Shown: positions 1 through 64,000 of the stretch, piece after piece
How the letters are laid out: every line of letters begins with the position of its first letter
Numbering within the stretch: position 1 is the stretch's first letter
DNA from: Acorus gramineus
Taxonomy: Eukaryota > Streptophyta > Magnoliopsida > Acorales > Acoraceae
Length of the DNA: 64,000 nt
Reading direction: 5' to 3'
NCBI GenBank assembly: GCA_030737835.1
Contig: CM060849.1
Location: 28,206,311-28,270,310 of the forward strand
Program-made: the position numbers and the translations under genes
Notes under the pieces: model-generated
What the model was told of the DNA's origin: nothing
Seen by the model: only the letters and a program-made list of their open reading frames with translations
The model's database searches: none

Positions 1-127
1 AGAAAAAAAAAAAAACTTTGATTACACGTACACTTTCCCAGATACTATCAAAAGAGACATAATATATATACATTCTATTCTTCCTAAAACAACATAAAAA
101 ACTTCTCATTGGCCAACACTTAGCCCA

Positions 128-565
128 TGTTTAAATACAGAATAAGACTTATTATTGGGTATACAATTATTCCGGTATAAGTGAGTATAAATAATGATAA
201 AATAATTTTGTGTTTGATTGTGTTTTGAATTATTCTCGTTAAAAAAATGTAATATTAAATTTTTTGTTTTTTTTTAGTAAAATGTAAATAAAGTGTGGAT
301 GAAGATTTAAAAAATGTGCAAAAATAATGATAGTTGATTTGACAAGTGATTTATTAGAGGTGATAACAGTTGATTTGACAATGGGTCCACATATTCTTTG
401 GGTGGAATAACCTAGAATAACTTTAATTATAGGGGTTGGTTGGAATCCATATATCACTTTATACCGGTTTATTCCGACATAATTTATTCCTAGGTATTTC
501 CTGCATCCAAATAATAAAAAACATTTATTCTGCTTTATTCTTACTTATTCTCTGGGCTATTCCAT
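128..565. repeat. MITE-like element, family M1, diverged copy
   Basis: This AT-rich stretch starts with CTTAGCCCATGTTTAAAT and ends near a reversed, eroded version of the same motif (GGCTATTCCATATCCAAAT). Its interior matches the elements at 20838-21268 and 43283-43714, including the shared phrases TTCTTTGGGTGGAATAAC and GGGGTTGGTTGGAAT. No coding capacity is seen. It is most likely a short non-autonomous DNA transposon. Its superfamily is not resolved because no clean target duplication is visible. It is the most diverged of the three copies and lies just downstream of the inverted OMT pseudogene. Bases 1-127 show nothing recognisable. Confidence 0.55.
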
Positions 566-617
566 ATCCAAATGGAGACTTAAAGTATCTGATGAAGTTA
601 CAGAAACAACAACCAAA

Positions 618-1940
618 TCAAGGATAGACCTCGATCAGCGAAAGCACACCGGGCCCATGCGTCACCTTGTAATCACTAAATCCCGCATCAATGAACTTCT
701 TCTCCCACTCATGCTTCTCTCGCTCCCGTCCTCCGGTGAGCACCATCATCAGCACGTCAAAGCAGAGCTGTGTCTCAGTCGCCTTCACATCCTCTCTCTT
801 TGAGTTCACCACCATGTCCACTATCATCACCTTCCCTCCCTCCTCATTTAGTATCTTCACGCACTCATCATTCCAGTCATGCAAAATCCACTGCATATAT
901 TTAGATAAATTTAACATCGAGTTGTGTTTAGGCATATGATAATGTTACATACAACCCATTTTCAATCCAATTTATGTCCACACACATTATGATTTTTGAA
1001 AATAGTATGAAATATATGTTTTAATAAAAAATAATGCATATAAACATTTTTAACAAAATTTAGATCCCGCTAATGTGAGTATATGACGCTGATGAAACAT
1101 GTGAGCTGAAAATGGAACCATGTATAACAACACTTATATTGGACCTTACCTTAAGAATAACAGCGTGGGATGGTGGGACGTACTCGAACATGTTCCCCCT
1201 CTCAAAGTTCACCGGCGTCCCCTCCGGCTCATCGGCTACGACGTGGGGGAGGTCGAGTACAGTGCACTTGGTCGATGGGAAAGCCTTCGCGATCGTCAGC
1301 GTCAGCCCTCCAATCCCATCGCCAACGTCGACAAGGGATTTGAGACCCACAAAGGCCTGACGTTGCGTTTCGACGAGCCACTTCGAAACGAGCTGGAATC
1401 ACTTACCATCGCCCCATTGAACATGTGGTTGAAGGCCTCCAATCGGCCGGTGAGCCCCCATAGCTCCATCTGGTGCGCCTTGAGCATTGGTGAACAATCA
1501 GTCTCCGAATGGAACCAAACGCCGAGTTTCTGCCAGGGGGAGAGCATGGCCGAGTCCAGCATGGCGAGCAGGAACAGCTAGACCCCCCATGTCTTTGTCC
1601 CTCACGAGGAGGCGTGAAGTGGGGGTCAGGAGATACAACTCCTCCTCCACCACTTCCTCATCACCATCGTCGGCTCTGTTTGATTCAGTTGCGAAGCAGC
1701 CCGAGAAGACGAGGAGGCGCATGAGGCGACGGAGGCAGCCGATCCTCCCGGGAGGGATAACGAGTTTCGCGGCAAGATTGGAGAGGGGGAGGGGATTTCC
1801 GTGGGGGTGGAGAATGTCGGGGATGCGGAGCTCGACCGCGGATTTGAGGGACATGGAGGTTATGAACTGGAAAATGTGGTTCCATATGAGGCCTTGGGAA
1901 TGCAATTCTTGATCAACTTTGTCTAACGTGGGTGCTTCAT
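618..1940 (-). pseudogene. O-methyltransferase pseudogene, inverted copy (unit 0)
   Basis: This is a plant SAM-dependent class II O-methyltransferase of the COMT/resveratrol-OMT-like type, on the minus strand. Exon 1 is about 1940-1150 (donor GTAAGG), the intron is 1149-891, and exon 2 is 890-618, ending in IEVYP. The dimerisation region (GLIWNHIFQFITSMSLKSAV), PWQKLGVWFH, the SAM site and the catalytic HDW motif are all recognisable. It is broken: the candidate ATG at 1940 is one base out of frame, exon 1 shifts frame again in its middle, SAM motif I reads VDVGDGIGG instead of VDVGGGTGG, and exon 2 lacks one Glu of the HDWxDEEC motif plus about nine residues before EEGGKVM. It is clearly more diverged than the copies at 9477 and 32778 and faces away from the 9477 copy. 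Confidence 0.85.
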
Positions 1941-2140
1941 CTCTACAAGTTCTCTTGGTCTCTGGTCTCTGGTCTCTATCTCTGTTTTTGTGTATATACT
2001 TGTGGGTTTTTAATGAAAGATAAACTAAAGTATTTGAAGGGTAGATTAATCTCGTTGTAAACGAGGGCGTGTGTTTGCTGACTTCGCTTATTTTAAATGC
2101 GCGTGCATCGGTACCGACAGCTCGTGCAATTGATGTATTT
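1941..2140 (-). promoter_or_regulatory. Relic promoter of the inverted OMT
   Basis: Read on the minus strand, 2135-2045 matches the block just upstream of the intact-looking OMT at 9305-9380. Shared phrases are GATGCACG, CATTTAAA, AATAAGCGAA, TCAGCAAACACACG and CGTTTACAACGAG. The TATAAATA box found in the other copies is not preserved here; the equivalent place reads CAAATACT. The inverted gene therefore carried its promoter-proximal region with it and the core box has since eroded. Confidence 0.6.
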
Positions 2141-2824
2141 CATTTGGGTGAATTGCCCAAATGCTACTTCACCGATAACTTTATTTTTTTCTACCTCTCA
2201 ACTTTTCTTTTTTTTACCCCTGCAATCCGGTCCCCCCCCCCCCCCTCCCTTTTTTTACACCTGATTAATGCAACATCATACTTTAATACTTAAATTGACC
2301 CCACCTTATTTTTTTAGTTTATAGTCACATTATTTACAGTTATATAATATGTTCAACTAGTTATTTTATATAATATGTTTAACTAGTTATAGAAACTTTG
2401 TATATATTTACAGATGTATCATTCTGTATGTGTGAACTTGTTTTTTTAACTCCTATCCATGTAAGCTAAGGAGAATTATCGATTGGTTCTCATGACTTAT
2501 TACATGCACAAGTGCAAAGATGAAATTATTAGTGTAGTGGATAAATTTTTTTTTGTCATCAACAATTATTTGCACTAACACTTAGTGATTTTGGACTTTG
2601 TAAAGGAGTGTTTCGTGTCGTGCAACTCGTTATCTCATGTTACCCTGAATGTTTAATTTTGCGGAAAAATGCAGGGCCCACGTCACACACATGTTTTTTT
2701 TTTTTTTTTTTTTGCTTGGTAAGAAAGGAGACACGGGGACTTCTCAAGAGGTCATGTAACTTTTTCAGCAATTGGTACAATTGGTATGAGTACTTCCCAG
2801 GGGTGCAACACGAACATGTTCCCC
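2141..2824. other. Non-coding spacer between the OMT pseudogene and the unit 1 edge
   Basis: This is AT-rich DNA with a C-run near 2230-2245, a short TATAATATGTT duplication near 2343-2392 and a T-run at 2694-2714. No gene or classifiable transposon is seen. The right edge is the abrupt junction with P450 sequence at about 2825. The last 20 or so bases before the junction resemble the end of OMT exon 1 (see findings). Confidence 0.5.
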
Positions 2825-3124
2825 CTCGGGTGATGTGGCAACCACAGCGCGGGCCAGGCCTAGGCGGAGGTAGACCACGGGGCCATGTTTGCGGGCGATG
2901 TCACGGAGGGCGCGGTGGGGGAGGCGGCCGAGCTGGTGGAGGTTGCCGATGATGGGGAGGCCGGGAGGAGATGGAGGTAGCGTCTGCTTCTTGGCTCCCC
3001 TGCTTCTTGTGGAGGTGATGAGGAGCATTAGCACCGCCGTGGCCAACCAGAGAAATGCAGCAGTCAAGTTGGTCGAAGAGAATTCTTTAAGGAATGCAAG
3101 GAGGTGATTCAATATGGTTGCCAT
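2825..3124 (-). pseudogene. Cytochrome P450 5' fragment (unit 1)
   Basis: On the minus strand this encodes the first 100 residues of the P450 found complete at 26404: [15 protein letters not shown], the hydrophobic anchor, the [12 protein letters not shown] hinge and on to VVATSPE. There the similarity stops abruptly and continues into unrelated sequence. The nucleotide match to 26105-26404 is essentially perfect by eye, with a constant offset of 23280 bases, so truncation followed or accompanied a recent duplication. The 5' leader up to about 3190 is also shared. No downstream exon exists on this side, so it cannot make a P450. It marks the left edge of unit 1. Confidence 0.9.
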
Positions 3125-3568
3125 TTTTCTCTGAAGAGCAAACTGTGTTTGTGTTAGAGAGTTCATAATTAAGAACAGAAAATTCAATTCCATTGATTGG
3201 GGTATCCAACTTCATAAGTACGAATGGATTGGGGTCACCCGCTTTATTCTATTGATTAATTAATCACTGAAACCATGTGTTTTGCACTGATTAACTGACA
3301 CCATGTGTTCTATACGTGTTTGGCAATCCCTGTCGGCCACCTAACTGGCAAGTCATATAGTATAAATGGGTTCTCTCTATCAATTACCACATGTTTTGCG
3401 CAGTAATGAAATAATGATAGAAATTAATTGAGTGACGCCTTTATTTAGCTGGGGATAAAACAAATCGGTGATGGAGATGCCTCACCATTTCTGACAAACT
3501 TGAAATTATTGATCAATGTTTCTGAACTATGTCATAATACCTTTTATAAAATGTATAGCAAGTCTCAG

Positions 3569-3797
3569 GGTGCGTTTGGTTGCGCGATTGCAAAACTGAT
3601 TCTGTAGGAATCTACGATTGCAAAATTGATTCTGCAGGAAGCTCACTTTCTCAGCTTTTTGAAATCGCAGCTTTTAGGCACTATTTGCGTGAAATCTGTG
3701 TGCAGGAAGCTGCTACAGTAAAACTGTTTGGTTGCACGATTGTAAACGTAGCTTCCTGCAATCGCAATCACAGCGCAATCGCGCAACCAAACGCACC
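3569..3797. mobile_element. MITE family M2 (GGTGCGTTTGG termini), unit 1 copy
   Basis: A 229-bp element with a perfect 23-bp terminal inverted repeat that starts GGTGCGTTTGGTTGCGCG and ends CGCGCAACCAAACGCACC. It is flanked by the 3-bp direct repeat CAG at 3566-3568 and 3798-3800. The equivalent place in unit 3 (about 59924) has a single CAG and no element, which confirms both boundaries. There is no coding capacity. The 3-bp duplication is compatible with PIF/Harbinger or CACTA relatives, but the ends match neither consensus well, so the superfamily is left open. Confidence 0.9.
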
Positions 3798-3800
3798 CAG

Positions 3801-5560
3801 TCTCGTATCTCCAAAATTAAATTACATAGGGCGGATATGGGGCCCTCCTTCGCAATGAAAACCTGACTTCATTAGGGGTGGAATATAACGGATCAGTCAC
3901 GATTAAACGTAAGTAGGATAAGAGATTGGATCTCGTCACCTTCAACTCCTACAAAGAAAAGGATAAAAGATAAGTTTGCACTAGAGAGTCTACACTTAGG
4001 CTCACTTTGAAGATATAATTAAAATTTAACTTGATTTTTTTCCCATCCGTCTTACAACCTTATATAAGCAAAGGAAGGAGACAAGTATCATAACTAGACA
4101 ACAAGCTCTAGATTGGCTTTCATTATTCCAATGACTTTAAATAAAAGGAAACTCATTCCAAAACTTTGAAAATAGATATTACAACTTATTAAATTTTGAC
4201 TACAACTTACATGACTTAGAAAATATAAAATAAAAATTAAAGAGAATGTTATGTTCCAATGCTTGAAACACAACTTAGAAAATATCATCTTTCAAGAGAA
4301 AGCCAATTACTCAATTAACACATGAGATAAATCAAAGCTGCTTTTAGAGAACCTTGGATGGGGAATTAATATTCATGGGCTTGTTGGACTAGGTGTTTGG
4401 TTGAAATTGTCAAACTATGAGTTGGTCATGTTGTGTATGTTTTGAGCTCTATTTTGCTCTATAAAATTGATCATATGATAGATGCATTTGGCTCATTTAT
4501 AGTTGAGTAGAATGCGTCTAACATTATTATTTTTTTAATTTTGGTGTTTTCTTTTTTGGTATTTTAGGTTTTCCTTTATGTATATATATAAATAGAGCAT
4601 TTGGCTCATGTAATACAAAGAATAATCTTTTCCTTTATTCTGACACAGAGAACGGTGCAGAATCACAATTCAACGAACTTTATCAAGCATTCAAAGAAAT
4701 TCACATATTTGGAGACTAGCCATATGAAACGGCTGAATATAATCATGTCCGACAAATCTGTCGTATATTCAAAAAATAAGTTCTGAATCTGAACAGTTTG
4801 GATTTCTCGTAGGAACAATATCAATTATCAACTATCAAATCTCTTCTTTTTTTCAAATTAAATATAAAAAGAAAAATAATTTTCATTACTAGTCGCACGG
4901 CCACACCCACATCATCTCGGGCTGAATCTCCTTCTGGTCCAATCATTGACTCGTCGGCCGGCTGCCACCATGTCGCCTCGGGTCTCCTCTGGTCCTCCCT
5001 TTCCAATCCGGCTGTCCCTCCTCCTTCTGCTTAGTTGACTGGTCTGTTATTTTGTTACATTAGTTTCTCATGTGTTCTGTGATTTTTTTTATAGTTCTTT
5101 AACATTAAATGGGAAGTGTAAAAGTGGTTTTGTTAATATGTTTCTTTAACATTAAATGCTTGACAAGTGACATCTACAGCACATTGGTCTGTCTGTAATA
5201 TGAAACTCTCTATAAACCTCACAAATCACATGCCTATTGAATATTGAAAATTGAAATTTTTTATAGATGTTTATTGAATGGCAGATTGACAATGACATTA
5301 TATTTTATACTTTTTATTTTAAATTGAATTCTAATTTTTTTATTGTATATAATAATTATTTTATTTGTTCGATATTTTAATGCTATACGGGAGAGTTTTC
5401 ATATTGATAAATGGTGTACTTTGTGTTTTTTATGATTTGATAAGACTAATGCGTATTTTAATATTATTAATATTTTCTAAATATTTTTAATGATGTAAAT
5501 TTTAAGTATAATATTTATTCAACAACACTGATGCGTCTTTTATATTTTGTAGAATTTAGA
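3801..5560. other. Unit spacer between P450 5' end and hAT relic
   Basis: This spacer is present in all three units (27087-28853 and 59927-61720) with few differences. It holds AT-rich DNA, a TATATATAAATAGAGC stretch near 4580, the phrase GCATTTGGCTCAT twice (about 4484 and 4597), and a GC-richer island at about 4890-5035 inside otherwise AT-rich sequence. The island has no convincing reading frame and could be the leader or terminal region of the hAT element that follows. No supported gene is seen. Confidence 0.45.
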
Positions 5561-7580
5561 ATGCCTATAGACAAAGGAAACATATGGGACCATTGTGAAA
5601 AAGATGGAACATGAAATAAAATTAAATGCAAAAATTGTGAAGAGCTACGGATGATTGAAATTTCATTTAGCAAGAAAAATTGGCATGGATATTAAAATAT
5701 GTAATGCGGTCCCATATTCTGTACAAACTTTTGCTAGATACTTAATTGATGAAGCATGAAAGAAAGAAAAAAATGTGGTCTGAAAATATTTCTTCTTCAA
5801 GTGAATCAGGTTCTCAAACGACAAACCTCATTGATTTATATGTGGAGCAAGACCATCAAACAAGAGGAGTATACAAAAGTATTGTTAGTACTCTTATTCA
5901 AAAGAAAAAAAGTAGCTGATTTGGCAATTAGAAGATTTTTTATTGGCAATAATATTGCGTTCAATGTTGCAAAGTCACCCGAGTTTATTAATGCTATTGG
6001 TGCAGTAGTAAATCATGGTCCTGGTTATAGGTCACCTAGCAGTGAAGCTATTAGAACCAAGTTGTTATGCGATTTGAAAGAAGAAGGTACATAATATGTA
6101 AATGTGATAAAATAACTCTTGGGTGGAAACTGGATGTACGATTATGCCTGATGGTTGGAAGGACCAGAGAAACAGAAATCATATTAATTTATTAGCGTCT
6201 TCAATAAAAAAAAACAATGTTTTCCTATGCTCGGAGACGAGCGAAGGAAAAGTGAAAGATGCAAAATACCATGCTCATTTTATTTTACACGGCATTGATG
6301 AACATGTGGGAAGAGAAAATGTAGTACAAATTATAACAGACAATGCTTCAAATTACATGGCTGCTGAATATATCATAGAAGCTCAAATATCTCATGTTTT
6401 TAAAACAAATTGCGCTGCACATTGTTTGGATTTGATTCTTGAAGACATTGATAGGCAAATTTTAAAGGTCAGAGACACAATACATAAGGCATGGATATAA
6501 AAATTTTATTTATAAATCTACTCATGTTTTAGATTGCGTGCGAAGTTTTACAGAGTGAAAGTAATTGAAGAGGTCATCAAACACCCTCCTTGCAACAAAT
6601 TTTTTGATGTTGAAATCCATAATTAACTTAGACCAATCATTGCGTTTTATGGTTGCATCAATGAGTGGTGTGCATTATCATAGACTTTACTGTGGATGGC
6701 AAAGAAGTTAGTTATATCATATATGATACTTTTTTTTGGGAGGATGGAAGAGAAATTATAGTTGTTATTGTGCCGCTTGTGAAAGTATTAAGAATGGTTG
6801 ATAGTGAAGGGGCGACACTTGGTTATGTATATGAAGCCATGGATCGAGCAAAGGAAGCAATATCCAAATATTATGATGGAATATTTGCTAAATATGAACC
6901 TTAATGGAACAAATTATGGGCAGATAACTTACATCATTCTATCCATGTGGTTGCAGCCCTCCTCAATCCTCATCTATATTATGATAAAATTGTAAAACAT
7001 GATGAAGAAACTGATAAGGGGATTTCAGAAGTACTTCAAAAGATGCTCACAACTCAAGTTGAAAAAGAGGCCTTTAGCATTCAAACGATGGATTACATAT
7101 ACATTGCATTTGAATCCAACATATTCTCATCGTTTAGGAAACTCACTATTCATTCTAGACATCCAAGTATGGTTTATTTCAAAACTTATTATTTCTTGTT
7201 CATTTTATATTTTTTTCCATATTACATAAGACATCTATTAATTCACTGTTTTATATTATGTGAAAAGGTCAATGGTGAAAATATATGATCGTAGTTGATA
7301 AATTTCAAGAAATTCAAATAATTGCATTAAGGTTATTAAGTCAGCCATGCAGCACATTAGCTTGTAAAAGAAATTGGAGTGCAACATATACAAAGAAACG
7401 AAATCGATTGGAGCAAAAATTACTCAATGATCTCGTGTTTGTGTGAATGAATTTTCACTTGAAAATACTCATATTCTGCAAACTGATACTTTGAAGCCCA
7501 TATATTTGGATCACATTAATGCTTTTTCAAGCTGAATAAGACAATTTGATCATTGAAGAGCAGGGAGAAGAAGAAGCAAA
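5561..7580 (+). mobile_element. hAT-superfamily transposase relic, unit 1 copy
   Basis: A degraded autonomous hAT DNA transposon. It shows, in order: a BED-type zinc finger start (MPIDKGNIWDHC then CKNC, with a stop between them); the core with GCTIMPDGWKDQRNR, IITDNASNYMAAE and TNCAAHCLDLIL at 6123-6500; a stretch MVDSEGATLGYVYEAMDRAKEAI at 6790-6900; WNKLWADN and AALLNPHLYYD at 6900-7000; and the dimerisation-type end NWSATYTKKRNRLEQ near 7370-7410. Many stops and frame changes make it inactive. Most of these defects are shared with 28854 and 61721, so it was dead before the tandem duplication. Terminal inverted repeats were not identified. Confidence 0.85.
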
Positions 7581-7974
7581 CAATTAGATGATGCATAACA
7601 TCATAATATTAAAGATGATTATGTTCTTTTTATGTTTTTATTATGATCTTATTTATTAAAATAAAAGTTTTGAACGTTAATGTTCATTACATTTAATATT
7701 AAATTTTATCTATTTGACACTGTATTAGGATGATAAAATATAGTTTGATGTTTTATGTTTACTCATGGTTTATATCATATTTATGTATCCCCATACATTT
7801 CCTGTATCCAACCCGTATGATTCACGAGCTGGAACACTTGCTGAACAATTGTAGTACACGAACTTTGTTACTATGGCAGAAGACAAAATGGGTGTGGATA
7901 TTGGAAACATTATGAAAAAATTATATCACTCCTTTCCAATCACACCAATATTCCAATCACCCCTCATCCCCGTG

Positions 7975-8641
7975 GTGATGTGGGTAGCCTTTGCTTTTTA
8001 GCTCCCCTTGTGGAGGTGATGAGGAGCATTAACACCAACGTGGCCAGCCAGAGAAGTGCAGAAGTGAAGTTGGTCGAAGAGAGTTGTTGAAGGAATGTAA
8101 TAACGCAACAAAAAATTAAATAAAGATTAAACAAGTGTTGAGATCCTTTAACAAACCCACAATTCTCAAAAGAGAAATAAAACTCAAAAATATATTAATC
8201 AAAGTTGAAAACCCTAAATTACAAACCTTCCTTTTATACTAATTAAAAACAAAGTTTGTTATAACTAATTCTACATGATTCTAAGAGATCCTCATATTTG
8301 ATAGAGATTAAATCAAAGTTGTTATGATACAGATATTTGAAATAAAAAAAAGTTACTAAAAATAACAAAAAAATGCCATTTTGAGGGCAAAAAAAATAGG
8401 AAAAATTGAATAATAAGCGCATGTTATGATGTAGCGATACTTTTTGAAGATCTCATTGATATCTAACTCCAGTAAAAATTTCAGGCGATTACAAATTTGG
8501 GGCACTTGTTTTTACTAGCTGATTTTTTTTGTAATTATTTGAAAATCTAAAAAGTGGACTCTTCCAGGTTCATCACTCCAAGAACGCGTCAGCCATCTGT
8601 TCTGCATCATGCAAGGAAGTGATTCCATATGGTTGTCATTT
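7975..8641 (-). pseudogene. Older P450 5' remnant, split by an insertion
   Basis: Minus-strand sequence at 8097-7975 matches the P450 N-terminal coding region (the stretch around [25 protein letters not shown] and the hinge) with many changes. The start-codon end (MATILNHLL equivalent) lies about 510 bp away at 8641-8612. The break falls inside the equivalent of GGAATG-CAAGG. This is a separate, older copy from the P450 at 2825, lying between the hAT relic and the OMT. The rest of the gene is absent. It shows that several rounds of P450 duplication preceded the present tandem units. Confidence 0.75.
8098..8611. mobile_element. Insertion inside the P450 remnant, possible solo LTR
   Basis: About 514 bp of AT-rich sequence interrupts the P450 5' remnant. 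On the minus strand it starts near TGATGCAGAACAG and ends near GCGTTATTACA, with a possible ATG target duplication and a TATA-like TAGTATAAAAGG. These features would fit a solo LTR in minus orientation, but no partner or priming site is visible. The identical insertion is at 31392-31905, so it predates the unit 1/unit 2 split. Confidence 0.4.
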
Positions 8642-9304
8642 TGAGCTCTATATCTTACTGTCTTTCTGATGCAGACATCATAGCCACACATTATATGGAC
8701 GGACGAGATTAGATAAATAAAAAAAGAAGAAGACATCTCGATCGATTGGAAGCACCGTGACTTCAAATGGCCATAACTTTTAAATCATAATCGATATTAT
8801 AATATGTCCATGCTGTTATAACTAAGGATGCAAACATGTCTAATTTAAATAAATATACATACTTGTCAAATGAAATGGATATATACTATAAAAAAAATTA
8901 CATACTCAAATAAATTGAATGCATCATTTCAACATGTTCCTTTCATTGAATATATATTCTATTGGACTTCAAGGATAAGTAGATTTTGTTCCCTGGTGTG
9001 ACAATAAAAAAGAGCTCCTTCAGCAACTTGTTATAGGAGCAAAAAATTTAAAAACATCATTTAAAATCTATATATATTATATTTTGAAAGACTTGTGGGA
9101 ATCATCCACCAAACTTCATGTGTCTGACTGCGAACTACCATTCCAGGTGATCCAATAACAAAAAACGTGCGGTTTAAGAGTTTAGTGTTGTGAATACCAA
9201 TCTAATTAGTTTAAGAGTTTCACTACAGCTAATCGACAATCAAAGATACTTTGAATTCCTTGTGATGCAATTGTACCCAATAAAATAAAATAAATCACTA
9301 GCAC
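8642..9304. other. Upstream region of OMT copy 1
   Basis: AT-rich DNA with no supported gene. It is shared almost unchanged with 31936-32605. It may hold distal promoter sequence for the OMT, but no motif is strong enough to list. Confidence 0.4.
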
Positions 9305-9476
9305 GTATTGATGCACGGGCATTTAAATTAAAATAAGCGAATTCAGCAAACACACGACTTCGTTTACAACGAGGCGGGTTAATCAACTCTATAAATAACT
9401 ATTTATTCTCTTTTTTAAATCCCACAAGTAATTTAAACAAACACAGACACACCAGAGACCAAAAGAGCTGGTAGAC
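9305..9476 (+). promoter_or_regulatory. Core promoter of OMT copy 1
   Basis: A good plant TATA box, TATAAATA, lies at 9390-9397, 80 bp before the ATG at 9477. The block before it (9305-9385) is conserved in the inverted OMT at the left edge and in OMT copy 2, so selection or recent copying has kept it. The implied leader is short, roughly 45-55 nt, if transcription starts about 30 bp after the box. Confidence 0.7.
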
Positions 9477-10827
9477 ATGGAGCTCCCCACGTTAGACAGA
9501 GTTGATGAAGAATTGCATGCCCAGGGCCTCATTTGGAACCACATTTTCCAGTTCATAACCTCCATGTCCCTCAAATCCGCGGTCGAACTCCGCATCCCCG
9601 ACATCCTCCACGCCCACGGACAGCCCATGTCCCTCTCCGACCTCGCCGCAAAACTCGACATCCATCCAGAAAAGGCCGACTCCCTCCGCCGCCTCTTGCG
9701 CGTCCTCGTCTTCTCTGGATGCTTCGCAATCGAAACCAACAATAATAATGGCGATGGAAAAGGGGAGGAGGAGTCGTATCTCCTGACCCCCTCTTCGCGC
9801 CTCCTCGTGAGGGACAAAGACACGGGGACCTCGCCGTACCTGCTTGCGATGCTTGACTCGGTCCTGCTCACCCCCTGGCAGAGCCTCGGCGTCTGGTTCC
9901 ACACGGACGTGCGGACGCCCATACTAAAGGCGCACGAGATGGAGCTCTGGGGGCTGACCGGCAAGTCGGAAGGGCTCAACCGCATGTTCAACGAGGCGAT
10001 GGCATGCGATTCCAGGCTCGTGTCGAAGTGGCTCGTCCAGAAGCAACGTCAGGCCTTTGTGGGTCTCAAGTCCCTCGTCGACGTTGGCGGTGGAACCGGA
10101 GGGCTGACGCTGACAATCGCGGAGGCTTTCCCGTGGATCAAGTGCACCGTGTTTGACCTCCCCCACGTTGTAGCCGATGCGCCGGAGGGGACACTGGTGA
10201 ACTTCGATGGGGGGAACATGTTTCGAGTACATCCCACCATCCGATGCCGTCATTTTCAAGGTGAACCCACTTAATGAATTATAATATAAAATTCATATGA
10301 AACAATCATGAAAAAAAACTAAACTTTTTTAAAGAAAAATTATTATTATTTATGAGTCTTATCTGTCATTTTAGTCATAAAAATTAGTTTTGTTAACTTT
10401 TAACACTATATTCAAAATAGAAATTTAATATAAAACTAACATATCCATTTGAAAATGATTATTTCACCAAAGCTGAATCAATTTGACAACTGATCCTTGA
10501 GTATGTTGTTGGATCGTGCAGTTGATAATGCATGATTGGAGCGACGAGGAGTGTGTGAAGATATTGAAACAGTGCAAGAAAGCGATCCCCACTAAAGAGG
10601 AGGGAGGGAAAGTAATGATTCTCGACATGGTGGTGAACTCGAAGATACACGATCACAAGGCCACCGAGACACAATTCTTCTTCGACATGCTGATGATGGT
10701 GTTAACCGGAGGAAGGGAGCGGGAGGAGCGCGAGTGGGAGAAGATGTTTATGGAGGCGGGGTTCCATGGTGGTTACAAGGCGACGCATGGGTCTGGCGTG
10801 CTTTCGCTCATCGAGGTTTACCCATGA
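9477..10827 (+). CDS. Class II O-methyltransferase, copy 1 (two exons)
   Basis: A SAM-dependent small-molecule O-methyltransferase of the plant COMT superfamily, closest in style to resveratrol/orcinol-type OMTs; the substrate cannot be told from sequence. Exon 1 is 9477-10260, the intron 10261-10520/1 (GTGAAC to GTGCAG) and exon 2 10522-10827. Family features are the N-terminal dimerisation region (residues 12-40), PWQSLGVWFH (133-142), SAM motif VDVGGGTGG (201-209), catalytic His in IMHDWSDEEC (about 265) and the C-terminal IEVYP. The expected length is 362, normal for the family. One extra T in ATGTTTCG (about 10220) shifts the last dozen codons of exon 1; copy 2 lacks it. Because the change is one base in a short run, sequencing error is as likely as a true mutation. 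Exon GC content is far above the flanks. Confidence 0.9.
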
Positions 10828-10852
10828 ATCGGTTGTTTCCGTTATTTACTTT

Positions 10853-11712
10853 CTCGGATGCAAGTGTTAGCCAATGTTAAGGTCCATAGGAAAGTATCGT
10901 ATTTCACCTATATGTATGTGTATGTTTGTGTGAGAGTGATGGTGTCCAGAGTAGTAGTCTTTGTACGACCTGTGTATATATCCAGGTAAAGTATCGCAGA
11001 GTTTGGCAATTATTTACAGATTGAATTCTAGTTGTGAGAATTTCTTGACAACACCAGTACGGTGCTCACATGTTGTGGTACCACAAAACAGAGGAGGTTT
11101 TTTTTTTTCTCTTTAATGCACTTATGCACCCAAAGAGAATCTAAAGACAATCTATGCATTTTGTCATGGAGTACGTCCTGCGTGTTCAACGAGTTCGGAT
11201 CCCGTGGTGAATCCGTCCATGGCGGCTGACACATGACAGTTATCTTTAAGCCTCTCAAGGGGTCGGTCGATTCAGACCTGACCCAATTGATTATCCAATT
11301 ATTTGAATTGAGTATTTTATGTTTTTATCGGGTTCGGATTTATCCACTAACAAGCTTAGGTCAGACCAGAAAATACTAAACTTGGAGAGGTCGAGTGACT
11401 TCTTAAGAGTTGAACTTGGCTTTTTTCTTTCTTCTATCGCCTTCATTTTTGTGAAAAAAGATAAAGAGTTTGAAAAAAGGAAGGGAGAGGAGAAGAAGAT
11501 GAGAAAAGTTTTGTTTTAGTGAAAAAAAGCACTGCACATTCAGGTTGTGGAGACCACATTTTTTTGTTTGGATTTTTTCATTCCTATTTTTTCATAAAGA
11601 GTTTGAATAAATAGAGTCCAGTGCATTATAGATATTTCCTCAAATGCAAGTGTTAATTAACCAATGTTAAGGTCCATATGGAAAATATTGTAGTGCATCT
11701 ATATGTATGTGC
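10853..11712 (+). repeat. Duplicated OMT 3' flank
   Basis: The 3' flank at about 10857-10930 (CAAGTGTTAGCCAATGTTAA, then GGTCCATAGGAAAGTAT, then ACCTATATGTATGTG) recurs diverged at about 11644-11712 (CAAGTGTTAATTAACCAATG, then GGTCCATATGGAAAATAT). The 700 bp between them contain no gene. A short leftover of a second OMT 3' end is the simplest reading. Unit 2 has lost the second copy through a deletion of roughly 735 bp. Confidence 0.6.
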
Positions 11713-11715
11713 GTG

Positions 11716-12204
11716 TGATGTAGCACGATCATGGACCGCTTCGATCGATATAGAGGACTACCAAATGGATGATTATGGTTGATTTGCAATTTTAATAATT
11801 TTTTAAGATTTCTTTATTTTTTTAATTTTTAGAATTTGAATTTAAATTTAAATTTGAATTTGAAATTTGAAATTTAAATTTGAATTTGGTTATGATTTAT
11901 TTGTGATTTAAGAGATTTAAAGATTTGTCGAGATCCTATTTATTAGGATGCTCTGTTCTATAAGTAGTTTTATAATAAAAAAATTAAGAATAAGATTTGG
12001 TCAATATAATTTTATATTTCTCTACTGTATTTCTGTAATTCTAAGACGATTATCAAATACGTAGATTTTCATCATTTCTGATATTCTTAGGAATCAACAG
12101 ACTTGTTGAAGTCCATCATCCTGGCATTTTTTTTGAAGAATCAATAACGGCGTTGGAGCCTATTGATCTGATCCAGAGAAGAGCGTGAACTCTACACTAT
12201 ATCA
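11716..12204 (+). mobile_element. Fossil copia-type LTR, family C
   Basis: A 489-bp LTR starting TGATGTAGCACGATC and ending TATATCA, directly followed by ATTGGTATCACAGCC. That sequence is a recognisable primer-binding site for initiator methionine tRNA, so this was a 5' LTR. It is related to the LTR block at 17532-18634. The body that belonged to it is not seen downstream, where sequence of a different copia family begins. It is an old, broken relic. Confidence 0.65.
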
Positions 12205-15200
12205 ATTGGTATCACAGCCACGTCGATTCATCGAGATAATTCAATATCCCATTTATCTACCCCTTACCCGTATTTAAAAAAAAAAAAAAACATCACATAC
12301 CATCTGTACAACCCCAAAACCCCACAAAAAAAAAAATACATCCTAACCGTACAACTACAATCCCCCACAAAAAAATAATCCATCACCATTACAATCATGA
12401 AACCCTATCTATTGACTCAGCATTGCTGCCCGAAGCAAATTCATTTTATTTTATTTTATTTTATTTTGAGCAATGGACATGATCAAGGGTTATTTCATAG
12501 TTAATAAAACCACAACAATCGTAGAGATGACAAGTTATCGGAAACCATCAGAAGTGGAATGATGTTGAATGAAAGCAAGGGAAAAGTTTGCATAACAAAC
12601 CCCTAAAATGCAAAAGAAAATTATTGTCATCCATGTTGTATTTCAGATAATAATTTTGGTCACGTACCTGAAGTATGTCCAAATCTTTAAATTGGTTACG
12701 TACCTGAAGTACGCTTAAACTCTTTATTAGTCATGTACTTGATATATGATTAGATATTTGTCAATTTTATATTTACGTCTTTATTTTTCTATGTTATATG
12801 AAATGCAGTTTTACATTTCTAGATTTATTTTATTCTTCTCACATCTTTTGTAGAATAAAGTATGAAAATTGTAATATTATATCTTAAACATTACAAAATT
12901 GTTTGTAAGCTCTAGAAGTGCAAACATCATATGATCATGGATTATATAATGATGCTTCAAAAAATTAAAAATTCTATTGCATACCCCATTAAAGAACCAG
13001 ATTCTTTCATCCAATTATGTGTATTATTTTTTTGGATTATCATTTTAATGAGACAATATTTCCGCCGTTAAGGGGAGGGAAGACGTATCTGAAGTACAAT
13101 ATGTTCCTGAAGAACGACAAGAATTATAGTGGAATACATTCACTCTGTCTCATCTAGGCTCACGTACAGCTCAACGTGAAAATCAAATTCCTAATGCATG
13201 CCGGAAGTGTGACAGACTTATAGATTCAAAAGATTCAGCTCTCCAGAAGTGGAGATCAAATGAAAAATCATGCTCTAATAATGCTCCAGAAGAACTTATA
13301 CATAATGCTTCAGAAGAGATTATGAACAATAGATCCACTTTCTCTAAAAACTCCAGAAGAGTATAATGTCCCTGAAGAGAAACGAGTCCCAGAAGTGACT
13401 ACACAAACTCTTGAAGAGGAAAAGGTACCTAATAATATTAAGATCTCTATATTTTATATGCATATAAGAGAAATGTGGAATCGCAAATAAATGATCATCG
13501 ATGACATATTTATCATACGAAGTAGCTACCGAAATTTCAAAGGGCGATGATTGCAATGAGCCACACAACATAAATGAATGTTGACAAAGAAATAATTGGC
13601 CAAAATAGAAAGATGCTATTCCAGCAGAATTGAGTTTTCTTGAAAAATGTGGTGTATTCGAACCTATAATACATACCCCAAAAGATGTTAACCCTGAAGG
13701 TTACAAATGGGTGCTTGTAAGAAAGCAAAATGAGAAAATAAAATTGCTAGATAAAAGACACGTCTTGTGGCACAAGGTTTCCTGCAGAAACCTAGGATTT
13801 GACTATGAAGAAACATACTCATCAATCATGGATACAATAACGTTCCATTACCTAGAAAGTCTCAAGGTTTCTGAAAAACTCAATATGAGACTAATGAACG
13901 AAATAACAGTTTATCTATATGGGAATTTATATGAATCCCTGAAGGATATAAATTGCCTAAAGCAAAATCAAAGAGTATGTACTCAATAAAGCCAAACGAT
14001 TATTGTACAGCTTAATGCAGTAGGTACAACCGTCTTAGTGAATACTTGATAAAAGCAGGTTATGAAAACAATCTCATTTGCCCATGTGTCTTTATAAATA
14101 TATCAAGTAAGGGATTTGCCATTTTGACAGTTTATGTTGATAACATAAATTCAATTGAGACTCCTGAAGAGCTCAACAAAACTGTATAATATCTTATGCA
14201 TGAATTCAAAGTAAAAGGCCTTGGAAAAACTAAATATTGTCTTGGCCTGCAGATCGAGCAAAGCCCAAGTCAGATACTTGTCCATCAAATAACATATATT
14301 GAAAAAGTCTTGAAGCATTTTAATATGGACAAATATTATCCATTAAGTACTCATATGGTGGTCAGGTCACTTGACCCAAAGAAGGACCATTTTTTCATCT
14401 GAAAGAGGATATAAAAAAAATCTTCTTGGTCTTGAAGTACCATATCTTATTGCAGTTGATGATTTATTATATTCGATACGGTGTATTAAACCTGACATTG
14501 CATTCTTATTTAATTTATGGACTATATTTAAATTTACGTCAATCTGAATACACTGACATGATGTTAAACACATTTTCTGTTATATTCGTGTAACAATATA
14601 TGTTGATTTATTGTACTCAAAGAATTCCACAAGTGGTCTCTTGTTGAAAGAATATTATGTGCATATTTAAGATATTTTTCAGATCCTCACAAACAGGTTA
14701 TGTATCTACATGTTGTGGTACAACGATCATTATGTATCTACATCTTGGAGTTTTATTTTACAGGCTAATCATTATGAAGCTTATAAATGTGAAATCGATG
14801 TTCTACAGATTTAGTGGAAAGACAATCACGCCAATTTGTTCATTAAAGCATGCCCACGTCAACATTAAAAAAGGTGGTGTACAAAATCAGATGCAACGTA
14901 TTTGTAACTAATCTTTTTGGCCTTATCGTTATGAGGGGGAGTATTATTAAATGACATTTGCGTGCTGTACTCTTTTTCCTTCGCCTAGGTTTTGTCCCAT
15001 TGGATTTTCCTGGCAAGGTTTTAACGAGGCAGTGTTAAAGCGCATACACCAATCTAAGATAAAGTATATTGTACTCTTTTTCCTTCGCTTTGGTTTTTTC
15101 CCGCTCGGTTTTCCAAGCAAGGTTTTAATGAGGCAATTATCTTAGCGTGGTGGTCATCCAAGGGGGAGTGTTGTGAATATAGTGGATAACCACCACTAAT

Positions 15201-15481
15201 CCTAGCCATAACCTCCCTCACTCTTCAACTCCATAACCCCTCTCATTTAACTCCATAACCCCCACTATTAATCACCCCACTATCTACCCCCTCACCTCTA
15301 TAGACTTGTAACACCCTATCTTTGGGATTCCTCCATGCACCCTATAAATAGAGGGGTTTCTCATGTATTCCACAACCAACCAACAAATAGTGAATAAGAA
15401 TCTCTCTCTACTTCTCTTCTATATGCTTGTGTGCTTTGTTTATGTATACTTGTGTGTATGTATTCTACTTAGTTTATAACA
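12205..15481 (+). mobile_element. Fossil Ty1/copia relic, family B (unit 1)
   Basis: A degraded Ty1/copia remnant related to the longer element at 44984-50950. Fragments of reverse transcriptase (around 13630-14400, including KWVLVRKQN, SIMDTITF and YCLGLQIEQ) and of RNase H remain. A polypurine tract (AAGGGGGAG) precedes a 3' LTR at 15169-15481 that starts TGTTGTGAATATAGTGG and ends TTATAACA. No gag, protease or complete integrase is recognisable and the matching 5' LTR is missing. It is heavily broken, with many interruptions. It is older than the unit 1/unit 2 duplication because the same relic is at 34765-38031. Confidence 0.8.
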
Positions 15482-16090
15482 TTATCAAATTAATTTCTAA
15501 TGAAATAAGAAAAATGTAACAATCATAAAATATCTTTGAAAATGGTTTGATGACTACATTGTTTAACCAGTGATTGATTCACTGCTACAACAATTTTGGG
15601 GACTTTGAGAGGCGCAAAGGGGGAGAAATGTAGAGAGAGAGAGAGAGAGATGGATTTGAGGGAGCCAGATAATTTCAGATAAACAGAGAGAGTGAGAGAA
15701 CCAACTTGAAAGGGGAGTGAGAGAGGTCGAAAGATAGAGAGAGACGTTTGAAAGATGAAACGGCCACATTGAAAGATGAAACGGCCAAGGAATTATGGGC
15801 TTGGGAGATAATTTTGGAAAGAGAAAAATTCATGGGATCTGGGAATATGAAACAGTTTTTGTGTGTGTTAAATGTTTAGAAAGATTTAATAGGATTCATA
15901 TAGAATTTTTCAAGATTTTCAAAATGAACACTCCTGATATGGATTTATCAAGGTTTAATAGCTTTCCTGATATGATGGGATTTTCAAGAATTTAGAGATT
16001 TACCAATCGATGGGCTAAGAAACAGTACTTGTTGAATGTTCGTTGTACATACACGAACTTTATGACTATATCTACAAGTGCGATAACATA
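15482..16090. other. Spacer with a GA microsatellite
   Basis: No gene is supported. A (GA)n run at 15632-15650 is about ten bases longer than its unit 2 equivalent at 38181-38190. The rest is AT-rich and shared with unit 2 up to about 16000, where unit 2 carries about 440 bp that unit 1 lacks. Confidence 0.5.
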
Positions 16091-16611
16091 TAGGGCTGGT
16101 AAACGAGTCGAGCAGCTTGGGCTCGATTCGGGCTCGGCTCGCTCAGGCTCGTTCGATTAGACAAACGAGCTGAGCTTGAACAATTTTTAAAGCTCGGTTT
16201 GTAAACGAGCCGAGCCTGAGCCGAGCCCGAGCCGAGCCCGAGCCTAGACGAGCTCGTTTACTTAACTGAAAAAAGGTTAACGAGCCGAGCCCGAGCCTGA
16301 ACTTATGTTACTTTCACATGTATAAGGTGTTGTGATTTATGAAATGTGACTTCTTAAATGCTAAACAAGATTTTTTTTAGCTAAACGAGCCCGAGCCCGA
16401 GCCGAGCCTTGATTCGAGCTTCAGCTTGGCTTGTTTAACAAACGAGCCGAGCCGAGCTTTAACCGAGCTTTTCACGAGTCCAACGAGCCGAGCTTGAACA
16501 CAAAATGAAGCTCGTTCCTGAGCCGAGCCGAGCCCGAGCTGAGCCTGATACTAAACGAGCCGAGCCTGAGCAGATCAAAGCTCGGCTCGTTCGGCTCGTT
16601 TACCACCCCTA
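16091..16611. mobile_element. hAT-type MITE (family M3), unit 1 only
   Basis: A 521-bp non-autonomous element with terminal inverted repeats (left TAGGGCTGGTAAACGAG, right CTCGTTTACCACCCCTA) and an 8-bp target duplication ATAACATA at 16083-16090 and 16612-16619. The 8-bp duplication and TAGGG ends are typical of hAT elements. Both arms are packed with repeats of GAGCCGAGCC/GGCTCGGCTC, possibly transposase-binding subterminal motifs. Unit 2 has the empty site near 39054-39065, so the insertion followed the unit duplication. There is no coding capacity. Confidence 0.92.
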
Positions 16612-16659
16612 ATAACATATAAGAGTCTTATCATTTTAACAATCGATGACTCGTAAGAG

Positions 16660-16939
16660 TTATGCAACACCACCATGAAGACGATGAGTCGGCACGACAA
16701 CCAAACTGTTCTTCCGAAACTCGGTGAGCCCGTACTCATCCTCCATGTCCAAGTCCTCCAGCGACACACCATTCGGGAGTTACCATTCGAAACAATGCAC
16801 AATCTGAGCGATCACCAATCGCATAACCGTCATGCCCATATACACTCCGGCGCACAGCCCATGCACGGACTCAAATGGGATAACTCTGAAGTCGGTGCCA
16901 GAAATGTCAACATTTGAATCTTTCGGGGTTGAACTCTTC
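16660..16939 (-). pseudogene. P450 exon 2 remnant (unit 1)
   Basis: The minus strand encodes the C-terminal part of a CYP71-clan P450. EEFNPERF is only partly kept here, since about nine bases covering FMD are missing relative to unit 2. It continues with DISGTDF, a degraded heme region ending LCAGVYMG, then IVHCFEW followed by a stop, LPNGVSLEDLDMEDEYGLTV and a natural-looking end at 16660. The heme cysteine remains but the conserved FGSGRR before it reads FESVRG. It has no exon 1 or I-helix. It is a third, more diverged P450 lineage within the unit, cut at the right by a MITE-like element. Confidence 0.85.
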
Positions 16940-17392
16940 GGCCTAGTTTAGTATGGGGATAAGGAGTTGAGATAAAGAAAAAAATTGGATTAAATCACTT
17001 ATTATCCCATATGGCATTAAAAAAAAATTGGATAAAGCATGAACAATTGTCCATATTTTGAGATAAAAAATGGGGATAGTTTGTTCTTGATAAAAGGTGG
17101 AATAGACTTTGTCCCAATTTTTTATCCCTATTTTATAAAATTGGAATAACATTTATGACTACCCTTCAAAAAAAAAAAAAAAAAATTGTGTTCAACCAAA
17201 CAATATTAATGCTCTATTAATAGGAAGGGTAGATCTGGTATTTTTTTAAAAAAAATTAAATTATCACATATTTGATCCAAATACAAGATTGAGGATAAGA
17301 ACACAAAAAATGAGGATAATAAAAAGCATTATCAAATACAAATCTGGATAAAAATAGTGATTTTTTTATCCCTATAAATTAGGCTAACTTAT
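16940..17392. repeat. MITE-like element, family M4 (unit 1)
   Basis: AT-rich sequence begins GGCCTAGTTTAGTATGGGG and ends near TTATCCCTATAAATTAGGCT, which looks like an imperfect inverted repeat of about 20 bp. It abuts the P450 remnant exactly where coding similarity stops. The interior is rich in GGATAA/TTATCC. No clean target duplication was found. It is shared with 39389-39838. Confidence 0.45.
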
Positions 17393-17444
17393 CCTAAATC
17401 ACATGATTAATTAAGTATTGATTATTAGAATTTATTATTTTTTT

Positions 17445-18741
17445 TTGTTTTGTTATTCATGGTGAATATCAATTACGTAGAGTTCTATCATCTAGTATTC
17501 GTCAAGAAATCAACAGATTGTTGAAGCTCATTGATGCAGCACGATCAGGGACATTTTGATTGGCATTGAGGACCATCAAATGGATGATTATAGATGATTC
17601 ACAATTTTTTTTATTTTTACTATTTTGGCGGTTTGAGAGATTGTTAGGATTTATTTTATGGGTTAAAGACATCCAAGTCATGGCAAACATGGGTAATCCC
17701 ATATAAGTCCTTATCAAAGTTGGGGCAGACTTACAAGTCCTTGAAAACTCACAAAAACCCATATACGTCCCTGGTTTCAACAAAAATTAATCAAAACTCA
17801 ACCTACCTTACTTAACTTTAACTTATAAGTAAGAAATGATTAAATTATCCTCAAATTTGTAACCATTTCCAATCAATACCTTAATGAAAATGAAGAAACA
17901 TAAAAAGTCTTATAAGGATAATATGATTTTTGCATGGACTAATTTATTTTTATAATTCTTTATGGAGACTATAGTATCTACACAATCACATGGTGATAAA
18001 GTATTTTGTTAAATTTGAATGAAAATTTAACCCGATGATGATAATTAGATTTTTGTGAGTTTTCAAAGACTCATATGTTTGCCCCAACTTTCATATGGAC
18101 TTATATGGGATTATCCATGTTTCCAGGGATGCAGATGTCTTTAACCCTTATTTTATTTGTTTAGTTACTATATTTAGATTTGAATTTCAAATAATTATTT
18201 GAATTCGAATTTGAATATTAGTTAGGATAGATATGAAGTTTGTTTGTGATTTATTAGTGAGGATTAGATATGAATTTCTTTGTGATTTTAAGATTTAGAA
18301 AATCTGTTAAAATCTTATTTAACAGATTTAGATAAGCAGTTAAGATCCTAATCTGTTAAGGATTCTCTGCCCTATAAATAGACTTGTAAATCAAATTATG
18401 AATTCAAATTTTGATCAATATAATTTTATTTTCTCTACTGTATTTTTGTGATCCTAGGAGGATTGTCAAATACATAGATTTCCACCATTTCTGGTATTCT
18501 CAGGATTCAACAAATTCGTTGAAGCCCATCATCCTGGTATTCTTCGCGAATCAACAGCGTCGTTGGAGTCTGCAGATCTTGCATCCTTGAAGGTTGATCG
18601 GGTCAGCAGAAGAGCGTGATCCTCACGCTGCATCACTCACCGTCCTGGTATTCTTCCTGAAGAATAAACAACATCGCTGGAGCCTACAGATTTCGCATCT
18701 TTGATCGAATCCGCAGAAAAGCATATTTATACGCTGCATCA
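17445..18741 (+). mobile_element. Fossil LTR cluster, family C, with nested MITE (unit 1)
   Basis: A complete LTR-like unit at 17532-18634 begins TGATGCAGC and ends GCTGCATCA, a perfect 9-bp inverted pair. It is flanked on the left (about 17445-17531) and right (18635-18741) by partial copies of its own 3' part. Removing the nested MITE leaves roughly 600 bp. No internal region separates the pieces, so solo-LTR formation or unequal exchange among LTRs is likely. It is related to the LTR at 11716-12204. It is old, broken and shared with unit 2. Confidence 0.65.
17660..18147. mobile_element. Mutator-type MITE (family M5), unit 1
   Basis: A 488-bp element with long imperfect terminal inverted repeats of about 100 bp (left GGGTTAAAGACATCCAAG, right GCAGATGTCTTTAACCC) and an exact 9-bp target duplication TTATTTTAT at 17651-17659 and 18148-18156. 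The 9-bp duplication and long inverted repeats are diagnostic of Mutator-like elements. It is inserted in the family C LTR. There is no coding capacity. The unit 2 equivalent is 40105-40592. Confidence 0.9.
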
Positions 18742-18749
18742 CTTAGGGT

Positions 18750-19505
18750 ATGTACATATATAAACATATGCACGTACAATATGACCCTCTCATGAGGATC
18801 CTCATATATTTGCATGTGGCTATCACTCTATTGCTTTGTATGTCATCATCCTTATCTCTTATTCTTCGGGCTTACATTGATGCTGATTGGGCAGGAGATC
18901 CTACTACTTGTCATTCTACTATAGGCTTCGATTTGCATTTTCCTTGGGGATTGTCATTTCCTGGTGCAGCAAGAAACAAGCTATAGTTTCTTTTTCCAGC
19001 ACAAAAGCCGAGTATCGAGCCATGTTTATCATGACCAAAGAGATTATTCATCTCAAGCGTCTCTTGATCGATCTTAGAGTTGATGTTTCTGGTCCTACTC
19101 CTCTTTATTGCGATGATCGGAGTTCTATTCAGATAGCTAGCAATCCAGTTTTTTATGAGATGACCAAACATATTGAGATTGACTATCACTTCGTACGTCA
19201 ACACTTCCTTGCTCAGACACTTACGCTTCCGCATATTTCTTCTATTGAACAGCTTGCTAACTTCTTTACGAATCTCATTCCCTTTCACAATTTCAATCTC
19301 TTGTTCGCAAACTCACACTGTTTGATCCACCTTAACTTTGAGCAGGGGTGTTAAATTACATATGTATTATGTTAGTTTATTATTATATTAGTTTGTTAGT
19401 GCGTTACATGTACAACACTATTATGTACTTTTATATTAAGGGCTTTATTCCTTCTAAAATAGAGTTAGGTATCATTATCATTTTCTTATCTTTCTGATTC
19501 TAACA
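18750..19505 (+). mobile_element. Fossil Ty1/copia 3' end, family D (unit 1)
   Basis: A 5'-truncated copia relic. RNase H sequence (AYIDADWAGD, SSTKAEYRAM, IQIASNPVFYEMTKHIEID) covers about 18860-19340. The 3' LTR at 19349-19505 (157 bp) starts TGTTAAATTACATATG and ends TCTGATTCTAACA. LTR ends and RNase H resemble the younger element at 53487-58928, so the two probably belong to related lineages. It is broken, with several interruptions. It is shared with 41195-41950. Confidence 0.8.
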
Positions 19506-19715
19506 AGACCACAATAGTATAAATGTAAGCAAAGTTAATTCGGACTTCACGAATGACAATGCGCAGCCATATATAAATTGTATAAATTTCATGGTGCAGA
19601 AACTTCATAGTTCTATTATTCTATATATAATTCCTTTATAGGTGAACTCAGTCACCAATACTCATGCATGCAGCCATACAATGTCCTTAACTGCAATCAA
19701 TTGCGCTAAAATTAA

Positions 19716-19765
19716 TTATACAGCCTCATTGTGAAGACGATATTTAGGCACCGCAACCAAACTAC
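19716..19765 (-). pseudogene. P450 C-terminal micro-remnant (unit 1)
   Basis: On the minus strand the last 15 codons of a P450 survive: LVAVPKYRLHNEAV and a stop at 19716. They correspond to [14 protein letters not shown] of the complete gene. Similarity ends at once upstream. This is the third P450 3' end in the unit, after 16660 and before 21951. A chance match is unlikely given the run of identical codons and the stop in register. Confidence 0.7.
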
Positions 19766-19879
19766 ACCTGACGCCACAATTGCTACGAGGTTCCTTACAC
19801 AACGAGACACTCGTCGATGTGAGCAGTGTCATGTTTTGAAAGAGTGTTGATATTCTCAATTCATTGTGTAGCCCTCAAA

Positions 19880-20455
19880 AGTTAAGTCTAACAATTATCC
19901 GAAAAAATATTTGTATCCGATCTGAATCCGAATTCGAAAATTTAGAAAATATTCCGATATCCAAAAAATCCGTAACCGTATTCGAAAAAATTATCCGTAT
20001 CCAAAAAATTTCGGATCGGATACGGATATGTCTATATCCGATCCGAGAAATATCTGTATCCGAAAATATTATTATTTATTTAATTATATATTTATATTTT
20101 TAGGATTAATATGAGTTCTTATTTTTATTTTTACTCTAAAGCATGTAATGTTTGATGTATATACTTACAGTTTTATGTTTTATAATAGTTAATTATTAGA
20201 TTTTTTACATATTTCAAATATTAAATATATGATTTTTATTTTTGGATATTGGATCTGTGGATATTTTAATAATTCCATATTCATTTTGAATTTTCAGATA
20301 TTTCGAATAATTATACGAATCCGAACTTTCGGATCAAATACGGATACTTACTTTCAATATCCGTCGGATACCGCATACGGATATTTTTTTGGATATTTAG
20401 TTCGGATACAAATATGTGCTTATTCGATCTGTATCCGTCCGATTGACAAGCTTAT
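19880..20455. repeat. CGGATA-rich element (family M6), unit 1
   Basis: Two arms (about 19895-20070 and 20310-20450) are crowded with TATCCG and CGGATA words in both orientations around an AT-rich centre, so the whole could fold on itself. This layout matches non-autonomous hAT-type elements with subterminal repeats, as in the GAGCCGAGC element at 16091. Exact ends and a target duplication were not found. Copy 2 is at 42335-42900. Confidence 0.5.
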
Positions 20456-20837
20456 CAGAAGTTGTCCCCAAGCTATTTATACAGCGATGATATGAAAATT
20501 AAAGTCTATTTTTTTCTTTAAAAAAAAAACAATAATACATCTCAATATATATATTTTATTGAATGATTGTATTTTTCCCTTCCGAATCCTCACCGATGAG
20601 AAATTTTTATTAAATGCTACCTATCGACCCCTCCCCCTCCCAACTAGGCATCGGCCGGGCCAGCTCTTGAAAACTAGGCCCACTCATGGACCTATCTGGC
20701 AAACGGACTCAAGCTTCGGGCCACGGGCGGGGTGGGATATATTTTAGTCTTATAGGCCCGGCCATGCAAGTCAGACTTTCAAACTTTCGATCAAATGATG
20801 ACCCTTATCCTTGACAACTTTTCATGGAACCCTACCC
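20456..20837. other. Spacer with GC-rich patch
   Basis: No gene is supported. A GC-richer patch at 20625-20770 contains GGCATCGGCCGGGCCAGC and a later GGCCCGGCC in inverted sense, hinting at another small inverted-repeat element. Copy 2 (43060-43220) has a longer C-run at the patch start. Confidence 0.35.
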
Positions 20838-21268
20838 CGTTTGGATATAGAATTAAGTTATTATGATGTTTATGACTATTTTAGTATAAAAAAGAATAAA
20901 ATGATTTTATGTTTGGTTGTGTTTTGAATTATTTTAGTTGAAAAACTTAATAATAAAGTTTTTGTAGTTTGGGTAAAATGTGGATAAAGATTTATAAAAT
21001 GTGAAAAAATAATGATAGTTGATTTGATGTGTGATTTATAAGAGGTGATGACAGTTGATCTAACAGTGGGCCCACATATTCTTTGGGTGGAATAACTTAG
21101 AATAACTTTAATTCAAGGGGTTGGTTGGAATTTATATACCACTTTATACCAATTTATTCTGACATACCTATACCATGTTATACCCACTCATTCAAACACA
21201 TTTTTTTTGTTTTATCCCCACTATCCACATGTATTCCCATTTTATTCCCCATCCAAACAATGGCTAAG
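20838..21268. mobile_element. MITE family M1, unit 1 copy
   Basis: An element of about 430 bp starts GTTTGGATATAGAATTAAG and ends ATCCAAACAATGGCTAAG, so the ends are inverted versions of each other. The right end also pairs with the left end of the copy at 128. Interior phrases are shared with 128-565. It is immediately followed by an M2 MITE with no spacer, so M2 probably inserted at its end. It is non-coding. Confidence 0.65.
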
Positions 21269-21493
21269 GGTGCGTTTGGTTGCGCGATTGCAAAACTGAT
21301 TCTGCAGGAATATGGGTTTTAAAACTGATTCTGCAGGAAGCTCACTTTCTCAGCTTTTTGAAATCGTAGTTTTTTTGCACTATTTGCCTGAAATGTGTGT
21401 AGGAAGCTGTTAGAGTAAAATGTTTAGTTACACGATTGCAAACGCAGTTTCCTGCAATCGCAAACGCTGTGTAATCGCGCAACCAAACGCATC
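21269..21493. mobile_element. MITE family M2, second locus in unit 1
   Basis: Begins GGTGCGTTTGGTTGCGCG and ends CGCGCAACCAAACGCATC, a close relative of the element at 3569. AAG/TAAG flanks both sides. It is about 460 bp downstream of the P450 stop codon and non-coding. It is shared with 43715-43939. Confidence 0.8.
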
Positions 21494-21950
21494 GTAAGTC
21501 ACATAAATATAAGATTTAGTATATTTGCAAGTAATTGGATTCATTATTAACCGTCTATCTCGAAAATTTTCATATTTTTCAGATAAATTTTTCACTTAAA
21601 TAAATGTATTCTTTTAATCAACAATGAATGGTGAATTTTATTAGTTTTTCTACGTGCTAATTAAGAAACTGACATATTCTCTATTTAATGTATTTTTAAA
21701 ATAAGTGTCCCTTATCATTGAGGATTGATAGCACTGATGGGATCCATATCCCATCTCCGATCCGAATATATACATGTAGACAACAAGTCTTCCCTTCACC
21801 TATAATAGGTATTTCACTTTGTGCCAATTTAAAAAACAGCCACCGGAGAGACATGTGAACAAAATTCACCAACAAGTCTAACATACAATAGCTTAAATTA
21901 ACCAGCGACACAAACATACAGTAGCCTTGATGTGATAATTAGAATTAAAC
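21494..21950. other. 3' flank of the complete P450
   Basis: This AT-rich stretch is downstream of the P450 stop on the minus strand. It probably contains the 3' untranslated region; no single polyadenylation signal was picked. No gene is seen. Confidence 0.4.
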
Positions 21951-24900
21951 TTATACAGCATCACCGAGAAGTCGATAAGTAGGCACCGCAACCAAACTGT
22001 TCTTCCGAGGCACGGTGAGCCCGAACTCCTCCTCCATGTCCAAGTCCTCCGGCGGCATGCCGTTCGGGAGCTCCCAATCGAAACAGTGCACTAGCTGAGC
22101 CATCACCAACTGCACAACCGCCGCACCCAGATGCATCCCCGGGCACCGCCTACGCCCAGACCCAAACGGTATGATCTTGAAGTCGGTGCCGCCGATGTCC
22201 ACATTCAAATCCGTGAACCTCTCCGGGATGAACTCTTCAGGGTCTGTCCAGGACTCCGGGTCCCTCCCGATGGCCCACGCATTCACGATGACACGCGTGT
22301 TCTTCAGTATGTCGTAGCCCATGATCACACTGTCCTTCATTGCCAGGTGAGGCGCCAGAAGCGGCGCGGGCGGGTGGAGCCTGAACCCTTCTTTGATCAC
22401 CATGTCTAGGTAACCCAGTTTCGAGAGGTCTGACTCGTCAACCATCCGTTCAAGCCCGATCGCCCTCTCAATCTCCTCCTGGAGCTTCCTCATCAATAGC
22501 GGTTTCTTCATGAGCTCGGCGAGTATCCACTCTATCATGACTGACCCCGTGTCAATCGCTCCCACAAACATATCCTGTTCAAATCATATAGAGCACCTTC
22601 AATGATTATTATGATCTACATTGGCATATTTCGCATTTGAAAAATGACAGATTTTCAAACACGATTCCTAACACATGCATTTCTTGTATATTTTTTTTTA
22701 AATTCCCTGTGTCTAGTGGCTGAGGGACCATTGTATTGTTTTGGTGTGTGTGTGTGTGTGTGGGGGGGGGGGGGGGCGGGCCTGGGAACCTCATGGATTT
22801 TTTTATTTTTTTACATATCATTTTAATTTTTTTTTGGTAGATTGATTTTAATTAGAGCCCATAGATCATGAGTCCACTTACATATGAAATTATTTAAACA
22901 ACAACAGCTCACAACTCAAAATAAATAAATAAATAAAAATAAAACAGCCATCTATTATCCATCTGAATCATCCAAGTATATAGTGTGCCCTCACCGTTTC
23001 TTTTGATTAACCCTCCCCACTCTACATAAAACCAAAGTTTTTTTTTTACTCCTTTTTCATTTACCGTCAACTCCCCTTCTATCCATATCTCACGAACAGT
23101 CATGAAAGCACGGATCCCACTCCTCAGCGTCCCCATCTAGACGCCCATCTAGAAAAAAATAAATTTTTGATTTTTTTTTTTTGTATCTCAACTGTTCCTG
23201 ATATCAATCATCATCTTTAAAAAAATCAATAATTTTTTACTTTTTGTTCTATTAAATGTCCCACAATCAAGAATTTACGATATGTAATCCTCTCTTCTCC
23301 TTCATCAACACTTCGAAAGTATATAATTTTTTTCTTTTATCTTATTGTCATTGTTACTAATTAATTTATTTAAAGTTTAAAATATGTGTGTAAATATCTA
23401 AATAATCAAATCATTCAACATTTTTATAATATGAAACATCGTCGATGCCAAATTTAAAGGTATGCATTGCTTATTAGATTTATCTTTTAACATTTTTTTT
23501 TGAATTATCAATATGAAATATGATATATTGTTTTAAAATATGATAATTATTTTTTATAATTATTCAGTGATACGTTTTATATTAATGTTTTTGTTTCATT
23601 TTATACATATTTTCAATATATGCTATTGAAATTAAAAAAATATATATAATGATATAACGTTAGAAAATATTTATATAAGTCACATTATCCCCTCCCCCCC
23701 TCCCCATAAAAATCATGTCTCCGCCATTGCCTATGTCCTACTTTTTTAGACAAAAACATTCAACGATTAAGAAGCTAAAAAAACATTGTCTTTTAAAAAC
23801 TGCACGATTTTAAGAATTTGAGAGTTTCAATCACACATCCAAACGCATCCTTAGGGTCCATTTGTTTTGATGTAAAAGGCGAAGACTTTATTTTTCAGGA
23901 AAAGTAGTTACATAGAGATGTTTGGAAAAGATAGAAAAAAACGGTTACAGAAAAGTATTTCTTTAACCGCTTTAAAATCCTGATTTTGGCATTCGCCCTG
24001 AGGAGTTCGTACGCCGTTTTCCGATGATTAAGAACTCTATATTTTATAAAAGCATCTCAAAAGTTTATGTATCTCTTTTTTCCATGAATATTATAAATTT
24101 AAATATTTTAAATTATTTTTTTAATATTTAAAAAATATGAAAATACATTTCATTGAATTAGATGATATTTTCTAAAATTTAAAATTATTATTTACAATTT
24201 AATAATAAATTTTTATAATATAAATTAGATATTATAAATTTTGAAAATTATTTCCTATGATATTATAATATGCCCTTATAATAAATTTTAATTTAAATTC
24301 AAAATTATATGAACCCATCATCAATTAGGTTTGATAATAAAATGCAAAACCTTAAAAATATCTAGATTTAATTACATTTTAACAATTTTTTTTAATTACG
24401 AAAAATATCATAACTTGAATGAGAGAGATTTTAGGATATATATATATATATGGAAAAATATATAAAATGATTTATATCTCATTAATATTGATATCCCATA
24501 AATAGGACTTTTATAACTAAAAATTTTTTTTCATGAATTTTTTTTAATATTACAAAATATGTAACTTGAATATTGTTTGCTTAAGAATAGTCTTTTAACT
24601 AAAAATCAAAATTCAAAAATTTAGAAAAAAATGTCCAATGTAAATTTAACCCATCAAATTTATCTCGGAATAACCCAAAGTAACTACAGGAAATCTAAAT
24701 ATCTCATATATGCTCTAGTTTGATCCCACTTTGAAATTTAAATTCAAATTTTAAATTTAATTTTGAAATTCAAATTTACAATAGTACTTGAACTTTTTTA
24801 TTTTAGGCGTTTTGCATGAGTAAGGTAAAATAGTGTAGGTATCTTTATTCTGAATAAATATAATAATGCAAAAACAATTTTTGTACTAAAATTTATAATG

Positions 24901-26404
24901 ATTTCGATTTGTTTATGGTCATTATATTTTTTTTATATTCATATTTTGACATTAATGCATATATATATGGAAAAATAAGATTTTCTAAATTTTATAGAAC
25001 CAAACACAAGAAAACAATTTCATGTGAACATTTTACAGGAAAACAAACGACGAAAATCATTTTCTGTAAAATAATTTCATTACAACCAAACGCCGGAAAT
25101 TGTTTTGATTTTATTGGAAAAATTTATGAGTTTTTTATTTTTTAGTCCCTATAAATTATGTGATTTAGTAATTAATCATTCATTTCTTCATGTTTGGTTT
25201 AAGTCTTAAGATTTAAAGAGTATGTTTCTTATTAATCCTTAGGAGGGACCTATCCTTAAATTTTTTTGTTGTCTTTTTAGTCCCTGGATGAGACTATAAA
25301 AAACATATTCTTTAAATCTAGAAAATTAAACTAAAATATGAAAAAATGAGAGATCGATCGTTAAATTATTATATAGTTTGTGAAAACTTAAAAATAAAAA
25401 CCCAAACTTTTTTCACGTGAAAGGAAATCCGTGTGAAATCAATCGTACCCTTAGATGAAAATTTAAGTTTCCTTAGACATTACCAGGAGGATTGCTTTCA
25501 TGGCCACGCGATCAAGAGGGATGTCCCCTTCGGCGTCCGCCAATGTCGCGAGGAGGATGTCCATGAAGTTCTGTTGTTGTTGGGTCGTCGTTGAGCGGAG
25601 GCGCTCCTCAATCACGCGCTCGAAGATGTCGTCGAACATCCGGTTGACCTTCTTCATCCGCTGGCGGAGCCCGTGGAGGTCGAGCCGCCCAACGAACGGG
25701 AAGAAGTCGCTAACGTTGAACGCGCCCGAAGTCGCCATCGTCTCCTTCACCGCCGTCTTCAACATTGAATCGTCCTCGAACCTTTCCCCGAAGATCATCC
25801 GGCACATCATGTTGGTGCTGAACGAGGCCAACGCTGACGCAACGTCGACCGCCTCTCGTCGGCTCGCGGAATCTCTGATCGACTGGACTAGATGGATCAG
25901 CTCTTCTTTTCTCAGCCACGAAAAAGAGTCGATCTTGTGCGCGCTCAACAGTTTCATTGTGCAGAACTTCTTGATGTTGCGCCAGTGGGACCCGTACTCG
26001 CAGAACGTGATGTCCCGGCTGCCGTAGCTTATGAACTCCCCGGCATCGGATGGGGGACGGCTCGCGAAGTTTGCGTCGTGGGTCTTAAGGAACTGGGATG
26101 CCGCCTCGGGTGATGTGGCAACCACAGCGCGGGCCAGGCCTAGGCGGAGGTAGACCACGGGGCCATGTTTGCGGGCGATGTCACGGAGGGCGCGGTGGGG
26201 GAGGCGGCCGAGCTGGTGGAGGTTGCCGATGATGGGGAGGCCGGGAGGAGATGGAGGTAGCGTCTGCTTCTTGGCTCCCCTGCTTCTTGTGGAGGTGATG
26301 AGGAGCATTAGCACCGCCGTGGCCAACCAGAGAAATGCAGCAGTCAAGTTGGTCGAAGAGAATTCTTTAAGGAATGCAAGGAGGTGATTCAATATGGTTG
26401 CCAT
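21951..26404 (-). CDS. CYP71-clan cytochrome P450, complete two-exon gene
   Basis: A microsomal heme monooxygenase on the minus strand. Exon 1 is 26404-25484 (307 codons), the intron 25483-22575 (GTAATG to GAACAG, phase 0) and exon 2 22574-21951 (207 codons plus stop), giving 514 residues, normal for CYP71-clan enzymes. Seen in order: hydrophobic anchor (20-37), hinge [12 protein letters not shown] (50-61), C-helix WRNIKK (141-146), I-helix GAIDTGS (312-318), ExxR EGFR (369-372), PERF (424-427) and heme loop [10 protein letters not shown] (444-453) with ligand Cys451. The I-helix has Ala and Gly where AGxDT(S/T) is usual, but keeps Asp-Thr. The start was chosen because MATILNHLL precedes the anchor at normal distance; an in-frame ATG at 26473 would add 23 residues. 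The family could be CYP71, CYP736 or CYP750. The substrate is unknown. The OMT at 32778 lies divergently upstream. Confidence 0.93.
22575..25483 (-). other. Large P450 intron with embedded repeats
   Basis: A 2.9-kb intron, long for this family. It contains a (TG)n then G-run at 22743-22780 (a CA/C tract in the transcript, about 170-205 nt before the acceptor), a C-run near 23690, and a probable element at about 23852-25093. That element starts GGGTCCATTTGTTTTGATG and ends CATTACAACCAAACGC, with TGTAAAA/TTTTACA near both ends, suggesting an imperfect inverted repeat. The same intron, minus about 370 bp at its 3' end, is at 50951-53486 in the dead P450. Confidence 0.6.
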
Positions 26405-26854
26405 TTTTCTCTGAAGAGCAAACTGTGTTTGTGTTAGAGAGTTCATAATTAAGAACAGAAAATTCAATTCCATGAAAAAGAAATGATGTATCCAACTTCA
26501 TAAGTACGAATGGATTGGGGTCACCCGCTTTATTCTATTGATTAATTAATCACTGAAACCATGTGTTTTGCACTGATTAACTGACACCATGTGTTCTATA
26601 CGTGTTTGACAATCCCTGTCGGCCACCTAACTGGCAAGTCATATAGTATAAATGGGTTCTCTCTATCAATTACCACATGTTTTGCGCAGTAATGAAATAA
26701 TGATAGAAATTAATTGAGTGACGCCTTTATTTAGCCGGGGATAAAACAAATCGGTGATGGAGATGCCTCACCATTTCTGACAAACTTGAAATTATTGATC
26801 AATGTTTCTGAACTATGTCATAATACCTTTTATAAAATGTATAGCAAGTCTCAG
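26405..26854 (-). promoter_or_regulatory. Upstream region of the complete P450
   Basis: Leader and promoter region on the minus strand, shared with 3125-3568 and 59475-59923. A weak TATA-like stretch (TTTATACTATA) lies about 240 bp before the ATG. No stronger core element was seen, so the start site is uncertain. Conservation in three units reflects recent duplication and is not proof of function. Confidence 0.35.
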
Positions 26855-27083
26855 GGTACGTTTGGTTGCGCGATTGCAAAACTGATTCTGTAGGAATCTA
26901 CGATTGCAAAATTGATTCTACAGGAAGCTTACTTTTTCAGCTTTTTGAAATCGCAGCTTTTAGGTACTATTTGCCTGAAATCTGTGTGCAAGAAGCTGCT
27001 ACAATAAAATTGTTTGGTTGCACGATTGTAAACGTAGCTTCCTGCAATCGCAATCACAGCGCAATCGCGCAACCAAACGCACC
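26855..27083. mobile_element. MITE family M2, unit 2 copy
   Basis: Orthologous to 3569-3797, with CAG on both sides (26852-26854 and 27084-27086) and one mismatch in the left terminal repeat (GGTACG). It lies about 450 bp upstream of the P450 start codon, so it could influence that promoter; that is inference. Confidence 0.9.
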
Positions 27084-27086
27084 CAG

Positions 27087-28853
27087 TCTCGTATCTCCAA
27101 AATTAAATTACATAGGGCGGATATGGGGCCCTCCTTCGCAATGAAAACCTGACTTCATTAGGGGTGGAATATAACGGATCAGTCACGATTAAACGTAAGT
27201 AGGATAAGAGATTGGATCTCGTCACCTTCAACTCCTACAAAGAAAAGGATAAAAGATAAGTTTGCACTAGAGAGTCTACACTTAGGCTCACTTTGAAGAT
27301 ATAATTAAAATTTAACTTGATTTTTTTCCCATCCGTCTTACAACCTTATATAAGCAAAGGAAGGAGACAAGTATCATAACTAGACAACAAGCTCTAGATT
27401 GGCTTTCATTATTCCAATGACTTTAAATAAAAGGAAACTCATTCCAAAACTTTGAAAATAGATATTACAACTTATTAAATTTTGACTACAACTTACATGA
27501 CTTAGAAAATATAAAATAAAAATTAAAGAGAATGTTATGTTCCAATGCTTGAAACACAACTTAGAAAATATCATCTTTCAAGAGAAAGCCAATTACTCAA
27601 TTAACACATGAGATAAATCAAAGCTGCTTTTAGAGAACCTTGGATGGGGAATTAATATTCATGGGCTTGTTGGACTAGGTGTTTGGTTGAAATTGTCAAA
27701 CTATGAGTTGGTCATGTTGTGTATGTTTTGAGCTCTATTTTGCTCTATAAAATTGATCATATGATAGATGCATTTGGCTCATTTATAGTTGAGTAGAATG
27801 CGTCTAACATTATTATTTTTTGAATTTTTGTGTTTTCTTTTTTGGTATTTTAGGTTTTCCTTTATGTATATATATAAATAGAGCATTTGGCTCATGTAAT
27901 ACAAAGAATAATCTTTTCCTTTATTCTGACACAGAGGACGGTGCAGAATCACAATTCAGCGAACTTTACCAAGCATTCAAAGAAATTCACATATTTGGAG
28001 ACTAGCCATATGAAACGGCTGAATATAATCATGTCCGACAAATCTGCCGTATATTCAAAAAATAAGTTCTGAATCTGAACAGTTTGGATTTCTCGTAGGA
28101 ACAATATCAATTATCAACTATCAAATCTCTTCTTTTTTTCAAATTAAATATAAAAAGAAAAATAATTTTCATTACTAGTCGCACGGCCACACCCACATCA
28201 TCTCGGGCTGAATCTCCTTCTGGTCCAATCATTGACTCGTCGGCCGGCTGCCACCATGTCGCCTCGGGTCTCCTCTGGTCCTCCCTTTCCAATCCGGCTG
28301 TCCCTCCTCCTTCTGCTTAGTTGACTGGTCTGTTATTTTGTTACATTAGTTTCTCATGTGTTCTGTGATTTTTTTTTATAGTTCTTTAACATTAAATGGG
28401 AAGTGTAAAAGTGGTTTTGTTAATATGTTTCTTTAACATTAAATATAATGCTTGACAAGTGACATCTACAGCACATTGGTCTGTCTGTAATATGAAACTC
28501 TCTATAAACCTCACAAATCACATGCCTATTGAATATTAAAAATTGAAATTTTTTATAGATGTTTATTGAATGGCAGATTGACAATGACATTATATTTTAT
28601 ACTTTTTATTTTAAATTGAATTCTAATTTTTTTTTATCGATATAATAATTATTTTATTTGTTCGATATTTTAATGCTATACGGGAGAGTTTTCATATTGA
28701 TAAATGGTGTACTTTGTGTTTTTTATGATTTGATAAGACTAATGCGTATTTTAATATTATTAATATTTTCTAAATATTTTTAATGATGTAAATTTTAAGT
28801 ATAATATTTATTCAACAACACTGATGCGTCTTTTATATTTTGTAGAATTTAGA
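27087..28853. other. Unit 2 spacer between P450 promoter and hAT relic
   Basis: Nearly identical to 3801-5560. It contains the same GC-richer island (about 28178-28322) and the TATATATAAATAGAGC stretch (about 27868). No supported gene. Small indels relative to unit 1 occur in T-runs and near 28441 (extra TATAA). Confidence 0.45.
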
Positions 28854-30875
28854 ATGCCTATAGACAAAGGAAACATATGGGACCATTGTGAAAAAGATGG
28901 AACATGAAATAAAATTAAATGCAAAAATTGTGAAGAGCGACGGATGATTGAAATTTCATTTAGCAAGAAAAATTGGCATGGATATTAAAATATGTAATGC
29001 GGTCCCATATTCTGTACAAACTTTTGCTAGATACTTAATTGATGAAGCATGAAAGAAAGAAAAAAATGTGGTCTGAAAATATTTCTTCTTCAAGTGAATC
29101 AGGTTCTCAAACGACAAACCTCATTGATTTATATGTGGAGCAAGACCATCAAACAAGAGGAGTATACAAAAGTATTGTTAGTACTCTTATTCAAAAGAAA
29201 AAAAGTAGCTGATTTGGCAATTAGAAGATTTTTTATTGGCAATAATATTGCGTTCAATGTTGCAAAGTCACCCGAGTTTATTAATGCTATTGGTGCAGTA
29301 GTAAATCATGGTCCTGGTTATAGGTCACCTAGCAGTGAAGCTATTAGAACCAAGTTGTTATGTGATTTGAAAGAAGAAGGTACATAATATGTAAATGTGA
29401 TAAAATAACTCTTGGGTGGAAACTGGATGTACGATTATGCCTGATGGTTGGAAGGACCAGAGAAACAAAAATCATATTAATTTATTAGCGTCTTCAATAA
29501 AAAAAAACAATGTTTTCCTATGCTCGGAGACGAGCGAAGGAAAAGTGAAAGATGCAAAATACCATGCTCATTTTATTTTACACGGCATTGATGAACATGT
29601 GGGAAGAGAAAATGTAGTACAAATTATAACAGACAATGCTTCAAATTACATGGCTGCTGAATATATCATAGAAGCTCAAATATCTCATGTTTTTAAAACA
29701 AATTGCGCTGCACATTGTTTGGATTTGATTCTTGAAGACATTGATAGGCAAATTTTAAAGGTCAGAGACACAATACATAAGGCATGGATATAAAAATTTT
29801 ATTTATAAATCTACTCATGTTTTAGATTGCATGCGAAGTTTTACAGAGTGAAAGTAATTGAAGAGGTCATCAAACACCCTCCTTGCAACAAATTTTTTAA
29901 TGTTGAAATCCATAATTAACTTAGACCAATCATTGCGTTTTATGGTTGCATCAATGAGTGGTGTGCATTATCATAGACTTTACTGTGGATGGCAAAGAAG
30001 TTAGTTATATCATATATGATACTTTTTTTTGGGAGGATGGAAGAGAAATTATAGTTGTTATTGTGCCGCTTGTGAAAGCATTAAGAATGGTTGATAGTGA
30101 AGGGGCAACACTTGGTTATGTATATGAAGCCATGGATCGAGCAAAGGAAGCAATATCCAAATATTATGATGGAATATTTGCTAAATATGAACCTTAATGG
30201 AACAAATTATGGGCAGATAACTTACATCATTCTATCCATGTGGTTGCAGCCCTCCTCAATCCTCATCTATATTATGATAAAATTGTAAAACATGATGAAG
30301 AAACTGATAAGGGGATTTCAGAAGTACTTCAAAAGATGCTCACAACTCAAGTTGAAAAAGAGGCCTTTAGCATTCAAACGATGGATTACATATACATTGT
30401 ATTTGAATCCAACATATTCTCATCGTTTAGGAAACTCACTATTCATTCTAGACATCCAAGTATGGTTTATTTCAAAACTTATTATTTCTTGTTCATTTTA
30501 TATTTTTTTCCATATTACATAAGACATCTATTAATTCACTGTTTTATATTATGTGAAAAGGTCAATGGTGGAAATCTATGATCGTAGTTGATAAATTTCA
30601 AGAAATTCAAATAATTGCATTAAGGTTATTAAGTCAGCCATGCAGCACATTAGCTTGTAAAAGAAATTGGAGTGCAACATATACAAAGAAACGAAATCGA
30701 TTGGAGCAAAAATTACTCAATGATCTCGTGTTTGTGTGAATGAATTTTCACTTGAGAATACTGATATTCTGCAAACTGATACTTTGAAGCCCATATATTT
30801 GGATCACATTAATGCTTTTTCAAGCTGAATAAGACAATTTGATCATTGAAGAGCAGGGAGAAGAAGAAGCAAACA
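28854..30875 (+). mobile_element. hAT-superfamily transposase relic, unit 2 copy
   Basis: Same order of pieces as at 5561: BED finger start with the same internal stop, the core METGCTIMPDGWKDQRN through DRQILKVRDTIHKAWI at 29416-29793, then pieces to NWSATYTKKRNRLEQ near 30665-30710. It shares the unit 1 stops, with a few private substitutions such as R to K in DQRNKN. It is inactive. Confidence 0.85.
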
Positions 30876-31267
30876 ATTAGATGATGCATAACATCATAAT
30901 ATTAAAGATGATTATGTTTTTTTTTATGTTTTTATTATGATCTTATTTATTAAAATAAAAGTTTTGAACGTTAATGTTCATTACATTTAATATTAAATTT
31001 TATCTATTTGACACTGTATTAGGATGATAAAATATAGTTTGATGTTTTATGTTTACTCATGGTTTATATCATATTTATGTATCCCCATACATTTCCTGTA
31101 TCCAACCCGTATGATTCACGAGCTGGAACACTTGCTGAACAATTGTAGTACACGAACTTTGTTACTATGGCAGAAGACAAAATGGGTGTGGATATTGGAA
31201 ACATTATGAAAAAATTATATCACTCCTTTCCAATCACACCAATATTCCAATCACCCCTCATCCCCGT

Positions 31268-31935
31268 GGTGATGTGGGTAGCCTTTGCTTTTTAGCTCCC
31301 CTTGTGGAGGTGATGAGGAGCATTAACACCAACGTGGCCAGCCAGAGAAGTGCAGAAGTGAAGTTGGTCGAAGAGAGTTGTTGAAGGAATGTAATAACGC
31401 AACAAAAAATTAAATAAAGATTAAACAAGTGTTGAGATCCTTTAACAAACCCACAATTCTCAAAAGAGAAATAAAACTCAAAAATATATTAATCAAAGTT
31501 GAAAACCCTAAATTACAAACCTCCCTTTTATACTAATTAAAAACGGAAGTTTGTTATAACTAATTCTACATGATTCTAAGAGATCCTCATATTTGATAGA
31601 GATTAAATCCAAGTTGTTATGATACAAATATTTGAAATTTAAAAAAGTTACTAAAAATAACAAAAAAATGCCATTTTGAGGGCAAAAAAATAGGAAAAAT
31701 TGAATAATAAGCGCATGTTATGATGTAGCGATACTTTTTGAAGATCTCATTGATATCTAACTCCAGTAAAAATTTCAGGCGATTACAAATTTGGGGCACT
31801 TGTTTTTACTAGCTGATTTTTTTTGTAATTATTTAAAAATCTTAAAAGTGGACTCTTCCAGGTTCATCACTCCAAGAACGCGTCAGCCATCTGTTCTGCA
31901 TCATGCAAGGAAGTGATTCCATATGGTTGTCATTT
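31268..31935 (-). pseudogene. Older P450 5' remnant, split (unit 2)
   Basis: Copy of 7975-8641: P450 N-terminal sequence at 31391-31268 and the start-codon end at 31935-31906, separated by the same 514-bp insertion at 31392-31905. Because the insertion is shared, it predates the unit 1/unit 2 split. Non-functional. Confidence 0.72.
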
Positions 31936-32605
31936 TGAGCTCTATATCTTACTGTCTTTCTGATGCAGACATCATAGCCACACATTATATGGACGGACGA
32001 GATTAGATAAATAAAAAAAGAAGAAGACATCTCGATCGATTGAAAGCACCGTGACTTCAAATGGCCATAACTTTTAAATCATATATCAAAATCGATATTA
32101 TAATATGTCCATGCTGTTATAACTAAGGATGCAAACATGTCTAATTTAAATAAATATACATACTTGTCAAATGAAATGGATATATACTATAAAAAAAATT
32201 ACATACTCAAATAAATTGAATGCATCATTTCAACATGTTCCTTTCATTGAATATATATTCTATTGGACTTCAAGGATAAGTAGATTTTGTTCCCTGGTGT
32301 GACAATAAAAAAGAGCTCCTTCAGCAACTTGTTATAGGAGCAAAAAATTTAAAAACATCATTTAAAATCTATATATATTATATTTTGAAAGACTTGTGGG
32401 AATCATCCACCAAACTTCATGTGTCTGACTGCGAACTACCATTCCAGGTGATCCAATAACAAAAAACGTGCGGTTTAAGAGTTTAGTGTTGTGAATACCA
32501 ATCTAATTAGTTTAAGAGTTTCACTACAGCTAATCGACAATCAAAGATACTTTGAATTCCTTGTGATGCAATTGTACCCAATAAAATAAAATAAATCACT
32601 AGCAC
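31936..32605. other. Upstream region of OMT copy 2
   Basis: AT-rich, no supported gene, nearly identical to 8642-9304. Confidence 0.4.
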
Positions 32606-32777
32606 GTATTGATGCACGGGCATTTAAATTAAAATAAGCGAATTCAGCAAACACACGACTTCGTTTACAACGAGGCGGCTTAATCAACTCTATAAATAAC
32701 TATTTATTCTTCTTTATAAATCCCACAAGTAATTTAAACAAACACAGACACACCAGAGACCAAAAGAGCTGGTAGAC
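32606..32777 (+). promoter_or_regulatory. Core promoter of OMT copy 2
   Basis: TATAAATA at 32691-32698, 79 bp before the ATG at 32778, within the same conserved block as copy 1. Only scattered single-base differences are seen between the two promoters, so expression differences are unlikely to come from this core. Confidence 0.7.
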
Positions 32778-34118
32778 ATGGAGCTCCCCACGTTAGACAG
32801 AGTTGATGAAGAATTGCATGCCCAGGGCCTCATTTGGAACCACATTTCCAGTTCATAACCTCCATGTCCCTCAAATCCGCGGTCGAACTCCGCATCCCCG
32901 ACATCCTCCACGCCCACGGACAGCCCATGTCCCTCTCCGACCTCGCCGCAAAACTCGACATCCATCCAGAAAAGGCCGACTCCCTCCGCCGCCTCTTGCG
33001 CGTCCTCGTCTTCTCTGGATGCTTCGCAATCGAAACCAACAATAATAATGGCGATGGAAAAGGGGAGGAGGAGTCGTATCTCCTGACCCCCTCTTCGCGC
33101 CTCCTCGTGAGGGACAAAGACACGGGGACCTCGCCGTACCTGCTTGCGATGCTCGACTCGGTCCTGCTCACCCCTGGCAGAGCCTCGGCGTCTGGTTCCA
33201 CACGGACGTGCGGACGCCCATACTAAAGGCGCACGAGATGGAGCTCTGGGGGCTGACCGGCAAGTCGGAAGGGCTCAACCGCATGTTCAACGAGGCGATG
33301 GCATGCGATTCCAGGCTCGTGTCGAAGTGGCTCGTCGAGAAGCAACGTCAGGCCTTTGTGGGTCTCAAGTCCCTCGTCGACGTTGGCGGTGGGACCGGAG
33401 GGCTGACGCTGACGATCGCGGAGGCTTTCCCGTGGATCAAGTGCACCGTGTTTGACCTCCCCCACGTTGTAGCCGATGCGCCGGAGGGGACACTGGTGAA
33501 CTTCGAGGGGGGGAACATGTTCGAGTACATCCCACCATCCGATGCCGTCATTTTCAAGGTGAACCCACTTAATGAATTATAATATAAAATTCATATGAAA
33601 CAATCATGAAAAACAACTTTTTTAAAGAAAATATTATTATTTATGAGTCTTATCTGTCATTTTAGTCATAAAAATTAGTTTTGTTAACTTTTAACACTAT
33701 ATTCAAAATAGAAATTTAATATAAAACTAACATATCCATTTGAAAATGATTATTTCACCAAAGCTGAATCAATTTGACAACTGATCCTTGAGTATGTTGT
33801 TGGATCGTGCAGTTGATAATGCATGATTGGAGCGACGAGGAGTGTGTGAAGATATTGAAACAGTGCAAGAAAGCGATCCCCACTAAAGAGGAGGGAGGGA
33901 AAGTAATGATTCTCGACATGGTGGTGAACTCGAAGATACACGATCACAAGGCCACCGAGACACAATTCTTCTTCGACATGCTGATGATGGTGTTAACCGG
34001 AGGAAGGGAGCGGGAGGAGCTTGAGTGGGAGAAGATGTTTATGGAGGCGGGGTTCCATGGTGGTTACAAGGCGACGCATGGGTCTGGCGTGCTTTCGCTC
34101 ATCGAGGTTTACCCATGA
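32778..34118 (+). CDS. Class II O-methyltransferase, copy 2 (two exons)
   Basis: Duplicate of the OMT at 9477. Exon 1 is 32778-33558, the intron 33559-33812 and exon 2 33813-34118. SAM motif VDVGGGTGG, catalytic IMHDWSDEEC and C-terminal IEVYP are intact. Two single-base losses interrupt exon 1: one T in the run before CCAGTTCATAACC (about 32846) and one C in the run before TGGCAGAGCC (about 33174). Copy 1 has the full-length runs at both places, while copy 2 reads correctly where copy 1 has its extra T. Confident amino-acid differences from copy 1 are few: Q to E in LVQKQ, D to E in NFDGG, and R to L in REERE. Run-length base-calling error is a serious alternative to true pseudogenisation. 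The complete P450 lies upstream in divergent orientation, start codons about 6.4 kb apart. Confidence 0.88.
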
Positions 34119-34348
34119 ATCGGTTGTTTCCGTTATTTACTTTCTCGAGTGTTAGCCAATGTTAAGGTCCATAGGAAAGTATCGTATTTCACCTATATGT
34201 ATGCGTATGTTTGTGTGAGAGTGATGGTGTCCAGAGTAGTAGTCTTTGTACGACCTGTGTATATATCCAGGTAAAGTATTGCAGAGTTTGGCAATTATTT
34301 ACAGATTGAATTCTAGTTGTGAGAATTTCTTGACAACACCAGTACAGA

Positions 34349-34764
34349 GTTTTAATAATTTTTTAATTTTTTAAGATTTCTTTATTTTTTTAATTTTCAG
34401 AATTTGAATTTAAATTTAAATTTGAATTTGAAATTTGAATTTGAATTTGGCTATGATTTATTTGTGATTTAAGAGATTTAGAGATTTGTCGAGATCCTAT
34501 TTATTAGGATGCTCTGTTCTATAAGTAGTTTTATAATAAAAAAATTAAGAATAAGATTTGGTCAATATAATTTTATATTTCTCTACTGTATTTCTGTTAT
34601 TCTAAGACGATTATCAAATACATAGATTTTCATCATTTCTGATATTCTTAGGAATCAACAGACTTGGTAAAGTCCATCGTCCTGGCATTTTTTTGAAGAA
34701 TCAATAACGCCGTTGGAGCCTATTGATCTGATCCACAGAAGAGCGTGAACTCTACACTATATCA
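34349..34764 (+). mobile_element. Fossil LTR, family C, truncated (unit 2)
   Basis: The 3' part of the LTR seen at 11716-12204, ending TATATCA before the same primer-binding-like ATTGGTATCACAGCC. Its 5' part and the preceding flank are missing from unit 2. Confidence 0.6.
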
Positions 34765-37700
34765 ATTGGTATCACAGCCACGTCGATTCATCGAGATAAT
34801 TCAATATCCCATTTATCTACCCCTTACCCGTATTTAAAAAAAAAAACATCACATACCATCTGTACAACCCCAAAACCCCACAAAAAAAAAAAATACATCC
34901 TAACCGTACAACTACAATCCCCCACAAAAAAAATAATCCATCACCATTACAATCATGAAACCCGATCTATTGACTCAGCATCGCTGCCCGAAGCAAATTC
35001 ATTTTATTTTATTTTATTTTGAGCAATGGACATGATCAAGGGTTATTTCATAGTTAATAAAACCACAACAATCGTAGAGATGACAAGTTATCGGAAACCA
35101 TCAGAAGTGGAATGATGTTGAATGAAAGCAAGGGAAAAGTTTGCATAACAAACCCCTAAAATGCAAAAGAAAATTATTGTCATCCATGTTGTATTTCAGA
35201 TAATAATTTTGGTCACGTACCTGAAGTATGTCCAAATCTTTAAATTGGTTACGTACCTGAAGTACGCTTAAACTCTTTATTAGTCATGTACTTGATATAT
35301 GATTAGATATTTGTCAATTTTATATTTACGTCTTTATTTTTCTATGTTATATGAAATGCAGTTTTACATTTCTAGATTTATTTTATTCTTCTCACATCTT
35401 TTGTAGAATAAAGTATGAAAATTGTAATATTATATCTTAAACATTACAAAATTGTTTGTAAGCTCTAGAAGAGCAAACATCATATGATCATGGATTATAT
35501 AATGATGCTTCAAAAAATTAAAAATTCTATTGCATACCCATTAAAGAACCTGAAGATTCTTTCATCCAATTATGTGTATTATTTTTTTGGATTATCATTT
35601 TAATGAGACAATATTCCCGCCGTTAGGGGGAGGGAAGACGTACCTGAAGTACAATATGTTCCTGAAGAATGACAAGAATTATCGTGGAATACATCCACTC
35701 TGTCTCATCTAGACTCACGTACAGCTCAACGTGAAAATCAAATTCCTAATGCATGGTGGAAGTGTGACAGACTTATAGATTCAAAAGATTCAGCTCTCCA
35801 GAAGTGGAGATCAAATGAAAAATCATGCTCTAATAATACTCTAGAAGAACTTATACATAATGCTTCAGAAGAGATTATGAACAATAGATCCACTTTCTCT
35901 AAAAACTCCAGAAGAGTATAATGTCCCTGAAGAGAAACGAGTCCCAGAAGTGACTACACGAACTCTTGAAGAGGAAAAGGTACCTAATAATATTAAGATC
36001 TCTATATTTTATATGCATATAAGAGAAATGTGGAATTGCAAATAAATGACCATCGATGACATATTTATCATACGAAGTAGCTACCGAAATTTCAAAGGGC
36101 GATGATTGCAATGAGCCACACAACATAAATGAATGTTGACAAAGAAATAATTGGCCAAAATAGAAAGATGCTATTCCAGCAGAATTGAGTTTTCTTGAAA
36201 AATGTGGTGTATTCGAACCTATAATACATACCCCAAAAGATGTTAACCCTGAAGGTTACAAATGGGTGCTTGTAAGAAAGCAAAATGAGAAAATAAAATT
36301 GCTAGATAAAAGACACGTCTTGTGGCACAAGGTTTCCTGTAGAAACCTAGGATTTGACTATGAAGAAACATACTCATCAATCATGGATACAATAACGTTC
36401 CATTACCTAGAAAGTCTCAAGGTTTCTGAAAAACTTGATATGAGACTAATGAACGAAATAACAGTTTATCTATATGGGAATTTATATGAATCCCTGAAGG
36501 ATATAAATTGCCTAAAGCAAAATCAAAGAGTATGTACTCAATAAAGCCAAACGATTATTGTACAGCTTAATGCAGTAGGTACAACCGTCTTAGTGAATAC
36601 TTGATAAAAGCAGGTTATGAAAACAATCTCATTTGCCCATGTGTCTTTATAAATATATCAAGGGATTTGCCATTTTGACAGTTTATGTTGATAACATAAA
36701 TTCAATTGAGACTCCTGAAGAGCTCAACAAAACTGTATAATATCTTATGCATGAATTCAAAGTAAAAGGCCTTGGGAAAACTAAATATTGTCTTGGCCTG
36801 CAGATCGAGCAAAGCCCAAGTCAGATACTTGTCCATCAAATAACATATATTGAAAAAGTCTTGAAGCATTTTAATATGGACAAATATTATCCATTAAGTA
36901 CTCATATGGTGGTCAGGTCACTTGACCCAAAGAAGGACCATTTTTTCATCTGAAAGAGGATATAAAAAAATCTACTTGGTCCTGAAGTACCATATCTTAT
37001 TACAGTTGATGATTTATTATATTTGATACAGTGTATTAAACCTGACGTTGCATTCTTATTTAATTTATGGACTATATTTAAATTTGCGTCAATCTGAATA
37101 CACTGACATGATGTTAAACACATTTTCTGTTATATTCATGGAACAATATATGTTGATTTATTGTACTCAAAGAATTCCACAAGTGGTCTCTTGTTGAAAG
37201 AATATTATGTGCATATTTAAGATATTTTTTAGATCCTCACAAACAGGTTATGTATCTACATGTTGTGGTACAACGATCATTATGTATCTACATCTTGGAG
37301 TTTTATTTTACAGGCTAATCATTATGAAGCTTATAAATGTGAAATCGATGTTCTACAGATTTAGTGGAAAGACAATCACGCCAATTTGTTCACTAAAGCA
37401 TGCCCACGTCAACATTTAAAAAGGTGGTGTACAAAATCAGATGCAACGTATTTGTAACTAATCTTTTTGGCCTTATCGTTATGAGGGGGAGTATTATTAA
37501 ATGACATTTGCGTGCTGTACTCTTTTTCCTTCGCCTGGGTTTTGTCCCATTAGATTTTCCTGGCAAGGTTTTAACGAGGCAGTGTTAAAGCGCATACACC
37601 AATCTAAGATAAAGTATATTGTACTCTTTTTCCTTCGCTTTGGTTTTTTCCCGCTCGGTTTTCCAAGCAAGGTTTTAATGAGGCAATTATCTTAGCGTGG

Positions 37701-38031
37701 TGGTCATCCAAGGGGGAGTGTTGTGAATATAGTAGATAACCACCACTAATCCTAGCCATAACCTCACCCACTCTTCAACTCCATAACCCCTCTCATTTAA
37801 CTCCATAACCCCCACTATTAATCACCCCACTATCTACCCCCTCACCTCTATAGACTTGTAACACCCTATCTTTCGGATTCCTCCATGCACCCTATAAATA
37901 GAGGGGTTTCTCATGTATTCCACAACCAACCAACAAATAGTGAATAAGAATCTCTCTCTACTTCTCTTCTATATGCTTGTGTGCTTTGTTTATGTATACT
38001 TGTGTGTATGTATTCTACTTAGTTTATAACA
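34765..38031 (+). mobile_element. Fossil Ty1/copia relic, family B (unit 2)
   Basis: Copy of 12205-15481 carried by the segmental duplication. It has reverse transcriptase and RNase H fragments, a polypurine tract and a 3' LTR at 37719-38031 (313 bp, same length as unit 1). It is heavily broken and its age predates the unit split. Confidence 0.8.
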
Positions 38032-39100
38032 TTATCAAATTAATTTCTAATGAAATAAGAAAAATGTAACAATCATAAAATATCTTTGAAAATGGTTTGA
38101 TGACTACATTGTTTAACCAGTGATTGATTCACTGCTACAACAATTTTGGGGACTTTGAGAGGCCCAAAGGGGGAGAAATGTAGAGAGAGATGGATTTGAG
38201 GGAGCCAGATAATTTCAGATAAACAGAGAGAGTGAGAGAACCAACTTGAAAGGGGAGTGAGAGAGGTCGAAAGATAGAGAGAGACGTTCGAAAGATGAAA
38301 CGGCCACATTGAAAGATGAAACGGCCAAGGAATTATGGGCTTGGGAGATAATTTTGGAAAGAGAAAAATTCATGGGATCTGGGAATATGAAACAGTTTTT
38401 GTGTGTGTTAAATGTTTAGAAAGATTTAATAGGATTCATATAGAATTTTTCAAGATTTTCAAAATGAGCACTCCTGATATGGATTTATCAAGGTTTAATA
38501 GCTTTCCTGATATGATGGGATTTTCAAGAATTTAGAGATTTGGGACGCTCCTGACCCTAGGCAGTTGTCTTGGTAGCCTCTACCCAGGGCCTACTCTGGC
38601 ATTATGTATATCCGCTAGCTCATGAAATCATAGGAAGTATTTCTTGCTTTCCTCAAGACTTCTTGACACTCCATTCTGCCTGAGTTTGCAGGGATTGGAT
38701 TAGATCCAACACGCATTAAACAATTTAATTAATCTAATCACTTTGAAATATACAATTTAATTAAATTGTAAAAATGAAGGGTTAAAATTTAATTGAATCT
38801 TAATTTTAATTTTGTAATCTAACACAATATTTCAATTACATTTTCTATCTCAAAATGAAAGATATATAAGACGGTCATGAGTACATTAGACAATAAATTT
38901 GTCCAATATCCAATGCCCGCTAGATCTAACCCGAACCAATTTGCATATGGCGCAAGTAATATGCTTGAGCAATTGATTGATGGGCTAAGAAACAGTACTT
39001 GTTGAATGTTCGTTGTACATACACGAACTTTATGACTATATCTACAAGTGCGATAACATATAATAGTCTTATCATTTTAACAATCGATGACTTGTAAGAG
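38032..39100. other. Spacer with a unit 2-specific segment
   Basis: 38032-38541 matches unit 1. Then 38542-38978 (about 440 bp) has no counterpart in unit 1, after which similarity resumes at GATGGGCTAAGAAACAG. The extra segment holds no clear gene, inverted ends or target duplication. Either unit 1 lost it or unit 2 gained it. Confidence 0.6.
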
Positions 39101-39388
39101 TTATGCAACACCACCATGAAGACGATGAGTCGGCACGACAACCAAACTGTTCTTCCGAAACACGGTGAGCCCGTACTCATCCTCCATGTCCAAGTCCTCC
39201 AGCGACACACCATTCGGGAGTTACCATTCGAAACAATGCACAATCTGAGCGATCACCAATCGCATAACCGTCATGCCCATATACACTCCGGGGCACAGCC
39301 CACGCACGGACTCAAATGGGATGACTCTGAAGTCGGTGCCAGAAATGTCAACATTTGAATCCATGAATCTTTCGGGGTTGAACTCTTC
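39101..39388 (-). pseudogene. P450 exon 2 remnant (unit 2)
   Basis: Minus-strand C-terminal P450 sequence: EEFNPERFMDSNVDISGTDF, then FESVRGLCPGVYMG in place of the [10 protein letters not shown] heme loop, IVHCFEW followed by a stop, LPNGVSLEDLDMEDEYGLTV and an end at 39101. It retains PERF and the heme cysteine but has lost the heme-loop arginine and carries an internal stop. It is slightly better preserved than unit 1, which lacks nine bases here. No exon 1 partner exists nearby. Confidence 0.87.
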
Positions 39389-39838
39389 GGCCTAGTTTGG
39401 TATGGGGATAAGGAGTTGGGATAAGGAAAAAAATTGGGTTAAATCACTTATTATCCCATATGGCATTAAAAAAAATGGGATAAAGCATGAACAATTGTCC
39501 ACATTTTGAGATAAAAAATGGGGATAGTTTGTTCTAGATAAAAGGTGGAACAGACTTTGTCCCAATATTTTATCCCTATTTTATAAAATTGGAATAACAT
39601 TTATGACTACCCTTCAAAAAAAAAAAAAAAATTGTGTTCAACCAAACAATATTAATGCTCTATTAATAGGAAGGGTAGATCTGGTATTTTTAAAAAAAAA
39701 TTAAATTATCACATATTTGATCCAAATACAAGATTGAGGATAAGAACACAAAAAATGAGGATAATAAAAAGCATTATCAAATACAAATCTGGATAAAAAT
39801 AGTGATTTTTTTATCCCTATAAATTAGGCTAACTTATC
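39389..39838. repeat. MITE-like element, family M4 (unit 2)
   Basis: Copy of 16940-17392, starting GGCCTAGTTTGGTATGGGG directly at the end of P450 similarity and ending near ATCCCTATAAATTAGGCT. The better-preserved left end here supports the inverted-repeat reading. Confidence 0.45.
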
Positions 39839-39889
39839 CTAAATCACATGATTAATTAAGTATTGATTATTAGAATTTATTATTTTCTT

Positions 39890-41186
39890 TTGTTTTGTTA
39901 TTCATGGTGAATATCAATTACGTAGAGTTCTATCATCTAGTATTCGTCAAGAAATCAACAGATTGTTGAAGCTCATTGATGCAGCACGATCAGGGACATT
40001 TTGATTGGCATTGAGGACCATCAAATGGATGATTATAGATGATTCACAATTTTTTTTATTTTTACTATTTTGGCGGTTTTAGAGATTGTTAGGATTTATT
40101 TTATGGGTTAAAGACATCCAAGTCATGGCAAACATGGGTAATCCCATATAAGTCCTTATCAAAGTTGGGGCAAACTTACAAGTCCTTGAAAACTCACAAA
40201 AACCCATATACGTCCTTGGTTTCAACAAAAATTAATCAAAACTCAACCTACCTTACTTAACTTTAACTTATAAGTAAGAAATGATTAAATTATCCTCAAA
40301 TTTGTAACCATTTCCAATCAATACCTTAATGAAAATGAAGAAACATAAAAAGTCTTATAAGAATAATATGATTTTTGCATGCACTAATTTATTTTTATGA
40401 TTCTTTATGGAGACTATAGTATCTACACAATCACATGGTGATAAAGTATTTTGTTAAATTTGAATGAAAATTTAACCCGATGATGATAATTAGATTTTTG
40501 TGAGTTTTCAAAGACTCATATGTTTGTCCCAACTTTCATATGGACTTATATGGGATTATCCATGTTTCCAGGGATGCAGATGTCTTTAACCCTTATTTTA
40601 TTTGTTTAGTTACTATATTTAGATTTGAATTTCAAATAATTATTTGAATTCGAATTTGAATATTAGTTAGGATAGATATGAAGTTTGTTTGAGATTTATT
40701 AGTGAGGATTAGATATGAATTTCTTTGTGATTTTAAGATTTAGAAAATCTGTTAAAATCTTATTTAACAGATTTAGATAAGCAGTTAAGATCCTAATCTG
40801 TTAAGGATTCTCTGCCCTATAAATAGACTTGTAAATCAAATTATGAATTCAAATTTTGATCAATATAATTTTATTTTCTCTACTGTATTTTTGTGATCCT
40901 AGGAGGATTGTCAAATACATAGATTTCCACCGTTTCTGGTATTCTCAGGATTCAACAAATTCGTTGAAGCCCATCATCCTGGTATTCTTCGCGAATCAAC
41001 AGCGTCGTTGGAGTCTGCAGATCTTGCATCCTTGAAGGTTGATCGGGTCAGCAGAAGAGCGTGATCCTCACGCTGCATCACTCACCGTCCTGGTATTCTT
41101 CCTGAAGAATAAACAACATCGCTGGAGCCTACAGATTTCGCATCTTTGATCGAATCCGCAGAAAAACATATTTATACGCTGCATCA
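39890..41186 (+). mobile_element. Fossil LTR cluster, family C, with nested MITE (unit 2)
   Basis: Same arrangement as 17445-18741: partial LTR, complete TGATGCAGC...GCTGCATCA unit at 39977-41080, and a partial right copy to 41186. The nested Mutator-type MITE is at 40105-40592. Confidence 0.63.
40105..40592. mobile_element. Mutator-type MITE (family M5), unit 2
   Basis: 488 bp, same length as unit 1, with the same TTATTTTAT target duplications at 40096-40104 and 40593-40601. Inherited through the segmental duplication. Confidence 0.9.
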
Positions 41187-41194
41187 CTTAGGGT

Positions 41195-41950
41195 ATGTAC
41201 ATATATAAACATATGCACGTACAATATGACCCTCTCATGAGGATCCTCATATATTTGCATGTGGCTATCACTCTATTGCTTTGTATGTCATCATCCTTAT
41301 CTCTTATTCTTCGGGCTTACATTGATGCTGATTGGGCAGGAGATCCTACTACTTGTCATTCTACTATAGGCTTCGATTTGCATTTTCCTTGGGGATTGTC
41401 ATTTCCTGGTGCAGCAAGAAACAAGCTATAGTTTCTTTTTCCAGCACAAAAGCCGAGTATCGAGCCATGTTTATCATGACCAAAGAGATTATTCATCTCA
41501 AGCGTCTCTTGATCGATCTTAGAGTTGATGTTTCTGGTCCTACTCCTCTTTATTGCGATGATCGGAGTTCTATTCAGATAGCTAGCAATCCAGTTTTTTA
41601 TGAGATGACCAAACATATTGAGATTGACTATCACTTCGTACGTCAACACTTCCTTGCTCAGACACTTACGCTTCCGCATATTTCTTCTATTGAACAGCTT
41701 GCTAACTTCTTTACGAATCTCATTCCCTTTCACAATTTCAATCTCTTGTTCGCAAACTCACACTGTTTGATCCACCTTAACTTTGAGCAGGGGTGTTAAA
41801 TTACATATGTATTATGTTAGTTTATTATTATATTAGTTTGTTAGTGCGTTACATGTACAACACTATTATGTACTTTTATATTAAGGGCTTTATTCCTTCT
41901 AAAATAGAGTTAGGTATCATTATCATTTTCTTATCTTTCTGATTCTAACA
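41195..41950 (+). mobile_element. Fossil Ty1/copia 3' end, family D (unit 2)
   Basis: Copy of 18750-19505, with RNase H fragment and a 157-bp 3' LTR at 41794-41950. Broken, with essentially no private changes visible in the coding part. Confidence 0.8.
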
Positions 41951-42160
41951 AGACCACAATAGTATAAATGTAAGCAAAGTTAATTCGGACTTCACGAATG
42001 ACAATGCGCAGCCATATATAAATTGTATAAATTTCATGGTGCAGAAACTTCATAGTTCTATTATTCTATATATAATTCCTTTATAGGTGAACTCAGTCAC
42101 CAATACTCATGCATGCAGCCATACAATGTCCTTAACTGCAATCAATTGCGCTAAAATTAA

Positions 42161-42210
42161 TTATACAGCCTCATTGTGAAGACGATATTTAGGCACCGCA
42201 ACCAAACTAC
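42161..42210 (-). pseudogene. P450 C-terminal micro-remnant (unit 2)
   Basis: Same LVAVPKYRLHNEAV-stop relic as at 19716, unchanged. It is bounded by unrelated sequence on both sides. Confidence 0.68.
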
Positions 42211-42324
42211 ACCTGACGCCACAATTGCTACGAGGTTCCTTACACAACGAGACACTCGTCGATGTGAGCAGTGTCATGTTTTGAAAGAGTGTTGATATTC
42301 TCAATTCATTGTGTAGCCCTCAAA

Positions 42325-42900
42325 AGTTAAGTCTAACAATTATCCGAAAAAATATTTGTATCTGATCTGAATCCGAATTCAAAAATTTAGAAAATATTCC
42401 GATATCCAAAAAATCTGTATCCGTATTCAAAAAAATTATCCGTATCCGAAAAATTTCGGATCGGATACGGATATGTCTATATCCGATCTGAGAAATATCT
42501 GTATCCGAAAATATTATTATTTATTTAATTATATATTTATATTTTTAGGATTAATATGAGTTCTTATTTTTATTTTTACTCTAAAGCATGTAATGTTTGA
42601 TGTATATACTTACAGTTTTATGTTTTATAATAGTTAATTATTAGATTTTTTACATATTTCAAATATTAAATATATGATTTTTATTTTTGGATATTGGATC
42701 TGTGGATATTTTAATAATTCCATATTCATTTTGAATTTTCAGATATTTCGAATAATTATACGAATCCGAACTTTCGGATCGAATACGGATACTTACTTTC
42801 AATATCCGTCGGATACCGCATACGGATATTTTTTTGGATATTTAGTTCGGATACAAATATGTTCTTATTCGATCTGTATCCGTCCGATTGACAAGCTTAT
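42325..42900. repeat. CGGATA-rich element (family M6), unit 2
   Basis: Copy of 19880-20455, with several C/T differences inside the TATCCG words (for example TATCTG for TATCCG), the pattern expected from decay at methylated cytosines. Confidence 0.5.
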
Positions 42901-43282
42901 CAGAAGTTGTCCCCAAGCTATTTATACAGCGATGATATGAAAATTAAAGTCTATTTTTTTCTTTTAAAAAAAACAATAATACATCTCAATATATATATTT
43001 TATTGAATGATTGTATTTTTCCCTTCCGAATCCTCACCGATGAGAAATTTTTATCAAATGCTACCTATCGACCCCCCCCCCCCCCCCCAACTAGGCATCG
43101 GCCGGGCCAGCCCTTGAAAACTACGCCCACTCGTGGACCTATCTGGCAAACGGACTCAAGCTTCGGGCCACGGGCGGGCTGGGATATATTTTAGTCTTAT
43201 AGGCCCGGCCATGCAAGTCAGACTTTCAAACTTTCGATCAAATGATGACCCTTATCCTTGACCACTTTTCATGAAACCCTAC
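42901..43282. other. Spacer with C-run and GC-rich patch
   Basis: Counterpart of 20456-20837. A C-run near 43073-43088 is much longer than in unit 1, where T interrupts it. No gene. Confidence 0.4.
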
Positions 43283-43714
43283 CCCGTTTGGATATAGAAT
43301 TAAGTTATTATGATGTTTATGACTATTTTAGTATAAAAAAGAATAAAATGATTTTATGTTTGGTTGTGTTTTGAATTATTTTAGTTGAAAAACTTAATAA
43401 TAAAGTTTTTGTAGTTTGGGTAAAATGTGGATAAAGATTTATAAAATGTGAAAAAATAATGATAGTTGATTTGATGTGTGATTTATAAGAGGTGATGACA
43501 GTTGATCTAACAGTGGGCCCACATATTCTTTGGGTGGAATAACTTAGAATAACTTTAATTCCAGGGGTTGGTTGGAATTTATATACCACTTTATACCAAT
43601 TTATTCTGACATACCTATACCATGTTATACCCACTCATTCAAACACATTTTTTTGTTTTATCCCCACTATCCACATGTATTCCCATTTTATTCCCCATCC
43701 AAACAATGGCTAAG
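43283..43714. mobile_element. MITE family M1, unit 2 copy
   Basis: Matches 20838-21268 nearly base for base, with the same GTTTGGAT/ATCCAAAC ends and the M2 element attached at its right side. Confidence 0.65.
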
Positions 43715-43939
43715 GGTGCGTTTGGTTGCGCGATTGCAAAACTGATTCTGCAGGAATATGGGTTTTAAAACTGATTCTGCAGGAAGCGCACTTTCTCAGC
43801 TTTTTGAAATCGTAGTTTTTGGGCACTATTTGCCTGAAATGTGTGTAGGAAGCTGTTAGAGTAAAATGTTTAGTTACACGATTGCAAACGCAGTTTCCTG
43901 CAATCGCAAACGCTGCGTAATCGCGCAACCAAACGCATC
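43715..43939. mobile_element. MITE family M2, second locus in unit 2
   Basis: Copy of 21269-21493, ends GGTGCGTTTGG and CCAAACGCATC. Lies downstream of the P450-2 stop codon. Confidence 0.8.
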
Positions 43940-44396
43940 GTAAGTCACATAAATATAAGATTTAGTATATTTGCAAGTAATTGGATTCATTATTAACCGT
44001 CTATCTCGAAAATTTTCATATTTTTCAGATAAATTTTTCACTTAAATAAATGTATTCTTTTAATCAACAATGAATGGTGAATTTTATTAGTTTTTCTACG
44101 TGCTAATTAAGAAACTGACATATTCTCTATTTAATGTATTTTTAAAATAAGTGTCCCTTATCATTGAGGATTGATAGCACTGATGGGATCCATATCCCAT
44201 CTCCGATCCGAATATATACATGTAGACAACAAGTCTTCCCTTCACCTATAATAGGTATTTCACTTTGTGCCAATTTAAAAAACAGCCACCGGAGAGACAT
44301 GTGAACAAAATTCACCAACAAGTCTAACATACAATAGCTTAAATTAACCAGCGACACAAACATACAGTAGCCTTGATGTGATAATTAGAATTAAAC
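43940..44396. other. 3' flank of P450-2
   Basis: AT-rich region nearly identical to 21494-21950; no gene. Confidence 0.4.
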
Positions 44397-46199
44397 TTAT
44401 ACAGCATCACCGAGAAGTCGATAAGTAGGCACCGCAACCAAACTGTTCTTCCGAGGCACGGTGAGCCCGAACTCCTCCTCCATGTCCAAGTCCTCCGGCG
44501 ACATGCCGTTCGGGAGCTCCCAATCGAAACAGTGCACTAGCTGAGCCATCACAAACTGCACAACCGCCGCACCCAGATGCATCCCCGGGCACCGACTACG
44601 CCCAGACCCAAACGGTATGATCTTGAAGTCGGTGCCGCCGATGTCCACATTCAAATCCGTGAACCTCTCCGGGATGAACTCTTCAGGGTCTGTCCAGGAC
44701 TCCGGGTCCCTCCCGATGGCCCACGCATTCACGATGACACGCGTGTTCTTCAGTATGTCGTAGCCCATGATCACACTGTCCTTCATTGCCAGGTGAGGCG
44801 CCAGAAGCGGCGCGGGCGGGTGGAGCCTGAAACCTTCTTTGATCACCATGTCTAGGTAACCCAGTTTCGAGAGGTCTGAGTTGTCAACCCACCTACATAT
44901 GAAATTCTTTAAACGGCAACCGCTCACAACTCAAAAAAAAAATATATATATAAATAAAAATAAAACAACTATTGTGAATATGGTGTTGTGAATATGGTGG
45001 ATAACCACCACTTCTCTCCCATAACCTCCCCCACTCTTCAACTCCATAACCCCCTCATTCAACTCCATAACCTTCTCCACTCTTCTATTTCATAACAGTC
45101 CCATTATTGTCCCACTATCTCCCCCTCACCTCTATAGACTTGTAACTCTCCACCTTTGGGATTCCTCTATGCACCCTATAAATAGAGGGGTTTCTCTTGT
45201 ATTCTATCAACCAACAAATAGTTGAACAAGAAATCTCTTTCTACTTCTCTTCTCTATATACTTGTGTGCTTTGTTTATATACTCTTATATATCATATTTT
45301 ATTTAATTTATAACACGTTATCAGCATGAATAAGCTTTTGATTTTCAAGCCCACACAAAATCAGAGAGAATGATTCGACTCAATGGTTTGTATTTTTTTG
45401 GTGATGTGTGCAGGGACTGGTTCAACATAAAAAGTATTATATATGTGTCTTATATGGTATATGTTGATTTCTTTGTCAAACCATGAGCTTTTACAGGTGT
45501 CACTCATGCATGCTTTCATTTTGATCTTATCTCATCACTATTTCTCTCTTTGTTCTCTTATCTGATGAGTATGATGTAATCATTTTATTGTATTTGTATA
45601 TATTTGATATTTACACCATCATAGTCATTGTGAATATCCCATTATACAAGTCTATTGATTAATAAATAAATTGATGCAGATCAAGAACATCAGTTACATG
45701 TTTTTTTTATTGATGTCAAAATTATTTATCCTCTGAATACATATATTAGATTTAATTTAAAGACTTCATCTTGAAGATATTATTCAAATATGTTGTTGCA
45801 AACTTTTAACCAAGTCGGTTAGCAACACAAGTATAATGCAAGATGCACCGATTATTTAATTTATATATGCATTTGTTTTATATTATTGTTTATATATAGT
45901 TTATCTGTTGTGGAATAATATTTTCCACAATGATAAATCTGTTCTTTGTATATATATTATATATTATTATTAAAAGTATTGATCACACCAAAACAATATT
46001 TATATGGTGACTTTTGTACACATTTCTTTCTTATTTCTTCTAACCCTATTTGAAGCTCTATTTGTTGTTTACAAGGAGTTGAGGTAAATCTATGTATAAA
46101 TAACACTAAATTTATATGCTGTAACAAGTTTATTTTTACATCTTAAATTCAAGGTTTATTTACTTATCAGTGATTTATTTTGATATTACAAAGTCTTGT

Positions 46200-46560
46200 G
46201 TCCCTGTAGGATCAGACAAAAAATGTTATTACATGGATCCTGAAGAATCATGTAAAAGATATGATTAAAAATGCCCCTGAAGGACTATGATTATATTGTA
46301 TCCATGAAGGATCATACAAATTTTATTTTATTTTATCCTTGAAGGACTGTACAAAATTATGATTATATGAATCTTTGAAGGATCATGTAAAATTTTATTT
46401 TGTTCTATCCTTGAAGGATTATACAAAAATCATGATTGCTCGTGTCCCTGTATGACCAAACAAAAGTTATATGATATATTTTTTGGGTCCTTGAAGGACC
46501 AAATAATAATAAAAAAAGATCCATGTATCCCAGTAGGAACATGTAAATTATGATTAGATT
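46200..46560 (+). repeat. Diverged tandem array of CCTTGAAGGA-type units inside the copia element
   Basis: A near-palindromic word (TCCTTGAAGGA and variants such as TCCTGAAGAATCA, CCCTGAAGGAC, TCCATGAAGGATCA) recurs about every 40-65 bp at least eight times, followed mostly by an ACAAA-type or TGTAAA-type word. It sits between the 5' LTR and the coding remnants. It has no coding role that can be seen. Confidence 0.6.
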
Positions 46561-47579
46561 TCACCATCATCATCATAATGAAGAGGATTTAAAGATTAAT
46601 ACCTCATTGACAAAGGTCCACCGGCCATTATACCTCAAATATGCTCCAGTTGTAGCAATATTGAGAGCATTAATTTTATATATTCTCGTTGCCGAACAAC
46701 GATTTTTTTAAAATATCATGTAACTCAACTCAATGGCATAGCATCATTACCCGAAGTAAATGCATTTTATTTTATGTTCGCCATGGAAGTTGTGGTCATA
46801 AATGATGAGATCATGATTTATATAGTTGAGAAAGCACAACAATCATAAAGTTTGTAAAATATCTCAAATCACTAGAAGTGATTTGCTATTAAACTAAAGC
46901 AAGGCAAAAGTTGCATAACAAACCCCTAAAATACAAATGAAAATTATTGTCATCTATTTGGTATTTCATAACATAATTTTGGTCACGTACCTGAAGTACG
47001 TCCAAATCTTTAAATTGGTTGCATACCTGAAGTACGCTTAAACTCTTTATTGGTCATGTACTTGATATATGATTAGATATTTGTCAATTTTATATTTACG
47101 TCTTTATTTTATTTTATTTTTTATTATATGAAATGCACTTTCATATTTATCTTATTTTTTGAGTTTAACATTAATTAATGCAAATGATAATATTATTTTT
47201 GGTATTATAAACTTGGTCGAAGGCTCCAGAAGGGCAGATATCATGTTATCAAGAGATACAAAATTTTGTATCAACAATGCATTGTATTCATGTAGATCCA
47301 GAAGAAGTCTACTGAAGATACCTATATCAACATATGCCATTTTAAAATTATGGAGTATCTATGCATTAATAATGTCTCATGCCAGAAGCATACATTAGAA
47401 AAGCTTTATGCTCTCTCCTAAGGGTTATTATAAATATCCATATTTACTCATATAAACTAGAAGTTTTATGATCTTTATGATTTGACATGACCGTCTCGGA
47501 TATCCATGGTACACGATGATGCGTTGAACTATTCATTTGGGCATATACTAAAGAACTAGAAGATTCTTTTGCTCGATGA

Positions 47580-48200
47580 TAGTTTTTACCGCATGATTTG
47601 TGGATTTCCATTTTAATGAGATAATATTCCCGCCGTTAGGGGGAGGGAAGAACGTACCTGAAGTACGATCTGTTCCTGAAGAACAACAAGAATTATCGTG
47701 GAATACATCCACTCTGTCTTATCTAGACTCACGTACCGCTCAACGTGAAAATCAAATTCCTAATGCACGCCAGATGCGTGATAGACCTATAGGTTCAAAA
47801 AAAAAATTCAGCTCCCCAAAAATGGAGATCAAATGTAAAATCATGCTCTAATAATGCTCTAGAAGAAGTTATACATAATTCTCTAAAACTCTAGAAGAGT
47901 ATAATGTCCATGAAGAGAAACGAGTTCCAGAAGTGACTACACAAACTCTTGAAGAGGAAAAGGTACCTAATAATATTAAGATCTCTATATTTTATATGCA
48001 TATAAGAGAAATGTGGAATCGCAAATAAATGATCATCGATGACATATTTATCATACAAAGTAGATTCTCCTTCTATTATAAGATATCTTGAATCATTGAT
48101 AGGGGATATTTTTACCGCTCGATTTGCGGATTGTCATTTTGATGAGACAATATTCCCGTCGTTAGGGGGAGAAAATCCGTCGGTAGAAGAACGACGTCAA
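47580..48200 (+). repeat. Internal duplication in the family B copia element
   Basis: A phrase at about 47583-47645 (TTTTTACCG, then ATTTGTGGAT, then CCGTTAGGGGGAGG) recurs diverged at about 48109-48175 (TTTTTACCG, ATTTGCGGAT, CGTTAGGGGGAG), about 525 bp apart. The pieces cover the linker between integrase and reverse transcriptase. Either an old internal duplication or a chimera of two related elements explains it. Confidence 0.55.
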
Positions 48201-50950
48201 CTTACATTGCAAACTCCATCTTTGTCTCATCTTGATCCTCACACTAATCAATGTAAAACTGAAGTGCAAAGAATCACCCATCTTCAAAGAATTGTGCATC
48301 AATTGCCAGATGCATTCAATGATGCAGCAAAAGTGATGAAATCACATATTCCAGCTGCTAATACTCCAGCTCGAATTAATGTTCCAATAGGAAAAACTGT
48401 TAATATGCCGGCTAATGAATCAACAAAAACACGCCTGAAGCGTGGAAGACCTATAGGCTCAAAAGGTTCAGCTCTCCGAAGGAGAAAAACAATGAAGAAT
48501 AATTCTCTAGAAGAGTATGAAACACTTGAAAGACCCACAATAATAACTCCTACAGAGGAAGAAGTCCCTGAAGTGACACAAGTCCCCGAAGAGACTGACG
48601 TCCCTGAAGTGACGCCTGTGCATGAAGAACAAGTACATGGAAATGAAGAAATTTTCATAAATTATGCAAATTCACAAATATTGTGGGATCAAAAGCAAGT
48701 GCTTGTTGATGATATATTCTCATTTGCAGTAGCTACATAAATTATTTCAGATAATGATTTAGAACCATGTTCAGTGGATGAATGCAGACGAAAAAAATTG
48801 TTGGCCACAATGGAAAGCTGCTATTCAAACAGAATTGGATTCACTTACAAAACACCAAGTATTTGGACCAGTAGTCCTAACCCCTGAAGGTGTTAAACCA
48901 GTATGATAAAAATGGGTGTTTGCAAGAAAACAAAATGAAAGAAACGAGATTGTTAGATACAAAGCTCGTCTTGTGGCACAGGGTTTCCTGTAGAGACCTG
49001 GGATAGATTTTGAAGAGACATATTCTCCTGTGATGGACACAATCACATTTCGGTATTTAATCAGTCTTGTAGTCTCCGAAGGACTTAACATGCATCTAAT
49101 GGATGTGGTTACTACATATTTATATGGAAAATTAGATACCGACATTTATATGAAAGTTCCTGAAGGACTAAAATTGCCTGAAGCAAAACCACGAAACATG
49201 TACTCAATCAAGCTAAGACGATCCTTGTATGGATTAAAGCAATCTGGACGAATGTGGTATAACCGTCTTAGTGAGTACTTAATAAAAGAAGGATATGTCA
49301 ATGATCCAATATGCCCCTGTGTATTTATTAAGAAAACGGAACTCGGATTTATCATTATTGCAGTATATGTTGATGATATTAATCTAATTGGAACTCCTGA
49401 AGAGCTCGAAAAGGCTTCCGAATATCTGAAAAAGAGTTTGAAATGAAAGATCTTAGAAAAACAAGATATTGTCTCGGCTTGCAAATTGAGCAAAATTCAA
49501 ATGGGATACTTGTTCATCAAACAACATATGTTGAAAAAATCCTGAAGCGTTTTAATATGGACAAATGTTATCTATTAAGTACTCCAATGGTAGTAAGGTT
49601 ACTTGACCCAAAGAAGGACCCTTTTCATCCAAAAGAAGATACTGAAAATCTTCTTGGTCCTGAAGTACCATATCTTAGTGCAATTGGTGCCTTATTATAT
49701 TTGGCCCAATGCACTAGACCTGACATTGCATTTTCAGTTAATTTATTGGCCAGATTTAGCTCTGCACCAACTCGAAGGCATTGGAATGATGTGAAGCACA
49801 TTTTTTGTTATCTTCGTGGAACGTCAGACATGGGTCTATTCTATGCAAAGGATTCCAATAATGGTGCACAACTAAAGGGTTATGCAGATTCAGGATATCT
49901 TTCAGATCCTCACAAGGCTCGCTCACAAACAGGCTATGTATTCACTTGCGGTGGCACAGCAATCTCTTGGCGATCTACGAAATAGACTTTGGTCGCCACG
50001 TCTTCTAACCACTCTGAGATTCTTGCACTCCACGAAGCAAGCTGGGAATGCGTGTGGATAAGGTTTTGGTTCATCATATTCGTACTGCATACGGACTATC
50101 TCTCATTACAGATGTTCCAACAACTATATATGAAGACAATGCAGCATGCATTGCTCAAATCAATGGGGGATATATCAAGGGTGATAGAACGAAGCATATT
50201 TCTCCAAAATTCTTTTATACTCATGACGAAACATGAAATTGATGTTCAACAAATTCAGTCAATGGACAATCTTGCAGATTTGTTTATTAAAGCTTTGTCG
50301 ACATCAACATTCAAGAAGTTGGTGTACGAAATCGAGAAGCGACGAGTTTGCGACCAAAATTCTTGAAATCTTGTACTTATGAGGGGGGGTAATTTTTTAT
50401 GACATTTTGTGAACTGTACTCTTATTCTTTCGCCTAGGTTTTGTCCCATTGGATTTTCCTGGCAAGGTTTTAATGAGGCAGTGTCAAACGCATACACTAT
50501 TATACGATTAAGTTACATTGTACTCTTTTTCCTTCGCTTTGATTTTTTCCAATTGGGTTGTTCAAGCAAGGTTTTAATGAGGCAATTTTCTTAGCGTAGT
50601 GGTCATCCAAGGGGGAGTGTTGTGAATATGGTGGATAACCACCACTTCTCTAACCCATAACCTCCCCCACTCTTCTACTCCATAAACCCCTCATTCAACT
50701 CCGTAACCTCCCCACTCTTCTATTCTATAACACTCCCATTATTGCCCCACTATCTCCCTCTCACCTCTATAAACTTGTGACTCTCCACCTTTGAGATTCC
50801 TCTATGTACCCTATAAATAGAGCGGTTTCTCTTGTATTCCATGAACCAACAAATAGTTGAATAAGAAATCTCTTTCTACTTCTCTTCTCTATATACTTAT
50901 TTGCTTTGTTTATATACTCTTATATATCATATTCTATTTAGTTTATAACA

Positions 50951-53486
50951 ACATCTATTATGCATCTGGATCATCCAAGTATATAGTGTGCCCTCACCGT
51001 TTCTTTTGATTAACCCTCCCCACTCTACATAAAACCAAAGTTTTTTTTTACTCCTTTTTCATTTACCGTCAACTCCCCTTCTATCCATATCTCACGTACA
51101 GTCATGAAAGCACGGATCCCACTCCTCAGCGTCCCCATCTAGACGCCCATCTAGAAAAAAATAAATTTTTGAATTTTTTTTTTTTTTTTGTATCTCAACT
51201 GTTCCTGATATCAATCATCATCTTTAAAAAAATCAATAATTTTTTACTTTTTGTTCTATTAAATGTCCCACAATCAAGAATTTACGATATGTAATCCTCT
51301 CTTCTCCTTCATCAACACTTCGAAAGTATATAATTTTTTTCTTTTATCTTATTGTCATTGTTACTAATTAATTTATTTAAAGTTTAAAATATGTGTGTAA
51401 ATATCTAAATAATCAAATCATTCAACATTTTTATAATATGAAACATCGTCGATGCCAAATTTAAAGGTATGCATTGCTTATTAGATTTATCTTTTAACAT
51501 TTTTTTTTTGAATTATCAATATGAAATATGATATATTGTTTTAAAATATGATAATTATTTTTTATAATTATTCAGTGATACGTTTTATATTAATGTTTTT
51601 GTTTCATTTTATACATATTTTCAATATATGCTATTGAAATTAAAAATATATAATGATATAACTTTAGAAAATATTTATATAAGTCACATTATCCCCCCCC
51701 CCCCCCCCTCCCCATAAAAATCATGTCTCCGCCATTGCCTATGTCCTACTTTTTTAGACAAAAACATTCAACGATTAAGAAGCTAAAAAAACATTGTCTT
51801 TTAAAAACTGCACGATTTTAAGAATTTGAGAGTTTCAATCACACATCCAAACGCATCCTTAGGGTCCATTTGTTTTGATGTAAAAGGTGAAGACTCTATT
51901 TTTCAGGAAAAGTAGTTACACAGAGAAGTTTTGAAAAGATAGAAAAAAATGGTTACAGAAAAGTATTTCTTTAACCGCTTTCAAATCTCGATTTTGGCAT
52001 CCGCCCTGAGGAGTTCGTACGCTGTTTTTCGATGATTAAGAACTCTATATTTTATAAAAGCATCTCAAAAGTTTATGTATCTTTTTTTTCCATGAATATT
52101 ATAAATTTAAATATTTTAAATCATTTTTTTAATATTTAAAAAATGTGAAAATACATTTCATTGAATTAGATGATATTTTCTAAAATTTAAAATTATTATT
52201 TACAATTTAATAATAAATTTTTATAATATAAATTAGATATTATAAATTTTGAAAATTATTTCCTATGATATTATAATATGCCCTTATAATAAATTTTAAT
52301 ATAAATTCAAAATTATATGAACCCATCATCTATTAGGTTTGATAATAAAATGCAAAACCTTAAAAATATCTAGATTTAATTACATTTTAACAATTTTTTT
52401 TAATTACTATAAATATCCTAACTTGAATGAGAGAGATTTTAGGATATATATATATATGGAAAAATATATAAAATGATTTATATCTCATTAATATTGATAT
52501 CCCATAAATAGGACTTTTATAACTAAAAAAAAAATTTCATGAATTTTTTTTAATATTACAAAATATGTAACTTGAATATTGTTTGCTTAAGAATAGTCTT
52601 TTAACTAAAAATCAAAATTCAAAAATTTAGAAAAAATGTCCAATGTAAATTTAACCAATCAAATTTATCTCGGAATAACCCAAAGTAACTACAGGAAATC
52701 TAAAGATCTCATATATGCTCTAGTTTGATCCCACTTTGAAATTTAAATTCAAATTTTAAATTTAATTTTGAAATTCGGATTTACAATAGTACTTGAACTT
52801 TTTTTTATTTTAGGCGTTTTCCATGAGTAAGGTAAAATAGTGTAGGTATCCTTATTCTCAATAAATATAATAATGCAAAAACAATTTTTGTACTAAAATT
52901 TATAATGATTTCGATTTGTTTATGGTCATTATATTTTTTTTATATTCATATTTTGACATTAATTCATATATATGGAAAAATAAGATTTTATAAATTTTAT
53001 AGAACCAAACACTAGAAAACAATTTCATGTGAACATTTTACGGGAAAACAAATGACGAAAATCATTTTCTGTAAAATAATTTCATTACAACCAAACGCAA
53101 GAAATTGTTTTGATTTTATTGGAAAACTTTGTGGTTTTTTTATTTTTTAGTCTCTATAAACTATATGATTTAGTAATTAATCATTCATTTCTTCATATTT
53201 CGGTTTAAGTCTACAGATTTAAAGAGTATGTTTCTTATTAATCCTTAGGAGGGATCTATCCTTAAATTTTTTGGTTGTCTTTTTAGTCCTTGAATGAGAC
53301 TATAAAGAACATATCTTTAAAATCTAGAAACTTAAACTGAAATATGAATAAGTGAGAGATCGATCATTAAATCATATAATCCGTGAAAACTTAAAAATAA
53401 AAACCCAAACTTTTGTCACGTGAAAGGAAATCCCTGTGAAATCAATCGTACCCTTAGATGAAAATTTAAGTTTCCTTAGACATTAC
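50951..53486 (-). other. Remaining P450-2 intron
   Basis: Matches 22950-25481 of the complete P450's intron, including the GGGTCCATTTG...CCAAACGC element (here about 51860-53098) and a longer C-run near 51694-51710. The match continues to CTTAGACATTAC at 53475-53486, a few bases from the splice donor, where the second copia element begins. Confidence 0.75.
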
Positions 53487-56400
53487 TGTTAAATGTATAT
53501 ATATGCTAGGGTTAAGGGTAGATTAGTCTTTTCCTTGTTTCCCTTTTGTACTATAAGTATTGGCTACAAACCCTAATAATACAATTGATTCATTTTCATA
53601 TTCTAACATGGTATCAGAGCTTGAATCCAATTTTTTTTTATCGTCGACGTCCCGTCGCCCCGCGCCGCCGTTGCGCCACCGTCGTGCTGCCGCGCGCCGC
53701 CGCTGCGCCGCCATCGTGCCGCCGCTGCACCGCCCCGCGCCGCCGCTGCACCGCCCCTCGCAGCCGCTGCGCCACCCTGCGCCGCCGCTGCGCCGCCCTC
53801 TCGCGCCGCCTCGCGCAGCCCTGCCGCGGCTGTGCCACCCTGCCGCACCGCCTCGCACTGCTGCGCCACCCTGCCGCGCCGTCCACCGCCACCCTGCCCT
53901 GCCCGCGCCTCGTCCGCGCCGTGCCCGCGCCCCGTCCGCGCCGTGCTGGCGCCCCGTCGCGCCGTGCCCGCACACACGCGCACCGTCCGCGTCTGCCTGC
54001 GCGTCGTCTCGGAATCGCGTGATCCGCGCGGATCCGCATTGATCAGCCCGGATTTCCTGGGATCCTGTCCCGGATTCGGTCCCGGACAACATCCCGGATC
54101 TCCCGGGAATTTGTCCCGAGATCCCGTGCCTCGCGCCCGCGCGCGTCCGGCCCAGCTCCAGCTCCAGCTGCCCGACCCGACCCGGCCCCAGCGCCCGACC
54201 TGACCCGGCTTCAGCGCCCGACCCGACCCGGCTCCAGCGCCCGACCCGACCCGGCACCAGCTGCCCGACCCGGATCCGCGACCCGACCCGGATCCGCGAC
54301 CCGTTTACCGCCCCGTCATCGCCTTTTTCGGTATTTTCTTTATTCGGCCGCTACGGGTTCATTCGGACTCCAAATATAGTCATATTGGTACTCATTTTGC
54401 TCCATTTTTCGTTCTGCACGCATCTGTGACTATATTTCCATCATCCGAGGCATATATTTTTTCTCTGTTATTCTCTTTTTGCCTATTATGGCTACGGATA
54501 ACACTCAGATCATCGATGTTAAGTTTGATGGTAACAATTATGATGTCTGGTCTATTAGTCTTGAACTTCAGCTTGATTATCGTCGCCTATTGGGTCATGT
54601 TACTGGCACTAATCTAGCTCCTGTACTTGAACTATCTCCACCGGGTTCTGATGAGACAACCATCAAGGCCAGAGCTGAGGCATATACTAAGGCTTTGTTG
54701 ACATGGAAGGAGGCCGATTCTCGGGTGAAAGCTTATATTGCTTCTTCGGTTATTCCAAATATCCGTAAACATTTGAAGCCGTTATTACAGCCAAGGAATA
54801 TTGGGACTTTCTGAAGAATTTCTATACGCAGACCGATGGTGCTCAGGAATTCTATCTACATCAGGCCATTTCTACTTCTTATCAAGGGGAGCTGTCTATT
54901 CGTGATTTTTATTCTCTTTTATCTGATTACTGGGATCAACTCGCACCTATGGATCCTCAGATGGAGGGTATTTTTCTGACACGCTATCGTGAGTACCGTA
55001 ATCGTCAACGATTGTACCAATTCTTGATGCGTCTTCGTCCTGAGTTCGAGGCTATTCGTGCACAGATTCTTCATCGTTCTCCCAAACCGTCTCTTGATAC
55101 GGTTCTTTTTGAGTTAGTTGCTGAGGAGACGCGTCTTCGCACTGTTGTCACTCCGCCTATCGTTGATCACAGTTCTGTCAATGTTGCACATCGTCAAGAC
55201 AATCGCTACACTCGGGTCACTTGCTATTATTGCCATAAAATTGGACACGTGCAATCTGAATGTCGTAAGCGTGCTCGTGATGGTGCTCCTCTTGTTTATG
55301 TACCTCGCACTTCAGCTCCTGGAGCGCTTCCTCCAGCACCTCGTCCGCTAGATCCTGCAGCATCACGTGCACTAGCGCCTCGGGCGCAAGCACCTCGGGC
55401 ACCTCCTACAGTTCCTCCACGTCGCTATCAGCCTCGACCTGCAGCTGCCGTTGCTTCTGATTTTCTTACTGATCCGCCGGCATATTCTTCCTCTCAGATC
55501 ACTGAGAGCCTTGCGCAGCTCCACCTTCAACAACAACAACTTCAAGATATGCTTCGCTCAGTGACTGGTAGTGACTCATCTGCTCCCTTTTCTGCTTCTA
55601 CTGCGGCGACAGGTAACCTCACCTCCTCATGGATTCTTGACTCTGGGGCTTCCCATCATATGACTTCTCAGGCATCCTTTATTCGTTGTCCTACTCGCAT
55701 GTTTCCCACTCCTGTTATTCGTACGGCAGATGGGACTCCTCTGTCTGTGTCGAGTTCTGGTTCTCTTGCTGATCCTTCTCATCGATTTCAACTTCCTGAT
55801 GTTTTTCATGTTCCTGGTCTATCACTAAATTTGCTTTCTGTTGGTAAAATTGCGGATCATGATTGTCTCATTACTTTTGATTCTTCTACTTGTTCTGTAC
55901 AGGATCGTCGTACGGGGAAGCAGATTGGGACAGGCTCTAGACGCGGTGGGCTCTACTACATGGATCATCTTCATATTCCTTCGTCTTCTGCAGCTTCTGC
56001 TCGCTTGATTTCTTCTTCTCCTTCCTCCTTTGATGTATGGCACCGCCGTCTTGGCCATCTCTCTCCTCCAAGACTTCGTTATCTAATAAGTACCGGTGTT
56101 TTAGGTTCCTTTTCAAAAACTGAGCTTCAACCATGTGTGGGCTGCAAGTTGGCAAAACACTTGGCTCTTCCATTTCCTACTAGTAAACACATTTCTGCTT
56201 CTCCTTTTGATCTAGTTCACTCTGATGTTTGGGGTCCCTCCCCTATTCCTTCTAAAGGGGGTAACCGTTATTATGTTATTTTTATTGATGATTTTCTCGC
56301 TTTACCTGGATATATTTGATGCATAGTCGTTCTGAGTTGTTACCCATCTATAAATCTTTTGCTACAATGGTTGAAACTCAGTTTTCCAAACGCATCAAGG

Positions 56401-58928
56401 TGTTTCGCTCTGATTGTGGGGGGAATATTGTTCTCGTGCTTTTCGTGATTTTTTATCCTCCCAAGGCACTCTACCGCAGCTTTCCACTCCTTATGCTCAT
56501 CAGCAGAACGGGGTTGCTGAGCGCAAACACCGTCATATCCTCGAAACGACCCGGTCCTTACTCCTCTCTGCTTCTGTTCCTGTTCAGTTTTGGGGTGAGG
56601 CTGTTCTTACAAGTGTATCTCATCAATCGCACTCCTTCGTCTATCACTGCTGGCATCTCCCCCTTTCAGCGTCTTTATCATAGTCCTCCTGATTATTCTC
56701 GTCTTCGTGTTTTTGGATGCACGTGTTTTGTCCTACTTCCTCCTCTTGAGCGTACCAAATTGTCTCCTCGTTCCACTATGTGTGTTTTTCTTGGGTATAG
56801 TAATGAGATCAAAGGATATCGATGCTATGATCCTGTTGCTCGTCGTCTTCGGACATCTTGTCATGTCACATTCTTTGAGAGTCATCCATACTACGCTCTT
56901 CGCTCGCCTCCTGTTCCTCTTCCCCCATCCACGGTTGAGGAAGTCACATTTTTGGACTTTTCCATTCCTGATTTCTCATCCTCATCTTTTGCTCCTCAGT
57001 CATCTACTCCGTCTGTACCTGTCCACTCTTCCTCGTCAGTCCCATCTTCACCCTTGCCGTCTTCGGATGATTCACGTGGGACGGTTCTGTCTACTCCTAC
57101 ACCTGTTCCTGATGCTGCTTCGCCAGAAGACGATTCTGCTTCCGCACCAGTTGCTCCTCGTCGCAATCCGCCTCGCGCTCGTCGACCTCCTCAACGACTC
57201 AGCTTGGTTGCCTCTGATTCTTTTTCTCCTAGTTTTCAGTGTTTTCTTTCAGCTGTTTCCACTCACTGGGAGCCCCAATCATATCGTGAGGCTGTCGGCA
57301 TTCCAGAATGGGAAGGTGCTATGGCAGAGGAGCTTAGTGCATTACAACGCACTCATACGTGGAAAATTGTACCACTTCCTCCAGGGAAGACTCCTATCAG
57401 CTGTAAGTGGGTTTATAAGATCAAGACCAACTCTGATGGTTCGATTGAGCGTCACAAGGCTCGTTGGTTGCCCGTGGTTTCACTCAGCAGCATGGTATTG
57501 ATTATGATGAGACATTTGCTCCTGTAGCAAAGATGACAACTGTTCGTACTTTGATTTCTGTTGCTTCTGTTCGTCAATGGCCCATTTATCAGCTTGATGT
57601 CAAGAACGCTTTTCTTCATGGTGATTTATCAGAGGAGGTTTATATGACTCCTCCTCCGGGTCTTCCTCATTCATCTGGTCATGTATGCCATCTTCACCGC
57701 GCTCTCTATGGTCTCAAGCAGGCTCCTCGTGCTTGGTTCGCTCGATTCACTGATGCTATCTGTGCTGCTGGGTTTGTTCGAGTTCCTCTGATCCAGCTTT
57801 ATTTGTTCACACCTCTGGTCCTCATCGTACTATCCTGCTGCTTTATGTTGATGACATGATCATCACCGGCGATGATTCGTCTCATATACAGTCGGTCAAG
57901 CAACATCTTCAGCGTCAATTTGAGATGAAAGATCTTGGCAAACTTCGCTATTTTCTAGGCTTGGAAGTTGCTTCTGCTCCGCGTGGTTATCTTCTCTCAC
58001 AACGCAAGTATACTGCTGACTTGATCGACCGTGCCTGTCTAACTGATGATCGCATTTCTCCCACTCCTATTGAGCTTCATGCTAAGCTCCGGCCTGACGA
58101 TGGAGAACCACTCTCTGATGTTACTCGTTATAGACAGCTTGTTGGAAGCCTCGTCTATCTCACTGTCACTCGTCCTGACATTGCCTATGCTGTGCATATT
58201 GTCAGTCAGTTTGTCGCTGCCCCTCGTACTGTTCATTATGCCGCAGTTCTTCGGATTATACGCTATCTACGTGGCACTATATCTCGTGCTCTGCTGTTAC
58301 CGTCTTCTTCTACTCTTGAACTTCGCGCTTATACTGATGCTGATTGGGCAGGAGATGTCACAGATCGAAAATCCACAACTGGTATATGTGTCTTTCTTGG
58401 GGACTCTCTTATATCTTGGAAGGCCAAGAAACAAGACATTGTTTCTCGTTCGAGTGCTGAGGCCGAATATCGTGCTATGGCATCTGCTACTGCTGAGGTT
58501 GTTTGGCTTCGACGCCTCATTTCTGACATGGGCGTCATTCTATCTGCGTCTACTCCCCTATATTGTGACAACAAGAGCGCCATTCAGATTGCTAGCAATC
58601 CAGTATTTCATGAACGTACGAAGCACATCGAGATCGATTGTCACTTCGTCCGTCATCATTTTATTGCGGGCACTATATCACTCCCATATATTTCCTCTTC
58701 TCTTCAGTTATCAGACTTTTTCACAAAGTCTCATACACTTCAGCGGCATGATTTCTTGTTGAGCAAACTCTCGGTGTATGATCCACCATGAGTTTGAGGG
58801 GGGTGTTAAATGTATATATATGCTAGGGTTAAGGGTAGATTAGTCTTTTCCTTGTTTCCCTTTTGTACTATAAGTATTGGCTACAAACCCTAATAATACA
58901 ATTGATTCATTCTTTTCATATTCTAACA
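53487..58928 (+). mobile_element. Fossil Ty1/copia element, family A, young, with both LTRs
   Basis: An element of about 5.44 kb with very short LTRs: 53487-53608 (122 bp) and 58804-58928 (125 bp), TGTTAAATGTATATATATGC...TTCTAACA, differing by one 3-bp repeat by eye. The primer-binding site TGGTATCAGAGC is at 53609-53620 and the target duplication ATTAC at 53482-53486 and 58930-58934. All classic parts are recognisable in order: gag-like region from 54488, zinc knuckle CYYCHKIGHVQSEC, protease motif DSGASHHM, integrase-side WHRRLGHLS and HSDVWGPSP, reverse transcriptase VDDMIITGDD and RNase H AYTDADWAGD. The coding region is broken, with roughly four to six interruptions. Nearly identical LTRs indicate recent insertion. 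It landed at the exon 1/intron edge of P450-2. Confidence 0.95.
53640..54310 (+). other. C-rich leader of the family A copia element
   Basis: Between the primer-binding site and the gag-like region lies about 670 bp of extremely GC-rich, C-biased low-complexity sequence built from words such as GCCGCCGCTGCGCC, then CCCGACCCGACCCGG. It gives long but meaningless open frames on both strands. It is the most GC-rich DNA in the window and dense in CpG. Confidence 0.8.
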
Positions 58929-59474
58929 AATTACCACGAGGATTGCTTTCATGGCCACGAAAGAGGATCAGCTCTTCTTTTCTCAGCCACGAAAGAGAGT
59001 CGATCTTGTGCGCGCTCAACAGTTTCATTGTGCAGAACTTCTTGATGTTGCGCCAGTGGGACCCGTACTCGCAGAACGTGATGTCCCGGCTGCCGTAGCT
59101 TATGAACTCCCCGGCATCGGATGGGGGACGGCTCGCGAAGTTTGCGTCGTGGGTCTTAAGGAACTGGGATGCCGCCTCGGGTGATGTGGCGACCACAGCG
59201 CGGGCCAGGCCTAGGCGGAGGTAGACCACGGGGCCATGTTTGCGGGCGATGTCACGAAGGGCGCGGTGGGGGAGGCGGCCGAGCTGGTGGAGGTTGCCGA
59301 TGATGGGGAGGCCGGAGGAGATGGAGGTAGCGTCTGCTTCTTGGCTCCCCTGCTTCTTGTGGAGGTGATGAGGAGCATTAGCACCGCCGTGGCCAACCAG
59401 AGAAATGCAGCAGTCAAGTTGGTCGAAGAGAATTCTTTAAGGAATGCAAGGAGGTGATTCAATATGGTTGCCAT

Positions 59475-61720
59475 TTTTCTCTGAAGAGCAAACTGTGTTT
59501 GTGTTAGAGAGTTCATAATTAAGAACAGAAAATTCAATTCCATGAAAAAGAAATGATGTGTATCCAACTTCATCAGTACGAATGGATTGGGGTCCCCCAC
59601 GTTATTCTATTGATTAATTAATCACTGAAACCATGTGTTTTGCACTGATTAACTGACACCATGTGTTCTATACTTGTTTGTCAATCCCTGTCGGCCACCT
59701 AACTGGCAAGTCATACAGTATAAATGGGTTCTCTCTATCAATTACCACATGTTTTGCGCAGTAATGAAATAATGATAGAAATTAATTGAGTGACGCCTTT
59801 ATTTAGCCGGGGATAAAACAAATCGGTGATGGAGATGCCTCACCATTTCTGACAAACTTGAAATTATTGATCAATGTTTCTGAACTATGTCATAATACCT
59901 TTTATAAAATGTATAGCAAGTCTCAGTCTCGTATCTCCAAAATTAAATTACATAGGGCGGATATGGGCCCTCCTTCGCAATGAAAACCTGACTTCATTAA
60001 AGGTGGAATATAACGGATCAGTCACGATTAAACGTAAGTAGGATAAGAGAATAGATCTCGTCACCGTCAACTCCTACAAAGAAAAGGATAAATGATAAGT
60101 TTGCACTAGAGAGTCTACACTTAGACTCACTTTGAAGATATAATTAAAATTTAACTTGATTTTTTTCCCATCCGTCTTACAACCTTATATAAGCAAAGGA
60201 AGGAGACAAATATCATAACTAGACAACAAGCTCTAGATTGGTTTTGATTCTTCCAATGACTTTAAATAAAAGGAAACTCATTCCAAAACTTTGAAAATAG
60301 ATATTACAACTTATTAAATTTTGACTACAACTTACATGACTTAGAAAATATAAAATAAAAATTAAAGAGAATGTTATGTTCCAATGCTTGAAACACAACT
60401 TACAAAATATCATCTTTCAAGAGAAAGCCAATTACTCAATTAACACTAATGAGATAAATCAAAGCTGCTTTTAGAGAACCTTGGATGGGGAATTAATATT
60501 CATGGGCTTGTTGGACTAGGTGTTTGGTTGAAATTGTCAAACTATGAGTTGGTCATGTTGTGTATGTTTTGAGCTTTATTTTGCTCTATAAAATTGATCA
60601 TATGATAGATGCATTTGGCTCATTTATAGTTGAGTAGAATGCGTCTACATCAGAGATGATGTTAAAGAGTTATTATTATGACATTATTGTTTTTTTAATT
60701 TTTGTGTTTTCTTTTTTGGTATTTTAGATTTTTCTTTATGTATATATATAAATAGAGCATTTGGCTCATGTAATACAAAGAATAATCTTTTCCTTTATTC
60801 TGACATAGAGGACAGTGTAGAATCACAATTCAGCGAACTTTACCAAGCATTCAAAGAAATTCACATATTTGGAGACTAGCCATATGAAACGGCTGAATAT
60901 AATCATGTCTGACAAATCTGCTGTATATTCAAAAAATAAGTTCTGAATCTGAACAGTTTGGATTTCTCGTAGGAACAATATCAATTATCAACTATCAAAT
61001 CTCTTCCTTTTTCAAATTAAATATAAAAAGAAAAATAATTTTCATTACTAGTCGCACGGCCACACCCACATCATCTCGGGCTGAATCTCCTTCTGGTCCA
61101 ATCATTGACTCGTCGGCCGGCTGCCACCACGTCGCCTCGGGTCTCCTCTGGTCCTCCCTTTCCAATCCGGCTGTCCCTCCTCCTTCTGCTTAGGTGACTG
61201 GTCTGTTGTTTTGTTACATGAGTTTCTCATGTTTTCTGTTATTTTTTTTTATAGTTCTTTAACATTAAATGGGAAGTGTAAAAGTGGTTTTGTTAATATG
61301 TTTCTTTCACATTAAATACTTGACAAGTGACATCTACAGCACATTGGTCTGTCTGTAATATGAAGCTCTCTATAAACCTCACAAATCACATGCCTATTGA
61401 ATATTGAAAATTGAAATTTTCTATAGATGTTTATTGAATGGCAGATTGACAATGACATTATATTTTATACTTTTTATTTTAAATTGAATTCTAATTTTTT
61501 TTGTCGATATAATAATTATTTTATTTGTTCGATATTTTAATGCTATACGGGAGAGATTTCATATTGATAAATGGTGTACTTTGTGTTTTTTATGATTTGA
61601 TAAGACTAATGCGTATTTTAATATTATTAATATTTTCTAAATATTTTTAATGATGTAAATTTTAAGTATAATATTTATTCAACAACATTGATGCGTTTTT
61701 TATATTTTGTAGAATTTAGA
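59475..61720. other. Unit 3 upstream region and spacer
   Basis: Matches 26405-28853 of unit 2 except that the M2 MITE is absent: a single CAG at 59924-59926 marks the empty site. A small unit 3-specific insertion near 60647-60690 (ACATCAGAGATGATGTTAAA) includes a short inverted ACATCA/TGATGT. The GC-richer island is at about 61050-61195. No gene. Confidence 0.6.
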
Positions 61721-63575
61721 ATCCTTATAGACAAAGGAAACATATGGGACCATTGTGAAAAAGATGGAACATGAAATAAAATTAAATGCAAAAATTGTGA
61801 AGAGCTACGGATCATTGAAATTTCATTTAGCAAGAAAAATTGGCATGGATATTAAAATATGTAATGTGGTCCCATATTCTGTACAAACTTTTGCTAGATA
61901 CTTAATTGATGAAGCATGAAAGAAAGAAAAAAATGTGGTCTGAAAATATTTCTTCTTCAAGTGAATCAGGTTCTCAAACGACAAACCTCATTGATTTATA
62001 TGTGGAGCAAGACCATCAAACAAGAGGAGTATACAAAAGTATTGTTAGTACTCTTATTCAAAAGAAAAAAAAGCAGCTGATTTGGCAATTAGAAGATTTT
62101 TTATTGGCAATAATATTGCGTTCAATGTTGCAAAGTCACCCGAGTTTATTAATGCTATTGGTGCAGTAGTAAATCATGGTCCTGGTTATAGGTCACCTAG
62201 CAGTGAAGCTATTAGAACCAAGTTGTTATGCGATTTGAAAGAAGAAGGTACATAATATGTAAATGTGATAAAATAACTCTTGGGTGGAAACTGGATGTAC
62301 GATTATGCCTGATGGTTGGAAGGACCAGAGAAACAGAAATCATATTAATTTATTAGCGTCTTCAATAAAAAAAAACAATGTTTTCCTATGCTCGGAGACG
62401 AGCGAAGGAAAAGTGAAAGATGCAAAATACCATCCTAATTTTATTTTACACGGCATTGGTGAACATGTGGGAAGAGAAAATGTAATACAAATTATAACAG
62501 ACAATGCTTCAAATTACATGGCTGTTGAATATATCATAGAAGCTCAAATGTCTCATGTTTTTAAAACAAATTGCGCTGCACATTGTTTGGATTTGATTCT
62601 TGAAGACATTGATAGGCAAATTTTAAAGGTCAGAGACACAATACATAAGGCATGGATATAAAAATTTTATTTATAAATCTACTCATGTTTTAGATTGCAT
62701 GCGAAGTTTTACAGAGTGAAAGTAATTGAAGAGGTCATCAAACACCCTCCTTGCAACAAATTTTTTGATGTTGAAATCCATAATTAACTTAGACCAATCA
62801 TTGCGTTTTAGGGTTGCATCAATGAGTGGTGTGCATTATCATAGACCAAAACTGTGGATGGCAAAGAAGTTAGTTATATCATACAGGATACTTTTTTTTT
62901 AGAGGATGGAAGAGAAATTATAGTTGTTATTGTGCCGCTTGTGAAAGTATTAAGAATGGTTGATAGTGAAGGGGCGACACTTGGTTATGTATACGAAACC
63001 ATGGATCGAGCAAAGGAAGCAATATCCAAATATTATGATGGAATATTTTCTAAATATGAACCTTAATGGAACAAATGATGGGCAGATAACTTACATCATT
63101 CTATCCATGTGGTTGTAGCCCTCCTCAACCCTCATCTATATTATGATAAAATTGTAAAACATGATGAAGAAACTGATAAGGGGATTTCAGAAGTACTTCA
63201 AAAGATGCTCACAACTCAAGTTGAAAAAGAGGCCTTTAGCATTCAAACGATGGATTACATATACATTGCATTTGAATCAAACATATTCTCGTCGTTTAGG
63301 AAACTCACTATTCATTCTAGACATCCAAGTATGGTTTATTTCAAAACTTATTATTTCTTGTTCATTTTATATTTTTTTCCATATTACATAAGACATCTAT
63401 TAATTCACAGTTTTATATTATGTGAAAAGGTCAATGGTGGAAATCTATGATCGTAGTTGATAAATTTCAAAAAATTCAAATAATTGCATTAAGCTTGTAA
63501 AAAAAATTGGAGTGCAACATATACAAAGAAACGAAATCGATTGGAGCAAAAAATACTCAATGATCTCGTGTTTGT
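61721..63575 (+). mobile_element. hAT-superfamily transposase relic, unit 3 copy
   Basis: Third copy of the element at 5561. The N-terminal ATG is lost (ATCCTT), but one extra A around 62070 keeps a longer frame (MMKHERKKKMWSEN through SLLMLLVQ, 61906-62169) than in units 1 and 2. The core (62284-62661) carries private changes (HAHF to HPNF, GIDE to GIGE, VVQ to VIQ), and about 28 bp are missing before the dimerisation region near 63494. It is more diverged than the unit 1/unit 2 pair. Inactive. Confidence 0.85.
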
Positions 63576-64000
63576 GTGAATGAATTTTCACTTGAAAATA
63601 CTCATATTCTGCAAACTGATACTTTGAAGCCCATATATTTGGATCACATTAATGCTTTTTCAAGCTGAATAAGACAATTTGATCATTGAAGAGCAGGGAG
63701 AAGAAGAAGCAAACAATTAGATGATGCATAACATCATAATATTAAAGATGATTGTGTTTTTTTTTTATGTTTTTACTATGATCTTATTTATTAAAATAAA
63801 AGTTTTGAACGTAAATGTTCATTACATTTAATATTAAATTTTACCTATTTGACACTGTATTAGGATGATAAAATATAGTTTGATGTTTTATGTTTACTCA
63901 TGGTTTATATCATATTTATGTATCCCCATACATTTCCTGTATCCAACCCGTATGATTCACGAGCTGGAACACTTGCTGAACAATTGTAGTACACGAACTT
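63576..64000. other. Unit 3 region after the hAT relic, cut by the window end
   Basis: Matches 7450-7870 of unit 1. By analogy the split P450 remnant and a third OMT should follow just outside the window, about 1.5-2.6 kb further. Nothing coding is seen in the part present. Confidence 0.5.

What the first reader, a model, noticed from the sequence alone, without database searches (positions are those of the whole stretch)
2825..64000. Tandem triplication of a P450-OMT unit
The same ordered set of genes and repeats occurs at 2825-26100, 26100-59170 and from 59170 on. Offsets are constant over long stretches (23280, then 33071), and unit 1/unit 2 identity is very high by eye. Each unit pairs a CYP71-clan P450 with a divergent O-methyltransferase. 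Such pairs often act in one pathway, so this could be an expanding specialised-metabolism cluster; that part is inference.
Basis: partly seen in the sequence, partly recalled or inferred. Interest (0 to 1): 0.75.

Follow-up and report, generated by a model that had tools for sequence, protein, structure and literature searches.

The report
Decaying P450–methyltransferase tandem array in plant
A plant chromosome carries about four back-to-back copies of a segment with a cytochrome P450 gene and an O-methyltransferase gene; the repeat is real, but many copies are broken, so it looks like ordinary birth and death of plant chemistry genes rather than a freshly tripled working pathway.

Summary
The tandem repeat is real. 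A fourth, truncated unit follows outside the window, inside a larger P450/OMT array on contig C3 (about 28.10–28.32 Mb). Units 1 and 2 differ by 1.16% substitutions over 21,553 sites. The unit starts are as reported, but they fall inside P450 exon 1, and the offsets drift.

The pairing holds as layout, not as working genes. In the window 0 of 3 OMT copies and 1 of 3 main P450 copies are intact; none of the four units has both intact. Outside, OMT o1 and P450 A are both open, 3.6 kb apart. Exchange between copies made an open chimeric OMT, and a 7.8-kb OMT segment sits beside P450 A where its paralogue B has an empty site.

No third enzyme type appeared among the 51 frames scanned. A diverged OMT and P450 lie 28 kb apart on C6, so an old functional link is possible but unproven. 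An assembly artefact looks unlikely, but no reads were available. New member of a known kind: a birth-and-death tandem array.

The parts
2821..26100 (.). Tandem unit 1 as aligned; the boundary lies in P450 exon 1
   Evidence: self-BLAST; 1.16% substitutions to unit 2 over 21,553 sites
26101..59171 (.). Tandem unit 2, lengthened by two copia insertions
59172..64000 (.). Start of tandem unit 3 (continues to about 81005; unit 4 from 81006 to about 96122, window-relative)
25484..26404 (-). P450 'D' exon 1 (307 aa from the ATG of MATILN; two further ATGs lie upstream in the same frame); open
   Evidence: Pfam PF00067 E 5.2e-37 on frame 25466-26497
21951..22574 (-). P450 'D' exon 2; whole gene 514 aa, GT-AG intron of 2,909 bp; GAIDT, KEGFR, PERF and [10 protein letters not shown] readable in the translation (meaning of the motifs recalled)
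   Evidence: PF00067 E 5.6e-61 on frame 21954-22583
2822..3211 (-). P450 'C': first 132 aa of the query exon only, at the left edge of unit 1
   Evidence: tblastn
58966..59558 (-). P450 'E' exon 1 remnant: 1-bp frameshift between 59304 and 59313, internal deletion of about 385 bp
44400..44894 (-). P450 'E' exon 2 remnant (aa 46-210 of the query only)
9477..10260 (+). OMT 'o3' exon 1; one extra T (TTT run at 10221) shifts the frame, which stops before the HDW stretch of exon 2
   Evidence: PF08100 E 1.6e-23 and PF00891 E 4.2e-22
10522..10827 (+). OMT 'o3' exon 2 (out of frame with exon 1)
   Evidence: PF00891 E 8.5e-23
32778..33558 (+). OMT 'o4' exon 1; two 1-bp deletions (near 32845 and 33172), first stop after 26 aa
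33813..34118 (+). OMT 'o4' exon 2
621..1989 (-). OMT 'o2': more diverged inverted copy, broken (frame changes and stops)
53487..58928 (+). Ty1/copia element at the exon 1/intron junction of P450 'E'; 0 substitutions in 122 aligned LTR sites; candidate target duplication ATTAC (one extra A on the right side)
44983..50950 (+). Second LTR element (copia-like) in the P450 'E' intron; LTRs differ at 21 of 332 aligned sites
   Evidence: RVT_2 matches among the 51 frames, which does not say which frames matched
6111..6497 (+). DUF659 frame (hAT-type transposase, recalled); like frames at 29404-29790 and 62272-62658
   Evidence: Pfam PF04937 E 4.2e-34 (first copy only); frames
7931..8116 (-). Short P450 N-terminal relic; also at 31225-31410 and outside the window
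16672..16947 (-). P450 exon-2 relic; also at 39113-39388

Best explanation
This is a tandem gene array of a plant genome. It holds P450s of the plant single-intron type (CYP71 clan and CYP736-like by recalled sequence) and plant class-II-type O-methyltransferases. Repeated unequal crossing-over between neighbouring copies most likely multiplied a roughly 22-kb segment holding one P450 and one OMT into four units. Ectopic exchange between copies then made chimeric and transplanted pieces, while small indels, deletions and copia insertions broke many copies. What survives in the wider array are a few open P450 and OMT genes that probably still hydroxylate and O-methylate small, likely phenolic, defence compounds. 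Shown: the repeat, its divergence, gene models, lesions, the chimera and the empty site. Inferred: unequal crossing-over as the mechanism, enzyme activity, substrates, and any shared pathway.
For: Direct repeats. Substitution differences 1.16% (units 1/2), 2.30% (1/3), 2.67% (2/3) (the last two totals include some bins of ectopic match). OMT DNA matches at 90% identity or more all lie at C3:28.147-28.297 Mb, among 53 matches listed from 35 scored candidates. For the P450 exon-2 probe the 3 matches at 99-100% are on C3 and the next are at 85%, among 31 matches. Both lists are lower bounds by the tool's own note. Gene models with GT-AG introns and no internal stop in the array: P450 A, B, D; OMT o1, o5b, oL38, oL39 (all 10 models put to that check, three of them on C10 and C6, were open, and they had been chosen because they looked open). 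Lesions. Chimera o5b: the first 32 of 32 informative sites match oL39, then 104 of 107 match o1, 2 match oL39 and 1 neither. OMT segment of 7.8 kb ends 56 bp past the P450 A stop codon; paralogue B shows the empty site, without target duplication. dN/dS in pairs with dS above 0.15: OMT 0.24-0.43, P450 0.31-0.41 with F set aside (some OMT rows are broken copies).
Against: The older LTR element in unit 2 has LTRs 6.3% apart, yet units 1 and 2 differ by only 1.16%, and units 1 and 3 lack the element at that site. A simple duplicate-then-insert history on one clock does not fit; later conversion or a faster clock in the element must be assumed. Several lesions are single bases in short runs and could be assembly errors. 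In very close pairs dN/dS is not low: oL39/C10 OMT 0.66, o1/o5a exon 1 0.62, P450 D/F exon 2 1.17, each on few changes. No expression data.
Confidence: 0.85

Rival explanations
1. Working, expanding biosynthetic gene cluster: each unit adds a P450 and OMT that act in one pathway.
For: Repeated physical pairing; one neighbouring pair open in both genes (o1 and P450 A); a related open OMT and P450 28 kb apart on C6; purifying selection in the deeper comparisons; CYP736 enzymes act in specialised metabolism (PMC11742589, passages).
Against: None of the four units has both genes intact. Pfam on 51 of the 139 frames of 130 aa or more in the 200 kb gave 17 families and no third biosynthetic enzyme. 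The C10 P450 copies (6.94 and 11.18 Mb) have no near OMT in my searches; the nearest listed is at 12.66 Mb.
Confidence: 0.2
2. Assembly artefact: haplotypes joined in tandem or a falsely expanded repeat.
For: The assembly seems to hold redundant sequence elsewhere: near-equal matches on C55/C74 and C57/C69 and C52/C57. No read data.
Against: Four units, more than two haplotypes of a diploid, with graded divergence; private insertions, deletions and truncations; longest exact direct repeat 1,196 bp; one 32.4-Mb contig.
Confidence: 0.08
3. The duplications were carried by a transposon that captured the P450/OMT segment.
For: TE-rich surroundings; the 7.8-kb OMT segment has sharp ends beside P450 A, with an empty site at B.
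Against: No target-site duplication at the A insertion; the junction shows a short target loss and a few shared bases. The four units are head to tail, not dispersed. I ran no scan for transposon ends.
Confidence: 0.05

Closest known systems
Plant metabolic gene clusters (definition read in passages of PMC8418127, which cites Medema et al. 2015)
   Same: Two non-homologous enzyme types (P450, OMT) side by side; size within the 35 kb to several hundred kb that the review gives.
   Different: No shown common pathway, no third enzyme type found among the frames scanned, and no unit of the four with both genes intact.
CYP736 family of P450s (functions as listed in passages of PMC11742589: monoterpenes, cyanogenic glucosides, biphenyls, sesquiterpenes, DIBOA formation)
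   Same: Resemblance by recalled sequence pattern; one phase-0 intron; P450 motifs readable.
   Different: No reference CYP736 sequence was at hand, so membership was not measured. Best solved-structure matches are ferruginol and sugiol synthases.
Plant class-II-type small-molecule OMTs (isoflavanone 4'-OMT, PoOMT1)
   Same: Dimerisation and Methyltransf_2 domains; best solved-structure matches PoOMT1 E 5.3e-65 and isoflavanone 4'-OMT E 2.7e-55 for o3 exon 1.
   Different: Substrate unknown; the window copies are broken.

Membership tests
[quoted passage not shown]
   P450 and OMT on contig C3
Plant biosynthetic gene cluster | The genes act in a common pathway | not testable with these tools
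   Needs expression and enzyme assays
   0 of 4 units have both open; met only outside them at o1/P450 A
Cytochrome P450 (PF00067) | Pfam match and heme-binding motif | tested here: met
   [10 protein letters not shown] in the translation of D
CYP736 family | More than 40% identity to named CYP736 members (rule recalled) and placement in a tree | not tested
   No named reference sequence at hand; recalled resemblance only
Plant class-II-type OMT | Dimerisation plus Methyltransf_2 domains, SAM motif and HDW stretch | tested here: met
   Domains in the o3 frames; DVGGGTGG and HDW in open o1. The o3 frame ends before HDW
Tandem array by unequal crossing-over | Head-to-tail homologous units on one contig with graded divergence | tested here: met
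Tandem array by unequal crossing-over | Confirmed by spanning reads or depth | not testable with these tools
   No reads held

The most novel reading that the evidence does not exclude
The array is an enzyme workshop. An old P450-OMT partnership (also present, diverged, on C6) is repeatedly copied, and ectopic exchange inside the array makes new open enzyme genes such as the chimeric OMT o5b and the transplanted OMT beside P450 A, while many copies die.
Probability: 0.25. Interest if true: 0.5.

Novelty: new member of a known kind. Interest (0 to 1): 0.3.

Why it matters
It is a clear example of how plant specialised-metabolism loci grow and decay. It warns that high-identity tandem units seen by eye are not equal to extra working enzymes. 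If the open chimeric OMT and the o1/P450 A pair are expressed, the locus would allow a direct test of how recombination in such arrays makes new enzyme activities.

Tried and rejected
CYP736A with O-methyltransferase and biphenyl: no paper. CYP736 with biphenyl and hydroxylase: 7 papers listed, passages read in two (PMC9125221, whose passages do not tie CYP736 to biphenyl hydroxylation; PMC11742589). Six tandem-cluster terms together: no paper. CYP736A with O-methyltransferase and gene cluster: 3 papers listed, none opened. plantiSMASH terms: 6 listed, passages read in PMC8418127. No Rfam family at gathering score and no tRNA in the window. NCBIfam gave only weak matches far under their cut-offs. 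Simple transposon capture of the OMT segment was set aside for want of a target duplication. Structure prediction was not run because domains and motifs were already clear.

In the dN/dS run P450 F entered with exon 2 only (207 codons), because my start search failed there; F is left out of the ranges that I give and its D/F value is told under evidence against.
Full report
Observation. The window is C3:28206311-28270310 of a 398.6-Mb, 137-contig genome. Its P450 and OMT have plant enzymes as best relatives among solved structures. Self-BLAST confirms the three unit starts at 2821, 26101 and 59172. With flanks (200 kb in all), unit 3 extends to about 81005 and a fourth, truncated unit to about 96122 (positions outside 1-64000 are window-relative, contig position = 28206310 + p). 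Substitution differences are 1.16% for units 1/2 (21,553 sites), 2.30% for 1/3 (17,746 sites, one 222-site bin at 17.6% included) and 2.67% for 2/3 (17,613 sites, several ectopic bins included). For units 1/4 the total is 3.34%; 14 of its 17 scored bins lie at 1.0-3.6% and 3 at 16-18% are ectopic matches. The offset is not constant: unit 1 to 2 moves from 23280 to 22441 and then to 33072.

Phase of the unit. The P450 is on the minus strand and the OMT on the plus strand. Units also carry short P450 relics (N-terminal relics in all four), and units 1-3 a DUF659-like frame (Pfam run on the first copy only).

Gene state in the window. P450 D is open: 514 aa, one GT-AG intron of 2,909 bp. P450 C is an N-terminal fragment. 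P450 E has a 1-bp frameshift, an internal deletion of about 385 bp in exon 1, a copia element with identical LTRs (0 substitutions of 122) at the exon 1/intron junction, an older LTR element in the intron, and lacks the start of exon 2. OMT o3 has one extra T that stops the frame before the HDW stretch. OMT o4 has two 1-bp deletions. OMT o2, a more diverged inverted copy, changes frame and has stops. So 0 of 3 OMT copies and 1 of 3 main P450 copies are intact, short relics not counted. The 1-bp lesions could be assembly errors; the large ones could not easily be.

Outside the window. I read C3:28096311-28114310 and 28126311-28326310; the 12 kb between were not fetched. Open models are P450 A and B and OMT o1, o5b, oL38 and oL39. 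By my own grouping of the tblastn pieces there are 9 OMT loci, 4 open, and 10 main P450 loci, 3 open, plus short relics. Unit 3 has an OMT with a truncated exon 2 (o5a), an open one (o5b), and a P450 with a 1-bp deletion (F) across its right boundary. Unit 4 has OMT fragments only. Thus no unit of the four has both genes intact. The pair o1/P450 A, left of the units, does; the two lie tail to tail 3,584 bp apart.

Exchange between copies. OMT o5b matches oL39 at the first 32 of 32 informative sites and o1 at 104 of the following 107 (2 oL39-type, 1 neither), a clean chimera with an open frame. The 7.8-kb OMT segment near P450 A begins and ends sharply, 56 bp past the P450 A stop; its paralogue B shows the uninterrupted site, with no target duplication. 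I read this as a repair-type insertion of a unit-derived segment next to A; the direction is inferred.

Selection and age. In pairs with dS above 0.15, dN/dS is 0.24-0.43 for OMTs (broken copies among them) and 0.31-0.41 for P450s, F set aside. That fits a history of function; it does not show that any copy works now. Very close pairs give higher values on few changes (oL39/C10 OMT 0.66, o1/o5a 0.62, D/F exon 2 1.17). The older LTR element in unit 2 has 21 of 332 LTR differences. That exceeds the unit 1/2 divergence, although units 1 and 3 lack the insertion; I cannot explain this without conversion or a fast-evolving element.

Rest of the genome. OMT DNA matches at 90% identity or more are on C3 only (the tool scores only the best candidates). 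More distant relatives are on C10 (an OMT at 12.66 Mb close to oL39, dS 0.017; P450s at 6.94 and 11.18 Mb) and on C6 (an open OMT, 66.9% identical to o1, 28 kb from an open P450, 54.2% identical to D). The C6 neighbourhood is the best hint of an old partnership. I ran Pfam on 51 of the 139 frames of 130 aa or more in the 200 kb, leaving out by choice P450/OMT frames, frames that overlap others and some repeat-rich ones. It gave 17 families: mostly reverse transcriptase, integrase, gag and transposase domains, the plant mobile domain and an endonuclease/phosphatase domain, with YdgV, LRR_12 and DUF4283 as single weak matches. Exons shorter than 130 aa would be missed.

Comparison. A plant gene cluster is defined as two or more non-homologous neighbouring genes in one pathway (PMC8418127, passages). 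The first part is met, the second untested. CYP736 enzymes are known from several specialised pathways (PMC11742589, passages), but I did not measure membership. I recall that in rowan a CYP736A hydroxylates a biphenyl between two O-methylation steps; this comes from memory, and the passages I saw show only that CYP736 enzymes oxidise biphenyls.

Verdict. A real tandem array with decay and exchange, ordinary in kind, with an interesting open chimera just outside the window.

Noticed in passing
67467-68787 window-relative (C3:28273777-28275097), L023: Open chimeric OMT o5b: 5' part like oL39, 3' part like o1, with a sharp switch.
   Followed up: yes
-61790 to -53988 window-relative (L010, L011): 7.8-kb OMT segment ending 56 bp past the P450 A stop; P450 B shows the empty site; no target duplication.
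   Followed up: partly
44983-50950: LTRs of the older element differ by 6.3% although its host unit differs from unit 1 by only 1.16%; a timing paradox.
   Followed up: partly
104717-109817 window-relative (L027): An element similar to the one in P450 E (96.1% over 1.8 kb, 76.6% over another 1.3 kb) interrupts exon 1 of another P450 copy (H); LTRs differ at 5 of 126 sites.
   Followed up: partly
G000 C6:22080656 and C6:22096187: Two related P450 copies in opposite orientation with nearly equal scores; also an inverted pair at C6:11937530/11945906.
   Followed up: no
G000 C55/C74, C57/C69, C52/C57: Near-equal P450 or OMT matches on pairs of contigs suggest retained haplotigs.
   Followed up: no
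G000 C4:3676700-3763677: A dense group of P450 frames that match the family nearly end to end without an intron.
   Followed up: no
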